Source of the DNA: Candidatus Agathobaculum pullicola
GTDB taxonomy: Bacteria; Bacillota; Clostridia; Oscillospirales; Butyricicoccaceae
NCBI GenBank assembly: GCA_019115085.1
Contig: DXEF01000059.1
Location: forward strand, 1 to 64,000
Reading direction: 5' to 3'
Length of the DNA stretch: 64,000 bases
Positions 1 through 64,000 of this stretch are shown in pieces (positions within the stretch are counted from its first letter, which is position 1; each line of letters begins with the position of its first letter). The notes under the pieces were generated by a model. It searched no databases. It was given only the letters and a program-made list of their open reading frames with translations, and had not been told where the DNA came from. The translations under genes and the position numbers were made by a program.

Positions 1-15
1 TGATGATTCGTTTCT

Positions 16-336
16 TCATGTTGCTTCCTCCATTCCGGACATGGAAAGAGCGCCCGATCTCTTTACCGTACAGCGAGAGACTGAGCGCTCTTTTTCAAAT
101 TGATTCAGTTCCATGGAGAGCTGCCATGCCAGCTCAAATCCAGAGATAAAGCTGTCGATGGAGCGTTCCTCTGCCATCAGACTCTGGGCATCCATGATTC
201 GAAGCACCAGCCGCCGTTCCGGCTTCTCCAGGACTTGAATCAGTTCCTGATAGCATTCTTCTACTTCCTGCTTCTGCTCTGAAAACTCTGGCGGGGTATA
301 GAAGCAGTCGTACAGGTTCTTAAGTAATGTTTTCAT
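16..336 (-). CDS. DUF6809-like small protein
   Basis: A 106-residue soluble protein. An upstream in-frame start exists, but I chose the ATG at 336 because AGGAGGTG sits just before it (342-350). The N-terminus MKTLLKNLYDCFYTPPEF, the acidic and helical middle, and a C-terminal segment of the type SFISGFELAWQLSMEL resemble the DUF6809 family, which is common in Clostridia and often found near mobile or accessory genes. The function of the family is unknown to me. It is transcribed away from the adjacent restriction-modification cassette. No membrane segment or signal peptide is visible. The family call rests on remembered sequence pattern, not on a search. Confidence 0.6.
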   Translation of the reverse strand: MKTLLKNLYDCFYTPPEFSEQKQEVEECYQELIQVLEKPERRLVLRIMDAQSLMAEERSIDSFISGFELAWQLSMELNQFEKERSVSRCTVKRSGALSMSGMEEAT

Positions 337-437
337 GCGTTGCACCTCCTGGTAGCAACACACAATACCATTGATAGTTGCGGAAGTCTATCGTTTTGGA
401 AAAATAGTTTTTAAAAAAACGAGATAGATATCTAAAA

Positions 438-455
438 TCAAGATAGGCATCTTGA
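438..455. promoter_or_regulatory. inverted repeat overlapping the -35 of the methylase promoter
   Basis: TCAAGAT and ATCTTGA form a perfect 7-bp inverted repeat with a 4-nt spacer. Its right arm covers the first bases of the methylase -35 hexamer (452-457). A second short palindrome, AGATATCT, lies at 426-433. The position suggests an operator controlling the restriction-modification cassette. No controller (C) protein gene is visible nearby, so the binding protein is unknown. Confidence 0.5.
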
Positions 456-480
456 AGGCGGTTGTGTTTTATGGTATACT
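452..480 (+). promoter_or_regulatory. promoter of the methylase gene
   Basis: TTGAAG (452-457), a 17-bp spacer and TATACT (475-480) form a good vegetative promoter, about 40 nt ahead of the methylase start codon. It overlaps the inverted repeat at 438-455. Confidence 0.6.
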
Positions 481-518
481 CCCAAAAGCTATAGACCACA
501 ATCAGGAGGTTTTAGATT

Positions 519-2561
519 ATGAACAAGGGCGTTAACTACTCTATGTTCTATGATATTCTTCTTAATCTCAGAGAAGATTTTCATAGTTATGGTCGAATTG
601 ATGATTCAAACGCTAAGCTTGATGAAATGATTAAGCTCATCTGCACGAGCTATTCAATGGCCTTGTCGGGTATGCAGTTCAGCTTAGAGCACATACGGCA
701 AGTTGCTTTAAGTCACTTTGGGAATCAAGATATGGTGGCAGCGGCATTGCGTTATGTTTGTGAAAATGAAATGCAGAAAGATTTGTTTCGCAATGCAGAC
801 GGTACTAATATTTTTGGAAGTAACCCTACGCTTGCTATTCAGCCAACAGAAAATGATTTTGCGCAAAAACTAATCATTGAAATTGAAAAAATCGATTTTG
901 TTTATTTGATTCAAAATAGGAGCTATTCAGATTTTGATTTGGTGAACGAGTGCTTCGGATATTTTGTTCGCGATAATTTCCGAAATAATAAAGAAGATGC
1001 TCAGTACATGACCCCGTATGAGATTTCCAAAGCTATACTCGACATTATCTTCGATGATATGCAGCGCCAGCAATATTTTGATGAGCATACATTGAGAACT
1101 TTTACTGTAATGGATCCAACATGCGGAGTAGGTACACTGCTTATTGAAAGTTCCTCCCATTTCACAAAGTATGTTGAAAACAATATTCACGACGAAAATA
1201 AACGAACAGAAATAATCGGCCAATTCAGGTCAACCGGTATATTGGGTCAGGATAAAGTGGATCGCATGGTGCGTTTATCAAAAATCAATGCCTTGTTACT
1301 CGGTAGTAACGCTTCAAATATCAGCGAAGGCAATAGTATCGTTGGACATAGCAACTTGAATCAATATATCGGGGCGGTAGACTTAATTTTTACAAATCCG
1401 CCATTTGGAGCTGAATATAGCATTCAGGATCTTGAATTGAGTGAATTCCCAATTTTAAGTAACGCAAAGCCTACAGCAAAGATGTTATCCTCTGAGCTAT
1501 TGATGCTTGATAAATGCATTAATATTTTAAAGCCTGGTGGCTACCTTGCAATTGTTTTGCCGGATTCTGTGTTTGCCTCTAAAGGTATTTACTCCATTTA
1601 CCGCGATAGTCTAATGAAAGAATACAATATTCTTGGGGTTATTGGACTACCAACGGTGACATTTGCGCAAGCAGGCACAAGGACAAATACCTGTGTTTTA
1701 ATTCTCAGAAAAATGAAACCGGATGTAACGGGTAAAATGTTCATGGCAGACTGCAAGGACATCGGTTATATTGTAAAAGAACGCGCTGGTGTTCCAATTA
1801 AGATTGAGCAGGGAACCAATGAAATGGTTTCAATTGCAAAAAGCATTATTGATAGTACGAATCCTTCTACAAAAATATTAAGTGAAAGTCCATCGGTTAC
1901 CATGATTGACTCGAGTGATTATGTCGGAAACAATCTAAAGCCAAGTTTTTATGCTGCTGAACGATTTAAGACTATTAAGAATTTAAGGAATTCCGTATCC
2001 GAAGGATTTAGGATTGCAAAACTCGGAGATATCGTTGAATTTACAGCAAAAAGCAGAAAAAGTTACATGGTTTCTGACACCATTAAACATATTAGTGTGT
2101 TACATATAAACGCTGACTGCACAATTGCTTTTGATGAAGTAGAAAAATTCAATCCCGTTTCAAAAGGAAGAAAATGCTATCCTGAAGAGTTGATTTTTTC
2201 GAAAATAAATCCCAGGATTCCGCGCATGGCGGTTATTCCACATAGAAACACAGATCTGGTTTGCTCAAATGAATTCGAGATTATGAGATCAAGAGGAGTA
2301 ATTGGCATGTATGCATTATGTTTTTTGCTGAAAACAAAAAATGTAATGAGCCAAATCGAAAACCTAACATCAGGTACATCATCCTCACACAACAGAATAA
2401 AACGGGAACAACTGGCAGATATTTTAATTCCCATACCGGTAAGTGAAGAAGCAAAAAAACTGGTTGCAGAGGTTGATAGAGAGCTTGAGGCAGCAGTCAA
2501 ACTTATTTACACAGCCGAAAGTAAGATCTCGGATAAGTTTGCCGTTTTAAATAGCATTTGA
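519..2561 (+). CDS. N6-adenine DNA methyltransferase fused to an HsdS-like specificity domain
   Basis: A 680-residue protein combining the modification and specificity functions of a type I-like or type IIB-like restriction-modification system. An HsdM-like helical N-terminus leads to AQYMTPYEISK (161-171), the AdoMet motif DPTCGVG (199-205) and the catalytic NPPF (293-296), which marks an adenine-N6 methylase. From about residue 490 the sequence turns into a single target-recognition domain (FRIAKLGDIVEF onward) ending in a helical conserved region (LADILIPIPVSEEAKKLV). A strong AGGAGG stands 9 nt before the ATG. The gene is AT-rich compared with the rest of the window and converges on two nuclease-like genes, so it was probably acquired horizontally as a cassette. 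The substrate site is unknown; a half-specificity subunit acting as a dimer would give a bipartite or palindromic site. Confidence 0.88.
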   Translation: MNKGVNYSMFYDILLNLREDFHSYGRIDDSNAKLDEMIKLICTSYSMALSGMQFSLEHIRQVALSHFGNQDMVAAALRYVCENEMQKDLFRNADGTNIFGSNPTLAIQPTENDFAQKLIIEIEKIDFVYLIQNRSYSDFDLVNECFGYFVRDNFRNNKEDAQYMTPYEISKAILDIIFDDMQRQQYFDEHTLRTFTVMDPTCGVGTLLIESSSHFTKYVENNIHDENKRTEIIGQFRSTGILGQDKVDRMVRLSKINALLLGSNASNISEGNSIVGHSNLNQYIGAVDLIFTNPPFGAEYSIQDLELSEFPILSNAKPTAKMLSSELLMLDKCINILKPGGYLAIVLPDSVFASKGIYSIYRDSLMKEYNILGVIGLPTVTFAQAGTRTNTCVLILRKMKPDVTGKMFMADCKDIGYIVKERAGVPIKIEQGTNEMVSIAKSIIDSTNPSTKILSESPSVTMIDSSDYVGNNLKPSFYAAERFKTIKNLRNSVSEGFRIAKLGDIVEFTAKSRKSYMVSDTIKHISVLHINADCTIAFDEVEKFNPVSKGRKCYPEELIFSKINPRIPRMAVIPHRNTDLVCSNEFEIMRSRGVIGMYALCFLLKTKNVMSQIENLTSGTSSSHNRIKREQLADILIPIPVSEEAKKLVAEVDRELEAAVKLIYTAESKISDKFAVLNSI

Positions 2562-2567
2562 TAAAAG

Positions 2568-2605
2568 TAGGAGCAACGCTGATTATAGCGCTGCTCCTAT
2601 TTTTA
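2568..2605. terminator. bidirectional terminator between methylase and nuclease genes
   Basis: TAGGAGCA (2568-2575) pairs with TGCTCCTA (2592-2599), and inner GC pairs extend the stem. An A-run precedes the stem and a T-run follows it, so it can stop both converging transcripts. It overlaps the last codon of the minus-strand gene. Confidence 0.75.
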
Positions 2606-3430
2606 AAACACGCTAATTACCGGAACATCATCTACAATGTCTGCCCTGAAAATAAGGTTCGCTCCTTCTGTGTTTTCAAGTGGAATGTTTAGCTTGGGAA
2701 AACCATTTTCTCTTCCGTTCCCGTGTCGAGCATAATTATCATCAGTTCCATTCCTTGGCGGAAACAACTGAAAATTGATGCTCTTATGAGTTGGATCTGC
2801 AAATTTTGGATACCCGAGCTTTTGCATCCACTCTTTATAGCGATTACGCAGCAGAGTATGTTTGTGAATATCTACTTTCCAGATTCTAATGCGATACTGG
2901 CGTTTGGGGTTTAAATCGATGGAAAGCAAAAAGATAGCTTTATAGTCGAGAAAACGCTCCATAATGTCCACAGATACAGAGTTAAAGTTCCATCTGGGAG
3001 CAGTGGCGCCATTTTTGTCCAGTGAATCAATGAAATTGGCGCCTTTTACTTCGGAACCATCACAAAGGTCATCTCCTTTTCCGCGCATTCCTTGCCCGGC
3101 GATTTGCGTTTGAAGGGAGACAAGATGTTGGGCTATGTAGCCTGTATCGATCATAGAAGATTGCGCAGTAACTAAGCTCCAATGAGATAGTTTGTTTTTT
3201 TGGTCAACAATCTGCTCCTGAATTAGCGACTGTGCAAGTTGTATACGATGTTCGCGGGAAAGTTTTTTTAGAATATGATTAGATAGAACCACTCTGTCAG
3301 CGACAGGAATGGTATCTATATTTATAGTCCTTGTTACAGATTTTAAGTTTTCGTTGATACTCTCAGGTGAGCTTTCGGCTATTACTGCGCTAAAAAGATC
3401 ACGGTATTCATGTATATTATGCAAAAACAT
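2603..3430 (-). CDS. MamI-like restriction endonuclease subunit (second gene of pair)
   Basis: A 275-residue protein and the second gene of a two-gene minus-strand operon (23-nt gap). It contains GMRGKGDDLCDGSEVKGAN (residues 114-132). This reads as a PD-(D/E)XK-type nuclease core, with D120/D121/D124 followed by E127-x-K129. Further on it has a strand-rich segment ending RIRIWKVD and then NFQLFPP. The same three blocks appear in the same order in its neighbour at 3454-4080, so the two are paralogues. The arrangement recalls the MamI family of type II endonucleases (bipartite GATNNNNATC-type site), but that family link is from memory and tentative. The role as nuclease partner of the converging methylase is inferred from context. 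Confidence 0.6.
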   Translation of the reverse strand: MFLHNIHEYRDLFSAVIAESSPESINENLKSVTRTINIDTIPVADRVVLSNHILKKLSREHRIQLAQSLIQEQIVDQKNKLSHWSLVTAQSSMIDTGYIAQHLVSLQTQIAGQGMRGKGDDLCDGSEVKGANFIDSLDKNGATAPRWNFNSVSVDIMERFLDYKAIFLLSIDLNPKRQYRIRIWKVDIHKHTLLRNRYKEWMQKLGYPKFADPTHKSINFQLFPPRNGTDDNYARHGNGRENGFPKLNIPLENTEGANLIFRADIVDDVPVISVF

Positions 3431-3453
3431 CGCCTTCTATCCTCTAAAATTAA

Positions 3454-4080
3454 CTATGCCTCTTCACACATTCCAGTAACAAGAACATTGGGATCATAAT
3501 AGATAGGATCATATTCTTGACCATTCCACTCTGCAGACAATAAAAGAGGATATAACAAATTGCCGCATCGATTGGTAAATACATCGTTGTTTTCATTTAC
3601 TGGCGGATGCAACTGAAAATTGTAGCTTTTAATGGTTCCAGCTGCAAGTTGATCATACCAGTTCTGCGCCATTTCTCTAAACAAATCATCATGCTGCGGA
3701 CGAACGACCCACACTCGAGCGCGTTCTTTATCATTGTCTGGATTATAGTCCCACAAAACAAAAAACAGAAAGGGCATTTGATCCAAATAAGCCATTGATC
3801 CTGCTAAACGACTTTGGGTTCCAGCCTTGATGACTCCATTAAACCGAACTTTGTCAATTGAATACCAAGCATTGGCTGATTTCACATCTGAACCATCTGC
3901 AAGATCTTGACCTTTATGTCGAGCCATTCCATCTATGCCTGTGAGCATGCTGATTAGTATTTGTGACCACGCTCTTGAGTCTTCTGGAGCAGGCTGCGAT
4001 GTAATTGATGCATAACGTTGTCCTGCAAAAAAATGAATATGGTGTGTGTTAAGTACATCCAAAGCATCCTTTAATGCCAT
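3454..4080 (-). CDS. MamI-like restriction endonuclease subunit (first gene of pair)
   Basis: A 208-residue paralogue of the 2603-3430 product, starting at an ATG preceded by GAGGTG. It carries GMARHKGQDLADGSDVKSAN (residues 51-70), with D59/D62 followed by D65-x-K67, then ERARVWVVRPQHDDLF, then NFQLHPP. It lacks the roughly 60-residue N-terminal helical extension of its partner and the two diverge strongly in sequence. The pair may therefore form a heterodimer rather than result from a recent duplication. Both genes are AT-rich like the methylase. Catalytic activity is not proven by the sequence; one of the two could be a DNA-binding subunit only. Confidence 0.6.
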   Translation of the reverse strand: MALKDALDVLNTHHIHFFAGQRYASITSQPAPEDSRAWSQILISMLTGIDGMARHKGQDLADGSDVKSANAWYSIDKVRFNGVIKAGTQSRLAGSMAYLDQMPFLFFVLWDYNPDNDKERARVWVVRPQHDDLFREMAQNWYDQLAAGTIKSYNFQLHPPVNENNDVFTNRCGNLLYPLLLSAEWNGQEYDPIYYDPNVLVTGMCEEA

Positions 4081-4126
4081 ATTATCACCTCGACTATTGT
4101 GTTTTTTTGTCGAACACTTTTATCAT

Positions 4127-4155
4127 ATTATAACATCTGATGCTATGTTGCACAA
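4127..4155 (-). promoter_or_regulatory. probable promoter of the nuclease gene pair
   Basis: On the minus strand, TTGTGC (4155-4150), a 17-bp spacer and TATAAT (4132-4127) lie about 50 nt upstream of the 4080 start codon. The -10 is perfect and the -35 is weak. Confidence 0.45.
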
Positions 4156-4251
4156 TTCAAATTTCAATCGATGAGATTTCTTTTTTACCATGAAGCATTT
4201 TTTGTCGATAATTTGTGTCATAGTTAAAAATTTGTTAGCAGTACATATTAA

Positions 4252-4296
4252 GATAGCCGCAAGTCATCAAAACGATGGCTTGCGGCTATCTTTTTT
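4252..4296 (+). terminator. long hairpin with U-tail, no obvious upstream gene on its strand
   Basis: A 17-bp stem (4252-4268 with 4274-4290, one G-U pair, loop AAAAC) is followed by TTTTTT (4291-4296) on the plus strand. No plus-strand gene precedes it for 1.7 kb, because the nuclease genes are on the minus strand. On the minus strand the stem follows the Rrf2 gene but has a poor T-run (TTAAT), so it could serve as a weak terminator there. The remainder of 4081-4376 shows only the nuclease promoter; I see no gene in it. Confidence 0.6.
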
Positions 4297-4376
4297 ATGC
4301 CGTATCGATGTTGCCCCAGAGGGGTAGGTTCACTTCGTGTCCCTATGACATGGAGCGCTGTCCGGCGTTATTTTTT

Positions 4377-4805
4377 TCAAATGGAAAAATCCAATGCTTT
4401 GCCTCGATTGACCAATTCTTCGAGCGTGACCGAATCCACATACTGATTGATCACCTCGTACAAGCCGCGCCAAAAGTCCAGTGTAATACATTCCTGCGCA
4501 CGCGTGCACTCTACCGGGTCATGTTCCAGACATGCCACCGGCACCAGAGCGCCTTCTGTAATGCGTAAAATATCTCCCGCTGTATATTCCGACGGATGTC
4601 GCGCCAATTGGTATCCGCCCTGCGCGCCGCGCGTGGATGTTACAAAGCCCGCGCGCGACAACTGAACGACAATCTGTTCCAGATATTTGGCCGATATTTC
4701 CTGCCTTTTGGAAATATCCCGCAACGGGATGTAGCCGGCAGCATCATGCTGTGCCAGATCGATCATCAGACGAAGCGCATATCTTCCCTTTGTCGAAATC
4801 TTCAT
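4377..4805 (-). CDS. Rrf2-family transcriptional regulator
   Basis: A 142-residue winged-helix regulator. The start MKISTKGRYALRLMIDLA is the family signature. The ATG at 4805 is preferred because GGGG stands 8 nt before it; a TTG two codons upstream is a poorer choice. The DNA-binding helices cover roughly residues 1-60 (ISAKYLEQIVVQL, RGAQGGYQL). Three cysteines at about 92-107 (C-x7-C-x6-C) match the iron-sulfur cluster site of IscR and related members, so it may sense cluster status, nitric oxide or redox state. No isc/suf or cysteine genes lie next to it. It is 62 nt downstream of the GTPase-nuclease gene on the same strand and may be co-transcribed with it. Confidence 0.88.
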   Translation of the reverse strand: MKISTKGRYALRLMIDLAQHDAAGYIPLRDISKRQEISAKYLEQIVVQLSRAGFVTSTRGAQGGYQLARHPSEYTAGDILRITEGALVPVACLEHDPVECTRAQECITLDFWRGLYEVINQYVDSVTLEELVNRGKALDFSI

Positions 4806-4867
4806 ATGCAATACCCCTTTGCAACATTATTCCTCAAAAAGCCGCCACTTTTCACATACACCACACA

Positions 4868-7435
4868 TTACCCCTGCTGCAAACGCGCAATCACGTCCGC
4901 AATGTGCTGGCTGGCCTGCTCCACTTCCCATTTCAGCTCCGTGGCGGAGATGCGCTCGGCACCGTGTCCCATAATAATCATCTGCTCCATGCCATCCGAT
5001 GTGGCAACGCGCACACGGTGCTTGCGGGAGAGATCGTAAGATGCTTGTTCAATATACATGTCTGCCGTTTCCGCCTCCTTGGTGTAAACGATATGCAGAC
5101 CATGCCGCTTTTCAACCGATCCCACTCCCCCTTTGACCTTATATGCGTCAAACACCACAATCAAATGGCATTTACGCACGCTCTGATAATTGCTCAAGGC
5201 ATTTATCAACGCTTCGCGCGCTGCATTGATATCCGCAGCCGCCATGCTGCGCAATTCGTCCCATGCGAAAATAATATTGTACCCGTCAACCAACAGATAG
5301 TCATCCGCACGGATACGGGTAACATACAACTGTTCAATCGTCTCCGCCTTTCTGCGACTCTGCCGAAAGGCCTCAAAGCCACGGTCACGAACCGGGCCAT
5401 AGGTACGCTCAAACAGAGCGCGCAGCTCTTTATCCTCCTCCAGACCGGATGAGGCAGCCGCGCGGCGCACCGGCTGAAACGTCGGCTCTTCTTCCTCGGG
5501 CTGCAAACAGATGCCCGCGTCCATATGCGCATGTGCTTGCACCTCATCCCACTTGACGACATAGCCCGCGCCATGCGAACAAAACACGGAATCCGGGGAA
5601 TTTTCGGTATCGTGTTCCAGCTGATAGCCGCTCTGCTCAATCACGTGTGCGGCATTGTGGCAGGGGGCATAGCCATTCGGCGTGCACACCAGCCGTCCGC
5701 GCCCCTTGGTATAGGCCGCCACCTCGGTCCAGTAATTGCGCATCGCGGAAACCGGCGCCGTGCCGGTCAGCAACGCGCCGTCCTGCTGCGGCTTGGGCGG
5801 TTCAAACGTGCCTTCCATACGCTGAATATCGTTCATCGCTCGGCCCACACATTCCTCGGGCAGCGTCAGCTCAAATGCGTAGTACGGTTCAAGCAGCACA
5901 CTTTCCGCCTGCATCAGACCGTTGCGCACCGCGCGGTAGGTCGCTTCGCGGAAATCGCCGCCCTCTGTATGCTTGACATGCGCACGTCCGGTCAGCAGCG
6001 TGATTTTGATGTCCGTAACGGGTGCGCCTGTGAGCACTCCCACATGCGTTTTCTCTGCCAGATGCGTCAATATCAGACGCTGCCAGTTGATATCCAGCGT
6101 ATCAGTCGAACAAGCCGTGGCAAACTGCAAGCCGCTGCCGCGCTCGCCCGGTTCCAGCAGCAAATGCACCTCCGCATAATGGCGCAGCGGCTCAAAGTGA
6201 CCGATGCCAACCGCAGGCGTGGTGATTGTTTCCTTATACACTATGCTTCCTTCGTCAAACGTGACCGGAACGCCAAAACGTTCCGCAATCACGCGGCTCA
6301 GGATTTCCAGCTGCACCTCGCCCATGAGCTGCAAATGAATCTCGCTCAAGCGCTCATTCCAGACTACCCGCAGCTGCGGGTCCTCTTCCTCCAGCTGGCG
6401 TAAATTTTTCAGCATGGTATGTGCATCATATTGATCCGGAAACTGTACCCGGTATCCCAATACCGGCTCGAGTACCGGCGGCAGCGCGCCCGCCGCACTG
6501 CCCAGTCCCATGCCGGGCTTGGTATGGGTCAGTCCGGTTACAGCACAGACCATACCGCTTTCCGCCCGCTCGACCGATTGAAATTTTTCACCGGAATACA
6601 CCCGAATTTGGTTGACCTTTTCCTGCCAGCCGCCGTCCTCTTCGCCGGAAAGCAGTGCACGCACGGCAAGCGTACCACCGGTGAGTTTGAGATGCGACAG
6701 GCGGTTCCCCTGTCCGTCGCGTGTGATTTTGAATACCTGTGCACCAAACACGCTGTCATACTGCGGCTGCTGTGTGTAGCGTTCCAGCCCGTCTATCAGC
6801 GCCTCTACGCCTTCCAGCCGCAGCGCAGAGCCAAAATAACACGGAAACACCTTGCGCGCACGAATCAGCGAGGTGATTTCCTCGGATTCTACGCAGCCCG
6901 TCTCCAGATACCGTTCGAGCAGCGCCTCATCACACACGGCGATTTCCTCCGCCATGGTCTCTGACGCGTCAAAGGCAATACAGCCATCCCCCAGACGTTT
7001 TTTCAGTTCCGCCATGCGCGCCGCACGCGCGTCCGGATGGATGTCCATTTTATTGATAAAAAGAAAGGTCGGCACATTGTGCCGCTCGAGCAGACGCCAC
7101 AGCGTCTGCGTGTGTGCCTGCACGCCGTCCGTTCCGCTGATCACTAAAATCGCATAATCCAGCACCTGTAGCGTGCGCTCCATTTCCGCGGAGAAATCTA
7201 CGTGTCCCGGCGTGTCCAACAGCGTCACCGCGGCCGTCGGCAGCAACAGCTCAGCCTGTTTGGAAAAAACCGTGATGCCTCGTTCCCGTTCAATTGCAAA
7301 CGTATCTAAAAAGGCGTCTTGATGGTCTACCCGTCCCAGCTTTTTCACCGCGCCCGTCAGATACAGCAGCGCCTCAGACAGCGTTGTTTTCCCCGCATCC
7401 ACATGCGCCAGAACACCGATGACAAATCGTTTCAT
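4868..7435 (-). CDS. TetM-like ribosome-protection GTPase fused to a Rae1/YacP NYN ribonuclease domain
   Basis: An 855-residue two-part protein. Residues 1 to about 650 form an EF-G/TetM-type translational GTPase: P-loop AHVDAGKTT (9-17), switch region ERERGITVFSKQ, DTPGHVDF, NKMD, followed by EF-G-like domains ending in the TetM-type C-terminal region. After a linker rich in E, P and R, residues 711-855 form a complete NYN nuclease domain (DYLLVDGYNIIFAW, VVFDAYKVKGG, KEAETADMYIE, VATSDGMEQ). This closely follows B. subtilis YacP/Rae1, which cleaves mRNA in the ribosomal A site. TetM alone is about 640 residues. The GTPase may place the nuclease on stalled ribosomes (inference). It should not be read as proven tetracycline resistance. 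A moderate ribosome site (AGAAGGAAG) precedes the ATG. Confidence 0.88.
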   Translation of the reverse strand: MKRFVIGVLAHVDAGKTTLSEALLYLTGAVKKLGRVDHQDAFLDTFAIERERGITVFSKQAELLLPTAAVTLLDTPGHVDFSAEMERTLQVLDYAILVISGTDGVQAHTQTLWRLLERHNVPTFLFINKMDIHPDARAARMAELKKRLGDGCIAFDASETMAEEIAVCDEALLERYLETGCVESEEITSLIRARKVFPCYFGSALRLEGVEALIDGLERYTQQPQYDSVFGAQVFKITRDGQGNRLSHLKLTGGTLAVRALLSGEEDGGWQEKVNQIRVYSGEKFQSVERAESGMVCAVTGLTHTKPGMGLGSAAGALPPVLEPVLGYRVQFPDQYDAHTMLKNLRQLEEEDPQLRVVWNERLSEIHLQLMGEVQLEILSRVIAERFGVPVTFDEGSIVYKETITTPAVGIGHFEPLRHYAEVHLLLEPGERGSGLQFATACSTDTLDINWQRLILTHLAEKTHVGVLTGAPVTDIKITLLTGRAHVKHTEGGDFREATYRAVRNGLMQAESVLLEPYYAFELTLPEECVGRAMNDIQRMEGTFEPPKPQQDGALLTGTAPVSAMRNYWTEVAAYTKGRGRLVCTPNGYAPCHNAAHVIEQSGYQLEHDTENSPDSVFCSHGAGYVVKWDEVQAHAHMDAGICLQPEEEEPTFQPVRRAAASSGLEEDKELRALFERTYGPVRDRGFEAFRQSRRKAETIEQLYVTRIRADDYLLVDGYNIIFAWDELRSMAAADINAAREALINALSNYQSVRKCHLIVVFDAYKVKGGVGSVEKRHGLHIVYTKEAETADMYIEQASYDLSRKHRVRVATSDGMEQMIIMGHGAERISATELKWEVEQASQHIADVIARLQQG

Positions 7436-7682
7436 AGCTTCCTTCTCTTTAATTGATTTATTAATATAATATCAAAAAAGTAGTTAAAGCACAAGACGTT
7501 CCAGCCGCTGCACGCATATAACAATTTTTCCTCTTTAAACGGCATTATTGAAATTTTTGCACATAATTTGCACAGCATTTTCCTTGAAGAACAGCAATTT
7601 CATCTCATATTGCGGTTTTTTGCGCACAAAATACTATCAGCAAAACCCCAAAAACAAAATCAAACAAAAGGAGAGAAAAAAC

Positions 7683-7796
7683 ATGACTAACACGAAGAAT
7701 GGTTCTAATCAGGGTATGGTTCCGGAAGCACGCGCCGCAATGGATCGCTTTAAGATGGAGGCGGCAGCCGAGCTTGCTGTCTCTCTTACATCTTAA
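7683..7796 (+). pseudogene. 5' part of an alpha/beta-type SASP gene, interrupted by a mobile element
   Basis: It starts with ATG at 7683 after AAAGGAG. Codons 1-30 encode an N-terminus with the pattern VPEARAAMDRFKMEAAAE, matching the first half of alpha/beta-type small acid-soluble spore proteins (PGARxALDxMKxEIAxE). After codon 30 (GAG, 7770-7772) the sequence leaves the family and runs seven codons into element DNA before TAA. The missing half is at 24058-24183. The intact protein would coat DNA in the forespore and be degraded by the GPR protease at germination. As it stands, only a 37-residue peptide can be made. I could not assign a sigma-G promoter with confidence in 7500-7665. Confidence 0.9.
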
Positions 7797-7797
7797 T
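7745..7797 (+). other. attL, left junction of the integrated element
   Basis: Left of the GA at 7770-7771 is SASP coding sequence; right of it is element DNA. The right arm (7772-7796) ends in CATCTTAA (7789-7796), which is the inverted partner of TTAAGATG at 24030-24037 at the other end of the element. Arms are equidistant from the GA when the ends are joined. The base trio GAG is shared by both junctions. Confidence 0.85.
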
Positions 7798-7830
7798 TCC
7801 AAATCGCACTACATACCGGCTCACACCCCC

Positions 7831-7870
7831 AAACGACCGCCTGCTATCCTGATAGGAGGCGGCCGTTTTC
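7831..7870 (+). terminator. terminator just inside the left end of the element
   Basis: A nested hairpin: AAACG pairs with CGTTT, CCGCCT with AGGCGG, and CTATC with GATAG, followed by TTTT. It lies 35 nt after the truncated SASP reading frame and would stop sporulation transcripts from entering the element. Confidence 0.75.
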
Positions 7871-8041
7871 TATTGCACGCTTTTTTATTGGGTAAGACGT
7901 TTTCTCTTCCGCACACACATGGACGGTGTAGCTTTCACCCTTCTCTAAAAAACGCCCTTTCGGCGGATGGGAGCACGATACAATAGAGTCCCGCCCAACA
8001 TTTTCCATCCGCGCTGTTCCCATATTGTTGCAGAATTTGTT

Positions 8042-8070
8042 TTGCGAAATAGGGAGAAATTTGGTATAAT
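8042..8070 (+). promoter_or_regulatory. promoter of the regulator-kinase-lipoprotein operon
   Basis: TTGCGA (8042-8047), a 17-bp spacer and TATAAT (8065-8070), ending about 55 nt before the response regulator start. The 328 bp at 7797-8124 hold only the terminator at 7831-7870 and this promoter; I see no gene there. Confidence 0.65.
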
Positions 8071-8124
8071 ACTGCACATCAGAATTCCAATTACCGCCTT
8101 GGAAAGGAAAGGACTGGAGCTGTT

Positions 8125-9399
8125 ATGGCTAAATCATTATACTCTGTGATTGTCGCAGACGATGAGGATGAATTGAGGGAAGCAGTGTGTACTATGATTC
8201 CCTGGGAGGACTATGGTTTCCGTCTGGTAGGAAGTGCCAGCAACGGTTTGGACGCCCTGCAAATGGTGGAGGAGTGTGAGCCTGATCTGCTGCTCACCGA
8301 TATCCGGATGCCCTTCATATCGGGCATTGAGCTTGCCCGACAGGTACGCGAAATCCGTCCCGCAACCAACATCGCCTTTCTCAGCGGCTACGACGATTTT
8401 GAATACGCCAAACAGGCGATTCAATATAATATCATCAGCTATATGCTCAAGCCCCTGACCATGGAGGGATTGAGCAAGGAGTTGCAAAATATCCGCCAGA
8501 AGATTGACACCCAGTTTGCCATGTTCCGGCAGGCCTCCCCCAGTCCCGGCGGGCTGGACTTGCAGACCGCGATGCTGATGCCTCTGGTGCTGGACGATTA
8601 CGCCGAGCCGGATGGCGAGCAACGGGCAAAGGCCTATGCACGGCAGTGCGGCCTGCTGCATGACATAGAGGACTGTCCTTATTACATTGTGATGGTATCC
8701 ACCTTGCTGGAAGCGGACGAAGGCAACTGCACGCCCCCCTCCTTTGTTGCGTCCGTCAACCGGCTGTCGACGAAATATCTACGCGGCGCGCATTTCTTTG
8801 CTTCCGGCAAAGTGATTTCCGTGCTGCTGGGCAATCCGTCCGACTTCGACAAATACCTCCACATTCTGGCGGATGAAATCCCCCAAATGGCAGACCGCGT
8901 GCTGGGGAAACGCTGCCGCATCGGCATTAGCCGTGCGACGCGGAATTTAACCGCTCTGCACGATGCCTATCGGGAGGCGATGGAAGCCCTCCGCCAGGGG
9001 GACCGCATGGAGAGCGGCGCGCAGTTTATCAGCGACCTGTCCCCTACTGTCAAAGGCGGGGAGCTGCTATGCAAGCGAGCCATGGAGGCTCTCAACCAGC
9101 ACTATATGGATGCTGACCTCTCTTTGGTTTCGCTCAGCGGAATGTTGACCGTCAGCCCCAACCACCTTTCCTCCTGTATCAAAAAATATACCGGCGAGAC
9201 TTTCATCAATATTCTCATCCGCAAGCGGATGGAAGCCGCCCGCGAGCTGTTGATATCCTCCCCGCTCAAAATTCAGGAGATCGCTCAACGGTGCGGCTAT
9301 ACCGATCAGCACTATTTCAGCTACTGCTTTAAGAAATACTGTGGTGAATCTCCCAGTACCATGCGCCGCAGGCTGGATCGGGAAAAGGCAGGTGAATGA
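8125..9399 (+). CDS. AraC-type two-component response regulator
   Basis: A 424-residue regulator of the YesN type. The N-terminal receiver has the acidic pair D12-D13, phospho-acceptor D59 in LLLTDIRMP and K109 in YMLKPL. A central linker of about 180 residues follows. The C-terminal AraC HTH pair is at about 325-420 (SLSGMLTVSPNHLSSCIKKY, IQEIAQRCGYTDQHYFSYCF). It overlaps the sensor kinase gene by ATGA, so the two are translationally coupled. By position it should activate the mgl and gal genes of the same element. Its binding site is unknown; repeats near the mglB promoter are candidates. Confidence 0.92.
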   Translation: MAKSLYSVIVADDEDELREAVCTMIPWEDYGFRLVGSASNGLDALQMVEECEPDLLLTDIRMPFISGIELARQVREIRPATNIAFLSGYDDFEYAKQAIQYNIISYMLKPLTMEGLSKELQNIRQKIDTQFAMFRQASPSPGGLDLQTAMLMPLVLDDYAEPDGEQRAKAYARQCGLLHDIEDCPYYIVMVSTLLEADEGNCTPPSFVASVNRLSTKYLRGAHFFASGKVISVLLGNPSDFDKYLHILADEIPQMADRVLGKRCRIGISRATRNLTALHDAYREAMEALRQGDRMESGAQFISDLSPTVKGGELLCKRAMEALNQHYMDADLSLVSLSGMLTVSPNHLSSCIKKYTGETFINILIRKRMEAARELLISSPLKIQEIAQRCGYTDQHYFSYCFKKYCGESPSTMRRRLDREKAGE

Positions 9400-11120
9400 T
9401 TTTGAAAGACCGTGTCTCCCGCACAGGGCTGCGGATTACCACCATTCAGGTCTCCATTGTGCTGGGCGTGGTGGCAGTCATTCTGTGCTGCAGTATTCTG
9501 CTCTTTCTCAACCGTTACCGCAACGCCATGGTGCAGAGCGCTCTTACCAGCAGTGACCAAGCAGTCTCTCAAGTCTCCAACACGGTCGGCAACTATCTGC
9601 AAAGCATGGAGCAGGCCATGTCTCTGGTGGAATGGTCCCTGCTGGAAAGTGCCGACAACCGAAACCAGCTCTTGGAAGCCTTTCTGACCTTCCGCCCGGA
9701 TGTGGTGGCGGTGACAAGCTACTCTCCTTCGGGTAAAATGCTGGACTGCTGGTGCCTTGACCGGGAGCCACGTGAGGTCATTTATCAGAACCTTTCCTTC
9801 AATCTGGATAGGGCCCGTGCCTCGGGCGACGCTTATATGACCGCTCCCCACGTAGAGAGTATCTTTGAGGGATATTACCCTTGGGTGGTGACCATGACCG
9901 TGCCGCTGGAATCCGGCAATCAGACGGCCTGGGTCTCGCTCGACCTGAGTTTTTCCAGCATCTCAACCTACATCAATAATGTCAGCATTGGCCAGCGCGG
10001 CTATTGCTTTCTCATGGATAAACAGGGCGACATCGTCTATCATCCCCAGCAGCAGCTGCTGTACGCAGGTCTGAAATCCGAGGACACCTCCTCTCTGGCT
10101 TCATTGGCAGATGGCGCCTATGTCAATGACACAGTGATATATTCCGTTACCAGCGTCGCGGGCAGCGACTGGCGCATCGTCGGCGTCAGCTATGTCGATG
10201 AAGTGGTCAATCGCAACTTCCGGGAAATGATTCGTCTTTCCCTCATAGTGGGAGCGGTTCTGCTCGCGGTAGCGGTGCTGACAAGTTTTCTTCTCTCCCG
10301 ACTGCTGTCCCGTCCGCTGCGCGGTTTGGCCGATGCCATGGAACGCTTTGAAACCGATGCCGACCACTTCACCTACCTGCCTGTGGGCGGCACCCGAGAG
10401 GTTCAGGAGTTGTCCGGCTCCTTCGAGCATATGGTACTGCGCATCCAGCGTCTCATGACCACGGTGCGAGAGGAGGAAATCAACCTTCGCAAAACCGAGC
10501 TGAAAGCCCTTCAAGCGCAAATCAATCCGCACTTTCTATATAACACGCTGGATTCCATCGCCTGGATGTGTGAGCAGGGCCGCACTGATGATGCGGTAAA
10601 AATGATTCACGCGCTGGCCAGACTGTTCCGCATCAGCATCAGCAAGGGACACGAACTCATCCCTATCGCCAAGGAAATCGAGCATGCGGAAAGCTATCTG
10701 CAAATCCAGAAATACCGTTATAAAAATCAGTTTACCTATGCGTTTGATGTCGACCCTGCGTGTCTGAACTATTACTGCAACAAGATAACCCTGCAGCCCA
10801 TTATCGAGAACGCTATCAACCACGGCCTTGATCTGCTGGTGGATGAGGGCCGTATTACCGTACAGGTGCGGCAGGACGGAGAGGACATTGTATTCGACGT
10901 TCGCGACAACGGCGTAGGTATGAGCGATGAACTGATTCAGTCCATTTTGCAGCACGGACCGGATGACCGCACCGGTATCGGTATCCGAAATGTCAACGAC
11001 CGACTGCAAATCTATTTTGGAAAGCAGTACGGCCTGCACATCAGCAGCGAGCCGGATGTGGGGACCTGCGTGGAAATTCGCATGCCTAAGATACAGGAGG
11101 GGGACTATGAGACGAAATAG
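9396..11120 (+). CDS. YesM-family sensor histidine kinase
   Basis: A 574-residue membrane kinase. It has a first transmembrane helix at about 17-38, an extracellular Cache-like sensor domain (about 40-280), a second helix (282-301), a HAMP linker, and the His_kinase core with H379 in QINPHFLYNTLDSIAW. A HATPase domain follows with DNGVGMS and TGIGIRNV. It starts within the stop of the response regulator (ATGA) and overlaps the following lipoprotein gene by 14 nt, so the three form one tightly coupled unit. It probably receives sugar information from the lipoprotein outside the membrane and phosphorylates the AraC-type regulator at D59. Confidence 0.92.
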   Translation: MILKDRVSRTGLRITTIQVSIVLGVVAVILCCSILLFLNRYRNAMVQSALTSSDQAVSQVSNTVGNYLQSMEQAMSLVEWSLLESADNRNQLLEAFLTFRPDVVAVTSYSPSGKMLDCWCLDREPREVIYQNLSFNLDRARASGDAYMTAPHVESIFEGYYPWVVTMTVPLESGNQTAWVSLDLSFSSISTYINNVSIGQRGYCFLMDKQGDIVYHPQQQLLYAGLKSEDTSSLASLADGAYVNDTVIYSVTSVAGSDWRIVGVSYVDEVVNRNFREMIRLSLIVGAVLLAVAVLTSFLLSRLLSRPLRGLADAMERFETDADHFTYLPVGGTREVQELSGSFEHMVLRIQRLMTTVREEEINLRKTELKALQAQINPHFLYNTLDSIAWMCEQGRTDDAVKMIHALARLFRISISKGHELIPIAKEIEHAESYLQIQKYRYKNQFTYAFDVDPACLNYYCNKITLQPIIENAINHGLDLLVDEGRITVQVRQDGEDIVFDVRDNGVGMSDELIQSILQHGPDDRTGIGIRNVNDRLQIYFGKQYGLHISSEPDVGTCVEIRMPKIQEGDYETK

Positions 11121-12078
11121 ATGGGGCGCCGTATGGGCGGCTGTGCTTTGCGTACTCTTGTGCAGCTGTTCCACCAGCACCGGCTACTCCCGACAGCACA
11201 CGGTCACTCTGGTGGCCAAATCCACAAAGACCGAGTTCTGGCTGTCAGTCTTTGCCGGGGCGGAGGCTGCCGCCACAGAATACAATCTCAAGCTCACCAT
11301 CATCGGCCCAAATACCGAAGAGGACTACGAGGCACAGAATCAAATGGTGACCGACGCGGTAAACGAAGGGGCGGAAGCCATTGTATTTTCCGCCATCGAC
11401 TATGAGAACAACGCCGCTGCGATTGATGCCGCCGCCCAAAACGGCGCTAAAATCGTGGCCATCGACAGCAACGTAGACTCCGAGGCGGTGAGCACCTACA
11501 TCGGCACCGATAACTACGCCGCCGGACAAATGGCCGCGCAGGCGGCCCTCGAACGAGTAAAAACACCGTTGAAAGTCGGCATTGTCAATTATGATATCAG
11601 CAGCGCCAACGGTCAGGAGCGGGAGCAGGGGGCGGTAGATGCTTTTACTGCCAGCAACCGGGCCGAGGTTGTCAGCGTCATCAACACATTGGCGGAGGCT
11701 CGCCACGCTAAAATGGATACTATCTCTCTGCTGACAACCCACCCGGAAATCAATGTGCTGCTGGCCTTTAACGAGCCTACCAGCGTAGGTGCGGCACAGG
11801 CGGTAGAGCAAATGGGGCTGTCCGAAACGGTCTTTCTGTTGGGCTTTGACTCCAATGTTGACACTGTAGACGGCCTGCAGGAAGGCTCGGTCGACGCCCT
11901 TATCGTACAAAACCCGTATGCCATGGGCTATCTGGGCGTGGAAAGCGCTTATAAACTGCTCATCGGACAGTCCAGCGGAATGGAGCGGATCGTAGACACT
12001 TCCACCCAGATCGTGGACCGGAATAATCTTTTTGATGTGGACAGCCAAAAGGCATTATTCGCATTCGACTCTCGTTGA
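11107..12078 (+). CDS. sensory sugar-binding lipoprotein (periplasmic-binding-protein family 4)
   Basis: A 323-residue exported protein. The ATG at 11107 has a strong CAGGAGGGG before it; a longer in-frame version starts inside the kinase gene without a ribosome site. The short signal peptide ends in LLCSC with a lipidated cysteine. The mature part is a type I periplasmic-binding fold like the ribose/galactose-binding proteins (HTVTLVAKSTKTEFW, GFDSNVDTVDGL). It is fused by overlap to the two-component genes and separated from mglBAC by its own promoter region. A sensory role with the kinase, like XylFII with LytS in clostridia, is therefore more likely than transport, which MglB covers. Ligand galactose is an inference. 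Confidence 0.85.
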   Translation: MRRNRWGAVWAAVLCVLLCSCSTSTGYSRQHTVTLVAKSTKTEFWLSVFAGAEAAATEYNLKLTIIGPNTEEDYEAQNQMVTDAVNEGAEAIVFSAIDYENNAAAIDAAAQNGAKIVAIDSNVDSEAVSTYIGTDNYAAGQMAAQAALERVKTPLKVGIVNYDISSANGQEREQGAVDAFTASNRAEVVSVINTLAEARHAKMDTISLLTTHPEINVLLAFNEPTSVGAAQAVEQMGLSETVFLLGFDSNVDTVDGLQEGSVDALIVQNPYAMGYLGVESAYKLLIGQSSGMERIVDTSTQIVDRNNLFDVDSQKALFAFDSR

Positions 12079-12143
12079 ATTGTGAAATATGCACAATTTT
12101 AAGATTTAAAAATTTCATGTTATAATAAATTTCAATGAAATTT
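12078..12143 (+). promoter_or_regulatory. mglB promoter with flanking repeats
   Basis: A TATAAT lies at 12121-12126; the -35 at 12098-12103 (TTTAAG) is poor, as expected for an activated promoter. AATTGTG and CACAATT (12078-12084, 12092-12098) form a 7-bp inverted repeat just upstream. AAATTTCA occurs at 12110-12117 and 12128-12135, with its inverse TGAAATTT at 12136-12143, bracketing the -10. These are candidate sites for the element's AraC-type regulator. Confidence 0.55.
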
Positions 12144-12264
12144 ACCCCTTTTGCGGTGATTTTTCACCTTGTTTTTCCGTATTTTTTCCTATACAATAAG
12201 AACAAGCAGGAAGGATCTTCTAAAGAATATCCCTCCAAACCAAAAGGAGAAAAGGAGAATCATT

Positions 12265-13548
12265 ATGAAGAAAAAGGTACTTGCGCTGACTCTGGCTGCT
12301 GCGATGATGGCCAGCATGGCGGCCTGCTCTTCGGGCGGTAACAATTCGGACACTGCGCAGAACGACGGTGGCGCGCAGGCGGCGGAGGTCGCTAACAAGG
12401 ATAAGCCCTTAGTGTGGTTCAACCGTCAGCCCTCCAACAGCTCTACCGGCGAGTTGGACATGAACGCTCTGAGCTTCAACGACAACACTTACTACGTAGG
12501 CTTTGACGCTAACCAGGGCGCTGAGCTTCAGGGCACCATGATTCTGGACTACGTAAAGGCCAACATTGATACCATCGACCGCAACGGCGACGGCATCATC
12601 GGTTATGTGCTGGCCATCGGAGATATCGGTCACAACGACTCCATCGCCCGTACCCGCGGCGTCCGTGCGGCTCTCGGCACTGCTGTTGAAACAAACGGCG
12701 CTATCAACAGTGACCCTGTAGGCAGCAACGCTGACGGCTCGGCTACCGCTGTTAAGGACGGCTCTCTGGAAGTCAACGGCAAGACCTACATCGTCCGTGA
12801 GCTGGCTTCTCAGGAAATGAAGAACCCCGCCGGCGCAACTTGGGATGCTGCTACCGCTGGTAACGCGATTGGCACCTGGGCTTCCTCTTTTGGCGACCAG
12901 ATCGATGTCATCGCTTCTAACAACGACGGCATGGGCATGTCCATGTTCAACGCTTGGTCCAAGTCCAACAAGGTTCCGACCTTCGGCTATGACGCTAACG
13001 CTGACGCGGTTGCTGCTATCGCAGAAGGCTACGGCGGCACCATCAGCCAGCACGCTGACGTTCAGGCTTACCTGACCCTCCGCGTACTGCGTAACGCACT
13101 CGACGGCGTGGATATCGACACCGGTATCGGCACCGCGGATGACGCCGGCAACGTACTGAGCGACGACGTTTACTACTACGATGAGGCCGCTCGTTCCTAC
13201 TACGCTCTGAACGTAGCAGTCACTGCCGACAACTACACCGAGTTCACCGACTCCACCAAGGTTTACGCACCGGTCAGCAATCAGCTGGATGCTTCCGCTC
13301 ACCCGGAAAAGAGCGTATGGCTGAACATCTACAACGCTGCTGATAACTTCCTGAGCGCTACTTACCAGCCGCTGCTGCAGAACTACGACGACCTGCTCAA
13401 CCTGAAGGTAGAGTACATCGGCGGCGATGGCCAGACCGAGGCCAACATTACCAACCGTCTGAGCAACCCGAGCGCGTATGACGCCTTCGCCATCAACATG
13501 GTTAAGACCGACAACGCAGCTTCCTACACTGCTCTGCTGAATCAGTAA
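12265..13548 (+). CDS. mglB: galactose/glucose ABC transporter substrate-binding lipoprotein
   Basis: A 427-residue lipoprotein. The ATG at 12265 follows AAAAGGAG; the lipobox is ASMAAC, with a low-complexity N/G/A linker after it. The domain belongs to the MglB group. The loop DRNGDGIIG (about residue 99) matches the calcium-binding loop of E. coli galactose-binding protein, and ASNNDGM and FGYDANADA match the hinge and ligand region. It is longer than E. coli MglB (about 330), mainly in surface segments. Codon use is strongly biased (AAC, GAC, GGC, CTG), pointing to high expression. It is the first gene of mglBAC and should capture galactose at the cell surface. Confidence 0.9.
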   Translation: MKKKVLALTLAAAMMASMAACSSGGNNSDTAQNDGGAQAAEVANKDKPLVWFNRQPSNSSTGELDMNALSFNDNTYYVGFDANQGAELQGTMILDYVKANIDTIDRNGDGIIGYVLAIGDIGHNDSIARTRGVRAALGTAVETNGAINSDPVGSNADGSATAVKDGSLEVNGKTYIVRELASQEMKNPAGATWDAATAGNAIGTWASSFGDQIDVIASNNDGMGMSMFNAWSKSNKVPTFGYDANADAVAAIAEGYGGTISQHADVQAYLTLRVLRNALDGVDIDTGIGTADDAGNVLSDDVYYYDEAARSYYALNVAVTADNYTEFTDSTKVYAPVSNQLDASAHPEKSVWLNIYNAADNFLSATYQPLLQNYDDLLNLKVEYIGGDGQTEANITNRLSNPSAYDAFAINMVKTDNAASYTALLNQ

Positions 13549-13600
13549 TACGGATTTGGACTCTTTTAAGTCAAACAATAGGTAACACGCCAATGTGATT

Positions 13601-13663
13601 GGGGAGAAGGAATTCTCCGTCTTAGGAGAAGTAATTCTCCATACGGAAGAAGACCTTCTCCCC
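13601..13663 (+). other. structured intercistronic RNA between mglB and mglA
   Basis: GGGGAGAAGG (13601-13610) pairs with CCTTCTCCCC (13654-13663), enclosing two smaller hairpins built from GAATTCTCC/GGAGAA-type repeats. No T-run follows. It probably protects the mglB message or lowers readthrough, so that binding protein exceeds transporter. A second small hairpin follows near 13690-13710. Confidence 0.55.
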
Positions 13664-13745
13664 AGTCCTGTTTTTCCAAGGAAATCGGGACGGATCACTT
13701 AGGTCCGCCCAATCTGGCAATATTGCATAAACGGGAGTAACGAGA

Positions 13746-15254
13746 ATGGCAGATGCAAAAAACGATATTGTCCTGTCAATCCGCGGCATGAGCAAATCCT
13801 TTGGCCGTAACCGAGTGCTCGATCACATCAATCTGGAGGTCAAGCGCGGCACGGTCATGGGACTGATGGGTGAAAACGGTGCCGGTAAGTCCACGATGAT
13901 GAAGTGCCTATTCGGCACCTATCAGAAGGACGAAGGAAAAATCTTTTTGAATGGTAAAGAGATTAACTTCTCCGGCCCTAAGGATGCTCTGGAGAACGGA
14001 ATCGCCATGGTGCACCAGGAACTTAATCAGTGTCTGGAACGCAACGTGATCGACAATCTGTTCTTAGGCAGATACCCCACCAATTCCGTGGGCATGGTAG
14101 ACGAAGGCAGGATGAAAAAGAAGGCTTCGGAACTGTTCCGCAAGCTGGGTATGACGGTCAACTTGACCCAACCCATGCGGAATATGTCCGTTTCCCAACG
14201 ACAGATGTGCGAAATCGCCAAAGCAATTTCCTATAACTCTCAGGTAATTGTTCTGGATGAACCCACCTCCTCCCTCACTGTCCAGGAGGTAGATAAACTC
14301 TTTGAAATGATGCGGATGCTGAAAGAGCAAGGTATTGCTCTTATCTATATCTCGCATAAAATGGATGAAATCTTTGAGATTTGTGACGAGATTTCCGTAC
14401 TTCGCGACGGCAATCTGGTCATGACCAAGCCCTCTCAGGAGACAAACATGAACGAGCTGATCACCGCCATGGTAGGTCGCTCTCTGGAGAGCCGCTTCCC
14501 ACCGGTAAACAACACACCGGGAGACACGATTTTGTCAGTGCAGCATCTCTCCACCAAATACGCCCCCTATCTTCAGGATGTATCCTTTGATGTAAAGGAA
14601 GGCGAGATTTTCGGTTTGTACGGTCTGGTGGGCGCCGGTCGTACCGAACTGCTGGAAACAATTTTCGGCGTGCGGACGCGTGCAGCAGGCCGCGTCTACT
14701 TTAAGAATCGCCTGATGAACTTCAACAGCGCCAGAGAGGCCATCGAACACGGCTTCGCCATGATCACAGAGGAACGCAAGGCCAACGGTCTGTTTCTCAA
14801 ATGCGACCTCACCTTCAACACGACCATTGCGAATCTGAATCAGTACAAGAGCGGCTTTGCCTTGTCTGACGCCCAGATGATAAAGGCCACCAACAAGGAA
14901 ATCAAAATCATGCACACCAAGTGCATGGGCCCCGACGATATGATTTCCAGCTTATCAGGCGGCAACCAGCAGAAGGTCATCTTCGGCAAGTGGCTGGAAC
15001 GGGAACCTCAAATCTTTATGATGGACGAACCCACGCGTGGCATCGACGTAGGCGCAAAATACGAGATTTACGAGCTGATCATCAATATGGCCAAGCGCGG
15101 CAAGACCATTATCGTCGTCTCTTCTGAAATGCCCGAGATCCTCGGCATCACCAACCGTATTGGTGTTATGTCCAACGGACATCTCTCCGGCATCGTCAAC
15201 ACCAAAGAGACCGATCAGGAAGAGCTTTTGCGGCTTAGCGCAAAATACCTGTAG
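13746..15254 (+). CDS. mglA: galactose ABC transporter ATP-binding protein (two nucleotide-binding domains)
   Basis: A 502-residue duplicated ATPase. Domain 1 has Walker A GENGAGKST (about 40-48), the signature SVSQRQMCEIAKA and Walker B VIVLDEP. Domain 2 has the degenerate Walker A GLVGAGRTE, the signature LSGGNQQK and Walker B IFMMDEPTRGID. This asymmetric pattern is typical of the MglA/RbsA/XylG sugar ATPases, and the length is normal. It stands between mglB and mglC (15-nt gap) and should energise galactose import at the membrane. Confidence 0.95.
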   Translation: MADAKNDIVLSIRGMSKSFGRNRVLDHINLEVKRGTVMGLMGENGAGKSTMMKCLFGTYQKDEGKIFLNGKEINFSGPKDALENGIAMVHQELNQCLERNVIDNLFLGRYPTNSVGMVDEGRMKKKASELFRKLGMTVNLTQPMRNMSVSQRQMCEIAKAISYNSQVIVLDEPTSSLTVQEVDKLFEMMRMLKEQGIALIYISHKMDEIFEICDEISVLRDGNLVMTKPSQETNMNELITAMVGRSLESRFPPVNNTPGDTILSVQHLSTKYAPYLQDVSFDVKEGEIFGLYGLVGAGRTELLETIFGVRTRAAGRVYFKNRLMNFNSAREAIEHGFAMITEERKANGLFLKCDLTFNTTIANLNQYKSGFALSDAQMIKATNKEIKIMHTKCMGPDDMISSLSGGNQQKVIFGKWLEREPQIFMMDEPTRGIDVGAKYEIYELIINMAKRGKTIIVVSSEMPEILGITNRIGVMSNGHLSGIVNTKETDQEELLRLSAKYL

Positions 15255-15269
15255 TAGGAGAAATCGCTT

Positions 15270-16925
15270 ATGGCATCAACAAGTACAAAAATTCTTACGG
15301 CTGAGCAGGAAGCGCAGCTTCGCCAGCCTATCGACGAATACGTCGGCAAAATTCAGGATCAGATCAATGACCTGCGCGAGGATGGCACCGACAAGGTGAT
15401 CGAAATTCAAAGCGCTATCGACAACCTAAAGCGGGATAAAATCTACACCGCTCAGGAAAAAGAAACCCGTATTCGGGAACTTCAGTCGGAGTTAGAGAAG
15501 GCCAAGGCGGTCGAGAATCGAAATAAAGATGCGATTGCCAAGCTGATTAGCGACGCAGAAAACTACTTAAAGGTCCATTTCAATACGGACTATTATCAGG
15601 CGGTCATCGCAAGCTGCAAGGACGAAAAGGTGCTTGCCGAGGAGAGATACCGCACAACGGTCGCCCGACTCAATCAGGAGCATCAGAGTACGATGTCCAA
15701 GCTCTCTGATGCTCATGAAATCAAGGATGAAAAGTACGTACACAAAAACCGGCTCTTTGACGCAAAAATGCAGCGGGCAAAGAACCTGCAGCAGGTAAAA
15801 GACCGGCAGCACGCCGCTTTTGAACACAAGTTCCACCTTATCGACCTGCTGCGCATGTCTAGATTCTCGTTTGGCGAGTCCATGTCGCAGCGGTGGGAGA
15901 ACTACAAGTACACGTTCAACCGTCGTGACTTCCTGCTGAAAAATGGTCTGTACATCGCCATCATCATCATCTTCATCGCCCTGTGTATCATCACCCCGCT
16001 GGTGAAAAACGTACAGCTGCTGACAGTGAACAACGTGCTGAACATTCTCCAGCAGGCTTCGCCCAGAATGTTCTTGGCGCTCGGCGTAGCAGGCCTGATT
16101 CTGTTGGCCGGCACCGACCTGTCCATCGGCCGTATGGTTGGTATGGGCATGACGGCGGCTACCATCGTTATGCACCAGGGCATCAACACCGGCTCTGTGT
16201 TCGGTCATATCTTTGACTTTACCAGCCTGTCGGCTATCGCCCGTGTTCTTCTGGCACTGATTGTGTGCATCGTGCTTTGCACCGTGTTCACCACAATTGC
16301 CGGCTTCTTTACGGCGAAATTCAAAATGCATCCTTTCATTTCCACCATGGCTAACATGTTGGTTATCTTCGGTCTGGTCACCTATTCCACCAAGGGCGTA
16401 TCCTTCGGTGCAATCGACCCGACCATCCCCAGCATGATCATCCCCCGGATCAACAACTTCCCCACCATCATTCTGTGGGCGGTTGCCGCGGTAGTCATCG
16501 TGTGGTTCATCTGGAACAAGACCACTTTCGGCAAGAACCTTTACGCTGTCGGCGGCAACCCTGAATCCGCCGCTGTATCCGGTATCTCCGTATTCTGGGT
16601 CACTGTAGGCGCGTTCGTTATGGCCGGTATTCTGTATGGCTTCGGCGCTTGGCTGGAATGTATCCGCATGGTAGGTTCCGGCTCTGCGGCTTACGGCCAA
16701 GGCTGGGAAATGGACGCCATCGCGGCTTGCGTAGTAGGCGGTATCTCGTTCACCGGCGGTATCGGCAAGATCTCCGGTGTTGTCGTGGGCGTATTCATCT
16801 TCACCGCCCTGACCTACTCGCTTACCACGCTGGGTATTGACACCAACCTGCAATTCGTATTCTCCGGCATCATCATTCTGGTAGCCGTTATGCTGGACTG
16901 CCTGAAGTATGTGCAGAAGAAATAA
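15270..16925 (+). CDS. mglC: galactose ABC transporter permease with long N-terminal coiled-coil extension
   Basis: A 551-residue protein. Residues from about 225 on are a BPD_transp_2-type permease with multiple membrane helices (LYIAIIIIFIALCIITPL, ALGVAGLILLAGTDLSIGRM, AVGGNPESAAVSGI). The first 225 or so residues are charged, rich in K, E, Q and R with heptad-like spacing, and have no membrane segment: a cytoplasmic coiled coil not present in E. coli MglC (336 residues). The start at 15270 has AGGAG before it and no later start has a better site, so the extension seems real. The extension might oligomerise the transporter or dock a partner; its role is unknown. It is the last gene of mglBAC. 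Confidence 0.9.
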   Translation: MASTSTKILTAEQEAQLRQPIDEYVGKIQDQINDLREDGTDKVIEIQSAIDNLKRDKIYTAQEKETRIRELQSELEKAKAVENRNKDAIAKLISDAENYLKVHFNTDYYQAVIASCKDEKVLAEERYRTTVARLNQEHQSTMSKLSDAHEIKDEKYVHKNRLFDAKMQRAKNLQQVKDRQHAAFEHKFHLIDLLRMSRFSFGESMSQRWENYKYTFNRRDFLLKNGLYIAIIIIFIALCIITPLVKNVQLLTVNNVLNILQQASPRMFLALGVAGLILLAGTDLSIGRMVGMGMTAATIVMHQGINTGSVFGHIFDFTSLSAIARVLLALIVCIVLCTVFTTIAGFFTAKFKMHPFISTMANMLVIFGLVTYSTKGVSFGAIDPTIPSMIIPRINNFPTIILWAVAAVVIVWFIWNKTTFGKNLYAVGGNPESAAVSGISVFWVTVGAFVMAGILYGFGAWLECIRMVGSGSAAYGQGWEMDAIAACVVGGISFTGGIGKISGVVVGVFIFTALTYSLTTLGIDTNLQFVFSGIIILVAVMLDCLKYVQKK

Positions 16926-16947
16926 GCAATCCATTTGTTAAAAGCGA

Positions 16948-16997
16948 AAAGCCGCTGCAAGGCAACTATAAAGGTCCCGCCTGCTTGCAGCGGCTTT
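16948..16997 (+). terminator. hairpin after mglC
   Basis: AAAGCCGCTGCAAG (16948-16961) pairs perfectly with CTTGCAGCGGCTTT (16984-16997). The following T-run is short, so readthrough into gal genes is possible. Confidence 0.7.
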
Positions 16998-17021
16998 CTG
17001 TTACGCTAACCCCCAAAAACG

Positions 17022-17061
17022 TATACTGTGTTTAAAAACATCGTCTCGGTCTGCCGGGACG
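17022..17061 (+). promoter_or_regulatory. possible galK promoter -10 and leader hairpin
   Basis: TATACT at 17022-17027 could be a -10 element; no convincing -35 precedes it. CGTCTCGG (17042-17049) pairs with CCGGGACG (17054-17061) in the leader just ahead of the ribosome site AAGGAG. The start of an internal gal transcript here is tentative. Confidence 0.4.
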
Positions 17062-17079
17062 AGAAGGAGTGGATATACC

Positions 17080-18366
17080 ATGCAAAAATTAAGCGATGTA
17101 CGCCGCGCACTGGACGCCGGAGATCTGAACGCTCCTCTGTCTGAGTTGCTCTATGATGATCTGACTGCCGCTCGGCAGCGCATAGCGAAATTACTCGATG
17201 CCTTTCAACAATGCTTTAACGCCCAAGATGACACCCCTGTCGCTTTGTGCTCCGCCCCTGGCCGCACGGAGATTGGCGGCAACCATACCGACCATCAGCA
17301 CGGCCGCGTTCTGGCCGGCGCGGTCGATTTGGACTTTTTGGCCTGTGCCAGCCCGAACGGCACCAATACCATCCGTTTCCAGTCCGAGGGTTGGCCGATG
17401 GTAGAAGTGAATCTGGATACGCTGGACCCCAAGGAGGAGGAAAAGGAAAGCACCGCTGCTCTGGTTCGCGGTATGGCGGCTCAGGCGGCACAGAAAGGCT
17501 ACACTGTAGCCGGCTTTGATGTGTATGCTACATCCAGCGTACTGCCCGGCTCCGGCCTGTCCTCTTCTGCGGCATGCGAAGTGCTTCTTGGTGTCATTGA
17601 GAACCATCTGTTCTGCCGGGATGAACTCGACCCGGTAACAATTGCACAAATGGGTCAGAAAGCGGAAAATGTGTATTTCGGCAAGCCTTGTGGCCTGATG
17701 GACCAGACCGCATCCTCAGTTGGAGGCGCTGTCACCATCGACTTTAACGATCCCTCTGCTCCGATTGTCCGTGCACTGAAGGTAGATCTGGACAGCCTTG
17801 GCTATGCTCTGTGCATCATCGACTGCGGTGCCGACCATGCCGACCTGACGGACGAATACGCCGCGGTTCCCAGAGAGATGAAAACAGTGGCCGCTTTCTT
17901 CGGCAAAGAGGTGCTGCGTGAGGTGGATGAAGCCGATGTACTGGGCAATCTGCCCGCACTTCGCAAAGCAGTAGGCGATCGCGCCGTACTTCGTGCACTG
18001 CATTTCCTGGCCGATAACCAGCGAGTAGCGGAGCAGGCCGACGCGCTGGCCAACGGCGATATGGATACCTTTCTCGCACTGGTCAACGAGTCCGGCCATT
18101 CCTCCTGGGAACAGCTGCAGGACATTACCCCTGCCGGCGCCGTACAGGAACAATCCATGGCGGTTGCGCTGACGGTTGCGCAGCGCGCGCTGAAGGGACG
18201 CGGTGCCTGCCGCGTGCATGGCGGCGGCTTCGCCGGAACCATTCAGGCTTTTGTTCCGCTGGATCTGCTGGCAGCATTCCGCAGTGAGATAGAGGGCGCA
18301 CTGGGTGCCGGATGCTGCCATGTGCTGCGGATTCGCCCTGTGGGCGGCACAGTCCTCTGGTCCTGA
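17080..18366 (+). CDS. galK: galactokinase
   Basis: A 428-residue GHMP kinase that phosphorylates galactose with ATP, the first committed Leloir step. The galactokinase signature CSAPGRTEIGGNHTDHQHG is at 57-75. The ATP loop GSGLSSSAACE is at about 155-165, and the C-terminal GHMP motif GGGFAGTIQAF is present. Length and motif order are normal, with a slightly long N-terminal helical stretch before the signature. It is preceded by AAGGAG. It starts the galKETM block, with 41 nt to galE. Confidence 0.95.
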   Translation: MQKLSDVRRALDAGDLNAPLSELLYDDLTAARQRIAKLLDAFQQCFNAQDDTPVALCSAPGRTEIGGNHTDHQHGRVLAGAVDLDFLACASPNGTNTIRFQSEGWPMVEVNLDTLDPKEEEKESTAALVRGMAAQAAQKGYTVAGFDVYATSSVLPGSGLSSSAACEVLLGVIENHLFCRDELDPVTIAQMGQKAENVYFGKPCGLMDQTASSVGGAVTIDFNDPSAPIVRALKVDLDSLGYALCIIDCGADHADLTDEYAAVPREMKTVAAFFGKEVLREVDEADVLGNLPALRKAVGDRAVLRALHFLADNQRVAEQADALANGDMDTFLALVNESGHSSWEQLQDITPAGAVQEQSMAVALTVAQRALKGRGACRVHGGGFAGTIQAFVPLDLLAAFRSEIEGALGAGCCHVLRIRPVGGTVLWS

Positions 18367-18407
18367 ACAATACAACTGCTTTGATGTGAAAGGAGCGCAC
18401 TTGTAAC

Positions 18408-19400
18408 ATGGCAATTTTAGTGCTGGGCGGAGCCGGCTATATCGGCTCCCATACCGTATATGAGTTGATTGACGCGGGCCGCGAGGTCGTGGTAGCCGAC
18501 AATCTGCAAACCGGTTTCCGTGCCGCAGTTCATCCGAAAGCAAAGTTCTATGAACTGGATATTCGAGACCAAAAAGCGCTGGACACCCTGTTTGAGACCG
18601 AGCAAATTGACGGCGTTATCCATTTCGCTGCCTCCTCTCAGGTCGGGGAATCCATGTCCAATCCGCTGAAGTATTATGACAATAACCTCCACGGCACTAT
18701 GGTGCTTCTCCAGTCCATGGTGGCGCACGGCATCGATAAAATCGTTTTCTCCTCTACCGCCGCAACCTACGGTGAGCCGGAGCGCGTGCCGATTCTGGAG
18801 GACGACAACACCTGTCCCACCAACTGCTATGGTCAGACCAAACTGGATATGGAGCATATGATGGGCTGGGTATCCCGGGCGCATGGCCTGAAATATGTGG
18901 CGCTGCGGTATTTCAATGCCTGCGGCGCGCATGCTTCCGGTCAGATTGGTGAGGCGCACAATCCGGAAACTCATCTAATTCCCCTCATCCTGCAAGTGCC
19001 GCTGGGCCAGCGCGAGCAGATCAGTGTGTTTGGCGAAGACTATCCCACCAAAGACGGTACCTGCGTTCGTGACTACATTCACGTCACCGATTTGGCGCAA
19101 GCGCACATTCTGGCGCTGGATTACCTGATGAACGGCGGCGAAAATAACGTATTCAATTTGGGTAATGGTGTGGGCTTCACCGTCAAGGAGGTCATCGACG
19201 TGGCCCGTGAAGTCACCGGCCATCCGATTCCCGCTAAAATGGCCCCCCGCCGTGCCGGCGATCCGGCACAGCTTATTGCCTCCTCGGAGAAAGCGGTTCA
19301 GGTGCTGGGTTGGAAGCCCGAATACAATGACCTGTCCACCATCGTGGCCTCCGCCTGGACCTGGCATAAGAGCCATCCCCACGGCTATACGGAGGGTTGA
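18408..19400 (+). CDS. galE: UDP-glucose 4-epimerase
   Basis: A 330-residue short-chain dehydrogenase/reductase that interconverts UDP-galactose and UDP-glucose. The NAD motif GGAGYIGSH is at 6-14. The catalytic pair sits in YGQTK, with the upstream serine in SSTAATYGEP. The substrate motifs FNACGAH and RDYIHVTDLA are present. The length is typical. The galT ribosome site GGAGGG lies inside its last codons, so the two are coupled. Confidence 0.96.
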   Translation: MAILVLGGAGYIGSHTVYELIDAGREVVVADNLQTGFRAAVHPKAKFYELDIRDQKALDTLFETEQIDGVIHFAASSQVGESMSNPLKYYDNNLHGTMVLLQSMVAHGIDKIVFSSTAATYGEPERVPILEDDNTCPTNCYGQTKLDMEHMMGWVSRAHGLKYVALRYFNACGAHASGQIGEAHNPETHLIPLILQVPLGQREQISVFGEDYPTKDGTCVRDYIHVTDLAQAHILALDYLMNGGENNVFNLGNGVGFTVKEVIDVAREVTGHPIPAKMAPRRAGDPAQLIASSEKAVQVLGWKPEYNDLSTIVASAWTWHKSHPHGYTEG

Positions 19401-19402
19401 TC

Positions 19403-20899
19403 ATGGAACGTGACACAGCCATTGCTATGCTGGTGACCTATGCGCTGCGCAAAGGTCTTATCCAGCCCTGTGAGGAGATCTGGGCGACAAACGCTTTACT
19501 GGACGTGCTCAAGCTGGACAGCTATACTCCTCCGGAGACGGAACTGCCGGAAGATATTGATTTGCCCTCTGTTTTGGACGCCCTCATGGATGACGCCCAT
19601 GCACGAGGCGTCTTGGAGGAAAACTCCATTGTCTACCGTGATCTGTTTGATACCGCGCTGATGGGCGCGCTCACGCCCCGCCCCGCACAGGTCATCGACA
19701 CCTTCCAAACCCTGCGGCAAGAAAACCCGGAAAAGGCCACCGATTGGTATTATCGCTTTAGTCAGGATACCAACTATATCCGCCGCGACCGCATCGCAAA
19801 AGATGTACAGTGGAAGGCTACCACCGACTACGGCGAGTTGGACATCACCATCAACCTATCCAAGCCGGAAAAGGATCCCAAGGCTATCGCCGCTGCCCGT
19901 AATATGCCGGCTTCTTCCTATCCCCGCTGCCTGCTGTGCGCGGAAAACGAAGGATACGCCGGTCGGGTCAATCATCCCGCCAGGCAGAACCATCGCATCG
20001 TTCCCATCACCATCAACGACTCGCCGTGGTTCCTGCAGTACTCTCCCTATGTGTACTATAACGAGCACTGTATCTGCTTTAACGCGGTCCACACCCCCAT
20101 GAAAATCGACCGGGCGTGCTTTGCCAAGCTGCTGGACTTTGTGGGACAGTTCCCGCATTACTTCGTCGGTTCCAATGCCGACCTGCCTATTGTTGGCGGC
20201 TCTATTCTGGCGCATGATCATTTCCAGGGCGGACGATATACGTTCGCTATGGAGAAAGCGCCGATAGAGACTCCCTTCTCCTTCCCCGGTTATGAGGATG
20301 TGCAGGCAGGTATCGTTAAATGGCCCATGTCGGTCATTCGGATCACCGCCGCAGACCCCCAGCGCCTGATTGAGCTGGCCGACCGTATCCTGACGCTGTG
20401 GCGCGGCTATACTGACGAGACTGCGGTCATCTATGCGGAGACAGATGGCGAGCCGCACAACACCATCACCCCTATTGCTCGCCGTCGAGGCAGCGACTAC
20501 GAGTTGGATCTAGTGTTGCGCAACAATCTCACCACCCCGGAACATCCCTTGGGACTGTATCATCCGCACGCAGAACTCCACCACATCAAGAAGGAGAACA
20601 TTGGCCTCATCGAAGTAATGGGGCTGGCTGTTCTCCCTGCCCGTCTTAAGACTGAGCTGGCCGCTGTGGCGCAGAAGCTGGTCTCCGGTGATGACTTAGA
20701 GGCCGACCCCCTCACCGCTTCCCATGCAAGCTGGGCTATGGGCTTCCGCGATAAGTATGAGCTGACCGCAGACAACGCGTTGGACGTGGTATATAAAGAG
20801 ACTGGTTTGGTCTTTGCCAAGGTACTGGAGCATGCCGGTGTGTATGCCCGTACGCCTGAAGGTAAGGAAGCTTTTCTCCGTTTCTTAAGGCAGGTGTAA
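19403..20899 (+). CDS. galT: UDP-glucose--hexose-1-phosphate uridylyltransferase (class II, Firmicutes type)
   Basis: A 498-residue enzyme that transfers UMP between UDP-glucose and galactose-1-phosphate. The ATG at 19403 is chosen over a TTG two codons upstream because GGAGGG ends 6 nt before it. The length and the AHDHFQGG motif place it in the Firmicutes class II family, distinct from the shorter E. coli HPH-type GalT. Other family segments are FNAVHTPM and YHPHAELHHIKKENIG. It follows galE with a 2-nt gap and is followed by galM 3 nt later. Confidence 0.95.
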   Translation: MERDTAIAMLVTYALRKGLIQPCEEIWATNALLDVLKLDSYTPPETELPEDIDLPSVLDALMDDAHARGVLEENSIVYRDLFDTALMGALTPRPAQVIDTFQTLRQENPEKATDWYYRFSQDTNYIRRDRIAKDVQWKATTDYGELDITINLSKPEKDPKAIAAARNMPASSYPRCLLCAENEGYAGRVNHPARQNHRIVPITINDSPWFLQYSPYVYYNEHCICFNAVHTPMKIDRACFAKLLDFVGQFPHYFVGSNADLPIVGGSILAHDHFQGGRYTFAMEKAPIETPFSFPGYEDVQAGIVKWPMSVIRITAADPQRLIELADRILTLWRGYTDETAVIYAETDGEPHNTITPIARRRGSDYELDLVLRNNLTTPEHPLGLYHPHAELHHIKKENIGLIEVMGLAVLPARLKTELAAVAQKLVSGDDLEADPLTASHASWAMGFRDKYELTADNALDVVYKETGLVFAKVLEHAGVYARTPEGKEAFLRFLRQV

Positions 20900-20902
20900 A
20901 AT

Positions 20903-21940
20903 ATGACAGAATTCATGCGTCAACCCTTTGGCGTAACTGCTGATGGACAAGCGGTAGATCAATGGACCATGCGCGCAGGGCAGTATATGGCTCAGGTACT
21001 TACCTACGGCGGCGTTCTGCGCTCCTTTACCGTCCCTGCCCCCGACGGCAGTCGGGATATTGTGCTGGGATACGACAGTCTGGCAGAATATGAGGCGCAA
21101 GACAAATATTTGGGAGCACTGGTCGGACGTGTAGCGAACCGCATCGGCGGCGCGGCCTTCGACCTGAACGGCGTCCACTATCCCTTGGCTGTCAACAACG
21201 GCCCTAACTGTCTCCATGGCGGCTTGCGCGGCTTTGACCGGGCAGTGTGGGAAGCGAAGCTCGACAATGATACTTTGGTTCTCACTCACGTCAGCCCGGC
21301 CGGTGAAGAAGGCTTCCCGGGCACACTGGAAGTAACGGTAACCTACTCTCTCACCGTTGACGGTGTACTCTCGCTGGATTATCAGGCAAAAAGTGATGCC
21401 GATACTCTGTGCAATCTGACCAACCACAGCTACTTCAACCTGCTGGGACACGCTTATGGCTCTCTGGAGGGCCAGCAGGTTGAAATCCGGGCGGATGCCA
21501 TTACCGAAACCGATGCCGACAGCACGCCCACCGGCGTTCTGCTGCCGGTAGAAGGCACCCCTTTCGATTTACGTTCTCCACGGGACTTTTTGCAAGGGTT
21601 GGCGATGGAACATCCTCAGCTGACGCTGGGCAACGGATACGACCACAATTTTGTACTGCGTACCGCACCGGTCTCCCCTCTGGAACCGGTTGCACGAGTT
21701 ACCGGCGGCGGCCTATGTCTGGAATGCTGTACCACTCAGCCCGGTCTGCAGCTCTACACGGCAAACTATCTGGATGGAAGCCCCGGTAAGGAAGGCGCCA
21801 GCTATGGCCCGCGGTCGGCATTCTGTCTGGAAACGCAGGCTTGGCCAGACGCCATTCACCATACGAATTTCCCCTCCGTTGTACTTCCGGCAGGAGAAAC
21901 CTATCACCATACCACCACCTACCGTGTAACGATGACCTGA
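20903..21940 (+). CDS. galM: aldose 1-epimerase (galactose mutarotase)
   Basis: A 345-residue beta-sandwich enzyme that converts beta-galactose to the alpha form used by galactokinase. Family motifs are GRVANRIGGAAFDLNG (about 74-89), the catalytic-histidine region LTNHSYFNL, and the C-terminal CLETQAWPDA. Length is standard. It is the last gene of the gal operon, with a ribosome site (AAGGCAGG) at the end of galT, and is followed by a strong terminator. Confidence 0.94.
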   Translation: MTEFMRQPFGVTADGQAVDQWTMRAGQYMAQVLTYGGVLRSFTVPAPDGSRDIVLGYDSLAEYEAQDKYLGALVGRVANRIGGAAFDLNGVHYPLAVNNGPNCLHGGLRGFDRAVWEAKLDNDTLVLTHVSPAGEEGFPGTLEVTVTYSLTVDGVLSLDYQAKSDADTLCNLTNHSYFNLLGHAYGSLEGQQVEIRADAITETDADSTPTGVLLPVEGTPFDLRSPRDFLQGLAMEHPQLTLGNGYDHNFVLRTAPVSPLEPVARVTGGGLCLECCTTQPGLQLYTANYLDGSPGKEGASYGPRSAFCLETQAWPDAIHHTNFPSVVLPAGETYHHTTTYRVTMT

Positions 21941-21972
21941 TTCCATAAGGAACCATCATACAAGAACAGCAA

Positions 21973-22016
21973 ACTGGGACACTGCAACACACTTTGCAGT
22001 GTCCCGGTTTTTTTTG
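21973..22016 (+). terminator. gal operon terminator
   Basis: ACTGGGACACTGCAA pairs with TTGCAGTGTCCCGGT (one G-U pair), followed by eight Ts. It separates the cargo from the recombination genes. Confidence 0.9.
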
Positions 22017-22095
22017 TGCCGCTTTAGAACTCCTGCTGAAAAGCGAATAAAAACACACTTTATGGCACAAATTACCTCAAAAAGGAGGTACTTCT

Positions 22096-22296
22096 ATGAA
22101 CACAATGACACATGCAGCCCATGAGACGCTCTCACCAACAGCGCAGGGAACGCAGACCTGCATCGGTGCTGGCACATTCATCGTCAGACGACAGTATGTT
22201 GGAAACGCTCCCGCCCTCGACCTGCTCCGACAGCGCGTACAGCGGGCTGCGCACACAACATCATCCATTGACGAGCGAGTCGGCCCTGCGGTATAA
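22096..22296 (+). CDS. TnpW-like small protein ahead of the recombinase
   Basis: A 66-residue protein with an excellent ribosome site (AAAGGAGG) before ATG at 22096. The core TCIGAGTFIVRRQYVG followed by ALDLLRQRVQRA resembles the TnpW family (a beta hairpin of the form IG-x-TTYxV followed by a short helix), which often precedes large serine recombinases in Clostridia. The function of TnpW is not established. It lies 36 nt upstream of the recombinase and is probably co-transcribed with it. The family call is tentative. Confidence 0.6.
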   Translation: MNTMTHAAHETLSPTAQGTQTCIGAGTFIVRRQYVGNAPALDLLRQRVQRAAHTTSSIDERVGPAV

Positions 22297-22332
22297 TCAA
22301 CTGGTGAGCCGGTTCTGAAAGGAGCATATCAC

Positions 22333-24006
22333 ATGAGAACCGGTAATCTGAAACTTGTTTTTGCCTATCTTCGCCTCTCCAATGAGGAAGCGCGGAGCGG
22401 CGAATCCTCCAGTATTGCAAACCAACGGCAGATGATTCAGGACTATTGCCATCGCCACAGTATCACACTTGTGCAAGAGTTTGTAGATGACGGCTACTCC
22501 GGCGGCAATTTTGACCGTCCTGCGTTTCAGGCTATGCTGCGTCAGCTGCATGATGGCAAGGCCAATATGGTCATCACCAAGGACTTATCCCGCCTCGGGC
22601 GCGACATGCGCGAATCCAGCTACTATGCCGAGCAGTTTTTTCCGGAGCATGGCATCCGCTATCTGACCATCGCAGACAACTTCGACACCGCCCACGAAAA
22701 CGTCATGGCACCGTTCCAATTTGCCATGAACGAAGTCTATCTGCGGGACGGCTCACGCAAGGTTAAGGAGGTCTTGCGAAGCAAACGGCAAAACGGGCAG
22801 TACTGTGCTTGCCCGCCCTACGGCTACCGCAAAGACCCTGCGGATAAAAACCGTCTTGCCCCCGACGAACAGACTGCCCCCGTCGTGCGACGCATTTTCG
22901 AGCGAGCGGCTGCCGGAGATTCCTCGCGTAAAATCGCGCTCGACCTGAATACGGATGGCATCATCCCACCGCTCAAATACCGTGTGCTGTTCCGCGATGA
23001 TTTCAGCCCGGAAGGCGCCGCGCGCGCCTCTGACCTGTGGAACTACACTACGGTCAAGCGTATTCTGAAAAATCCGGTCTATCTTGGGCACACCATGCTT
23101 GGCAAAAGCCGCAAGGTCAGCGTCAAATCAAAAAAGAAGGTCGCAGTGCCACAAAGCGAGTGGTCGGTCACACATGACACACATCTTCCCCTGATTGATT
23201 CATTGCTCTACGAGAAGGCGCAACGCAATTTAGGCCGTGGACGGCGCAGTACTTTGTCCCATGATGCCATCCGTAAAAGCATTTTTTCCGGCATTGTTCG
23301 CTGTGCGCGATGCGGTCATTCCCTGTGTTCCTGCGGTACGGTGTACAAGGGGGAGCGGGAGAAATATTGGTATCTGTCCTGCACCCATCAGCGCGGCGAT
23401 ATCGCCAAGCGCTGCGACGGCGTGCGCATCAAGTATGCCGACCTCATAGAAGTCGTGCGGCAGGATTTGAATACCTTGCTCGCGCTGACCGATGCGCAAG
23501 CCGAGGCTCTCGCCCGTATGGCAGTGGAAAAAGAGCAGGGAGCCAGCGGACACGCAGCACGCAAAGCACGCTTACAGCAAGCACAGACACGCCTGTTAAC
23601 GATAGACAAGATCATTGCCAAGCTGTATACGGACAACGCCGAAGGTCGGCTGGATGACGACCGACTGGCCCGCATGGTCGAAGCGCTTGAACAGGAATCC
23701 GCCTCCCATCAGGCCGTCCTCACAGAGCTATCACAAACACTTCCGAATCGTGAGGACACCGAAGCGCGATTTCACCGTTTTTTTATGCTGGCCAAGCAGT
23801 GCAGTCACATCGACGTACTCGACCGCGAAACACTGCTCACCTTTATCGATCGCATCGAAGTCGGACCAAAGCAATTTGAAGGCGGATTGCGCAAAGCGAC
23901 CCATCGCAATACCCCCTACCGTCAGGATATCCGCATCTTTTATCGTTTTATCGGTGAAATTCATGCCGAAAACGAGCCATTATTGGAACAATCCTGCAAC
24001 CTCTGA
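22333..24006 (+). CDS. large serine recombinase
   Basis: A 557-residue site-specific recombinase, probably catalysing integration and excision of this element. The N-terminal resolvase domain has catalytic S16 in AYLRLSNEE, Q-R at about 34, the strand GYSGGNFDRPAF, and the arginine-containing SRLGRDMRE. The recombinase domain follows (QYCACPPYGYRKD onward), with a zinc-ribbon CARCGHSLCSCG and a later CTHQRGDIAKRCDG. A coiled coil of about 80 residues precedes the C-terminal helical domain, as in phage integrases and TnpX-type proteins. All catalytic residues are present. The gene ends 49 nt before the GA of attR, the usual position beside an attachment site. AAAGGAG precedes the ATG. Confidence 0.95.
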   Translation: MRTGNLKLVFAYLRLSNEEARSGESSSIANQRQMIQDYCHRHSITLVQEFVDDGYSGGNFDRPAFQAMLRQLHDGKANMVITKDLSRLGRDMRESSYYAEQFFPEHGIRYLTIADNFDTAHENVMAPFQFAMNEVYLRDGSRKVKEVLRSKRQNGQYCACPPYGYRKDPADKNRLAPDEQTAPVVRRIFERAAAGDSSRKIALDLNTDGIIPPLKYRVLFRDDFSPEGAARASDLWNYTTVKRILKNPVYLGHTMLGKSRKVSVKSKKKVAVPQSEWSVTHDTHLPLIDSLLYEKAQRNLGRGRRSTLSHDAIRKSIFSGIVRCARCGHSLCSCGTVYKGEREKYWYLSCTHQRGDIAKRCDGVRIKYADLIEVVRQDLNTLLALTDAQAEALARMAVEKEQGASGHAARKARLQQAQTRLLTIDKIIAKLYTDNAEGRLDDDRLARMVEALEQESASHQAVLTELSQTLPNREDTEARFHRFFMLAKQCSHIDVLDRETLLTFIDRIEVGPKQFEGGLRKATHRNTPYRQDIRIFYRFIGEIHAENEPLLEQSCNL

Positions 24007-24028
24007 CACGTTTCGCTTATACAAACTC

Positions 24029-24082
24029 TTTAAGATGACACAGATACACCAAGGGAGGTTGGCGTCAACCTGAAGCAGGGCT
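24029..24082 (+). other. attR, right junction of the integrated element
   Basis: Left of the GA (24055-24056) is element DNA with TTAAGATG at 24030-24037; right of it is SASP coding sequence (GGTTGGCGTC). Read outward from GA, the left arm here and the right arm of attL match in inverted orientation at 19 of 25 positions. The rebuilt attB (SASP arms at 7745-7769 and 24057 on) also shows weak dyad symmetry, 7 of the first 10 positions. Confidence 0.85.
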
Positions 24083-24183
24083 ATAACGGCGATCTGACTT
24101 CCCGTCAGGCCGGCTCGATCGGTGGTCAGATGGTCAAGAAGATGATCGAATCCTACGAGCAGAACCTGGCAAACCAGGGCTGA
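24057..24183 (+). pseudogene. 3' part of the interrupted SASP gene
   Basis: In frame with the left fragment after a shared GAG, this part encodes VGVNLKQGYNGDLTSRQAGS and continues IGGQMVKKMIESYEQNL to TGA at 24181-24183. This is the conserved C-terminal half of alpha/beta-type SASPs (GVNLxxGYxGxLTSxxAGxxGGxMVKKMIE). It has no start codon or ribosome site of its own. Joined to 7683-7771 it gives a 71-residue protein of normal length with no stop or frameshift, so the damage is purely insertional. Confidence 0.92.
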
Positions 24184-24198
24184 TCTGAGGCAATAGAG

Positions 24199-24245
24199 AG
24201 CGCGCGGCTTCCGTAATACCGGAAACCGCGCGCTTATCTTTTTAT
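24199..24245 (+). terminator. terminator of the SASP gene
   Basis: AGCGCGCGG (24199-24207) pairs with CCGCGCGCT (24226-24234), extended by TTCCG/CGGAA inside, and is followed by TATCTTTTT. It sits 16 nt after the SASP stop. Confidence 0.85.
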
Positions 24246-24283
24246 TGACATGGTTCTATCCGATGACATATGTTGCCTGATGC

Positions 24284-24320
24284 AAAAAGCTCGTTCATCA
24301 TACGGTGAACGAGCTTTTTT
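24284..24320. terminator. bidirectional terminator downstream of ptsI
   Basis: AAAAAGCTCGTTCA pairs with TGAACGAGCTTTTTT. The T-runs on both strands make it suitable for ptsI (minus) and as a backstop for the SASP transcript (plus). Confidence 0.8.
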
Positions 24321-24376
24321 GCTTTATGCCACAATACAGCGCATCACGCCTTACCAGTTTTACAACCTAACTTGGC

Positions 24377-26089
24377 TTAGCCGCGCCACTGGGCAAAAAT
24401 CTGCTCCGCATCGGTTGCGCTCGGCGCTGCCACCAGCTTATCCGCCAACTCCTTGCACTCTGCATAAGAATATGCCGCCAGATCAGCCTTCGCCGCCAGC
24501 ATTGCGGAAGCGGACATGGACAGATTGGTTACACCCAGACCGCAGAGCACCGGTGCCATACCCGGCGTACCGGCCATTTCGCCGCATACACCGACCTCGA
24601 TACCATTCTCATTTGCTGCCTTGGCCGTCATTGCAATCAGGCGCAGCACGCCCGGATGCAGCGGACGATACAGATAGGAAATCTTCTCATTGATGCGGTC
24701 AACCGCACAGGAGTACTGAATCAGGTCATTCGTACCAATCGAGAAGAAGTCAACCTCCTTGGCCAGTATATCCGCGCAGACAGCTGCTACGGGAATCTCC
24801 ACCATGATGCCGACCTTGACATCCGGATTATGCTCCACACCCTCAGCCGCCAGCAAATCCTTCGCCTGACGGAGAATCTGCTTGGCATTGCGGATTTCCT
24901 CAATCGAGGAGATCATCGGGAACATAATGCGTAAATCGCCATACTTTGCCGCACGAAGCAACGCGCGCAGCTGTGTCAGGAACAGATCGGTTTTGTTCAG
25001 GCAGATACGGATTGCACGATAACCAAGGAAAGGATTCTGCTCCTTCTCCAGCTCGAGCGCGGGCACTTCCTTATCGCCGCCGATATCCAGCGTACGGATA
25101 ATGACCGGCTTGCCCGCCATGGTCTCGCACGCCTTTTTATAAGCCTCGAACTGCTCTTCCTCGCTCGGAAGATCATCGCGGTCCATAAACAGGAATTCGG
25201 AGCGGAACAGACCGACGCCTTCACCGCCGAGCTCCGCCACGCGGACTGCATCGTCGGGCGTACCGATGTTGCCCTCAATCACAATACGGCGGCCGTCGCT
25301 TGTCGCGCCCTGACGATCCTTAAACTTGGCCAGCATCGCGCGGCGTTCGTCCTCCGCTTTTTTCTTCTCCGCAAACTGCGCCAGTGTTTCCGCATCCGGG
25401 TCGACCACGACTTCACCTGCCACACCATCGAGCAGCAGATCCGCTCCATCCTCAATACCGTCCACCTTTTCGCCTGCGCCTGCGATAGCCGGAATACCCA
25501 TCGAGCGCGCCATAATCGCGGAATGGCTGGTACGGCCGCCGATACGGGTGATAAAGCCGACAACCGGCTTTGAGCCGATCTTCGCCGTGTCAGACGGCGT
25601 CAGGTCGTTGGCAATGATGATACACGGTTCGGTAATCGAATCAATCGCATTATCCGCAATACCCTTGAGATTTTTGAGCACGCGCTTGGAAATATCCCCG
25701 ATATCCGCCGCGCGCGCCTGCATGTACTCATCATCCATCGCACGGAACATCGCCTGAAAATTTTCGCAGTTGACAAAGCAGGCATACTCCGCGCACACCT
25801 TATCCTCTTCCACCAGATTGGTCATACCCTCGATAAAATCCGGGTCGTCCAGCATGAGCAGGTGCGCGTCAAAAATTTCCGCTTCCTCCGCACCGATATT
25901 TTTCTCCGCTTCATCGCGCAATACCTCAATCTGTTTTTTCGCATTTGCCACAGCGTCGGTCACACGTTTCTGCTCGGCCGCAACATCCGTGATGCTGTCT
26001 TTGACAACTGTCAAATCCTCCTCCTTGATGACCAAGGCCCTGGCATGTGCAAGCCCCTCCGAAACGCCAATTGCTTTAAACTTGACCAT
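24377..26089 (-). CDS. ptsI: PTS enzyme I (phosphoenolpyruvate--protein phosphotransferase)
   Basis: A 570-residue cytoplasmic enzyme that takes phosphate from PEP and passes it to HPr. The ATG at 26089 with AGGAGG before it is preferred to an upstream in-frame start. The phosphohistidine H189 is in GGRTSHSAIMARSMGIPAIAG. The C-terminal PEP-binding barrel has FRSEFLFMDRDDLPSEEEQ, NPFLGYRAIR, and DFFSIGTNDLIQY with the conserved cysteine further on in VCGEMAG. Length is normal. It stands alone: no ptsH or enzyme II gene is adjacent. Its neighbours are the SASP fragment and a divergent DUF1015 gene. Confidence 0.96.
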   Translation of the reverse strand: MVKFKAIGVSEGLAHARALVIKEEDLTVVKDSITDVAAEQKRVTDAVANAKKQIEVLRDEAEKNIGAEEAEIFDAHLLMLDDPDFIEGMTNLVEEDKVCAEYACFVNCENFQAMFRAMDDEYMQARAADIGDISKRVLKNLKGIADNAIDSITEPCIIIANDLTPSDTAKIGSKPVVGFITRIGGRTSHSAIMARSMGIPAIAGAGEKVDGIEDGADLLLDGVAGEVVVDPDAETLAQFAEKKKAEDERRAMLAKFKDRQGATSDGRRIVIEGNIGTPDDAVRVAELGGEGVGLFRSEFLFMDRDDLPSEEEQFEAYKKACETMAGKPVIIRTLDIGGDKEVPALELEKEQNPFLGYRAIRICLNKTDLFLTQLRALLRAAKYGDLRIMFPMISSIEEIRNAKQILRQAKDLLAAEGVEHNPDVKVGIMVEIPVAAVCADILAKEVDFFSIGTNDLIQYSCAVDRINEKISYLYRPLHPGVLRLIAMTAKAANENGIEVGVCGEMAGTPGMAPVLCGLGVTNLSMSASAMLAAKADLAAYSYAECKELADKLVAAPSATDAEQIFAQWRG

Positions 26090-26152
26090 AGCCGTATCCT
26101 CCTGTTTTCTTGTATTTCTTATACAAAAAACCATATGTTTTTCTCAAATTAT

Positions 26153-26181
26153 ATTGTATAATATTTACGCTCTTTCGTCAA
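26153..26181 (-). promoter_or_regulatory. ptsI promoter
   Basis: On the minus strand, TTGACG (26181-26176), a 17-bp spacer and TACAAT (26158-26153) form a near-consensus vegetative promoter about 60 nt upstream of ptsI. Confidence 0.7.
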
Positions 26182-26226
26182 GTACACAGAACATTTTTCC
26201 GAAAACTTGCAAGAATTAAAATTTTT

Positions 26227-26257
26227 TTGTACCCAATCGCCTATTTTCTGCTATACT
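26227..26257 (+). promoter_or_regulatory. possible promoter of the DUF1015 gene
   Basis: TTGTAC (26227-26232) and TATACT (26252-26257) with a 19-bp spacer, 43 nt before the chosen start. It is divergent from the ptsI promoter. Confidence 0.45.
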
Positions 26258-26300
26258 TATACCATTCCACATACCAACTTTTACAGGAGGAATGACAACC

Positions 26301-27611
26301 ATGGCAAACCGCTGCACCCATATTCCCGAAATTATGCTGCCCCGTGCGGGTACGGATCTTTCCAAATGGGCAGTCATCGCTTGCGACCAATATACTTCCC
26401 AGCCAGAATACTGGGCCGAGACCGACCGCACGGTTGGCGATGCTCCTTCCACGCTGCGTCTGACACTGCCCGAAGTCTATCTGGAGCAGAATGATGTTGC
26501 CGAGCGCACCGAGAAAATCCATCACACGATGCGTCGTTACATCGAGGACGGTACGCTGCGCACGCTGCCCGCAGGTGTCATCCTGACAGAGCGTTGGTCT
26601 GGCGGCAGTTGCCCGCGCCGCGGCATTGTGCTGGCGGTCGATCTGGAGGCCTATGAATACACGCCCGGCTCCGCTTCGCTCATCCGTCCGACCGAAAAAA
26701 CCGTGGTCGAGCGCATCCCGCCACGTCTCAAAGTCCGTCAGGGCGCATGCATGGAACTTCCGCACATTATGATTCTGATTGATGACCCGGAGCGCAGAAT
26801 CATCGAGCCGCTGTTCGACCAAACTGAGCAACTGGAAAAGGTGTACGACACCGACCTGATGCAGAACGGCGGCCACATCACCGGCTGGTTCCTCCCCAAG
26901 GGCGCACAAACCGATACCATTGAAGAGGGACTGGAAGCGCTATGCGACCGCGAGACATTTAATCGCAAATACGGCTGCACGGACGCACAGGCCCTGCTGC
27001 CCTATGCCGTAGGCGACGGCAACCACTCGATGGCAACCGCCAAGGCCTACTGGGAAGAGGTCAAAGCCGGACTATCTGCCGAAGAGCAGGCGACTCACCC
27101 CGCGCGCTTTGTTTTGGTTGAGGTAGTCAACATTCATGATGAGAGCCTGATTATTGAGCCGATTCACCGTATTCTGTTCGGTGTCGATACCGATGAACTG
27201 CTGAGCGGTCTGACCGCCTTCTACCAAGCACAAGGCTGCAAAGCTTATATCGCGGACGAGGCTCCCGCCGATACCACTGCCCATATTTTCCCGTTCAGCG
27301 CCGCAGACAAGACCGGTGTGCTTGTGGTGGAAAACCCCAAGTGGTCCATCCCGGTCGCCACCATGCAGACCGCGCTCGACGCTTATCTGGAAAACCACCC
27401 ATCCGCGCGCATCGACTATATTCATGGAGCGGATGTGGTCTGCAATCTGGCCGAAAAGCCCGGCAATCTGGGCTTTATCCTGCCGGATATCGCCAAAAAC
27501 GATCTGTTCCGCGGCGTTGTTTTTGACGGCGTACTGCCGCGCAAGACCTTCTCCATGGGCGAGGCGCACGAAAAGCGCTACTATATGGAAGCGAAAACCA
27601 TTGTCAAGTAA
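26301..27611 (+). CDS. DUF1015 family protein
   Basis: A 436-residue soluble protein of the DUF1015 family (PF06245), related to ParB/Srx-fold enzymes such as the archaeal ADP-dependent serine kinase SerK. Typical segments are WAVIACDQYTSQPEYW, the DGNHSMATAKAYWE motif at about 245, and a C-terminal PPRKTFSMGEAHEKRYYME-like end. The ATG at 26301 lies 10 nt after AGGAGG; the in-frame ATG at 26292 is too close to the site. The role in bacteria is unsettled: serine phosphorylation is known only for some members, and I do not assign it here. It is followed by a clear terminator. Confidence 0.85.
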   Translation: MANRCTHIPEIMLPRAGTDLSKWAVIACDQYTSQPEYWAETDRTVGDAPSTLRLTLPEVYLEQNDVAERTEKIHHTMRRYIEDGTLRTLPAGVILTERWSGGSCPRRGIVLAVDLEAYEYTPGSASLIRPTEKTVVERIPPRLKVRQGACMELPHIMILIDDPERRIIEPLFDQTEQLEKVYDTDLMQNGGHITGWFLPKGAQTDTIEEGLEALCDRETFNRKYGCTDAQALLPYAVGDGNHSMATAKAYWEEVKAGLSAEEQATHPARFVLVEVVNIHDESLIIEPIHRILFGVDTDELLSGLTAFYQAQGCKAYIADEAPADTTAHIFPFSAADKTGVLVVENPKWSIPVATMQTALDAYLENHPSARIDYIHGADVVCNLAEKPGNLGFILPDIAKNDLFRGVVFDGVLPRKTFSMGEAHEKRYYMEAKTIVK

Positions 27612-28194
27612 CATTCTGTTCGGCATCGGACGCAGCCACACTGGCTGCGTCCTTTTTTGTCCAGTCAAGTACTGCCTCGTCCCCCTCTACCCGACATAAC
27701 ACAAACGCGGGCGCAAGTCCAAACGGACGGTTCGGCGCAAACAGGCAATGCAGGCGAAGTCCCTCCTGTATGCGTTCCGCTTGCACCGCACCGCTGTCCA
27801 GCAGTGCGTCCAGTACTGCATCGCCTGTCCGCAGCGGCGGCTTTCCATGATCCGAAATCTTGGGTGCTGTGTCTTGTGGAGACTGCTCCGCCTGTGGTAC
27901 CGCATCCTTTTTTTGCTGTGGCCGCTCGGCCAGATAGAACGCTGTAGGCGGTCCTTTTGTACATCCCGCTGCCTTGAGCGTCTCCTTGGACAGATGCCGC
28001 CGCAGCTGTAGTCTGCCATTTTCCGGCGCGGGCAGGCCGACCAGCAGCGGCGCGCCGCCAGTTTCCCCGTAACAGCGCAGCAGCGGCGCACCGGACGGTA
28101 TTTCGCAATCCACCTCAATCTGCACACCGTATCCATCCGGCTCCCACAAAAGCCAGCCCACCGGTTTTCCTGCATATTCTACTGCCGCCCGCAT
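27604..28194 (-). CDS. hypothetical protein
   Basis: A 196-residue protein that I do not recognise. The ATG at 28194 has GAGGAGGTG before it, so it is likely translated. The N-terminal half (residues 1-75) is beta-rich (MRAAVEYAGKPVGWLLWE, GAPLLRCYGETGGAPLLVGL). It then has a low-complexity, charged linker with many Q, P and K, and a C-terminal block ending HCLFAPNRPFGLAPAFVLC. No signal peptide or membrane helix is visible. The two-block layout with a disordered middle suggests a small two-domain adaptor, but nothing firmer can be said. Its 3' end overlaps the terminator and last codons of the DUF1015 gene on the other strand. Confidence 0.7.
   Translation of the reverse strand: MRAAVEYAGKPVGWLLWEPDGYGVQIEVDCEIPSGAPLLRCYGETGGAPLLVGLPAPENGRLQLRRHLSKETLKAAGCTKGPPTAFYLAERPQQKKDAVPQAEQSPQDTAPKISDHGKPPLRTGDAVLDALLDSGAVQAERIQEGLRLHCLFAPNRPFGLAPAFVLCRVEGDEAVLDWTKKDAASVAASDAEQNVT
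27628..27658 (+). terminator. terminator of the DUF1015 gene, inside the opposing gene's 3' end
   Basis: GGACGCAGCC (27628-27637) and GGCTGCGTCC (27643-27652) with loop ACACT, then TTTTTT. It also encodes the final residues of the minus-strand hypothetical protein. Confidence 0.85.
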
Positions 28195-28210
28195 TGCTAC
28201 ACCTCCTCAG

Positions 28211-28247
28211 AAAAAAACGCGTACCCTGCTTACAGGATACGCGTTTT
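28211..28247 (-). terminator. mazF terminator
   Basis: On the minus strand, AAAACGCGTATCCTG pairs with CAGGGTACGCGTTTT (one G-U pair) and is followed by a run of Ts at 28217-28211. Confidence 0.8.
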
Positions 28248-28264
28248 GCTTTACCGATATGCCC

Positions 28265-28627
28265 TCAGCCCTGCACAGAGCCAAGACCAAAGCTGACCGC
28301 CAGCGCCTCGTCCACATGACGCATCGCTTTCTCATCCAGCGACCCCATTTTTTCGCGCAGCCGACGCTTATCCAGTGTACGGATTTGCTCGGTCAGGATA
28401 ATGGAATCCTTGGTCAGGCCGTAATTGGGCGCGCCGAGCGTAATATGCGTCGGCATTTTGGCCTTATTGATCTGCGATGTAATGGCGGCGGCGATCACGG
28501 TCGGGCTATAACGATTGCCCACATTGTTCTGCACGATCAGCACCGGGCGGATACCGCCCTGCTCACTGCCGACCACCGGGCTGAGATCGGCATAGTAAAT
28601 ATCTCCCCGTTTGATGCTGGTATCCAC
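28265..28627 (-). CDS. mazF: MazF/PemK-family endoribonuclease toxin (NdoA-like)
   Basis: A 120-residue toxin-fold mRNA interferase. The GTG start at 28627 leads into [20 protein letters not shown], the family's N-terminal hallmark, followed by [12 protein letters not shown], the catalytic-loop ITSQ segment, and [15 protein letters not shown]. Length and motifs match B. subtilis NdoA/EndoA. In many Firmicutes the order is alr-antitoxin-ndoA; here alr is present but the 152 bp between alr and mazF hold no antitoxin-sized reading frame, only a hairpin. The toxin may be kept in check by an unlinked antitoxin, or may have adopted a housekeeping role. Confidence 0.92.
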
Positions 28628-28646
28628 GTTGGTTCACACTCCGATG

Positions 28647-28679
28647 AAATAGATTTGCGGTTTGTCCGCAAACCTATTT
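28647..28679. other. hairpin between alr and mazF
   Basis: AAATAG/CTATTT and TTTGCGG/CCGCAAA form a stem with one mismatch and loop TTTGT. It could attenuate readthrough from alr into mazF; T-runs are short on both strands. I see no gene in 28628-28779. Confidence 0.5.
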
Positions 28680-28779
28680 TCCCCGCGCTGCGAAAAAATA
28701 TAACAGTTGTCTGTCAATTCGCACAGATGCGGGTGGGAATTTCTTCCCGTTTCATCCTATGCAGCGCGCTGACCAATCG

Positions 28780-29913
28780 TCAACCGATATAAAACCGCGG
28801 CACTCGGCTGCTGGCCGCACAGATGACCTCATAGGAGATGGTACCCGCAGCCTCAGCGGTGTCTTCCGCCGTCCAAACTTCCGCCCCGAACACAGTCACC
28901 TCATCACCACGGCGCACCTCCACGCCGTCCGGCACGCGCACCATGCACATGTCCATGCAGATTCGGCCGAGTACAGGCGCCTTTTGTCCGCCCAGCACCA
29001 CATGCGCTTTGCCCGATCCTGCGCGCAGAAAACCATCGGCATAGCCGATGGAGACCACTGCCACGCGGGTCGGCTCGTCCGTTTCATAGGTGCGGCCATA
29101 GCTGACCGTGGTGTGCGCGGGAATATCGCGCACCTGTACCACACGCGCCTTGACCGTCATCGCAGGCCGCAAATCCAGCACCGCCGGCACGGACACATCC
29201 GGGCGATATCCATATAGAATAATACCCGCGCGCGTCATGGTGCAGTGCATCCGCTCATAGTTCTGAATAGCGCCACTGTTGGCACAGTGCCGCAACGGCA
29301 GCTCCAGACCGCGCGCCTGCAAATCATTGCACACATCCGCAAAGCGCTGATACTGCAATTCGGTGTACGCTTCACCTTCCGGTACATCAGAAACTGCAAA
29401 ATGCGTAAAAATACCCTCGGATACCAGCCCCGGAAGCATGGCGCAGGACGCAATCCGCTCAACGGTCTGTTCACGCTCCCATGCGGGAAAGCCAAGGCGG
29501 GTCATGCCGGTGTCCAACTTGTAATGGACAGTGAGTTTTTCGCCTGTACGCACCGCAGCGTCGCTCAACAGCCGCGCGGTTTCCTCGTCGTACACGGGCG
29601 CGGTGATATGCTGTCGGGCAATGGTGTCCATATCCGCTTCATCGACATAGCCCAAAATCAGGATAGGCTTTGTAATGCCGTTTTCGCGCAGCTCGACCGC
29701 CTCCGGCACGGTCGCGGCAGCAAAATATGGTGCGTCCATCGCTTGCAGACGCTGCGCGACCGGTACGGCACCGTGTCCATATGCGTCCGCCTTGACCACA
29801 CACAGTACAGGCGCTTTCGCCTGCTGACAAATCACATGGTAATTGTATTCAATCGCACCCAAGTCCACTTCAGCCCAAGTGCGGTGTTTGCTCGGCTTCA
29901 TATTGTTATTCAT
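28780..29913 (-). CDS. alr: alanine racemase
   Basis: A 377-residue PLP enzyme producing D-alanine for peptidoglycan. The PLP lysine is in VVKADAYGHG (about residue 40); the catalytic tyrosine region is in VSYGRTYE of the C-terminal barrel part; RICMDMCMV is also conserved. The start is 8 nt after the lipoprotein gene's stop, so translation is likely coupled. A second in-frame ATG four codons later (29901) is an alternative because GGGG is very close to the first. Confidence 0.95.
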   Translation of the reverse strand: MNNNMKPSKHRTWAEVDLGAIEYNYHVICQQAKAPVLCVVKADAYGHGAVPVAQRLQAMDAPYFAAATVPEAVELRENGITKPILILGYVDEADMDTIARQHITAPVYDEETARLLSDAAVRTGEKLTVHYKLDTGMTRLGFPAWEREQTVERIASCAMLPGLVSEGIFTHFAVSDVPEGEAYTELQYQRFADVCNDLQARGLELPLRHCANSGAIQNYERMHCTMTRAGIILYGYRPDVSVPAVLDLRPAMTVKARVVQVRDIPAHTTVSYGRTYETDEPTRVAVVSIGYADGFLRAGSGKAHVVLGGQKAPVLGRICMDMCMVRVPDGVEVRRGDEVTVFGAEVWTAEDTAEAAGTISYEVICAASSRVPRFYIG

Positions 29914-29921
29914 CCCCAGAT

Positions 29922-30500
29922 TTATGTTTCCCGGTAGGACATCACCTGAATTTGCAGTACCCGTTCGCCGTCTGCATATAGTTCGGCGCAGACCGGCTGA
30001 TATCCCTGCTTAGTGAGCCATACCTGCTTTTCAACCTTTCCATTGTCACTCTCCTGCGCAAAGCGCAGTACCAACAGCTCCACGCCGCTCGTTTTTTCTG
30101 TCCAAACCTGTGCCGGTTCTGCGCGGCGCAGATCGTCCAGCAGGCAGAACAACGCATCGGCAGGCGTCAAGCCTACGCGCTGCGGCATAGCGTCATCCAA
30201 CACGAGACCGTCATACTGCAAAACAAAGGAGGCGCTGTCCGTGCCCGCAATCGTGCCGCCGATACCGGCAAGGCTGTCAGGCGCAGTGATAGTAAAAGCG
30301 TCGTTATCCTTCTTATTATAAACGTAATCCACTTCATATTCCAGTACGGATTGCTCCAGATCGGATAAAATTTTCAAATGCGCTTCAAATCCGGCCAGTT
30401 CCTCAAAATGTGTGCGCACGGTTGAGGCATCCGCTGCCGTATCACCGCCGCAGCCGGACAGCACCGCCAGCAGAATGGCCATGCAAACAAACCGTTTCAG
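29922..30500 (-). CDS. lipoprotein of unknown function, probable CTG start
   Basis: About 192 residues. The reading frame contains an ATG at 30482, but no ribosome site precedes it. A CTG at 30500 sits 7 nt after GGGAG and adds KRFVCM before the hydrophobic core, giving a proper lipoprotein signal (charged N-end, AILLAVLSGC lipobox). The mature domain is a mixed alpha/beta protein with strands such as LEYEVDYVYNKKDND and KQVWLTKQGYQPVCAELY. This resembles the open-barrel fold of LolA-like or germination-associated lipoproteins. The fold link is a guess. It lies between nnrD and alr in one tight operon. Confidence 0.7.
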   Translation of the reverse strand: MKRFVCMAILLAVLSGCGGDTAADASTVRTHFEELAGFEAHLKILSDLEQSVLEYEVDYVYNKKDNDAFTITAPDSLAGIGGTIAGTDSASFVLQYDGLVLDDAMPQRVGLTPADALFCLLDDLRRAEPAQVWTEKTSGVELLVLRFAQESDNGKVEKQVWLTKQGYQPVCAELYADGERVLQIQVMSYRET

Positions 30501-30501
30501 G

Positions 30502-31380
30502 TCACCACTCCCTTGTATTATACCGTTTGAGAAGTTCGGGCAGGTATCGCAGCATATCCCCCGGCGTCATTCCGTATTCGCTCAACCGGTTTGCTGCTAA
30601 ATCCCCCGCGCGGCCATGCAGCCACGCGGCAGCACAGGCTGCTTGCACCGGAGAAATCCCCTGCCCGCACAGCGACACCAGCATGCCCGCCAGCACATCC
30701 CCGCTGCCGCCCTTCGCCATGCCGGGATTGCCCGAATGATTGCGGTACATCGTACCACCCGGTGAAAAAATGCGTGTGTGATGGCCTTTATAGAGCAAAA
30801 TACATCGGTTATCCTGTGCAAATGCGGCCAACTCTTCGGTTTTCGGCTTTTGGATGCCGCTCAGCCGCACAAACTCGGCTGCATGCGGTGTGAGCACAAC
30901 CGGCTGCGCCGTCTGCCGTAATACATCTTTATGCACGGAAAGCGCATTTATGCCGTCCGCATCCAAAACGACCGGACTGTTTGCGCATTGCAGCAGCCCA
31001 TATACAATTTCCGTCACCGCGTCCGACCGTCCCAGACCACAGCCGATGAGCACCGCGTCTGCCCGCACGGCCAAGGCAGTCAGTACAGGCAGCGCTTCGC
31101 GCGACAGCATACCGTCTGCATCGCACGGCATCGGCCGCACGACCGGCTCATTCAGCTTGACCGCAAGCACCGGCCAAGCCCTTTCGGGCGTTGCCAGCGT
31201 TACCACGCCGCTGCCCATGCGCACCGCACCCTGTGCGGCGAAATATGCCGCACCCGTATAGCCCGCAGAGCCGCACACGCACAGCACGCGCCCGAACGCA
31301 TTCTTATCTGCCTCCGGCTGCCTACGCGGCAAAATGCCATCCACATATGCCTCGTCGATCTCGATAAACGCCTCTGACAT
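30502..31380 (-). CDS. nnrD: ADP-dependent NAD(P)H-hydrate dehydratase
   Basis: A 292-residue ribokinase-fold enzyme (YjeF C-terminal domain) that repairs hydrated NAD(P)H. Motifs: GRVLCVCGSAGYTGAAYFAA near the start, DADGIN in the middle, and GMAKGGSGDVLAGML, which holds the catalytic aspartate, at about 225. It lacks the N-terminal epimerase domain (NnrE) found fused in many bacteria. First gene of the nnrD-lipoprotein-alr run; a GGAGTGAG ribosome site precedes the ATG. Confidence 0.92.
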   Translation of the reverse strand: MSEAFIEIDEAYVDGILPRRQPEADKNAFGRVLCVCGSAGYTGAAYFAAQGAVRMGSGVVTLATPERAWPVLAVKLNEPVVRPMPCDADGMLSREALPVLTALAVRADAVLIGCGLGRSDAVTEIVYGLLQCANSPVVLDADGINALSVHKDVLRQTAQPVVLTPHAAEFVRLSGIQKPKTEELAAFAQDNRCILLYKGHHTRIFSPGGTMYRNHSGNPGMAKGGSGDVLAGMLVSLCGQGISPVQAACAAAWLHGRAGDLAANRLSEYGMTPGDMLRYLPELLKRYNTREW

Positions 31381-31527
31381 GTCATTCTCACTCCTATTCT
31401 TGCCGTTTTACCTGTATTCAGCATAGCACGGTGTCTTGTTTTGCGTCAAGCAAAGCACACCATTTTACTGTCTCCCGTGTCCCGTTCCGGTGTCCGATGG
31501 AATACAATGAACCGAGGAGGTGATTTT

Positions 31528-32100
31528 TTGCCCATCCGTATTTTCATTGACCCGGGGCACAACCCCACTGGTCCAAACACCGGTGCGGAAGGAAACGGCC
31601 TGCGTGAGCAGGACATAAACTATACAGTCAGCATGTACCTTGCCGAACTTCTACGTGCCGACCCGCGTTTTGCCGTTCGGCTGAGCCGCAACAGCCCGAC
31701 CGAAATCCTCGGCACGAGCAACGCGACGAGCCTCGCTACACGCGTCAACATGGCCAACAGCTGGCCTGCTGATTACTTCATCAGCATCCACTGCAATTCC
31801 AACGTCAACCCTGCCATCAACGGCACGGAGGTTTACGTCTACCAACAGAACACGCAACCCTACTGGCTGGCGCAGCATGTGCTGCAAGGCATTGTCAACC
31901 GTGTCGGCACCAAGGACAACGGTGTGCGTCTCAATCCCAGCTTATATGTACTGCGCCGCACACGTATGCCCGCCATTTTGGTGGAGCTGGCCTATCTGAG
32001 CAACGAAGCGGATGCCCAAAAGCTGCAGGATGACCCCTACGGCTTCGCACAGGGCATCTATAACGGCTTGCTCAGCTATTTCGGATTCAGTCCTCTGTAA
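31528..32100 (+). CDS. N-acetylmuramoyl-L-alanine amidase (Amidase_3, CwlD-like)
   Basis: A 190-residue zinc amidase that cleaves the amide bond between muramic acid and the peptide stem. The start is TTG at 31528, exactly 7 nt after AGGAGG; the protein then begins PIRIFIDPGHNP, with the zinc histidine at once. Further family residues are the Glu in NGLREQDINY, FISIHCNSN with the second zinc histidine, and the late catalytic Glu in PAILVELAYLSNE. There is no signal peptide or cell-wall-binding domain, so it may act on spore or engulfed material, be released by lysis, or be exported by other means. Confidence 0.88.
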   Translation: MPIRIFIDPGHNPTGPNTGAEGNGLREQDINYTVSMYLAELLRADPRFAVRLSRNSPTEILGTSNATSLATRVNMANSWPADYFISIHCNSNVNPAINGTEVYVYQQNTQPYWLAQHVLQGIVNRVGTKDNGVRLNPSLYVLRRTRMPAILVELAYLSNEADAQKLQDDPYGFAQGIYNGLLSYFGFSPL

Positions 32101-32102
32101 TC

Positions 32103-32135
32103 AAAAAAGGTCTTGCCTGGGGGCAAGACCTTTTT
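32103..32135. terminator. terminator between amidase and fabG-like gene
   Basis: AGGTCTTGCC and GGCAAGACCT around loop TGGG, with A-run before and TTTTT after; suited to both converging genes. Confidence 0.85.
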
Positions 32136-32157
32136 CTGTATCCGGTTTATTGCACGG

Positions 32158-32871
32158 TTAGAATCCGCCAGTCACGCCAAGCACTTGTCCAGTAATGAAC
32201 GAGGCACGCTCCGAGCAAAGATACAGCACGCTTTGCGCAACCTCATCTGCCGTTCCGATTCGGCCGAGCGGTGTCTCTGCCGCCAGCCCGCGCATGGTTT
32301 CACTGCTGTGCATAGCGTTCATATCGGTATCGATTACGCCGGGCGCCACACAGTTGACACGGATACCGCTCGGTCCGAACTCCTGTGCCAGTGACTTGGT
32401 CAGCCCGATCAGCGCTGCTTTACTCGCCGCATAGTGGCTTTCACAGGAGGCGCCCATCTGTCCCCAGACGGATGAAATGGTCACAATGCTGCCCTGCTTT
32501 CGGTGCAGCAGGTCGGGCAATGCCGCCCGAATGGTACGCACCGCTCCCATCAGGTTGATATCCAACATGCGCTGCCAATCCTCATCCGTAATGTCCTGAA
32601 ACAGCATCTGCTCCGCAATGCCGGCGTTGCACACCACTGCATCGGGCGCGCCAAAGTGCCCGCGCGCCTCTCCAAACGCTCGGCTGACCGCCTTATCATC
32701 ATGCAGGTCGGCGCATAGCGCCAGTGCACCGGTTTGCTCCGCCAGCGTGCCGGCGACCTCCCGATTAACCCGATAGGTAAACGCAACCTGCCAGCCGGCT
32801 GCGGAAAAGGCATGCACACACGCTGCACCGATGCCGCGCGATCCTCCTGTGATAAAAACCGTCTGTGCCAT
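32158..32871 (-). CDS. short-chain dehydrogenase, 3-oxoacyl-ACP reductase-like
   Basis: A 237-residue SDR enzyme. NADP motif TGGSRGIGAA (8-17), NAG at about 83, catalytic serine in SSVWGQMG and YAASK (Y146-K150 region), then VAPGVIDTDM. It closely resembles FabG, but lies outside any fatty-acid cluster and directly after pfkA, with which it overlaps by one base (TGATG). It may therefore be a general NADPH-dependent oxidoreductase. Substrate unknown. Confidence 0.85.
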   Translation of the reverse strand: MAQTVFITGGSRGIGAACVHAFSAAGWQVAFTYRVNREVAGTLAEQTGALALCADLHDDKAVSRAFGEARGHFGAPDAVVCNAGIAEQMLFQDITDEDWQRMLDINLMGAVRTIRAALPDLLHRKQGSIVTISSVWGQMGASCESHYAASKAALIGLTKSLAQEFGPSGIRVNCVAPGVIDTDMNAMHSSETMRGLAAETPLGRIGTADEVAQSVLYLCSERASFITGQVLGVTGGF

Positions 32872-33845
32872 CAGATTGCAACCGTCTGCTGCGCTTCAAA
32901 CAGGCACTGATTCAAATCCTTTTCGCGCGACAAGCCCTCTTCGATATCCAAATCGGTGACCTGATTGTCGTCAAACACCACAACGCGATTGGTCTTTCCC
33001 TCTATTAGCGCGCACACCGCAGCATAGCCCATGCGGGTTGCCATAACACGATCCTGTGCGGTCGGAGAACCGCCGCGCTGGATGTGTCCCAGAATGGTCA
33101 CGCGAGTGTCAATCCCCGTCGCCTCATGGATGTGATCGGCAACCTCCTGCGCAGAGCCATAGCCCTCCGCTACGATGATGATATGGTGATTGCGGCCCTT
33201 AATACGGCCCATACGCATTTTTTCTACAATATCGGTATCAAAATCCAGCTTGCGCTCAGGCAGGCAAATTGCTGTTGCACCAACCGCACAGCCGACATGC
33301 AGCGCCAAATGGCCGGCCCGGCGTCCCATAACCTCCACAACCGAGCAGCGCTCATGCGACTGCATGGTGTCGCGCAGCTTGTCGATGCACTCGATTGCGG
33401 TGTTGCACGCCGTATCAAAGCCGATTGTGTAATCCGTGCACACGATATCGTTGTCAATTGTGCCGGGCACACCGATACACGGCACACCCTTACGGGAAAG
33501 CGCCTGCGCGCCACGGAACGTACCGTCGCCACCGCAGCAAATCAGGCCGTCAATGCCGAGATATTTGCAGGTGTCCGCCGCTTTTTGCAGTCCTTCCTCG
33601 GTCATCATCTCCTTGCAGCGCGCAGTATACAGCATCGTGCCTCCGCGACGGATGATGCCGTCGACACTGCGCGCGCCCATCTCAATGATATCACCATTAA
33701 TCAGACCGCTGTAGCCACGGCGGATGCCAAGCACGGAAATATCATTTGCGGATGCGGTTCGAACAACCGCGCGAATCAAGGCATTCATGCCGGGTGCGTC
33801 GCCGCCGCTGGTGAGTACACCAATTCTACGAATTTGCTTGTCCAT
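32871..33845 (-). CDS. pfkA: ATP-dependent 6-phosphofructokinase
   Basis: A 324-residue glycolytic kinase. ATP-site glycines in LTSGGDAPGMNA (11-22), CCGGDGTFRGA (about 101-111; the G-D-G motif indicates ATP rather than PPi use), catalytic TIGFDTAC, and MGRRAGH for fructose-6-phosphate. Effector site arginines are in IQRGGSPTAQDR. Length equals that of bacterial PfkA. It is 38 nt after dnaE, an order seen widely in Firmicutes. Confidence 0.96.
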   Translation of the reverse strand: MDKQIRRIGVLTSGGDAPGMNALIRAVVRTASANDISVLGIRRGYSGLINGDIIEMGARSVDGIIRRGGTMLYTARCKEMMTEEGLQKAADTCKYLGIDGLICCGGDGTFRGAQALSRKGVPCIGVPGTIDNDIVCTDYTIGFDTACNTAIECIDKLRDTMQSHERCSVVEVMGRRAGHLALHVGCAVGATAICLPERKLDFDTDIVEKMRMGRIKGRNHHIIIVAEGYGSAQEVADHIHEATGIDTRVTILGHIQRGGSPTAQDRVMATRMGYAAVCALIEGKTNRVVVFDDNQVTDLDIEEGLSREKDLNQCLFEAQQTVAI

Positions 33846-33883
33846 AAAGAGCCTCCTGTATCGGTTGCTTAGAATTTATCCAA

Positions 33884-36800
33884 TTAATTCATTATAACAT
33901 TTTCTTCCCCCAAGAGAAAGCGTAATTTTTCCAAAAGCGGCACATCCGGCCTGCACCAGTATCGCCTTGCCGCAAGGGTTTTCTTTTTGGTATCCGTGGG
34001 GTACAGATACACCGGCGTATCCCCCGGCTGTGTGACCAGAACCGTTTTAATCTGCGGCCATTCGTCGCTCTGCATGCTGGAAATACGCAAATACAGTTTT
34101 TGTGCCGCGATACGCGCGGCCTGCGCATCCGTATAGACCGACTGCTGCGGATGCTCACGTGACTGCATGCTGCTGACCGCCACTTCGGTCAGCGGCTGCG
34201 CTTCGTTTAGCAGGATCTTGGGCGCTTCATCCTCGCGTGCGTCAATTTTACCAGTCAGCAGCACCGCGCTGTCCTCAGTTAGATACGCGCCGCACTGCTG
34301 AAGCGAGCGCGGAAACACCACTAATTCAATCGCCGCCGATTCATCCTCTACCGTCACATACGCCATCATCGAGCCATTTTTGGTCGATTTGAGCCGTACC
34401 GCCGTAATTACACACGCCAGATGGACGGTCATGCCGTCCTTATACTGCGGCTGTGCGCTCTCGCCGGACAAATCGTCGATGATTTGCCGGACCGAAGCCG
34501 CCTGCGCCTGCCGCGCCAAATCGCGGTATTCGTCCATCGGATGGCCGGACAAATACAGACCGGTCGTTTCCTTTTCCATCGCAAGCAATTCCCGCTTGGA
34601 AACCTCCGGAATATTCGGCAAGGCGATCTGTGTATCCTGCACCGCATCGTTACCCATACCGAACAGATCCATCTGTCCTTCTATATTCTTTTTGCGGCTC
34701 TGCCCAATCGCATCTACCACTGCGCTCACAATCTGAATCAGCTGACTGCGGCGGTAGCCCATCGAATCAAACGCACCCGCTTTAATCAGACTTTCAAGCG
34801 CACGACGATTTAGTTCTCGGTCGTACATGCGCTCACAGAACTCCTGAAACGAACAAAACATTCCGCTCGTCTCGCGTTCTGCCACCAGCTGCTTCATAAA
34901 CGAACGGCCCACGCCCTTAACCGCGGCTAAGCCAAAGCGGATATCCCGCCCGGAAACCGAAAATCCGTCAAACGACTCGTTGACATCGGGTGGCAGCACG
35001 GAAATACCCATCTCACGTGCCGCCTGAATATATTCCGAAATCTTGTCCGAGGAATCGAGCACACTGGTCAGCAGCGCCGCCATATATTCACGCGGATAAT
35101 GGCATTTGAGATACGCCGTGCGGAAAGAAACCACCGCATAGCACACTGCATGCGCCTTGTTAAACGCGTAGTTGGCAAAATCCATGATTTCATCAAACAA
35201 GCTTGCGGCAACAGCTTCCGGCACACCGCGCCTCACCGCGCCGTCAATGCCAAGCTCCTCGTTGCCATGGATGAAGTTGACGCGCTCCTTTTCCAACTCC
35301 TTCATCTTCTTTTTGCTCATCGCGCGGCGCACCATATCCGCCTTGCCCAGCGAATAGCCCGCTAAGCTTTGGAACACCTGCATAACCTGTTCCTGATAGA
35401 TCATGCAGCCATAGGTGACGCCCAAAATCGGCTCGAGCAATGGGTGCTTATAGGTTACCTTTTCCGGATGGTGGCGGCACTCAATATAGCGCGGGATGGA
35501 CTGCATCGGCCCCGGCCGGTACAGAGCCACAACCGCGGTGATGTCCTCAATGGACTCCGGCTGCAAACCGGTAACGACATTGGTGATGCCCGCGCTTTCG
35601 AGCTGGAATACGCCCATCGTCGAGCCGCGGCCCAGCATTTCATAGGTGGCCTTATCGCTCATATCCACCTTTTCGATGCTGAAATTCGGCACATGGCGAC
35701 GAACCATCTTTTCCGCATCCGCAATGACCGTCAGGTTGCGCAGGCCGAGAAAATCCATTTTGAGCAGTCCCAATTCTTCGAGCGTGGTCATGGTAAACTG
35801 CGTGACCATCTGCTCATCATTGCGCGCGAGCGGCACATAGGTGTCAACCGGGTCCTTGGTGATGACCACACCCGCCGCGTGCGTAGACGCATGGCGCGGC
35901 ATACCTTCCAGCGCGCGCGCGGTGTCTATTAGTTCGCGTACCTGCGGCTTCTCGTCGTACATTTTCTTAAGCTCCGGATTGACCGAAAGCGCTTTGTCAA
36001 TAGTGATATGCAGTTCATTGGGGACCTGTTTGGCGACAACGTCAACCTCGTTATACGGGATGTTGAGCGCACGGCCCACGTCACGAATGGCGCCGCGCGC
36101 CGCCATCGTGCCGAAGGTGACAATCTGCGCTACGCGATCCTTGCCGTATTCATTCGTAACATACTCAATGACTTCGGGGCGGCGCACATAGCAGAAGTCC
36201 ACATCGATATCCGGAATGGACACGCGCTCCGGGTTCAAAAATCGCTCAAAGTAAAGCGAATAATGGATGGGGTCAAGGTCGGTGATGCCCAGACAGTAGG
36301 ACACAATCGACCCCGCCGCCGAGCCGCGTCCCGGCCCGACCGGAATCCCCTGCCGCTTAGCGTAACCGATGAAGTCGGAAACAATCAGAAAGTAATCGAC
36401 AAAGCCCATCTTGGCAATCATATCAATTTCATACTGCAAGCGCGTCCGCACCGTGCCGTCATCCTTTGGATAACGCACGGCAAAACCCTCATCGCATAGC
36501 TTTTGCAGATACTGTAGGGCGGTATACCCTTCCGGCACGTCAAATTCCGGCAGGTGGTATTTGCCGAACTCGAACTCAACCTGACATCGCTCGGCAATTT
36601 TGACCGAATTGGCAAGCGCTTCGGGATGATTCGGGAACAATGCGGCCATCTCATCCGCATCCTTGATATAGAACTCCTCGGTTTCAAACTTCATGCGCGT
36701 GGGGTCGTCCACCGTTTTGCCCATCTGGATGGACATGAGAACGTCCTGAATACGCGCGTCCTTCCGGGTCAGATAATGCGCGTCATTGGTCGCAACCAGA

Positions 36801-37399
36801 CCAATATTCAGTTCCTCCGCCAACTGGAACAGCCCTTCATTAACCTTTTTCTGAATCTCAATCCCGTGGTCCTGCACTTCCAGATAGAAGTGGTCGCGAT
36901 CAAAAATTTCCAGAAACTGCTCGCACAGTTCATACGCGCCGTCCATGTCCCCCTCCGCCAGCGCGCGCGGAATCACGCCTGCAAGGCAGGCAGACAAGCA
37001 AATCAAGCCCTCGCTGTGTTGTCGCAGCAATTCCATGTCAATGCGCGGCTTCATATAGAAGCCCTCGGCAAAACCCAGAGATACCAGATGAATAAGATTG
37101 CGATAACCGGTCATATTTTCGCACAGCAAAATCAGGTGACTATGCCACTCTCCATTCACATAGCTGCGGTCAAAACGCGAATGTGGCGCAAGGTAGACTT
37201 CGCACCCTATGACCGGATGGATGCCCTTGGCCCTGCACGCACGGTAAAAATCGATTACACCGTACATCACGCCGTGATCGGTCAGTGCACACGCAGTCTG
37301 GCCCAGTGCCGCTACACGGTCCACCAACCCCTCGATACAGCACGCGCCGTCCAGCAGGCTGTATTCACTATGCACATGCAAATGCGCAAACGGTACCAT
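33884..37399 (-). CDS. dnaE: DNA polymerase III alpha subunit
   Basis: An 1171-residue replicative-type polymerase. The N-terminal PHP domain begins FAHLHVHSEYSLLDGA. The palm carries the catalytic aspartates in PDIDVDFCYVRR, and GPGRGSAAGS precedes it. Helix-hairpin-helix and OB-fold (about 995-1080) domains follow, ending with a short C-terminal region. Length and architecture fit the DnaE1-type alpha subunit. It begins directly after the whiA stop (TAA then ATG), with its ribosome site GGAGG inside whiA. Confidence 0.96.
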   Translation of the reverse strand: MVPFAHLHVHSEYSLLDGACCIEGLVDRVAALGQTACALTDHGVMYGVIDFYRACRAKGIHPVIGCEVYLAPHSRFDRSYVNGEWHSHLILLCENMTGYRNLIHLVSLGFAEGFYMKPRIDMELLRQHSEGLICLSACLAGVIPRALAEGDMDGAYELCEQFLEIFDRDHFYLEVQDHGIEIQKKVNEGLFQLAEELNIGLVATNDAHYLTRKDARIQDVLMSIQMGKTVDDPTRMKFETEEFYIKDADEMAALFPNHPEALANSVKIAERCQVEFEFGKYHLPEFDVPEGYTALQYLQKLCDEGFAVRYPKDDGTVRTRLQYEIDMIAKMGFVDYFLIVSDFIGYAKRQGIPVGPGRGSAAGSIVSYCLGITDLDPIHYSLYFERFLNPERVSIPDIDVDFCYVRRPEVIEYVTNEYGKDRVAQIVTFGTMAARGAIRDVGRALNIPYNEVDVVAKQVPNELHITIDKALSVNPELKKMYDEKPQVRELIDTARALEGMPRHASTHAAGVVITKDPVDTYVPLARNDEQMVTQFTMTTLEELGLLKMDFLGLRNLTVIADAEKMVRRHVPNFSIEKVDMSDKATYEMLGRGSTMGVFQLESAGITNVVTGLQPESIEDITAVVALYRPGPMQSIPRYIECRHHPEKVTYKHPLLEPILGVTYGCMIYQEQVMQVFQSLAGYSLGKADMVRRAMSKKKMKELEKERVNFIHGNEELGIDGAVRRGVPEAVAASLFDEIMDFANYAFNKAHAVCYAVVSFRTAYLKCHYPREYMAALLTSVLDSSDKISEYIQAAREMGISVLPPDVNESFDGFSVSGRDIRFGLAAVKGVGRSFMKQLVAERETSGMFCSFQEFCERMYDRELNRRALESLIKAGAFDSMGYRRSQLIQIVSAVVDAIGQSRKKNIEGQMDLFGMGNDAVQDTQIALPNIPEVSKRELLAMEKETTGLYLSGHPMDEYRDLARQAQAASVRQIIDDLSGESAQPQYKDGMTVHLACVITAVRLKSTKNGSMMAYVTVEDESAAIELVVFPRSLQQCGAYLTEDSAVLLTGKIDAREDEAPKILLNEAQPLTEVAVSSMQSREHPQQSVYTDAQAARIAAQKLYLRISSMQSDEWPQIKTVLVTQPGDTPVYLYPTDTKKKTLAARRYWCRPDVPLLEKLRFLLGEENVIMN

Positions 37400-38293
37400 T
37401 TAGTCCTCCTTTGACGCAAACTCAGTAATTTTTTTCAGTCGATGGCTCAGCCCCGGTTTGGAGATCGGCGGCTCGAACCGCCGCGCCAGTTCCGCCAGTG
37501 TATCGGTCGGATAGTCCAACCTGAGGCGCACGGTCTCCCGAAGATTTTCCGGAAACGCCTCCTCACCGCGCGTATCGAGCACGGCACGAATGGCCGCAAT
37601 TTGCCGCGCGGCCGCATCCGCTGTCTTGACGAGGTTTGCCGTTTCGCAGTTGACCTGCCGGTTGATCGTATTACGCAGGTTTTTTTCCACCTTGGCTTCC
37701 ATCAGCGCCATCGCCGCATGCGGCGCGCCGATACAGGTCAGAAAATCCTCTACACTTGCACTGTCTTTAAAATATAACAGGCATGTGCCGCCCCGACGCG
37801 CGAGCTTGGGAGACAGGCCCAAATCCAGCAGCAGGCTGGTCTCCTCTCCGGCAAGGCTTTGATGACTGCTTTTCAGCTCCAGATGGCTCTTTTTCTCCGG
37901 CCCGGCCACTGTCCCCGCCATCAGAAACGCACCGCGCAGAAAAGACGCTAAACAACATTCCTCTTCCAACTCATTGCGATTGAGATGATAGGTTACATGG
38001 CTTTTGCGATCATATCCCAGCGCATCAAAAATCCGACCGATCTGCGCCGATTGCTCGAGCGCAATCTGATATTTTCTGCCCTGCCGCTGCGGCTCGCACA
38101 CGACAAAAAACGCGCGCTGCAGCAAGGCCTGCAAGCGGCGCGCAACCACGGCGTTTTCTGTGGACAGACGGATCTCCCGATGGGAGAAAACCGTTGCATG
38201 CAGCAATGCGCCGTAGGCCTCGGCCCGCGTACAGCACGCACGCTGCATCGACACACGGCACAGCTCATTTTTTACCTCAGTTGAAAAGGACAT
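37400..38293 (-). CDS. whiA: WhiA-family DNA-binding regulator
   Basis: A 297-residue protein with a degenerate LAGLIDADG homing-endonuclease fold and a C-terminal helix-turn-helix. It begins MSFSTEVKNELCRV and ends with the WhiA HTH (LRLDYPTDTLAELARRFEPP, then SKPGLSHRLKKI). WhiA affects chromosome segregation and division in Firmicutes and sporulation in actinomycetes. It lies between rapZ and dnaE; the usual yvcK gene between rapZ and whiA is absent. Confidence 0.94.
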   Translation of the reverse strand: MSFSTEVKNELCRVSMQRACCTRAEAYGALLHATVFSHREIRLSTENAVVARRLQALLQRAFFVVCEPQRQGRKYQIALEQSAQIGRIFDALGYDRKSHVTYHLNRNELEEECCLASFLRGAFLMAGTVAGPEKKSHLELKSSHQSLAGEETSLLLDLGLSPKLARRGGTCLLYFKDSASVEDFLTCIGAPHAAMALMEAKVEKNLRNTINRQVNCETANLVKTADAAARQIAAIRAVLDTRGEEAFPENLRETVRLRLDYPTDTLAELARRFEPPISKPGLSHRLKKITEFASKED

Positions 38294-38316
38294 CTCTGCT
38301 CCCTGTTTTTCTCTGT

Positions 38317-39174
38317 TTATCTTTGATAATCGCGGTGCATGGTGACTACACCGTAATCATGGCCACGCAGATGATTGCTGAGCGCCTCAGCGATGGCAAC
38401 CGAGCGGTGTTTTCCGCCTGTGCAGCCAATGCCGATGATGACGTTGGACTTTCCCTCCGCCATATAGCGCGGCAGCAGAAAGTCGATGAGGCTGGTCAGA
38501 TGCCCCATCAGCGCATCTGCCGTACCGCCTTGAAATACATAGTCACGGACATCCGGATCTGTGCCGTTTTTCTCACGCAGACTAATCTCATAATATGGGT
38601 TTGGCAGGAATCGCACATCAAAGACCAAATCGGACTCGGGTGGAATGCCGTATTTGAAACCAAACGACTGCACGATCACCTCAAACGCGCCATTGCCGTC
38701 CGTACCGGCGAACAAGGCAAGCAGACGTTCCCGCAGTCCGGCAGCGGACAAGCCGGTTGTATCAACCACAAAGTCCGCCCGGTTGCGCAATGCCGACAAC
38801 ATATGGCGTTCCTTTTCGATCGCCGCGGTCATGGGTATCCCCTTTTCCATCAGCGGATGCTTGCGGCGTGTCTCCTTGAAGCGCCGGATGAGCGTCGGCG
38901 TATCCGTATCCAGAAACAGGATGCGATAATCACAGCCCATGGTTTTGATCGAATCGAGGGAGTCAAACAGCTGCTGAAAATCCCCACCCGCACGCACGTC
39001 AGTGACCAATGCCACCTTCTCATATCGCTCGGTTGCGGCCAGACAGATCTCCGCGAAGCGCGGGATCAGCGCAATCGGCAGATTATCCACGCAATAATAG
39101 CCCAAATCCTCAAACGTGGCAACCGCGCGACTCTTTCCCGCGCCCGACATGCCCGAAACAATGATAAAATACAT
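38317..39174 (-). CDS. rapZ: RapZ/YvcJ nucleotide-binding protein
   Basis: A 285-residue P-loop protein. Walker A VSGMSGAGKSRA (7-18), CVDNLPIAL, and the C-terminal RapZ block IGIGCTGGKHRSVAIAE. In E. coli it is an RNase adaptor sensing glucosamine-6-phosphate; in Firmicutes (YvcJ) the role is less clear. It sits 32 nt after murB and 23 nt before whiA, so it belongs to the murB-rapZ-whiA-dnaE operon. Confidence 0.94.
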   Translation of the reverse strand: MYFIIVSGMSGAGKSRAVATFEDLGYYCVDNLPIALIPRFAEICLAATERYEKVALVTDVRAGGDFQQLFDSLDSIKTMGCDYRILFLDTDTPTLIRRFKETRRKHPLMEKGIPMTAAIEKERHMLSALRNRADFVVDTTGLSAAGLRERLLALFAGTDGNGAFEVIVQSFGFKYGIPPESDLVFDVRFLPNPYYEISLREKNGTDPDVRDYVFQGGTADALMGHLTSLIDFLLPRYMAEGKSNVIIGIGCTGGKHRSVAIAEALSNHLRGHDYGVVTMHRDYQR

Positions 39175-39206
39175 TTATGCCAATCCCCCTTGTCCAACAG
39201 CACGCT

Positions 39207-40124
39207 TTAGCGAACGATGCGTACCTCACATTCCAGCTCCACGCCGAACCGCTCACGCACGCGCTGCTGCACCAGCTCAATCAGACGAAGCATTTCGTCG
39301 CAGGTCGCGCCGCCACGATTGATCAAAAAGCCTGCATGCTTTTCCGAAACCTGCGCCGCGCCAACTGAAACCCCCTTAAGGCCCGCATCCTCAATCAGTC
39401 TTCCGGCAAAATATCCTTCCGGCCGCTTGAAGGTAGAACCGGCAGATGGGAAATTGAGCGGCTGCTTGTTGCGCCGGCGCTGTGCAAAATCATTCATCTT
39501 ATCCAAAATCACGGCCGGATCGCCGGGCTGCAGCCGCATGGTCGTGCGGACAACCGTCCAATCCGGATGCGCACGGAACGCACTGTTACGGTACCCGAAG
39601 CAATGTTCTTCGCCCGTAAGCGTGTGCAAATTTCCCTCACCGTCCAGATATTCGGTTTTTTCCACAATCCCCGCCATCTGACCGTCATACGCACCGGCAT
39701 TCATGAACACCGCACCGCCTACGCTGCCCGGAATACCGCCGGAAAACTCCGCACCGGTCAGTCCCGCTCGCTGTGCACGCCGGGCCACGCGGCCAAGCAG
39801 TGCGCCGGCTTGCGCCACAAGCGTGCCATCGTCTTCCGCGCGTACATCGTCCAGCTCGGACATGCAGATGACCGCTCCACGATACCCCGCATCCGCAACC
39901 AGCATATTGGAACCGTTACCCAGCAGCAGCAGCGGCAAGCCACAGCTCCGAATCACCTTGAGCGCTTCCGACAGCTGTTCCGGTGTTTTGGGTGTGACAA
40001 ACAGATCGGCAGGCCCGCCGATGGCAAACGTCGTATGACGGCTCATCGGCTCTGCCGCCGCAATCTCTATATCCGGAACGGCAGCGCGCAGTGCCGCCAT
40101 ACATGACACGTTGATATTTTCCAT
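39207..40124 (-). CDS. murB: UDP-N-acetylenolpyruvoylglucosamine reductase
   Basis: A 305-residue FAD enzyme of peptidoglycan precursor synthesis. The ATG at 40124 has GGAGG 5 nt before it, and the 37 upstream in-frame codons look untranslated. FAD motifs are RHTTFAIGGPADLF and LGNGSNMLV; the catalytic serine region is FPSAGSTFKRP, and NRGGATCDEMLRLI is near the end. This matches the type IIa MurB of Firmicutes. First gene of the cluster that runs on to dnaE. Confidence 0.95.
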   Translation of the reverse strand: MENINVSCMAALRAAVPDIEIAAAEPMSRHTTFAIGGPADLFVTPKTPEQLSEALKVIRSCGLPLLLLGNGSNMLVADAGYRGAVICMSELDDVRAEDDGTLVAQAGALLGRVARRAQRAGLTGAEFSGGIPGSVGGAVFMNAGAYDGQMAGIVEKTEYLDGEGNLHTLTGEEHCFGYRNSAFRAHPDWTVVRTTMRLQPGDPAVILDKMNDFAQRRRNKQPLNFPSAGSTFKRPEGYFAGRLIEDAGLKGVSVGAAQVSEKHAGFLINRGGATCDEMLRLIELVQQRVRERFGVELECEVRIVR

Positions 40125-40269
40125 ATAATCCTCCATTGCTCTGACCGGTAAATCTACAAGTAAGCCGCGGCGGCAGGCCGATGCCATTTTTCCGCATCCG
40201 TGCCGCACAGCAGCAGTATTGCTTCTTGTTCGCAAGTATTATACCAAATACGGACGCAAAGTGCAAATC

Positions 40270-40297
40270 AAAGGCACCCCGAAGGGTGCCTTTTTTT
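40270..40297. terminator. terminator between lipoprotein gene and murB cluster
   Basis: GGCACCC-CGAA-GGGTGCC with seven Ts on the plus strand and AAA/TTT flanks on the minus strand. It follows the 40318-40833 gene on the minus strand, where its tail is weaker. Confidence 0.7.
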
Positions 40298-40317
40298 GAT
40301 TTCTTATTTTATGAATT

Positions 40318-40833
40318 TTACGAACCGCTCGCTGCCTGCAGCAGGCTGGCGCCTTCCGCCATGTCGGTCATGGCAGTCTGCAACTGCTCGCCCATCTTCG
40401 TGGTCAGCTCAGACAGCTTGGTCTGATCGGTCTCCTCCGTCATCGCAGAAACGGTATCAATAAACTCGATCAGGGACTGACAGCCAGACTGAATCTTGGT
40501 ATGCGCCTCCGCATAGGCCTCCGGCGGAGTGATAGCAATGAAATCATTCAGCGAGGACTTCATATCCTCCAGCACTTGCTTGGCCGATTCCGGATCGGTA
40601 ACAGCCGTGCTTGCGCTGTTCTGGATCTCGCTCATCTCTGTGCTCAGATCCTCAACCGCCTGCTGGTACTCTTCTTCGGTCAGTGCAGTCGAAGCAGCTT
40701 CTCCGCTCTCACCGGTCGCGCCGCCGTTATCGCCGGTACCAGCATTGTTACCGCCGCCGCAAGCCGCCAGAGAAAGTGCCAACGCCGCTGCGAGCAGTGC
40801 AGCCAACAAACGCTTCGTCATATTCTTCTTCAT
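40318..40833 (-). CDS. small lipoprotein with helical domain
   Basis: A 171-residue exported protein. The signal sequence MTKRLLAALLAAALALSLAACGG has a clear lipobox (LAAC). After a G/N/T-rich spacer, the mature part from about residue 50 is almost entirely helical (acidic, with regular hydrophobic spacing such as YQQAVEDLSTEMSEIQNSA), consistent with a helical bundle on the cell surface. I do not recognise the family and cannot assign a function. Single-gene unit. Confidence 0.75.
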   Translation of the reverse strand: MKKNMTKRLLAALLAAALALSLAACGGGNNAGTGDNGGATGESGEAASTALTEEEYQQAVEDLSTEMSEIQNSASTAVTDPESAKQVLEDMKSSLNDFIAITPPEAYAEAHTKIQSGCQSLIEFIDTVSAMTEETDQTKLSELTTKMGEQLQTAMTDMAEGASLLQAASGS

Positions 40834-40972
40834 ATTGTGTCTCTCCTTACCCTTACTTGTTTTAAAACTGTATTAAACATTATAAAGGATGGATACCGAA
40901 TTGTAAAGCAAAATATTGCCAGTAGCTAGGCAAACTTATCAGGAAATTCCTGTGCATTTTACCTATTAAGTC

Positions 40973-41986
40973 TTAGCGCACCCAAACTTCCTCATGCTCA
41001 CCGCGCCGCGGACGTCCCAACAGCAGGCGGCTTGCTTCTGTCGCCGGTTGCCCACGATACAGCACCTCATACATTGCTTCTGTAATCGGCATGGAAACGC
41101 CCTGCTGCTTGGCCAGATGATAGCCTGCCTCGGTTGCATAGTAGCCTTCCACAGTCGCGCCGACCTCCTGCATGGCCTGCTGAACACTCTTTCCCTTGCC
41201 TATCAGAATTCCTGCGCGACGGTTGCGCGAGTGCATCGAGCAGCAGGTTACAATCAGGTCGCCCACGCCGGATAAGCCCGCAAATGTCTCCTGCCGCGCG
41301 CCCAGTTGGACGCCCAGCCGCGCAATCTCGGTCAATCCGCGGGTCATAAAGGCCGCCTTGGCGTTATCGCCCATACCAAGGCCGTCCGCGATGCCCGCGC
41401 CCAGCGCAATGATATTTTTAAACGCGCCGCCAAGTTCACAGCCGATAATATCCGCCGAGGTGTACACGCGAAAATAGCTTTCGTTCATGAAGGCCGCTTG
41501 CGTCAGCTCGGCTGCGGCGCGGCTTTCCGACGCGGCCACAATAGCAGTCGGTACTCCACGCGATACCTCCTCCGCATGGGTCGGGCCGGTCAGCGCGACA
41601 ACCGGATTGTTACCGTGCATCGCGCGGTCAATTGTCTGCGAAAAGCGGCAGTAGCCATGCTTGGCATCCAGCCCCTTGCCCACGTTGACGATCACCGTAC
41701 CCGCCGGAACGATATTCGCCAGCTGCTCTGCCGTGGACGCCACCGCAAACGACGGCACCGCCATCACGATAAGGTCAGCCTTTGCCGCACCCGACATATC
41801 GGTGGTAATCGCAATCCCTTCCGGAATCTTAACGCCCGGCAGCAGCTTTTCATTGGCGCGCTCACGTAGCAGCAGGTCGCACTCCTCCTGCAAATAGGTC
41901 CACGAAGTCACCCCATGGCCATTATCATGCAGCAGCAGTGCCAGCGCAATACCCCAGCCGCCGGTACCCAGTACAAAAACCTTCAT
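40973..41986 (-). CDS. gpsA: glycerol-3-phosphate dehydrogenase [NAD(P)+]
   Basis: A 337-residue cytosolic enzyme making sn-glycerol-3-phosphate for phospholipids. NAD motif LGTGGWGIALA (6-16), GPTHAEEVSRG, catalytic lysine in AFKNIIALGAGIADGLGMG, and SRNRRAG-like HSRNRRAGILIG. It overlaps plsY by 4 nt (ATGA), so both steps leading to lysophosphatidate are coupled. Confidence 0.95.
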   Translation of the reverse strand: MKVFVLGTGGWGIALALLLHDNGHGVTSWTYLQEECDLLLRERANEKLLPGVKIPEGIAITTDMSGAAKADLIVMAVPSFAVASTAEQLANIVPAGTVIVNVGKGLDAKHGYCRFSQTIDRAMHGNNPVVALTGPTHAEEVSRGVPTAIVAASESRAAAELTQAAFMNESYFRVYTSADIIGCELGGAFKNIIALGAGIADGLGMGDNAKAAFMTRGLTEIARLGVQLGARQETFAGLSGVGDLIVTCCSMHSRNRRAGILIGKGKSVQQAMQEVGATVEGYYATEAGYHLAKQQGVSMPITEAMYEVLYRGQPATEASRLLLGRPRRGEHEEVWVR

Positions 41987-42627
41987 TTTCCGTTCTCCTC
42001 TCCGTTACGCTCGGACTGCTCAATGGTTTTCTTGCTTTTAAAGGAAAACTTGTTTTCCTCGCCGCGCAAAATGCGCGCGATATTCGAGCGGTGCATAAAA
42101 ACCACCGCCACCGCCATGCCGAATGCCATCGCAATCAGCACAGGGTCATCGTAGAATAGAAAGGTGGTGATGGGAAAGCTGATTGCGCCCAGAATAGACC
42201 CAAGGGAAATCCAGCGTGTCAGCGCGACCGCTATAAAAAACAGAGCAAATGCAATCAGGAAAATACGCCAGTCGAACAGCAGCAGCATTACCGCGCCCAC
42301 CAGCACGCCCTTGCCGCCGCGGAAGCCGAAATACAGCGGGAACATATGCCCGAGAATCACAAAGATGCCCGCTACCAGCTTACCAACCGGTCCGGCCAGC
42401 ATCGCGCCGATGGATACAGCCGCTGCGCCCTTGGCGATATCGCCCAACAGCACAAACAGCGTCTTGCCCGCGCCCATTGTGCGATAGGAGTTGGTCAGGC
42501 CTGCGTTGCCGCTGCCGTATTCGCGGATGTCCTTTCCCAGTGTAACCTTACTGACAATGATTGCAAAACTCAGCGAGCCAAGCAGATAGGCGCACACAGC
42601 AATGATAGCAAAATGCGTAAGTGTCAT
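41983..42627 (-). CDS. plsY: acyl-phosphate:glycerol-3-phosphate acyltransferase
   Basis: A 214-residue membrane enzyme with five or so helices. Signatures are YLLGSLSFAIIVSK, REYGSGNAGLTNSYRTMG and FPLYFGFRGGKGV. It transfers acyl from acyl-phosphate to glycerol-3-phosphate supplied by GpsA. A charged C-terminal tail of about 25 residues extends beyond the family core. Confidence 0.95.
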   Translation of the reverse strand: MTLTHFAIIAVCAYLLGSLSFAIIVSKVTLGKDIREYGSGNAGLTNSYRTMGAGKTLFVLLGDIAKGAAAVSIGAMLAGPVGKLVAGIFVILGHMFPLYFGFRGGKGVLVGAVMLLLFDWRIFLIAFALFFIAVALTRWISLGSILGAISFPITTFLFYDDPVLIAMAFGMAVAVVFMHRSNIARILRGEENKFSFKSKKTIEQSERNGEENGK

Positions 42628-42666
42628 ATGTTTTTCCCCCAGTTACAGAAATAACAGCCGCGCTCA

Positions 42667-43995
42667 TCATTCCCTCTTATCACTACGCTCTCGAATCACC
42701 ATGCGCACCGGCGTACCGGTCAGACCGAACACCTCGCGAATCTGATTTTCCAGATAGCGCTGATAGGAAAAATGGAATAGCCGCGCGTCGTTGCAGAAGC
42801 AAACAAAGGTCGGCGGACAGGTGGATGCCTGCGTCATATAGAAAATACGCAGACGGCGGCCCTTGTCGGTCGGCGGCTGCACACGGGCAGTCGCCTCAGC
42901 CAGAATCGAATTGAGGCGGCCGGTCGGGATACGCATGTGGTTCTGCTCATAAACCTCGTGAATCAGACCAAACAGCTTGTCGACGCGCTGGCCAGTCTGT
43001 GCCGAGATGAACAATACAGGCGCATACGGCATATAAGCCAGCCCCTCGCGCACGCGAAGCGTATATTCCTTCATGGTCGAGCCATCTTTTTCAACCAGAT
43101 CCCATTTGTTGACCACGATGATACACGCCTTGCCTGCGTTGTGTGCCTCACCCGCGACCTTGGTATCCTGCTCGGTCACACCTTCGCTTGCATCAATCAT
43201 GATAACGCACACATCCGCGCGCTCGACCGCAAGCAGCGAGCGCATTACCGAATATTTCTCAATCTTTTCGTCCACCTTGCTCTTTTTGCGGATGCCCGCA
43301 GTATCGATAAACGTGAACTTCCCGTGCGCATTGTCCACATCCGCATCCACGCTGTCGCGCGTAGTGCCGGCCATGTTGGATACAATGACGCGTTCCTCGC
43401 CAAGCACGCGATTGAGCAGGCTGGACTTACCGACGTTCGGCTTACCGATAAGCGCCACACGGATGCGCTCCTCATCCTCTCCGGCCTCCTCTTCGGGCGG
43501 GAAATGCTCATATGCCGCGTCCAGCAACTCACCCATTCCGTAACCGTGCAGCGCGGAAATGCCGTACGGCTCACCCAAACCGAGGTTGTAAAACTCATAA
43601 AACTCCGGTTCAGGTTGACCCGGCTTGTCACACTTATTGACCGCCAGCACAATCGGCTTGCCCGAGCGCAGCAGCATGGCCGCCACATCCTGATCAGCCG
43701 CCGTGATACCGGTGCGCAGGTCCGTGATGAAAATAATCACATCCGCGTGCGAGATCGCCGTTTCCGCTTGAAAACGCATAAACTGCAAAATCTCGTTGTC
43801 GTTATTCGGCTCAATGCCGCCGGTATCGATAATCGTAAAATCACGGCCACGCCAGTCGCTCTCCGCATACAAACGGTCGCGCGTTACGCCGGGCGTATCC
43901 TCCACGATCGACAGGCGTTTACCCGCCAGCCGGTTGAACAACTGGCTTTTGCCGACGTTCGGCCGGCCCACAATCGCAACAATCGGTTTTGGCAT
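42667..43995 (-). CDS. der: ribosome-assembly GTPase Der (EngA)
   Basis: A 442-residue tandem GTPase acting in 50S assembly. Domain 1: GRPNVGKSQLFNR (10-22), DTGG, NKCD. Domain 2: GKPNVGKSSLLNR (about 183-195), DTAG, NKWD. A KH-like C-terminal domain has VQPPTDKGRRLRIFY. Length is normal. It is followed by plsY and gpsA, and preceded by the DUF512 gene by 30 nt; this order is common in Clostridia. Confidence 0.96.
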   Translation of the reverse strand: MPKPIVAIVGRPNVGKSQLFNRLAGKRLSIVEDTPGVTRDRLYAESDWRGRDFTIIDTGGIEPNNDNEILQFMRFQAETAISHADVIIFITDLRTGITAADQDVAAMLLRSGKPIVLAVNKCDKPGQPEPEFYEFYNLGLGEPYGISALHGYGMGELLDAAYEHFPPEEEAGEDEERIRVALIGKPNVGKSSLLNRVLGEERVIVSNMAGTTRDSVDADVDNAHGKFTFIDTAGIRKKSKVDEKIEKYSVMRSLLAVERADVCVIMIDASEGVTEQDTKVAGEAHNAGKACIIVVNKWDLVEKDGSTMKEYTLRVREGLAYMPYAPVLFISAQTGQRVDKLFGLIHEVYEQNHMRIPTGRLNSILAEATARVQPPTDKGRRLRIFYMTQASTCPPTFVCFCNDARLFHFSYQRYLENQIREVFGLTGTPVRMVIRERSDKRE

Positions 43996-44025
43996 ATCGT
44001 TTCCCTCCTCTTTGCTTCGGGGGTG

Positions 44026-45330
44026 TCAGTCTTCAAAAATTTTGGCGAGCAAATCCGCACCGTCGATTTCCACCGGCACAAGCGGCACGCCAATCGCATC
44101 CGCGACCTGCTGCGGGGTATAATCATCCAGAAATACATCGCCGCCATCGCGCAGCATGTTGGCCGAGATCAGCACACGCTCACCCAAATCGCGGCCTGCC
44201 AGCTGCGCAATCAAATCCTGTCCGGTGATCAAACCCGCAACCGAAACGCGATGCCCGAAAAAGTCATTGCGAATTTGCACTACTTTTCCATTCAGATTAT
44301 CGCATTTTGCGGCCGCTTCGTCAAGCAGAACAGCCATGGACGGCGCCGCCGCCGCACCGGTGGCAATGGTGAAGGGGCGCGCCGTGCGGCCCGCGTAATC
44401 AGGCAGCGCCAAGCGGAATTCCTCCATAAACAGCGGCAGCATGCCGATGCCGTTTTCAAACTGGGTGAAATCCTCATAATACGCAGTATCCGGCAGCGGA
44501 CGTTCGGCTTTGAGATACAGCTCATCCCCGCACCAGACCAGCCTTGTGCCTAAATCATGCAGGCACGCTTCCGCGAATGGCTCTACGATGTCCAGAATCG
44601 CCTCGGCCGCTGCCTTGTCGGTTGGCTCGAGCGGATACAACCCCTCGCGATGCCGCGTCATGCCGAACGGCACGACCGAAATCGTATTCACCGCAGGATA
44701 CAACGCCTTAAGATCACGCAGCGAGCGTTTCAATTCCTCGCCGTCGTTTAAGCCCTTGCAAACCACAAGCTGACAGTTCATCTGGATGCCGCCCTCGGCA
44801 AAGCGATTCATAATTTTCAGCGCTTCACCCGCGCGCGGGTTGTGCAGCATTTTAACGCGCAGCTCCGGATTGGTTGTCTGCACCGAAATATTGACCGGCG
44901 AAATGCGCATGCGCAGAATACGGTCGACATCCGCTTCAGACAGGTTGGTCATTGAGATATAATTGCCCATCAGAAAGGACATGCGCGCATCGTCATCCTT
45001 GACATAGAGCGTTTTTCGCATACCGCGCGGCAGCTGATCGATGAAGCAGAACACACACTTGTTCGAGCACTGCTTCATGCCGTCCATCAGATAATGCTCA
45101 AAGTTCAACCCAAGCGGTTCGCCCTCGCGCTTGCGCACGCGTACCTCGCGCAGCGTTTTACCGTCTGCTTCCATCACCTGTAAGGTGAGCGAAGCGTCAT
45201 AGCTGTAAAATTTGTAATCCAGCACATCGCGAATCGCGGTGCCGTCAATTTGCAGCAGGGTTTCCCCTGCTTGCAGTCCTGCGCGCTCCGCCGGACTGCC
45301 CGCGTCTACGCTGACAATTTTTGACGCCAT
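44026..45330 (-). CDS. DUF512 radical SAM/PDZ protein
   Basis: A 434-residue protein. The ATG at 45330 is 7 nt after AAGGAGGG. It has an N-terminal PDZ-like domain (SVDAGSPAERAGLQAGETLLQIDG, residues 6-29). A radical SAM-like core follows with the cysteine group C-x3-C-x2-C in CSNKCVFCFID (about 92-102). The C-terminal DUF512 domain ends QLAGRDLGERVLISANMLR. The family is conserved in Clostridia next to der; substrate and reaction are unknown to me, and a link to iron-sulfur or ribosome maturation is only suggested by neighbourhood. Confidence 0.88.
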   Translation of the reverse strand: MASKIVSVDAGSPAERAGLQAGETLLQIDGTAIRDVLDYKFYSYDASLTLQVMEADGKTLREVRVRKREGEPLGLNFEHYLMDGMKQCSNKCVFCFIDQLPRGMRKTLYVKDDDARMSFLMGNYISMTNLSEADVDRILRMRISPVNISVQTTNPELRVKMLHNPRAGEALKIMNRFAEGGIQMNCQLVVCKGLNDGEELKRSLRDLKALYPAVNTISVVPFGMTRHREGLYPLEPTDKAAAEAILDIVEPFAEACLHDLGTRLVWCGDELYLKAERPLPDTAYYEDFTQFENGIGMLPLFMEEFRLALPDYAGRTARPFTIATGAAAAPSMAVLLDEAAAKCDNLNGKVVQIRNDFFGHRVSVAGLITGQDLIAQLAGRDLGERVLISANMLRDGGDVFLDDYTPQQVADAIGVPLVPVEIDGADLLAKIFED

Positions 45331-45424
45331 ACAGCGCCCTCCTTTCGGCAATTTTCCTTTTCCTTATGATGCCCGGCACATCTTTTTTGTTGGGGCCGCC
45401 AGCGGTCCCAACCAGACAAAACCA

Positions 45425-45459
45425 TAAAAAAATGGAGAAGTCGTTGCCGCCTTCTCCAT
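45425..45459 (-). terminator. rpmF terminator
   Basis: On the minus strand ATGGAGAAG...CTTCTCCAT with loop GCGGCAACGA, followed by seven Ts. Confidence 0.85.
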
Positions 45460-45478
45460 CTCCTGTTCTGTTTTCGCC

Positions 45479-45664
45479 TTACGCTTCCTTAACGGCGACA
45501 ACCTCACGGCCGTTGTAATAACCGCAAGCCTTGCACATTCTGTGAGCCAGCTTCATCTCGCCGCAGTGCGGGCACTTGGTCATGCCGGGCAGAGAGAGCT
45601 TCCAATGAGAGTTACGACGCTTGTCACGGCGGGCTTTCGATACCTTTCTCTTCGGTACTGCCAT
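45479..45664 (-). CDS. rpmF: 50S ribosomal protein L32
   Basis: A 61-residue zinc-ribbon ribosomal protein. It begins [18 protein letters not shown] and has the zinc cysteines CPHC and CKAC (about 32-48). All four cysteines are kept, so it is the zinc-dependent form. It lies 48 nt after the DUF177 gene, the standard order, and has a strong GGAGGTG ribosome site. Confidence 0.97.
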
Positions 45665-45712
45665 GGTGGATACACCTCCTACTCTATCTTCTTTATTTTT
45701 TATTAACGAACT

Positions 45713-46228
45713 TTAATTGCGCTCGTCCTCACCAGAGTCGAGCAGAGCGTGCAGCGCGGCAAAACGCGGATCGATTTGCTTGCTTTCGCAGTCACAATCG
45801 ACCTCGTTGCGGTCAGCGCCGCAGTGCGGACACAATCCCCTGCAATCCTCCCGACACAGATACGCCATCTGCACCTGAAGAATCAATGCGGGTACCATCA
45901 CATCCGCCGGGTCCACGCTGTCACCGGTCAGCACGAAAAGATCATCCTCTTCTTCTGCATCAGGGTCGTCCGACAATACCGTATCGACCTCGGCTGTCAG
46001 CAAAATCTGAAGAGACTTGAGGCAGCGCGCACAGACAGTGGAGTAAATCGTTTTGATTGTTCCCGTCAGCCGCAATATGCCGCTTTCACCGGAAACCTCG
46101 CCGCTCATCTGAACCGGGCTTTGAAACGGCTTGGCACCGTACAAAGTCTCTTCCCGCAGGTCAATCGTTTCAGAAAACGGAATTGACGCATGCTGGGACA
46201 CGGTCAGTTTTCTTAAATCAATCTTCAT
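45713..46228 (-). CDS. DUF177 (YceD) family protein
   Basis: A 171-residue protein with the DUF177 layout: beta-rich first half, a first cysteine pair in CARCL (about 69), and a second group C-x3-C-x3-C-x2-C in CREDCRGLCPHC followed by CDC. Ends in RFAALHALLD. Members are linked to 23S rRNA and L32 biogenesis in plants and bacteria. Adjacent rpmF supports that role. Confidence 0.9.
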   Translation of the reverse strand: MKIDLRKLTVSQHASIPFSETIDLREETLYGAKPFQSPVQMSGEVSGESGILRLTGTIKTIYSTVCARCLKSLQILLTAEVDTVLSDDPDAEEEDDLFVLTGDSVDPADVMVPALILQVQMAYLCREDCRGLCPHCGADRNEVDCDCESKQIDPRFAALHALLDSGEDERN

Positions 46229-46397
46229 GTCAACCTCACATGGTACTAAGATAGTATACTACACTCAATCCCGCTTTGTCAACCAAAAAATGCGGCAAAA
46301 AACGCATTTTTCTATCCGGCGGGAGCACTTCCCTTTTCTTCCGAAATGCGGTATACTGAATTGGTTCCATATAATTTATAGAAAAGGATACCGCATC

Positions 46398-47369
46398 TTG
46401 AGAGAATATTATATCACAAAAAACGACAGCGGGCAACGGCTGAACAAATTTCTTGAAAAAGCAGTGCCGCTGCTGTCCGGCGGCATGATGCACAAATCTC
46501 TGCGCCTCAAGCGCATCAAGGTCAACGGCAAACGCACGGAAGCCGCCTACCATCTTTGCGAAGGCGACACGGTGCAGCTCTACCTCAATGACAGCTACTT
46601 TGAAGCGCCGCGTGAAGAGCAAGCCTTCCGCCGCATCACGCAGCCGCAGGCCCGTATCGTCTATGAGGATGAGAACATCCTTCTGGCCGACAAAGCGCCC
46701 GGTATGGTCGTCCATGCCGACGAACATGGCGACACCAATACGCTGATTGCGCACATTCAGGCATATCTGTTCCGGTCCGGCGCATGGAACCCTGATGACG
46801 CAGCCTCCTTTGCGCCCGCGCTGTGTAACCGCATTGACCGCAACACCGGCGGCATTGTCATCTGCGCGAAAACCGCCGAGGCGCTGCGCATCCTCAATGA
46901 ACGCATCAAGGAGCGCGAACTGGAAAAGCGCTATCTGTGTGTGGTACACGGCAGACCTGTACCGCCCGAAGGACGCATTGAGAACTATTTGCGGCGGGAT
47001 GAAAAGCGCAAGCAGGTCACACTGCACAAAACACGCGTTCCCGGCGCAAAAACCGCCAAAACACGTTACCGCACGCTTGCCAGCAGCGGCAAGCTGTCTC
47101 TGGTCGAGTGTGAGTTGCTCACCGGGCGCACCCATCAGATTCGTGCGCACATGGCATCCATCGGCTGCCCGCTGCTCGGGGACGGCAAATATGGCACCAA
47201 TGCGTTAAACCGTCCCTACCGCCAAAACGGCCAATTGCTGTATGCGTATTCACTGACGTTTTGCTTTGAAGCGGATGCTGGCGTGCTTTCTTATTTAAAC
47301 GGCCGCACATTCCGCGTAAAGCATATTCCCTTTGTCGAGCAGTATTTCCCATCCTATCACATTCCGTAA
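46398..47369 (+). CDS. RluA-family 23S rRNA pseudouridine synthase
   Basis: A 323-residue enzyme. The start is a TTG at 46398, 9 nt after AAAAGGA; there is no ATG with a ribosome site nearby. S4-like RNA-binding domain at about 10-70, then the catalytic aspartate in NRIDRNTGG (in place of HRLDxxTSG), and LLTGRTHQIRAHMASIG with GDGKYG further on. The Asn-Arg-Ile variant with Asn in place of His is common in Clostridial members. Target uridines unknown. Confidence 0.9.
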   Translation: MREYYITKNDSGQRLNKFLEKAVPLLSGGMMHKSLRLKRIKVNGKRTEAAYHLCEGDTVQLYLNDSYFEAPREEQAFRRITQPQARIVYEDENILLADKAPGMVVHADEHGDTNTLIAHIQAYLFRSGAWNPDDAASFAPALCNRIDRNTGGIVICAKTAEALRILNERIKERELEKRYLCVVHGRPVPPEGRIENYLRRDEKRKQVTLHKTRVPGAKTAKTRYRTLASSGKLSLVECELLTGRTHQIRAHMASIGCPLLGDGKYGTNALNRPYRQNGQLLYAYSLTFCFEADAGVLSYLNGRTFRVKHIPFVEQYFPSYHIP

Positions 47370-47402
47370 GCGCAGGAGCAACCTATCCGACTTTCGCATG
47401 GA

Positions 47403-47440
47403 AAAGCGGCAGGCACAAATGTGCCTGCCGCTTTGTTTTA
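47403..47440. terminator. terminator between the pseudouridine synthase and rodA
   Basis: AAAGCGGCAGGCAC pairs with GTGCCTGCCGCTTT around AAAT, with a TGTTTTA tail on the plus strand. Confidence 0.8.
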
Positions 47441-47446
47441 TCATTA

Positions 47447-48577
47447 TCATTGCAGCCAAGATGGTTTTTCGCGCATTCGCACACCCGCTGCAATACCGAG
47501 CGCAGCATACATGGTCACCACCGAAGTGCCGCCGTAGGAGAAAAACGGCAGCGTAAGACCCATAACGGGCAGCAAACCGACATTCATAAAGATATTCATG
47601 AAGGTCTGGAATAGGAACATGCCGCCCACACCCACTGCCAGCAGCGCGGAAAACGTAGTAGAAGCGCGGTAAGAGACATAGAACAAGCGCAAAATGAGCA
47701 GCCCCAGCAGGCAGATAATCAGCATACAGCCGATAAAGCCAAGCTCCTCACCCGCGACCGAGAAGATATAGTCGGTCTGGTTTTCCGATACTAACTGCAT
47801 TTGCGTCATCGTACCGTGTGTCAATCCCTGTCCGGAAATCTGTCCGGAGCCGATAGCGATTTTACCGTAGGTTGCCTGCATAGACGCATTGGGATCAATG
47901 GACGGGTCGAACAACACCAGAATACGGGTTTTCTGATAATCCTTCAAGATAAAGTTCCAGATAATCGGGATGCTGACGATACCAAGACCTAAGCCCGCGC
48001 CCAACCATTTCAGCGAAAGCCCCGCAGCAAACAGCATAATGAGCGCAATCATAAAGTACTGGATCGCCATGCCGGTATCACCTGAAGCGATGACAACCGC
48101 ACCCATCATAATCAGCGTGTGCAGACCGATGACGAACAGCCCGCGCCACTCGCTGATATGGTCCTTGATTTCCGAAATATGCGCGGCAAGCGTGAAAATG
48201 AATATCAGCTTGCCCAACTCACCCGGCTGCAGGCTGGTGAGACCCAGATCCAGCCATGCGCGCTGACCGTTGACCGACATCCCCAGAGGTGTAAAGAGCA
48301 AAAATTGCAGACAAATGTTTATCAGTACGAAAATCTTCCACCAGCCGCTCATACCCTCCAAATCAATCAGGCTCATCACCACAAAAGCACATAAGCCCAT
48401 GATAATTGCCGCCCCTTGAATGATCAGATTGCGCGTACTGCCGTCAAACACGGTTACCGGGTTGAGCGTCGCCGAGTAGATCATGACCATGCCGTACCCC
48501 GAACAAACCAGAGCCAATATCACCAGATACAGGTCGGTATTTTTGATATAATGCGTGACCGTTTTGAAAACGTCCAT
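47447..48577 (-). CDS. rodA: RodA/FtsW/SpoVE-family peptidoglycan polymerase
   Basis: A 376-residue SEDS membrane protein with about ten helices. Family residues: MIYSATLNP in the first loop, WLDLGLTSLQPGELGKL (holding the conserved region around the active-site Asp), NQTDYIFSVAGEELG and LPFFSYGGTSVVT. Closest to RodA by the short N-terminus and absence of a division cluster. It would polymerise glycan strands for elongation. Stands alone with no mreBCD next to it. Confidence 0.9.
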   Translation of the reverse strand: MDVFKTVTHYIKNTDLYLVILALVCSGYGMVMIYSATLNPVTVFDGSTRNLIIQGAAIIMGLCAFVVMSLIDLEGMSGWWKIFVLINICLQFLLFTPLGMSVNGQRAWLDLGLTSLQPGELGKLIFIFTLAAHISEIKDHISEWRGLFVIGLHTLIMMGAVVIASGDTGMAIQYFMIALIMLFAAGLSLKWLGAGLGLGIVSIPIIWNFILKDYQKTRILVLFDPSIDPNASMQATYGKIAIGSGQISGQGLTHGTMTQMQLVSENQTDYIFSVAGEELGFIGCMLIICLLGLLILRLFYVSYRASTTFSALLAVGVGGMFLFQTFMNIFMNVGLLPVMGLTLPFFSYGGTSVVTMYAALGIAAGVRMREKPSWLQ

Positions 48578-48677
48578 GCCGACCCTCCTTTTGCCGAAAT
48601 TATATACGCTTTATATCATACCACAACGCAGCCGCTTTTTCGAGTCACAAATTCGGCAAATTTTTCACGCTATCCGC

Positions 48678-48711
48678 TGGAAAACTGTGCAGAACATTGT
48701 TATAATAATGT
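48678..48711 (+). promoter_or_regulatory. fhs promoter with palindrome over the -10
   Basis: TGGAAA (48678-48683), 17-bp spacer, TATAAT (48701-48706). The -10 lies within a near-perfect palindrome, ACATTGTTA/TAATAATGT (48694-48711, 8 of 9 pairs), which may be an operator. Confidence 0.55.
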
Positions 48712-48741
48712 CACTGTGTAAAATTTACAGGAGGAACTGCT

Positions 48742-50412
48742 ATGCTATCCGATATTGAAATCGCACAGGGCTGCCAGATGCGCCCGATCACCGAAGTCGC
48801 CGCATCCGCTGGTCTGGATGTGGAAGATCTCGAATTATACGGAAAATACAAGGCCAAGCTGTCTGCCGATGTCTGGAAAAAGACAGCCGGTCAGCCGGAC
48901 GGCAAGCTGGTGCTGGTCACCGCCATCAACCCCACTCCGGCCGGCGAGGGCAAGACCACCACAACCGTCGGCCTTGGTCAGGCAATGGCAAAGCTCGGCA
49001 AAAAAGCTATGATCGCCCTGCGTGAGCCGTCCCTTGGCCCGGTATTCGGCATCAAGGGCGGCGCTGCCGGCGGCGGCTATGCACAGGTTGTACCGATGGA
49101 GGACATCAACCTGCACTTTACGGGTGATATGCACGCCATCACGGCCGCCAACAACCTGCTGTGCGCTATGCTGGATAACCACCTGCAGCAAGGCAACGCG
49201 CTGAACATCGATCCGCGTCGCATTATCTTTACCCGCGTCATGGATATGAACGACCGCGCTCTGCGCAACATCACCATTGGTCTTGGCGGCAAAGTCAACG
49301 GCGTGCCGCGCGAGGACCACTTCATGATTACCGTTGCCTCCGAGGTCATGGCAATCCTGTGCCTTGCCTCTGATTTAGAGGACCTCAAAAAGCGCTTCGG
49401 CGATATTCTGGTGGCATATACTTACGAAGGCAAGCCGGTTTACGCGCGCGACCTCAAGGCGGAAGGCGCGATGACCGCGCTGATGAAGGATGCTATCAAG
49501 CCCAATCTGGTACAGACGCTGGAGGGCACGCCCGCGCTGATGCACGGCGGTCCGTTCGCCAACATCGCACACGGCTGCAACAGCGTGCAGGCCACCAAGC
49601 TCGCGCTTCGGCTGGCGGACATTGCCATCACCGAAGCCGGCTTCGGCGCGGACCTCGGTGCGGAAAAGTTTATGGACATCAAGTGCCGCAAGGCCGGCCT
49701 GTCACCCGACTGCATCGTTATCGTTGCGACCGTGCGCGCTCTGAAATATAACGGCGGCATACCCAAGGCCGAGCTGAACCAGCCCAATCTGGCCGCGCTG
49801 GAGCACGGCATCTGCAATCTGGATGCCCATCTGGACAACATGAAAAAATTCGGCGTGCCGACAGTGGTCGCCATCAACGCTTTCCCGACCGACACCGAAG
49901 AGGAAGTCGAATTCATCCGTCAGCACTGCGCCGCACGCGGTGTGCGGGTCGCTTTATCCGAGGTATTCGCCAAGGGCGGCGAAGGCGGTAAGGCACTGGC
50001 AGAAGAGGTTCTTGCCGTACTGGACGAGGGCAAAGCAGACTTCCATATGCTGTACGAGGATTCACTTCCGCTTGAGGACAAGATCCGGAAGATCGCCAAG
50101 GAAATTTACGGTGCGCTGGGCGTGACCATTGCGCCGGCAGCACATAAAGAGCTGGCGAACATCACCGAAATGGGCTACGGAAACCTGCCCGTTTGCGTTG
50201 CCAAGACCCAGTATTCCCTGTCCGATGATCCGGCACTGCTCGGCCGACCGACCGAATTTGTCGTCAATGTCCGCTCCGCGCGTCTGACCGCGGGCGCGGG
50301 CTTTGTTGTGGTCGAGACCGGTGCGATTATGACCATGCCGGGTCTGCCCAAGGTTCCGGCCGCGGAAAAAATTGACGTGGATGCTGACGGCAAAATCACC
50401 GGTCTGTTCTAA
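48742..50412 (+). CDS. fhs: formate--tetrahydrofolate ligase
   Basis: A 556-residue ATP-dependent enzyme linking formate to tetrahydrofolate for one-carbon metabolism. ATP loop [14 protein letters not shown] (about 67-80), [22 protein letters not shown], and [13 protein letters not shown]. Length is as usual. A strong CAGGAGG precedes the ATG. Isolated gene with its own promoter; no other Wood-Ljungdahl genes are beside it, so folate one-carbon supply rather than acetogenesis is the safer reading. Confidence 0.96.
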
Positions 50413-50435
50413 TCCCAATTGCAAATCCATAGATA

Positions 50436-50457
50436 GAAGCCGCCGACAGGCGGCTTC
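50436..50457 (+). terminator. hairpin after fhs
   Basis: GAAGCCGCC-GACA-GGCGGCTTC, perfect 9-bp stem 23 nt after the fhs stop. The T-tail is weak (TGCATT). Confidence 0.6.
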
Positions 50458-50487
50458 TGCATTACACTGGAAAAACAGGCCGCACAG

Positions 50488-50517
50488 TGGACAAGTTCAT
50501 TCACTCTGGTGTATAAT
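50488..50517 (+). promoter_or_regulatory. promoter of the Lrp-aminotransferase operon
   Basis: TGGACA (50488-50493), 18-bp spacer, TATAAT (50512-50517), about 65 nt before the start codon. Confidence 0.6.
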
Positions 50518-50582
50518 AGCCATGCGACAGTAGGTCGCACTGTCCCTTGACCGCAAACTGACTCAAACAGGAGGTTATTATC

Positions 50583-51074
50583 ATGGAAAATCCTGAAAAG
50601 CTGCTGGATTTACTCAGTCAGGACGCTCGTCTGACTCCCGCTCAGCTTGCTGCCATGACCGGTGCAAGCGAAGAAGAGGTCACCGATGCAATCCGGACTT
50701 TTGAAAAGAATTCTACTATTTTGGGCTATAAGACCGTTATTGACTGGGACAAAACCGCAAAAGAAAGTGTAACTGCGCTCATCGAGGTCAAAATCACTCC
50801 GCAGAAGGGTATGGGCTTTGACGAAATCGCGCGTCAAATCTACTCCCACCATCAAGTGGAAAGCGTTTATCTGATGAGCGGCGGCTTTGATCTGACGGTC
50901 ATCATCAAGGACCGTTCCATGCGTGAGGTTGCGCGCTTTGTCTCCGAGCAGCTCGCGCCGATGGAAAACGTTCTTTCGACCGGCACACACTTCATTTTGA
51001 AGAAATATAAGGATTACGGCGTAGAATTCGACCCCTCAGATAACGATAAGAGAGAGGTCATGATGGCATGGTAG
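50583..51074 (+). CDS. Lrp/AsnC-family transcriptional regulator
   Basis: A 163-residue regulator: winged helix at 1-60 (LLDLLSQDARLTPAQLAAM, then DAIRTFEKNSTILGYKTVID) and a C-terminal RAM ligand-binding domain (VTALIEVKITPQ, YLMSGGFDLTVIIK). It overlaps the aminotransferase gene by 7 nt, so it probably controls or senses that enzyme's amino-acid substrate. AGGAGG precedes the ATG. Confidence 0.93.
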   Translation: MENPEKLLDLLSQDARLTPAQLAAMTGASEEEVTDAIRTFEKNSTILGYKTVIDWDKTAKESVTALIEVKITPQKGMGFDEIARQIYSHHQVESVYLMSGGFDLTVIIKDRSMREVARFVSEQLAPMENVLSTGTHFILKKYKDYGVEFDPSDNDKREVMMAW

Positions 51075-52240
51075 ATTACGAACAACTGCTCTCCGACCGG
51101 GTCAAGGAGGTCAAGCCCTCCGGTATCCGTAAATTTTTTGATGTGGTTGCGACCATGCCCGAGGCAATTTCGCTCGGCGTGGGCGAACCGGATTTTGAAA
51201 CCCCGTGGCAAATCCGCCGCGCGGGTATCCAGTCTTTGGAAAAAGGCCAGACTTTCTACACTTCAAACTGGGGGCTTGCCGAGCTGCGCCGTCAGATCGC
51301 GGCACTGACCCGACGCAAATATCAGCTCTGCTATGATGCTGATAAAGAAGTTCTGATCACAGTCGGCGGCTCCGAGGCAATCGACAATGCCATCCGCGCA
51401 CTGGTCAACCCCGGCGAAGAAGTGCTCATTCCCGAGCCGAGCTTTGTCTGCTATACGCCATTGACCCAGATGGCAGGCGGCGTACCCATCCCGCTGCCGA
51501 CGCGCGTAGAGGATCAGTTCAAGCTGACTGCGGACGCGCTGCGCGCAGCCATCACCCCGCGCACCAAGCTGCTGATCCTGCCCTATCCCAATAACCCGAC
51601 CGGCGCTATCATGACGAGAGACGAGTTGGAAGCCATCGCAGCTGTCCTGCGCGACACCAATATCGTCGTACTGTCAGACGAAATCTATTGCAGCCTGACC
51701 TATGGCAAGGAACCCCACGTCTGCTTTGCCGAGCTGCCCGGCATGCAGGAGCGTACCATTGTCGTGGATGGTTTCTCCAAGTCCTATGCGATGACCGGCT
51801 GGCGCCTTGGCTGGGCGATGGGACCGAAAGAGCTCATGCGCCACATCTGCAAAGTACACCAGTTCGGCATCATGTCCGCGCCGACCACCGCACAGTTTGC
51901 AGGCATTGAGGCTATCCGCTCGGGCGAGGATGACATCGAACGGATGCGCACACAGTATGACATCCGCCGCCGCTTTCTGCTCGGTGAGCTGCGCTCGATG
52001 GGACTGGAATGTTTTGAGCCGCAGGGCGCGTTCTATATGTTCCCATCCATCACTTCGACCGGGCTGTCGTGCGAAGAATTCTGCGAGCGGTTGCTCAAAG
52101 AACAAAAGGTTGCCGTCGTACCGGGCAGTGCTTTTGGCGCAAGCGGCAAGGGACATGTGCGTATTTCCTATTCCTACTCAATGAATCATCTGCGTGAAGC
52201 CTGCTTCCGCATGCGCAAATTCCTGCAATCCCTATCCTAA
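51068..52240 (+). CDS. class I/II pyridoxal-phosphate aminotransferase
   Basis: A 390-residue fold-type I transaminase. PLP lysine in GFSKSYAMTGWRLGW (about 235-250), NPTG in LPYPNNPTGA, and the C-terminal arginine in GHVRISYSYS. Resembles PatA/aromatic and alanine aminotransferases of Firmicutes; the substrate cannot be read from sequence alone. Coupled to the Lrp gene ahead of it. Confidence 0.92.
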   Translation: MVDYEQLLSDRVKEVKPSGIRKFFDVVATMPEAISLGVGEPDFETPWQIRRAGIQSLEKGQTFYTSNWGLAELRRQIAALTRRKYQLCYDADKEVLITVGGSEAIDNAIRALVNPGEEVLIPEPSFVCYTPLTQMAGGVPIPLPTRVEDQFKLTADALRAAITPRTKLLILPYPNNPTGAIMTRDELEAIAAVLRDTNIVVLSDEIYCSLTYGKEPHVCFAELPGMQERTIVVDGFSKSYAMTGWRLGWAMGPKELMRHICKVHQFGIMSAPTTAQFAGIEAIRSGEDDIERMRTQYDIRRRFLLGELRSMGLECFEPQGAFYMFPSITSTGLSCEEFCERLLKEQKVAVVPGSAFGASGKGHVRISYSYSMNHLREACFRMRKFLQSLS

Positions 52241-52243
52241 AAC

Positions 52244-52279
52244 AAAGCGACCTGTTTCGTTGGAAACAGGTCGCTTTTC
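52244..52279. terminator. terminator between aminotransferase and pyrE
   Basis: AAAGCGACCTGTTTC and GAAACAGGTCGCTTT around GTTG, a 15-bp stem with TTTTC tail on plus and AAA/TTT symmetry. Confidence 0.85.
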
Positions 52280-52294
52280 TATGCAAATTTTGTC

Positions 52295-52957
52295 TTAGAA
52301 TATGCAGTACTGCGCCATATACGCATCCATCAGCGGCAGCAGGTCGGCATATTCTGCCTTATCCGTCAAATACTCTCGGATATCCTGCACGGTGACAAGC
52401 GCATGCACCTTGATGCCGAACTCCTCGCCGACCTCCATGACTGCGGTCTTGCCCGGCGTGGTTCCGACCTCGCAGCGGTTAACGGAAATAAACATATCGG
52501 TCACTTCGACGTTCGCACAGCCCTTGAGCACGGGCATCGTCTCGCGAATCGCAGTGCCCGCCGTGATTACGTCCTCGATGATGATGACACGGTCACCATC
52601 TTTAGGCTTGTAGCCAACGATGCTGCCGCCCTCTCCGTGATCTTTAACCTCCTTGCGGTTGAAGAAAAACGGCTTGTCGATGCCATAATTGCGCGCAAGC
52701 GCACCGGACACCGAAGTTACCAGCGGAATACCCTTATACGCCGGGCCGAACATTGCGTCAAAGTTGTCACCAACGGTTTCCTTAACCAGTGTCGCGTAGA
52801 ACTCACCCAGACGGGAGTTCTGTAAACCGGTCTTATAATTGCCGGTGTTGACAAAATACGGAGTCTTGCGGCCGGACTTGGTTGTAAAGTCACCAAAACG
52901 CAGCACGTCCGCACTCATCATAAACTCGATAAATTCCTTTTTCGCTTCAGAAAGCAT
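52295..52957 (-). CDS. pyrE: orotate phosphoribosyltransferase
   Basis: A 220-residue enzyme of pyrimidine synthesis. The ATG at 52957 is 8 nt after AAAGGTGG; an upstream in-frame start lacks such a site. PRPP loop VIIIEDVITAGTAIRET (about 115-131), and RKTPYFVNTGNY near the N-terminus. Stands alone rather than in a pyr operon; a PyrR site was not found. Confidence 0.95.
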   Translation of the reverse strand: MLSEAKKEFIEFMMSADVLRFGDFTTKSGRKTPYFVNTGNYKTGLQNSRLGEFYATLVKETVGDNFDAMFGPAYKGIPLVTSVSGALARNYGIDKPFFFNRKEVKDHGEGGSIVGYKPKDGDRVIIIEDVITAGTAIRETMPVLKGCANVEVTDMFISVNRCEVGTTPGKTAVMEVGEEFGIKVHALVTVQDIREYLTDKAEYADLLPLMDAYMAQYCIF

Positions 52958-53033
52958 AACTTGTTCCACCTTTATTCTCATTTATCATCAGTATACCAGA
53001 TTTAACCGGCAGAAACAAGCCGTCTGTAATATA

Positions 53034-53062
53034 GAAAAAGCCTGAAGCGGACGCTTCAGGCT
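53034..53062 (-). terminator. ilv operon terminator
   Basis: On the minus strand AGCCTGAAGCG and CGCTTCAGGCT around TC, then TTTTTC. It lies 11 nt after ilvD. Confidence 0.85.
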
Positions 53063-53072
53063 CTTCCTATAT

Positions 53073-54737
53073 TTACCGCAATACCGCGCCTTGGTCGGCC
53101 GAGGTGACCAATCGAGAATAGCGGTACAGCCAACCCGACTTGATATTCGGCTCACGCGGCACAAACGTTGCGCGGCGCGCCTCCATCTCCTCGTCGGAAA
53201 TCTTGACATTGACCTTGCTATTCGGGATATCAATAGCAATGATATCCCCCTCTTTGATCAGCGCAATCTCGCCGCCCGCAGCAGCTTCGGGCGAAACATG
53301 GCCGATGGATGCGCCGCGGGATGCACCGGAGAAACGTCCGTCTGTAATCAGCGCGCAGTCCTTATCAAGCTGCATGCCGGCCAGCGCAGAGGTTGGATTG
53401 AGCATCTCACGCATGCCGGGTCCGCCCTTCGGGCCTTCATAGCGAATGACCACAACATCGCCCTTGTGAATCTCACCGGCATAGATGGCCTTGATTGCGT
53501 CATCCTCGGAATCGAACACCCGTGCCGGGCCTTCGTGCACCATCATTTCCGGTGCGACAGCCGAGCGCTTGACGACACAGCCGTTCTTGGCAATGTTGCC
53601 CCACAGCACCGCGATGCCGCCCGTCTCAGAATACGGATTCTCCAGCGGACGCACGACCTCGGGATTCTTGTTCACGATGCCCTCGAGGTTCTCACCCACT
53701 GTCTTGCCAGTCGCAGTGATCAGCGACAGATCAAGCAAGTCACGCTTGGTAAGCTCCTTCATGATGGCCGGTACACCGCCCGCCATGTACAGCTCTTCGA
53801 TATGATATGGACCGGCAGGAGCAAGATGACAGATGTTCGGCACCTTGGCAGACAACTCATTGAGCACATGCAAATCAAGCGGTACGCCTGCCTCGTTGGC
53901 CAGCGCCAGCAAATGCAGCACCGAGTTGGTCGAGCAGCCAATCGCCATCTCACAGGTCAACGCATTTCGGAAGGCCGCAGGCGTCAGAATGTCACGCGGC
54001 TTGATATCGCGGCGCAGCAATTCCATAATCTGCATGCCTGCATGCTTGGCCAGATGGATACGCGCAGCATGCACAGCCGGAATTGTACCGTTGCCGGGCA
54101 GCGCCATGCCGATTGCTTCAGACAGGCAGTTCATCGAGTTTGCCGTGTACATACCCGAGCACGAGCCGCAGCCCGGGCACGAGCCGCACTCACATTCCTC
54201 GAGCTTGGCATCATCAATCAGGCCGGCCTTATACGCGCCGACCGTCTCGAACGTCTTGGAAAGCGAGATTTCCTGTCCGTCATAACGACCGGCCAGCATC
54301 GGACCGCCAGAAACGATGATGGACGGAATATTGAGGCGCGCCGCGGCCATCAGCATACCGGGTACAATCTTATCGCAGTTCGGGATGAGCACCAGCGCAT
54401 CAAACTGATGTGCCTGTGCAAGCGTCTCAACACTGTCTGCAATCAGTTCGCGGCTGGGCAGCGAGTACTTCATGCCGATATGGCCCATGGCGATGCCGTC
54501 ACACACGCCGATAGCCGGAACCAGTACCGGTGTACCGCCTGCGACGCGAACGCCTGCCTTAGCGGCGTCCGCAATTTTATCCAGATTGATGTGACCGGGG
54601 ATAATCTCGCTGAATGCGGAAACCACGCCGATAATCGGCTTTTTCATCTCTTCTTCGGTCAAACCGCAGGCACGCAGCAGCGAACGATTGGGCATGCGCT
54701 CTGCGCCCGCAGTGATGTTATCGCTTCTCTTGGACAT
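53073..54737 (-). CDS. ilvD: dihydroxy-acid dehydratase
   Basis: A 554-residue iron-sulfur dehydratase, the third step of branched-chain amino-acid synthesis. The ATG at 54737 follows GGAGGG; a longer frame upstream has no such site. Cluster cysteines in [10 protein letters not shown] and [13 protein letters not shown], later GRFSGASRG and the C-terminal GHVSPEAA. Last gene of ilvBNCD; a short inverted repeat lies between ilvC and ilvD. Confidence 0.96.
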
Positions 54738-54891
54738 GGGGATTCCCTCCTCTTTTGCGAAACAGGCGGACGGAAACCCGCCCGCCTGTGCGCATTTTTT
54801 CTTTTCGCGCCCATGGGAGCGCAATTCAATAGAAAAGTTCGGTATTCCGAATTTTTATATAGGGGCTGTGCATCGCGCAGCGCGTCCTATC

Positions 54892-54914
54892 GTTTGAAAT
54901 GATGTGTTTCAAAC
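54892..54914 (-). other. intercistronic hairpin between ilvC and ilvD
   Basis: GTTTGAAA and TTTCAAAC form an 8-bp inverted repeat 3 nt past the ilvC stop, without a T-run. Probably an RNA-processing or stability element rather than a terminator. Another GC-rich stem (CAGGCGG/CCGCCTG) lies near 54763-54788 in the ilvD leader. Confidence 0.4.
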
Positions 54915-54917
54915 AAA

Positions 54918-55925
<1,008 letters not shown>

Positions 55926-55973
55926 CTAAATATGTATAAATGAGATTAGGAAAACAAATTACATATACCGCCG

Positions 55974-56450
55974 TTATTTTTCAATCGCGGTAACGCCCGA
56001 ACGGCTCATCTCCACTATCTCAAAGTTGGAGATGACATTCAAAAACGCATCAATACGGCTGGGCACCTCCGCCAGCTCGACAATCATCGACTGTTCGGTG
56101 GACTCGACAATATGTGCAGCGTACAGATCGCACAGCTGCCGGATGGAATCGCGCTCATTGCCGTTTTCCGCGCGGAGCTTGACAAATACCAGTTCGCTGC
56201 AGCAGGAGGCATCCTCCTGCAAATGGTCGACGCGCTGCACCTCTTCCAGCTTGAGCAGCTGCTTGATGATCTGCTCGAGGATGGGTTCGTCGCCCTGCAC
56301 GATAATGGACATACGGGAAATCTTCGGGTCGGTTGTCGCCGACACGGTCAGCGAGTCAATGTTATAGCCGCGGCGACCGAACAGGCTGGACACGCGCGCC
56401 AATACGCCCGCGTTATTCTGCACGGTCACAGAAAGGATATATTTTTCCAT
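55974..56450 (-). CDS. ilvN: acetolactate synthase small (regulatory) subunit
   Basis: A 158-residue protein with the N-terminal ACT domain (ILSVTVQNNAGVLARVSSLFGRRGYNIDSLTV) and a C-terminal ALS_ss domain. It binds valine for feedback control of IlvB. Second gene; a ribosome site GGAG precedes the ATG, 16 nt after ilvB. Confidence 0.95.
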   Translation of the reverse strand: MEKYILSVTVQNNAGVLARVSSLFGRRGYNIDSLTVSATTDPKISRMSIIVQGDEPILEQIIKQLLKLEEVQRVDHLQEDASCCSELVFVKLRAENGNERDSIRQLCDLYAAHIVESTEQSMIVELAEVPSRIDAFLNVISNFEIVEMSRSGVTAIEK

Positions 56451-56466
56451 GATAGTTTCTCCTTTC

Positions 56467-58131
56467 TCAGTCCGCTACGATATCGTCCACCGTGCCGCCT
56501 GCGGGAATCATAGGCAGTACGCGCTCATCCTTGTCGATGCGGCAGTCGATCAGCACCGGACCGGTGCGCGCAAGCGCATCTGCCAGCGCCGCACGAAGCT
56601 CCGCAATGTTGGTTACGCGGAAGCCTCGGCCGCCGAACGCTTCGGCGAGCTTGATGTAATCGGTCTTGCGATACAGATTGGTCTGGGAATAGCGCTTTTC
56701 GTAGAACATGGTCTGCCATTGACGCACATTGCCCAGCACGTTGTTATTCATAATAATCGTGATAATCGGCAGGTTATAGGTGACCGACGTGCACAATTCG
56801 TTCAGATTCATATGGAACGAACCGTCGCCCGTGATATGGACCACCGTCTTTTCCGGGAACGCAACCTGCGCGCCCATTGCCGCGCCGTAACCAAATCCCA
56901 TCGTGCCCAAGCCGCCCGAAGTCAGGAAATGACGTACCTTGCGGCAGCGGTTATACTGCGCCGCCCACAGCTGATGCTGGCCGACATCGGTCGCAACGAT
57001 GGCATCGTCCCCGATCATGTCGTACAGCGTGCGCAGCAGCTGGTGCGGATGGATGACGCTATCGTCATCCTTGGGTACATAGTCGAGCGCTTTGTGCCAT
57101 TCGGCGATCTGTGCGCGCCAAGCATCGTGCTTTGCTTCTTTCACATACGGCAACAGCGCCCTGAGGAAATTCTCCGCATCGCTGACCACTGAATAATCCA
57201 CGCCGATATTCTTGTTTATCTCGGCTGCGTCAATATCAATATGTATAATTTTCGACTTGGGAGCAAAGCGCCGCGGATTGGTTGCTACGCGGTCGGAGAA
57301 ACGCGCGCCGATGCAGATCAGCAGGTCGCTCCGTTCCACCGCCCAAGCTGCCGAAACCGTGCCGTGCATACCGACCAGACCCAGACTCAGCGGCTCAGTG
57401 TCCGGAATACAGCCAATCGCCATCATAGTATGCGCAGAAGGAATATCCGCCCGACGCATCAAATCGAGTAGCGCCATGCCGGCGTTTGCCGTCTCTACGC
57501 CGCCGCCATAATAGATGATGGGACGCTCCGCTTGCGCAATCATACCGGCAACCGTTTCCAACTGCTCCGTCGTTACAGTATACGCCGGATGCACCTCTAC
57601 CTTGTCCGCCGGAGTATATTCGCACTCCGCGCTTGTGACATCCTTCGGAATATCAATCAACACCGGGCCGGGACGGCCGGACGCCGCGATACGGAACGCG
57701 CTGCGGATGGTATCGGCCAGCTCCTCCACATGGCGCACGACGAAGTTATGCTTGGTAATGGGCATGGTGATACCGGCAATGTAAACCTCCTGAAAGGAAT
57801 CGCGTCCAATCAGACTGGTACCAACGTTACCGGTGATGGCAACCATCGGAATGGAATCCATGTAAGCCGTTGCAATGCCTGTAACCAGATTGGTTGCGCC
57901 CGGGCCGCTCGTTGCCAGACACACGCCAACCTTACCAGTTGCGCGCGCATAGCCGTCGGCTGCGTGGGCTGCGCCCTGCTCATGGGCGGTTAAAATATGT
58001 CGAATGCGGTCGCTATTCTTGTAAAGCGCATCATAGATATTGAGGACCGCGCCGCCCGGATAGCCGAAAATCGTATCGACTCCCTGCTCCACCAGCGCTT
58101 CCACCAAAATCTCAGAACCATTTTTTACCAT
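56467..58131 (-). CDS. ilvB: acetolactate synthase large subunit
   Basis: A 554-residue thiamine-diphosphate enzyme. The catalytic Glu region is AHEQGAAHAADGYARATG (about 47-64). FAD/ubiquinone-like middle domain; ThDP motif GDGSFHMNLNELCTSV with NN at the end of the motif. Start ATG at 58131 after AGGAGG. First gene of ilvBNCD, directly behind a T-box leader. Confidence 0.96.
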   Translation of the reverse strand: MVKNGSEILVEALVEQGVDTIFGYPGGAVLNIYDALYKNSDRIRHILTAHEQGAAHAADGYARATGKVGVCLATSGPGATNLVTGIATAYMDSIPMVAITGNVGTSLIGRDSFQEVYIAGITMPITKHNFVVRHVEELADTIRSAFRIAASGRPGPVLIDIPKDVTSAECEYTPADKVEVHPAYTVTTEQLETVAGMIAQAERPIIYYGGGVETANAGMALLDLMRRADIPSAHTMMAIGCIPDTEPLSLGLVGMHGTVSAAWAVERSDLLICIGARFSDRVATNPRRFAPKSKIIHIDIDAAEINKNIGVDYSVVSDAENFLRALLPYVKEAKHDAWRAQIAEWHKALDYVPKDDDSVIHPHQLLRTLYDMIGDDAIVATDVGQHQLWAAQYNRCRKVRHFLTSGGLGTMGFGYGAAMGAQVAFPEKTVVHITGDGSFHMNLNELCTSVTYNLPIITIIMNNNVLGNVRQWQTMFYEKRYSQTNLYRKTDYIKLAEAFGGRGFRVTNIAELRAALADALARTGPVLIDCRIDKDERVLPMIPAGGTVDDIVAD

Positions 58132-58165
58132 GCGAATCCGCCTCCTTTCTTAAAATCATGAAATT

Positions 58166-58452
58166 AAAAAAAGCCTCTGTCTCTACAAAGAGACAAAGAC
58201 TATTCCTCTGCGGTACCACTCTTCTTGCCACAGATCATGTATTACATGCTGCGGCCACTCACCTGATCCGTTAACGCAGATCGCGCGGAACGCCTTACAC
58301 AGGGCCTTATCTCATCCCATTTCAGACGCTCGGCTCACGGAGGACTTTCGCACTTTCCTTCCTCCACCGCCTTGCACCACCCGGCGGCTCTCTCTTTTGG
58401 ATTCCAGACGCTACTTTTCCGGTCATCGCCAACTTGCGTTGTTCAAAATGTA
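58166..58452 (-). promoter_or_regulatory. T-box leader of the ilvBNCD operon
   Basis: On the minus strand the T-box antiterminator core AGAGTGGTACCG is at 58222-58211, and the competing terminator (GTCTTTGTCTCT with AGAGACAGAGGC, then seven Ts) is at 58200-58166. Stem I lies at about 58440-58290 with the AGTA, AGAGAG and GGTGCAAGGCGGTG-like conserved blocks. Uncharged tRNA should bind and permit transcription of the ilv genes. Specifier: the usual rule (TGAA-N-codon-purine) reads TGG at 58319-58317, not a branched-chain codon; I could not find a clear Ile, Leu or Val codon at the standard site, so the specifier is left open. Confidence 0.85.
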
Positions 58453-58458
58453 ATTCAT

Positions 58459-58487
58459 ATTATAAATCCGCTTACATCGATTGTCAA
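58459..58487 (-). promoter_or_regulatory. ilv operon promoter
   Basis: On the minus strand a fully consensus TTGACA (58487-58482), 17-bp spacer and TATAAT (58464-58459). It drives the T-box leader. Confidence 0.88.
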
Positions 58488-58586
58488 CAGCTTTTTCGTA
58501 TTTTACTTTGTTAAATTCCTGTCGGGTATATTCTTCCGCTTTTGTGCTATACTACCGATAAATCCTGATAGAAAAGAGGCCGAAAC

Positions 58587-59261
58587 ATGGCTGTCCCCCT
58601 GCTTCGCACGCTGATTCTATACTTTGCGGTCATCGCCGCGGTACGTCTGATGGGCAAACGGCAGATCGGCGAGCTGGATCCATCCGAACTGGTCATCACC
58701 ATTTTGGTTTCCGATCTGGCCGCGGTTCCCATGCAGGATCTGGGCATCCCGATGTTCGCGGGACTGGTCCCTATCGCCACGCTCATCGTGCTCGAAATCC
58801 TGCTCAGCTGGATCGCGCTGAAAAGCCGCACATTCCGGCGGCTGCTTAACGGTCAGCCTGCTATTATTATCCGCGGCGGGCAGCTGGACATTCCCAAGCT
58901 GCGTGAAATGCGCCTGACAACCGATGAAATCATTGAAACGCTGCGCAAGCAAAATGTCTCCTCTGTGTCCGATGTCAAATATGGCGTTATCGAGCCGGAC
59001 GGCACTTTATCCGTCATCCTCAAGCAGCCACAGCAGCCGGTCACAGCAGAAATGCTGGGCATCACGCCCAAAGACACCGGCCTTCCGCTGGTTGTCGTGT
59101 CCGACGGCAAGCTGGTGCGCCGATCGCTGCGTCTGTTGCAGCTCGATCCCAAAGACATCGAAAACCGCCTGCGGAACCAAAGCCTTGCCGTATCCGACGT
59201 ATTTCTGATGACGCTGGATGACTGCGGCAACAGCTTCATCCAAAGAAAGGAGAAACGCTGA
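58587..59261 (+). CDS. DUF421 (YetF/YcaP) membrane protein
   Basis: A 224-residue protein with three N-terminal membrane helices (LILYFAVIAAVRLMG, LVITILVSDLAAVPM, LVPIATLIVLEILLSW) and a cytoplasmic C-terminal domain beginning at about 80. The DUF421 signature GKRQIGELDPSELVITIL and later NGQPAIIIRGGQLD are clear. Function unknown; the family is linked to the spore or cell envelope in some bacilli. It is followed at once by a DUF4363 gene, a common partner. Confidence 0.9.
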   Translation: MAVPLLRTLILYFAVIAAVRLMGKRQIGELDPSELVITILVSDLAAVPMQDLGIPMFAGLVPIATLIVLEILLSWIALKSRTFRRLLNGQPAIIIRGGQLDIPKLREMRLTTDEIIETLRKQNVSSVSDVKYGVIEPDGTLSVILKQPQQPVTAEMLGITPKDTGLPLVVVSDGKLVRRSLRLLQLDPKDIENRLRNQSLAVSDVFLMTLDDCGNSFIQRKEKR

Positions 59262-59262
59262 T

Positions 59263-59601
59263 ATGCGGCGTCTTTGCATTGCTCTGCTGCTTCTGGCGCT
59301 GCTCATCTGGGGCAGCTGGTGGAGTCTACACACAGTAGAGCGCGTCACCGGAAGCATCGTGCGTCAAATACAGGCTGGCGAACTGGATAAAGCGCACCAG
59401 CGCTGGGACAGTGCACAGCTGCTACTTGGCTCTTTGCTGCTGCACGACGAGATTGATCAGGCCGACCGTCTGTTCGACCGTGTGCTTGCCGCGCATGCGT
59501 CCGGCAGCGCGGAGGATTTCCTGCTCGACTGCACAGAACTGATTGCGCAATTAAACCATTTACCTGATCTGGAGCGTCCCAGCCTTATCAACCTGTTGTG
59601 A
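59263..59601 (+). CDS. DUF4363 family protein
   Basis: A 112-residue protein. The ATG at 59263 (AAAGGAG before it) gives an N-terminal membrane anchor (LCIALLLLALLIWGSWWSL) and an extracellular helical part, in keeping with DUF4363. Directly follows DUF421 gene (1-nt gap). The pair probably acts together at the membrane; the function is unknown. Confidence 0.8.
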   Translation: MRRLCIALLLLALLIWGSWWSLHTVERVTGSIVRQIQAGELDKAHQRWDSAQLLLGSLLLHDEIDQADRLFDRVLAAHASGSAEDFLLDCTELIAQLNHLPDLERPSLINLL

Positions 59602-59634
59602 TTCTCCAAACTCTTTTCTGAAATTTTGTAGATT

Positions 59635-59692
59635 TTGATATAGCATTTCTCTTTCATATATGATAATATTTATTTGCAAATAATAATTATTT
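59635..59692 (+). promoter_or_regulatory. promoter with AT palindromes ahead of the flavin reductase-rubredoxin gene
   Basis: TTGATA (59635-59640), 18-bp spacer and TATGAT (59659-59664). Two overlapping palindromes lie just downstream: TTATTTGCAAATAA (59670-59683) and AAATAATAATTATTT (59678-59692). They resemble Fur/PerR-type operators and suit an oxidative or nitrosative stress gene. The regulator is unknown. Confidence 0.5.
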
Positions 59693-59717
59693 TCAATAAG
59701 AGGAAGGGATCTGCTCT

Positions 59718-60350
59718 ATGAACAATGCCGCTTATAAAAAGCTTGATTACAGTCTCTCACTGATTTCCACTGCGGCCGACGGCAAAAACTTCGGCTGCAT
59801 CATCAATTCCCTGCATCAGGTAACCTCTTCCCGCCCGCCAAAATTTACCCTGTCCCTCAACAACGACTCCGCTACAAACGCCGCGCTCAAAAAATCCGGC
59901 GTTGCTGCCGTCACGCTGCTTGCACAGGATGCGGACGAAAAAATCGTCAACGAGTTCGGCTACAAATCCGGCCGCGCGATTGATAAATTTGCCGCTTTCC
60001 CGTTTGAGAAGGACGAAAACGGCTGCCCGTGGCTGCGCGAGGGCATGGTGTCCCGTCTGAGCCTGCGCGTAACCGAAACGGTGTCCATCGGTTCCTATAC
60101 GTTGTTTATCTGCGAACTGGCCAACGCTGAAGTACTCGCCGACGGCGACTGCCTAACTGTAAAGGCGCTCGAAAGCCGCGGAAAAGATGCGCCGCCCACC
60201 GCGCCGGTCTATCATGAAGTTGGTCCGGATGCCGGCTGGAAATGCACGGTCTGCGGCTATGTGCGATTGGATGAAACCATCCCAGATGACTATGTCTGCC
60301 CAATCTGCCGCGCTCCACGCAGCAAATTTGTCAAGCGCAGCGAATCCTGA
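59718..60350 (+). CDS. high-molecular-weight rubredoxin (flavin reductase-rubredoxin fusion)
   Basis: A 210-residue protein. Residues 1-150 are a flavin-reductase-like (FMN) domain (LSLISTAADGKNFGCIINSL, PPKFTLSLNNDS). Residues 165-210 form a rubredoxin with iron cysteines in KCTVCGY and CPICRAP. This is the architecture of Moorella Hrb, which takes electrons from NADH to flavodiiron proteins that reduce O2 or NO. No flavodiiron gene is next to it. Downstream genes are redox-related, which fits stress defence. Confidence 0.92.
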   Translation: MNNAAYKKLDYSLSLISTAADGKNFGCIINSLHQVTSSRPPKFTLSLNNDSATNAALKKSGVAAVTLLAQDADEKIVNEFGYKSGRAIDKFAAFPFEKDENGCPWLREGMVSRLSLRVTETVSIGSYTLFICELANAEVLADGDCLTVKALESRGKDAPPTAPVYHEVGPDAGWKCTVCGYVRLDETIPDDYVCPICRAPRSKFVKRSES

Positions 60351-60454
60351 TACTTCCAACCTCCCTTTTTTTCCGCTCCTTTCAAAAGAAGGAGCGGTTT
60401 TCTTGTCTTTCGCCTCCTTGTATGCTATGATGAAACAAAGGCAGGTGGATATAT

Positions 60455-60861
60455 ATGAAAAGCATCAAACCCGGCCGTGGCCCCTCAATGATGGGCGGCT
60501 TCGGCTCTGTATTCGGCATCATTTTCGGTATCTTTTGGACGGTGCTTGCCGCATCCATGACACAAGGCTTTGGCCTGGTCGGCATCATCTTCCCATTGTT
60601 CGGCGTCTTATTTGTCATCATCAGCATAGGCAACGCCGTTTACAATTTTAAGAACGCAACCGGTAAAACCGCTATTCCGAATTCGACATAACGGATGATG
60701 CCGAGGAGCCCGACCCACTCAACCGATATTTTGGCGACAAACCAGAAAGCACCCCTGCTACCCATTCCTCTGGCAGCGGCTTCTGTCCCTACTGTGGCGC
60801 GCCGGTACAAAGCGATTTTGCCTTTTGCCGCAAATGCGGAAAGGCCTTGCCAAAGGAGTAA
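60455..60861 (+). pseudogene. membrane protein with C-terminal zinc ribbon, split by a one-base frameshift
   Basis: The frame from ATG 60455 (AGGTGG before it) gives two membrane helices and stops after 78 residues. Immediately after, in the +1 frame, the sequence reads ITDDAEEPDPLNRYFGDKPE and then FCPYCGAPVQSDFAFCRKCG up to TAA at 60859-60861, a typical zinc ribbon. Adding one A to the AAAA at 60665-60668 restores a single 135-residue protein reading GKNRYSEFDITDD across the join, which looks native. Either a sequencing error in a homopolymer, a true mutation, or (less likely) programmed frameshifting. Confidence 0.72.
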
Positions 60862-60867
60862 TTCGTT

Positions 60868-61467
60868 ATGAAAAAAGTTCTGTTTGTCAACGGCTGCATC
60901 CGTGGAAACGCATCGCGCTCCCTTCGGCTGGCTCGGCGGCTGGTCAGCCGCATCCCGGATGCGGAAATTGAGGTACTGCAACTCCCCGCACTTCATCTGA
61001 TGCCTTACGGCGCCAAAGAGATTACCGAGCGCGATACGCTATCCGCTGCCGGCGCATTCAACACGCCGTTCTTCGCACTGGCCAACCAGTTCAAAGCGGC
61101 GGACGCCGTTGTGCTGGCCTGCCCGTTCTGGGACATGGGCGTGCCGTCCATGGTGCGGACCTATCTGGAGCATTTGTGCGTGACCGGTCTGACCTTCCAC
61201 TATGGCAGCGACAATTATCCTGTGGGAGACTGCCGCCTACAGCGTTTTGTTTACGTCACCACACGCGGCGGCATAGTGGATAACCGTGACCCGGTGCTCA
61301 CCGACCACGCTTCCGCCTACCTGCTGTCCATCTGCAAACTGCTGAGCCAAGGACGCTTTGACACACTGGCCGCCGAGGGACTGGACATCGTCGGCAACGA
61401 TGCAGAAGCACTGCTTTGTGCAGCCGAAGCGCAAGCAGACGACATCGCGCAACACTTTTGGGAATGA
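60868..61467 (+). CDS. flavodoxin-fold NAD(P)H oxidoreductase
   Basis: A 199-residue protein of the Flavodoxin_2/NQO group. The FMN phosphate loop is at GCIRGNASRSLRLAR (residues 9-23), with ACPFWDMGVPSMVRTYLEHL and a flavin-stacking TTRGG typical of azoreductase-like enzymes. It overlaps nothing and lies 6 nt after the zinc-ribbon frame, so it shares that transcript. Substrate (quinone, azo or nitro compound) unknown. Confidence 0.88.
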   Translation: MKKVLFVNGCIRGNASRSLRLARRLVSRIPDAEIEVLQLPALHLMPYGAKEITERDTLSAAGAFNTPFFALANQFKAADAVVLACPFWDMGVPSMVRTYLEHLCVTGLTFHYGSDNYPVGDCRLQRFVYVTTRGGIVDNRDPVLTDHASAYLLSICKLLSQGRFDTLAAEGLDIVGNDAEALLCAAEAQADDIAQHFWE

Positions 61468-61485
61468 CAACTCCCTCAGAAGCAC

Positions 61486-61522
61486 AAAACCGCCGGAGAC
61501 CGATTTGACCTCCGGCGGTTTT
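61486..61522. terminator. bidirectional terminator
   Basis: AAAACCGCCGGAG pairs with CTCCGGCGGTTTT, 13-bp stem, between two converging genes. Confidence 0.85.
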
Positions 61523-61550
61523 GCATGTACGCCATTTGCACAACATTATA

Positions 61551-62030
61551 TTATTTTGGCAGCTTTTGCGAGCCCTCAAACGAATCCGCATGCACCCAGA
61601 ACACCTCTGCCACAGACAGCGCGGCATCGGTGTAGCTCCAACCGTCGCGACCGGTTTGGTGCCGCATAATGGCATCGAAGCCACGCCGCTTCTCCTCGTT
61701 ATTCTGTGCGAAGTGCACGCTGCCATAGCCCACAACCGAGGAAAACGCATAGCTGTACCGACAGGCCAGATCGCCTTCACCGGTCACGCCCATTTCGGTG
61801 TCCATCTCAAAACACACGCGCGGGTCTGCCCGCAGCGCATCGATTTTCTTTCCCTTGATCCCGCTGTGAAAATAGATGGTCAGTCCGCTTTCATCCCATG
61901 TATAGCCAAAATTGAGCGGAATCACATACGGTGCGCCGTCCGCAATCATTGCCAAGCGGCATGTTTTGCACGCCTGTAAAACTTGCTCGATATTCTCTCG
62001 TCCCGTGATTTCTCTGTCTTTTCTGCGCAT
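61551..62030 (-). CDS. pyridoxamine 5'-phosphate oxidase-fold protein (NimA-like)
   Basis: A 159-residue split-barrel flavoprotein. N-terminus MRRKDREITGRENIEQVLQ and then CRLAMIADGAPYVIPLNFGY are the NimA/PNPOx-related pattern, followed by FHSGIKGKKIDALRADPRVCFE and SVVGYGSVHF. Members bind FMN or heme; some reduce 5-nitroimidazoles. Resistance is not implied. A ribosome site AGAGGTGAAAC lies upstream. Confidence 0.88.
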   Translation of the reverse strand: MRRKDREITGRENIEQVLQACKTCRLAMIADGAPYVIPLNFGYTWDESGLTIYFHSGIKGKKIDALRADPRVCFEMDTEMGVTGEGDLACRYSYAFSSVVGYGSVHFAQNNEEKRRGFDAIMRHQTGRDGWSYTDAALSVAEVFWVHADSFEGSQKLPK

Positions 62031-62626
62031 GACTGTTTCACCTCTGCATCAGAATATCATGTTTCGAGGCAACAGGCAAGACAAAGAGGCGCATTTACGA
62101 CCTCTTTTTCATGATATACGAGAACAAGCCCATGGTGCAGCCAACTGTCCGGGTAAGTGGTCGTAGGGCCAAGCTTTTTCACTACGTTTGATACTGTTTA
62201 GGGCACGCACCCGATACTTACCGTCCTCTTTTCACATCCATACCTTGCATCTGCCAACGCTGCGCAGCCAATCCGGCTATCGCGACACGCGGCGCAATAC
62301 GTTTCGCAGCGCCTGCCATCCGTACCATAGCATAACAGGTCATCATAATCCTTTTCCCCTTCCCGCCTTCCTCTGTGACCGCCTGCGTCTGATGCGTTTA
62401 GCATAACCGAGTGTTCCTACGATTTCCGGATCCTTTACGGGCGCATCAAAGCATCCTCACGCATGAAGAGGTAAAAAGCCGAACCGTTGCAGTAAATCTT
62501 CAACGGTCGATGGAAATAGTTCTCCTGCGGCTTATCATACGTTTGTCCGCCCGGCTTTCTGACAGCGTCCGCACGCATTTCTGAAACAACACACAATGCA
62601 GGAAAGGGATTTGCTCGGTTGTAAGT
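62031..62626. other. intergenic region with no clear gene
   Basis: Six hundred bases between the NimA-like gene and hisE. I see one candidate small ORF (62218-62346, minus) and a weak stem AAGAGG/CCTCTT near 62085-62106. No clear promoter, RNA gene or decayed gene can be named. Codon-like GC pattern is absent through most of it. Confidence 0.5.
62218..62346 (-). CDS. candidate 42-residue small protein
   Basis: Reads MMTCYAMVRMAGAAKRIAPR then VAIAGLAAQRWQMQGMDVKRGR to TAA. GGGGAAAAGGA precedes the double ATG at an acceptable distance. Basic and alanine-rich, weakly hydrophobic. No known family; could be chance. Confidence 0.3.
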   Translation of the reverse strand: MMTCYAMVRMAGAAKRIAPRVAIAGLAAQRWQMQGMDVKRGR

Positions 62627-62950
62627 TCAGGTATTATGATCAGATACGTGGAACTGCTTGAGATTGCCGATCTTCTGCGCGCGTACATCCATTTCCGCGC
62701 ACACATCCGCAAGCGTCACCCCGCACTCGTTCATCATCACCATCATATGGTAGAACACATCGTTGATCTCTCCGACCAATTCCTCCTTGTCACCGTTTTT
62801 CGCGGCGATAATGGTTTCGGCACACTCCTCGCCCACCTTTTTGAGGATTTTATCCAATCCTTTTTCAAACAGGTAGCAAGTATAGGATTTCTCCTGCGGC
62901 TCTGCGCGGCGCTGCGCGATGACCGCCTCCATCTGTTCAAACGAATTCAT
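62627..62950 (-). CDS. hisE: phosphoribosyl-ATP pyrophosphatase
   Basis: A 107-residue all-helical MazG-like hydrolase, step 2 of histidine synthesis. Metal-binding acids in KKVGEECAETIIAAKN and EINDVFYHMMVMM. HisE is a separate protein here rather than fused to HisI. It closes the visible his cluster; GGAGGACG precedes its ATG. Confidence 0.95.
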   Translation of the reverse strand: MNSFEQMEAVIAQRRAEPQEKSYTCYLFEKGLDKILKKVGEECAETIIAAKNGDKEELVGEINDVFYHMMVMMNECGVTLADVCAEMDVRAQKIGNLKQFHVSDHNT

Positions 62951-62981
62951 GTTATTCGTCCTCCTTATCGTTTCTCTCTGC

Positions 62982-63086
62982 TCACTGCCGCCGGGTGACC
63001 ATCAGCACGAGTACCGCAATCAGTGCAATCACCACGACTGCGCCGACCACAAAGCCCGCCACCGTCACCAAAGGGAACGCCATCAT
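62982..63086 (-). CDS. small single-pass membrane protein between hisI and hisE
   Basis: A 34-residue reading frame, [20 protein letters not shown] continuing [14 protein letters not shown] to TGA. Its ATG overlaps the hisI stop codon by ATGA, so it is in position for translational coupling. It is one long hydrophobic helix with a basic C-end (inside-positive). Composition and placement argue that it is expressed; no family is known to me. Confidence 0.6.
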
Positions 63087-63415
63087 GCTTGCGCCCCTCT
63101 CTCCCACAGGGTGGTGTAGAAGCAGGTGCGGTTGCCTGTGTGGCAGACCGTCCCCTTGGGCGTGCCAACATAAATCAGCGTATCATCATCGCAATCGGAC
63201 AGAATCCTGCTGACAAAAATAAAGTTGCCTGAAGTCTCGCCCTTGTTCCACAGCTTCTGTCGTGAGCGCGAGAAAAACCACGCTGTACCGGTATCCATGG
63301 TCAACTGAAGCGCTTTTTCGTTGGCATAGCCCAGCATAAGTACCTCGCCATTTCGCTCATCCTGGCAGATGACCGGAATCAGCGGCGCTTTCACAAAAAA
63401 CTTGCTCAAATCCAT
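63083..63415 (-). CDS. hisI: phosphoribosyl-AMP cyclohydrolase
   Basis: A 110-residue zinc enzyme, step 3 of histidine synthesis. Family pattern [40 protein letters not shown] and the zinc cysteines in SDCDDDTL and CHTGNRTCF. Starts 3 nt after hisF. Normal length for a stand-alone HisI. Confidence 0.95.
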
Positions 63416-63418
63416 CTC

Positions 63419-64000
63419 TTACAACCTCACCGGAATGTTTTTCTCATGCAGATGGGCTTTCACCTCACCCACGGTCAACTCACGATAGTGAAACAGGCTG
63501 GCGGCCAGCGCAGCATCGCAGCCTGTTTGCTCAAACACCTTGGAAAAGTGGTCGAGCGCGCCGCAGCCGCCCGACGCAATCACCGGAATACCGACCGCGT
63601 CCACAACCGCGCGCGTCAGTTCAAGATCAAAGCCGCTTTTCGTTCCATCCTTGTCCATCGAGGTCAGCAAAATCTCACCCGCGCCGCGCTCATACACTTC
63701 ACGCGCCCACGCGACCGCATCTATACCGGTCGGCGTGCGGCCGCCCGCGACATATACCTCAAAGCCCGACGGCGTTTTCCCCGTTCGGCGGCCGTCGATG
63801 GCAACGACCACGCACTGGCTGCCATATTTATCCGCTGCGGCGTCCACTAAGTCGGGATTTTTAACCGCCGCGGAATTAACCGAAATCTTATCCGCGCCCG
63901 CGCGCAGGATGTCACGGAAATCGTCCACCGTGCGGATGCCGCCGCCCACGGTGACCGGCACAAACACCTCACGGCAGGTGCGGCGCACCACGTCCGCAAT
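63419..64000 (-). CDS. hisF: imidazole glycerol phosphate synthase cyclase subunit, 5' end outside window
   Basis: The visible 190 or so residues are the C-terminal three quarters of HisF, a TIM barrel that makes imidazole glycerol phosphate with HisH. Repeated phosphate-binding strands: [46 protein letters not shown] (with catalytic Asp) and [14 protein letters not shown]. The true start lies beyond position 64000. Followed by hisI and hisE. Confidence 0.95.

Follow-up and report, generated by a model that had tools for sequence, protein, structure and literature searches.

The elements described within sporulation genes lie almost all in genes of the mother cell, and the rationale given is that the mother cell is terminal, so that an element cut out there is still inherited through the spore (PMC6957869). 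In the skinCd element, located in sigK of Clostridioides difficile, a large serine recombinase (LSR) is made constitutively and the direction of recombination is set by a cell-specific factor (PMC5025042). The gin element, in gerE of Bacillus cereus ATCC10987, is a non-phage element with three recombinases that occupies a sporulation gene of 225 bp (PMC5595907). SPβ in spsM and φ3T in kamA are active phages in mother-cell genes that are reconstituted in sporulation (PMC4191935, PMC6957869), and a prophage-like element, yin, lies in the sporulation-associated gene yabG of Clostridium botulinum (PMC10747680). 

The window, a stretch of 64,000 nucleotides from Candidatus Agathobaculum pullicola, contains an α/β spore protein (SASP) gene, whose product coats spore DNA, that is split by an island. 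Features are on the plus strand unless stated. The 5′ half (7683..7772) comprises codons 1–30, from the ATG at 7683 to the GAG of codon 30 at 7770–7772, and the 3′ half (24058..24183), found by sequence and SASP search, comprises 41 codons and the stop at 24183, directly preceded by a second GAG at 24055–24057. The 37-codon left open reading frame (ORF) matches PF00269 with 33.6 bits, above the Pfam cut-off, and the right piece also scores above the Pfam SASP cut-off. At attL (7770..7796), which was compared with left ends from eight other Agathobaculum genomes, the shared GA is followed by an element arm ending ACATCTTAA that stops the truncated ORF. The attR site (24029..24057), defined from the sequence and by comparison with congeners, is made up of an element arm (TTTAAGATG...ACACCAAGG) and the shared GAG. 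The overlap at the junctions is narrowed to GA by genomes G014 and G011, and from shared GA to shared GA the distance is 16,285 bp. The flanking genes, from a family scan and flank comparison, encode an EF-G-like GTPase with a YacP domain on the left (4868..7435, minus strand) and PtsI on the right (24377..26134, minus strand). The earlier note on this DNA had described a SASP gene split at one GAG codon by a 16,285-bp insert, and both junctions and the distance are as it claimed. It had also taken the two halves for one gene and the LSR element for a precise, in-frame, skin-like insertion; precise removal of the island does restore the SASP reading frame, as expected of an intervening element of a sporulation gene, and the window's own genome (assembly 82% complete) yielded no other complete SASP.

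Like skinCd, the island is an LSR element within a sporulation gene, and the logic that we propose for it is the same (PMC5025042); the factor and the interrupted gene of skinCd belong to the terminal mother cell, whereas the island interrupts a gene of the forespore, and the promoter predicted is of the forespore type. With gin it shares the state of a non-phage element that carries a serine recombinase inside a small sporulation gene (PMC5595907), but gin interrupts the gene of a mother-cell regulator, whereas the island has one LSR, interrupts the gene of a structural DNA-binding protein, carries variable cargo, and belongs to a family found in dozens of taxa. SPβ and φ3T differ in being active phages in mother-cell genes; the LSR of the island is without a close relative in IMG/VR. 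The yin element is in another gene and does not target SASP (PMC10747680). The island does not have the position that defines the skin type, a mother-cell gene from which excision leaves the element in the germ line; its host gene encodes an α/β SASP, a forespore product. An element family in the sole SASP gene of the forespore runs counter to the mother-cell rule (PMC6957869). In a literature search with poor coverage of subscription journals, no account of an element that interrupts a SASP gene came up.

The recombinase gene (22333..24006) encodes a 557-residue protein with Resolvase, Recombinase, and zinc ribbon domains. Ser16, which we take to be the catalytic serine, is invariant in all nine aligned LSR proteins, which places the protein among the LSRs. 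A σA-like promoter (TTGACG-N18-TATAAT, 22268..22297) was assigned by eye, and a TATAAT is present upstream of the LSR in most of the loci inspected. Ahead of the LSR lies a conserved small ORF of 66 residues (22096..22296), recognized by comparison across loci and found in 41 of 51 scanned loci; four of the 10 loci in which it was not found (L107–L109 and L118) have the opposite insertion. A matrix scan places a predicted forespore-type promoter (GAATA-N18-CAAATTA, 22045..22074) upstream of the small ORF. The SASP gene itself has a predicted promoter of this type (TCATA-N17-CAAAATA, 7605..7633), based on the SASP upstream regions of congeners. Scored with a SASP-promoter matrix, 19 of the 41 small-ORF upstream regions lie above the 95th percentile of the upstream regions of 407 control ORFs and 22 fall below it; the two sets differ with a Mann-Whitney p of 4e-16, a value that ignores shared ancestry. 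The matrix was built from instances chosen by our own pattern (40 of 68 SASP upstream regions); 39 of these 40 have a 17-bp spacer, compared with 18 bp in most small ORFs. LSR modules of the Tn4451 type (TnpX/TnpW) likewise have a small ORF beside the LSR, but the target of the island is fixed in SASP and its small ORF has no significant family match: the best TnpW match has E = 0.15, in one of the five family members scanned, and assignment to TnpW was rejected. The best reading of the small ORF is that of a candidate excision (directionality) factor.

We propose, with a probability of about 0.6, that the island, which splits the only SASP gene found, is excised in the forespore through the action of the small protein expressed from the predicted σG-type promoter, and that excision rejoins the gene. 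In growing cells the σA-like promoter would supply the LSR, which would keep the island integrated; in the forespore the small protein would be made and would switch the LSR to excision, leaving a rejoined SASP gene and an excised circle trapped in the spore. After germination the circle could be re-inserted by the LSR or be lost. SASP works in the forespore, and because it does, excision would be a germ-line event, unlike that of skin, and a programmed DNA cut in the cells that found the next generation. Without re-insertion, such excision would be expected to cost the lineage its element, and one-way loss at every sporulation is hard to square with a galactose island that is present in four species with host-like divergence. 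A reversible germ-line cycle, in which the circle lies dormant in the spore, vegetative LSR re-inserts it, and the galactose operon is detached once per spore generation, is less likely than not, and we put it forward tentatively. The locus also offers an LSR together with its own att sites and a candidate directionality factor, a combination that occurs in nature.

One reading in the earlier note was that the insertion is tolerated, SASP being present in several copies. That reading is not supported by the SASP censuses and was rejected: beyond the result for the window's own genome, none of nine other Agathobaculum genomes in which SASP is split or present as a half yielded a second complete copy, and neither did 43 of 46 host genomes. 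There is either programmed germ-line excision, perhaps with re-insertion, or a situation in which the only α/β SASP has been given up while its sequence stays selected. Both alternatives would be surprising, and the second would concern many gut spore formers. The island could be an ordinary selfish integrative element that uses SASP as a conserved, dispensable landing site, at the price of some spore resistance and with no developmental excision. We consider such an element rather unlikely, and the evidence on it is mixed. The many hosts without another complete SASP would simply do without one, and gut Firmicutes can lose sporulation (PMC8340488). A search for SpoIVA came up empty in four of the 10 Agathobaculum genomes whose SASP is split or present as a half, including the window's own (82% complete) and G014 (90%). 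On the other side, SpoIVA is present in G003, G004, G012, and G015, all eight Agathobaculum genomes that have the LSR retain Gpr, the SASP protease, and the element carries a predicted forespore-type promoter. A σG-like gene in Agathobaculum consists of two separated pieces, which speaks against the proposed forespore excision.

The strong selection on the halves during a seemingly old association also argues against a purely selfish element. The SASP halves are under purifying selection, with pN/pS of 0.028 for the left half (nine sequences) and 0.121 for the right half (eight sequences), and the halves of four galactose carriers differ by 12 synonymous and two amino acid changes (binomial p = 2e-6). 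In 14 genes at unsplit sites, the values are 0.050 for the left part and 0.160 for the right part, the latter raised by G006, in which the C terminus is replaced. Synonymous divergence of the LSR and galactose genes among these four carriers is about that of flanking host genes, and the split therefore looks old; between G004 and G005, dS is 0.37 for the LSR, 0.15–0.43 for genes of the galactose operon, and 0.28 and 0.47 for the flanks. In most pairs, LSR synonymous divergence exceeds that of the host, so some exchange is possible.

This excess would also fit recent, repeated insertions, in which conservation of the halves predates insertion and spores are made by excised or intact strains. 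Relatives with an intact 71-residue SASP at the locus, for which the earlier note had called, do exist. Among 14 congeners with unsplit sites, compared over ∼1.5 kb on each side, the gene lies between the EF-G-like gene and ptsI in four (G013, G018, G021, and G022), eight others have one of the two flank genes, and G009 and G020 have neither. These empty sites are interspersed among carriers, as recent insertion would have it, and G002, whose SASP is intact, is placed within the clade of galactose carriers; support for its grouping with G000 is only 0.59. However, G004 and G005 have the same island with the same cargo, at a dS near that of the host, and the same operon occupies the same SASP site in four species. 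We judge recent insertion to be decidedly improbable compared with the forespore excision proposed above. In G023 (94% complete), the left SASP half was found alone, with no close LSR.

The two halves could also act as separate peptides with no need for joining; the left ORF has its own predicted promoter and start and ends seven codons past the junction, but in the window, reading in frame from the stop that precedes the right half, the first possible start codon (ATG, GTG, or TTG) is the internal Met of GGQMV, which makes this very doubtful. A false join of unrelated contigs, conceivable for a source assembly of 66 contigs and 82% completeness, is negligible in probability and does not fit the identical junctions and architecture in several MAGs that were assembled independently, nor those in an isolate, A. 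massiliense Marseille-P4005, with a 3.2-Mb contig.

The family extends well beyond this locus. Of 57 related LSR loci, 51 are joined to SASP sequence; they come from Agathobaculum and from other Clostridia of the Oscillospiraceae type, and a second isolate with the split gene is Flintibacter muris DSM 110149. The LSR abuts the SASP right half in all eight Agathobaculum genomes in which that end is assembled (the window's own and seven others). At locus L115, the contig begins inside the recombinase gene, and the junction is without the inverted arm. We considered whether L115 could be a circular excised form; without the inverted arm, and with a complete SASP in the genome, it reads as another target site. 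A second insertion site in SASP does exist. A phage origin was likewise rejected. A scan of IMG/VR for the LSR yielded 10 loci, the best with 36% identity. The best tblastn match in phage records (51.7%) is an unverified, unannotated 13.6-kb fecal "Bacteriophage sp." record; in the 9.1 kb of it inspected, the LSR end adjoins, in reverse orientation, the left half of a SASP gene, and the record is for this reason taken as another SASP element and not as phage evidence. No phage structural or replication genes and no conjugation genes were found among the 12 proteins of the island with Pfam, or with NCBIfam among 10 of the 12, all but GalM and the small ORF.

The galactose module to which the earlier note had given prominence is present. 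By Pfam domains, it begins with an AraC-type response regulator (8125..9399) and a sensor histidine kinase with dCache, HAMP, and His_kinase domains (9396..11120). A sugar-binding protein follows (Peripla_BP_4; 10963..12078 as listed, the true start probably being later). Transport would be served by an MglB-like galactose/glucose-binding protein (12169..13548; Pfam and NCBIfam, below the family cut-off), an MglA-like sugar ABC transporter ATPase (13746..15254; NCBIfam, 668 bits against a cut-off of 828), and an MglC-like permease (15270..16925; NCBIfam, 264 bits against 386). The enzymes are a galactokinase-like protein, GalK (17080..18366; Pfam and NCBIfam, below the NCBIfam cut-offs), UDP-glucose 4-epimerase GalE (18408..19400) and galactose-1-phosphate uridylyltransferase GalT (19397..20899), both above NCBIfam cut-offs, and an aldose 1-epimerase, GalM (20903..21940; Pfam). 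The emphasis on galactose was nevertheless too narrow. The cargo of other islands differs, and because it varies, galactose appears incidental, one cargo among several, and was dropped as the defining function. A 76-kb relative in G444 contains a ParA-like gene and very large ORFs, named by eye. The same galactose operon is also present at other places in three congeners (G002, G015, and G023).

The α/β SASP gene of the window lies in two pieces, codons 1–30 at 7683–7772 and the last 41 codons plus stop at 24058–24183. Both pieces match Pfam SASP, and they share a GAG at the join, as the earlier note had proposed. The truncated left ORF reaches a stop seven codons beyond the join, and the right half in the window has no in-frame ATG, GTG, or TTG from the preceding stop to the internal Met of GGQMV. 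The island between them encodes a two-component system, two sugar-binding proteins, and an MglA/MglC-type transporter, together with GalK, GalE, GalT, and GalM. It also holds a 66-aa ORF and a large serine recombinase (LSR) of 557 aa. GalE and GalT score above NCBIfam cut-offs; the transporter and galactokinase keep names that are best NCBIfam matches below cut-off. The split gene is real, not an artefact, and the finding is bigger than first described.

An uninterrupted SASP, which the earlier note suggested seeking at this locus in relatives, is present between EF-G-like and ptsI neighbors in G013, G018, G021, and G022. Among the 24 congeners searched, 14 have whole N-terminal and middle parts (counting G006, with its changed C-terminus), six have both halves but apart, one has only the right half, two have only the left, and one has no SASP. 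The LSR lies directly 5' of the right half in every filled genome with an assembled right end (our genome and seven others), and LSRs of filled Agathobaculum genomes are 82–87% identical to that of the window. Across nine left junctions, ours included, the common overlap shrinks to GA, because G014 and G011 have GAC where the others have GAG. In most of the nine genomes compared, the element arms form an inverted pair, the right one carrying TTTAAGATGG or a close variant and the left one CATCTTAA. The motif CTACATACCGGCTCACA occurs at 7806–7824, some tens of bp inward of the element's left end, and recurs near the left ends of four other loci (L062, L068, L069, and L075); it is possibly a binding site for the recombinase or a factor. 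On G023:C1 and G011:C34 (L075–L077), an attL-like arm adjoins the SASP left half, and what follows is ∼19–30 kb of apparently ordinary chromosomal genes and no right half, a possible large rearrangement.

The association extends beyond the genus. When nine LSRs were used to scan 84,980 species genomes, 58 loci were recovered, seven of them from the congener set: 57 are 58–87% identical over their best segment, and a single distant one (30%) was set aside. The SASP right half is immediately downstream of the LSR in 42 of the 57, and in nine (L107, L108, L109, L111, L113, L118, L119, L124, and L130) the LSR-proximal arm is joined in reverse to the left half; judged from the junction sequences, these elements entered almost the same position but point the other way, as does the relative L292. 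Thus, 51 of 57 loci join SASP; the remainder have other sequence at the junction (L086 and L115), LSR remnants upstream of a SASP with an intact N-terminus (L132 and L134), or a contig end (L129 and L133). The closest phage-collection record (51.7%, an unverified "Bacteriophage sp.") likewise abuts a SASP left half. Of 394 genomes drawn evenly from the order, 12, ours among them, have the LSR at E ≤ 1e-130. The halves are 76 kb apart in G444, and at L217 (G434:C59, 39673 on the plus and 46553 on the minus strand) two halves face each other ∼7 kb apart, which suggests inversion or two insertions.

Split genes show a pairwise pN/pS of 0.028 for the left half (30 codons, nine sequences) and 0.121 for the right (42 codons, eight sequences), compared with 0.050 and 0.160 in 14 genes with an unsplit site, the latter value being inflated by G006, whose C-terminus is replaced. 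The halves of the four galactose carriers differ by 12 synonymous and two amino-acid changes (binomial p = 2e-6, against a neutral expectation of ∼76% amino-acid changes), and adding G012 and G003 gives 35 and four (p = 1e-17). In a broader sample of 38 distinct right halves, the signal is weaker, with pN/pS still below 1 (0.28 over 15 codons). Synonymous divergence of the island tracks that of the flanks, with the LSR higher in most pairs: for G004–G005, 0.37 in the LSR and 0.47 and 0.28 in the flanks; for G000–G014, 1.08 in the LSR, 0.51–1.13 in the transporter and gal genes, and 0.52 and 0.76 in the flanks. A flanking-gene tree groups the four carriers with G002 (clade support 0.83; G000 + G002, 0.59), and G002, inside this clade, has an intact SASP and a galactose operon at another site.

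The SASP census took in 50 host genomes, leaving out L129 and six of the Agathobaculum loci, which the congener search covered; with G409, G438, G453, and G455 set aside (LSR outside SASP or remnant), 46 were counted. Three (G412, G421, and G443) have a further complete SASP and 43 do not, absences that are provisional as many census genomes are MAGs. Among these 43, G456 carries an additional N-terminal piece interrupted by a contig end, and the isolate Agathobaculum massiliense has SASP halves and no other SASP in the census. Gpr, the SASP protease, was found in our genome and also in 38 of 40 relatives. SpoIVA was found in 13 of the 17 genomes tested and not in ours, G005, G014, or G016. 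In Clostridioides difficile, SASPs are described as protecting spores from UV and as required for mature spores (PMC11392383).

The best reading of these data is putative developmental excision of the island. SASP is a product of the forespore, so that excision here would be in the germ line. Intervening elements are described as almost all lying in mother-cell genes, the rationale being that the mother cell is terminal and the element persists in the spore (PMC6957869). The galactose island has been kept by four species, which argues for its re-insertion, for its retention in some spores, or for rare sporulation.

How might such excision be directed? The LSR of skinCd is reported as constitutive, with direction set by a mother-cell factor (PMC5025042). 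In 41 of 51 loci scanned, the LSR is preceded by a small ORF with a G..TY.V.R-like motif, which in 29 of the 41 ends 38–40 bp before the LSR; L132, L134, L136, and five loci too close to a contig end were left out. The small ORF has 515 relatives in a protein database; among the 120 matches listed, three are named, all as hypothetical proteins. By analogy to skinCd, we propose its product as a candidate directionality factor for the LSR, which here would be a forespore factor, unlike that of skinCd. TATAAT lies upstream of the LSR in most loci. A promoter matrix was built from 40 of 68 SASP upstream regions, chosen by our own pattern (−35 NNAT[AG], −10 CANNNTA). Small-ORF upstream regions score higher than those of 407 control ORFs drawn from these same loci (Mann–Whitney p = 4e-16, a value too small because the sequences are related), 19 of the 41 exceeding the control 95th percentile and 22 falling below it. 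The spacer is 17 bp in SASP promoters versus 18 in most small-ORF ones, including the predicted GAATA-N18-CAAATTA at 22045–22074. By this sequence match, the small-ORF promoter would fit a forespore type; σF and σG motifs are described as very alike (PMC3789822).

Cargo varies between elements, which span 4–23 kb in congeners where closed on one contig (G003, G014, G012, G004, and G005) and 36 kb in G039, a host of another family. Among elements read, only those of our genome, G004, G005, and G014 have the galactose operon; that of G012 has ORFs resembling, by eye, a type I restriction set. The operon lies elsewhere in the chromosome in three congeners (G002:C10, L168/L278; G023:C48, L169; G015:C21, L170), the alignment spanning ∼14 kb for G002 and G023. 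It has therefore entered or left the SASP island as a unit.

A second, distinct serine recombinase family is inserted near the SASP 3' end, after GGQMV, in G415, G414, G422, and G455 (L271, L272, L273, and L274) and in G006. The C-terminus of this recombinase continues in frame into the final SASP residues, and a conserved tail of ∼30 residues is added to the SASP piece upstream. In G415, G414, and G422, two islands divide SASP into three pieces. An Agathobaculum σG-like gene (L261–L270) is in two separated pieces, approximately residues 2–96 and 92–254 of TIGR02850, split at AVPM|IIGE; examples are G012 (C2:296939–297223 and 408910–409398, both minus strand) and G010 (C1:2504338, minus, and 1747354, plus). 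Both pieces are present in 12 of 13 congeners searched, ours included, and G015 has the first only. The gene is unsplit in G417, G427, and G039, and every σG-like match, these three included, is below the TIGR02850 family cut-off. The split gene either encodes a sigma factor made in two parts or is one more sporulation gene that rearranges. In G012, G000, and G003, the C-terminal piece has a 458-aa serine recombinase directly 5' of it, and in G010 and G001 a shorter recombinase reading lies upstream of this piece, near the locus edge.
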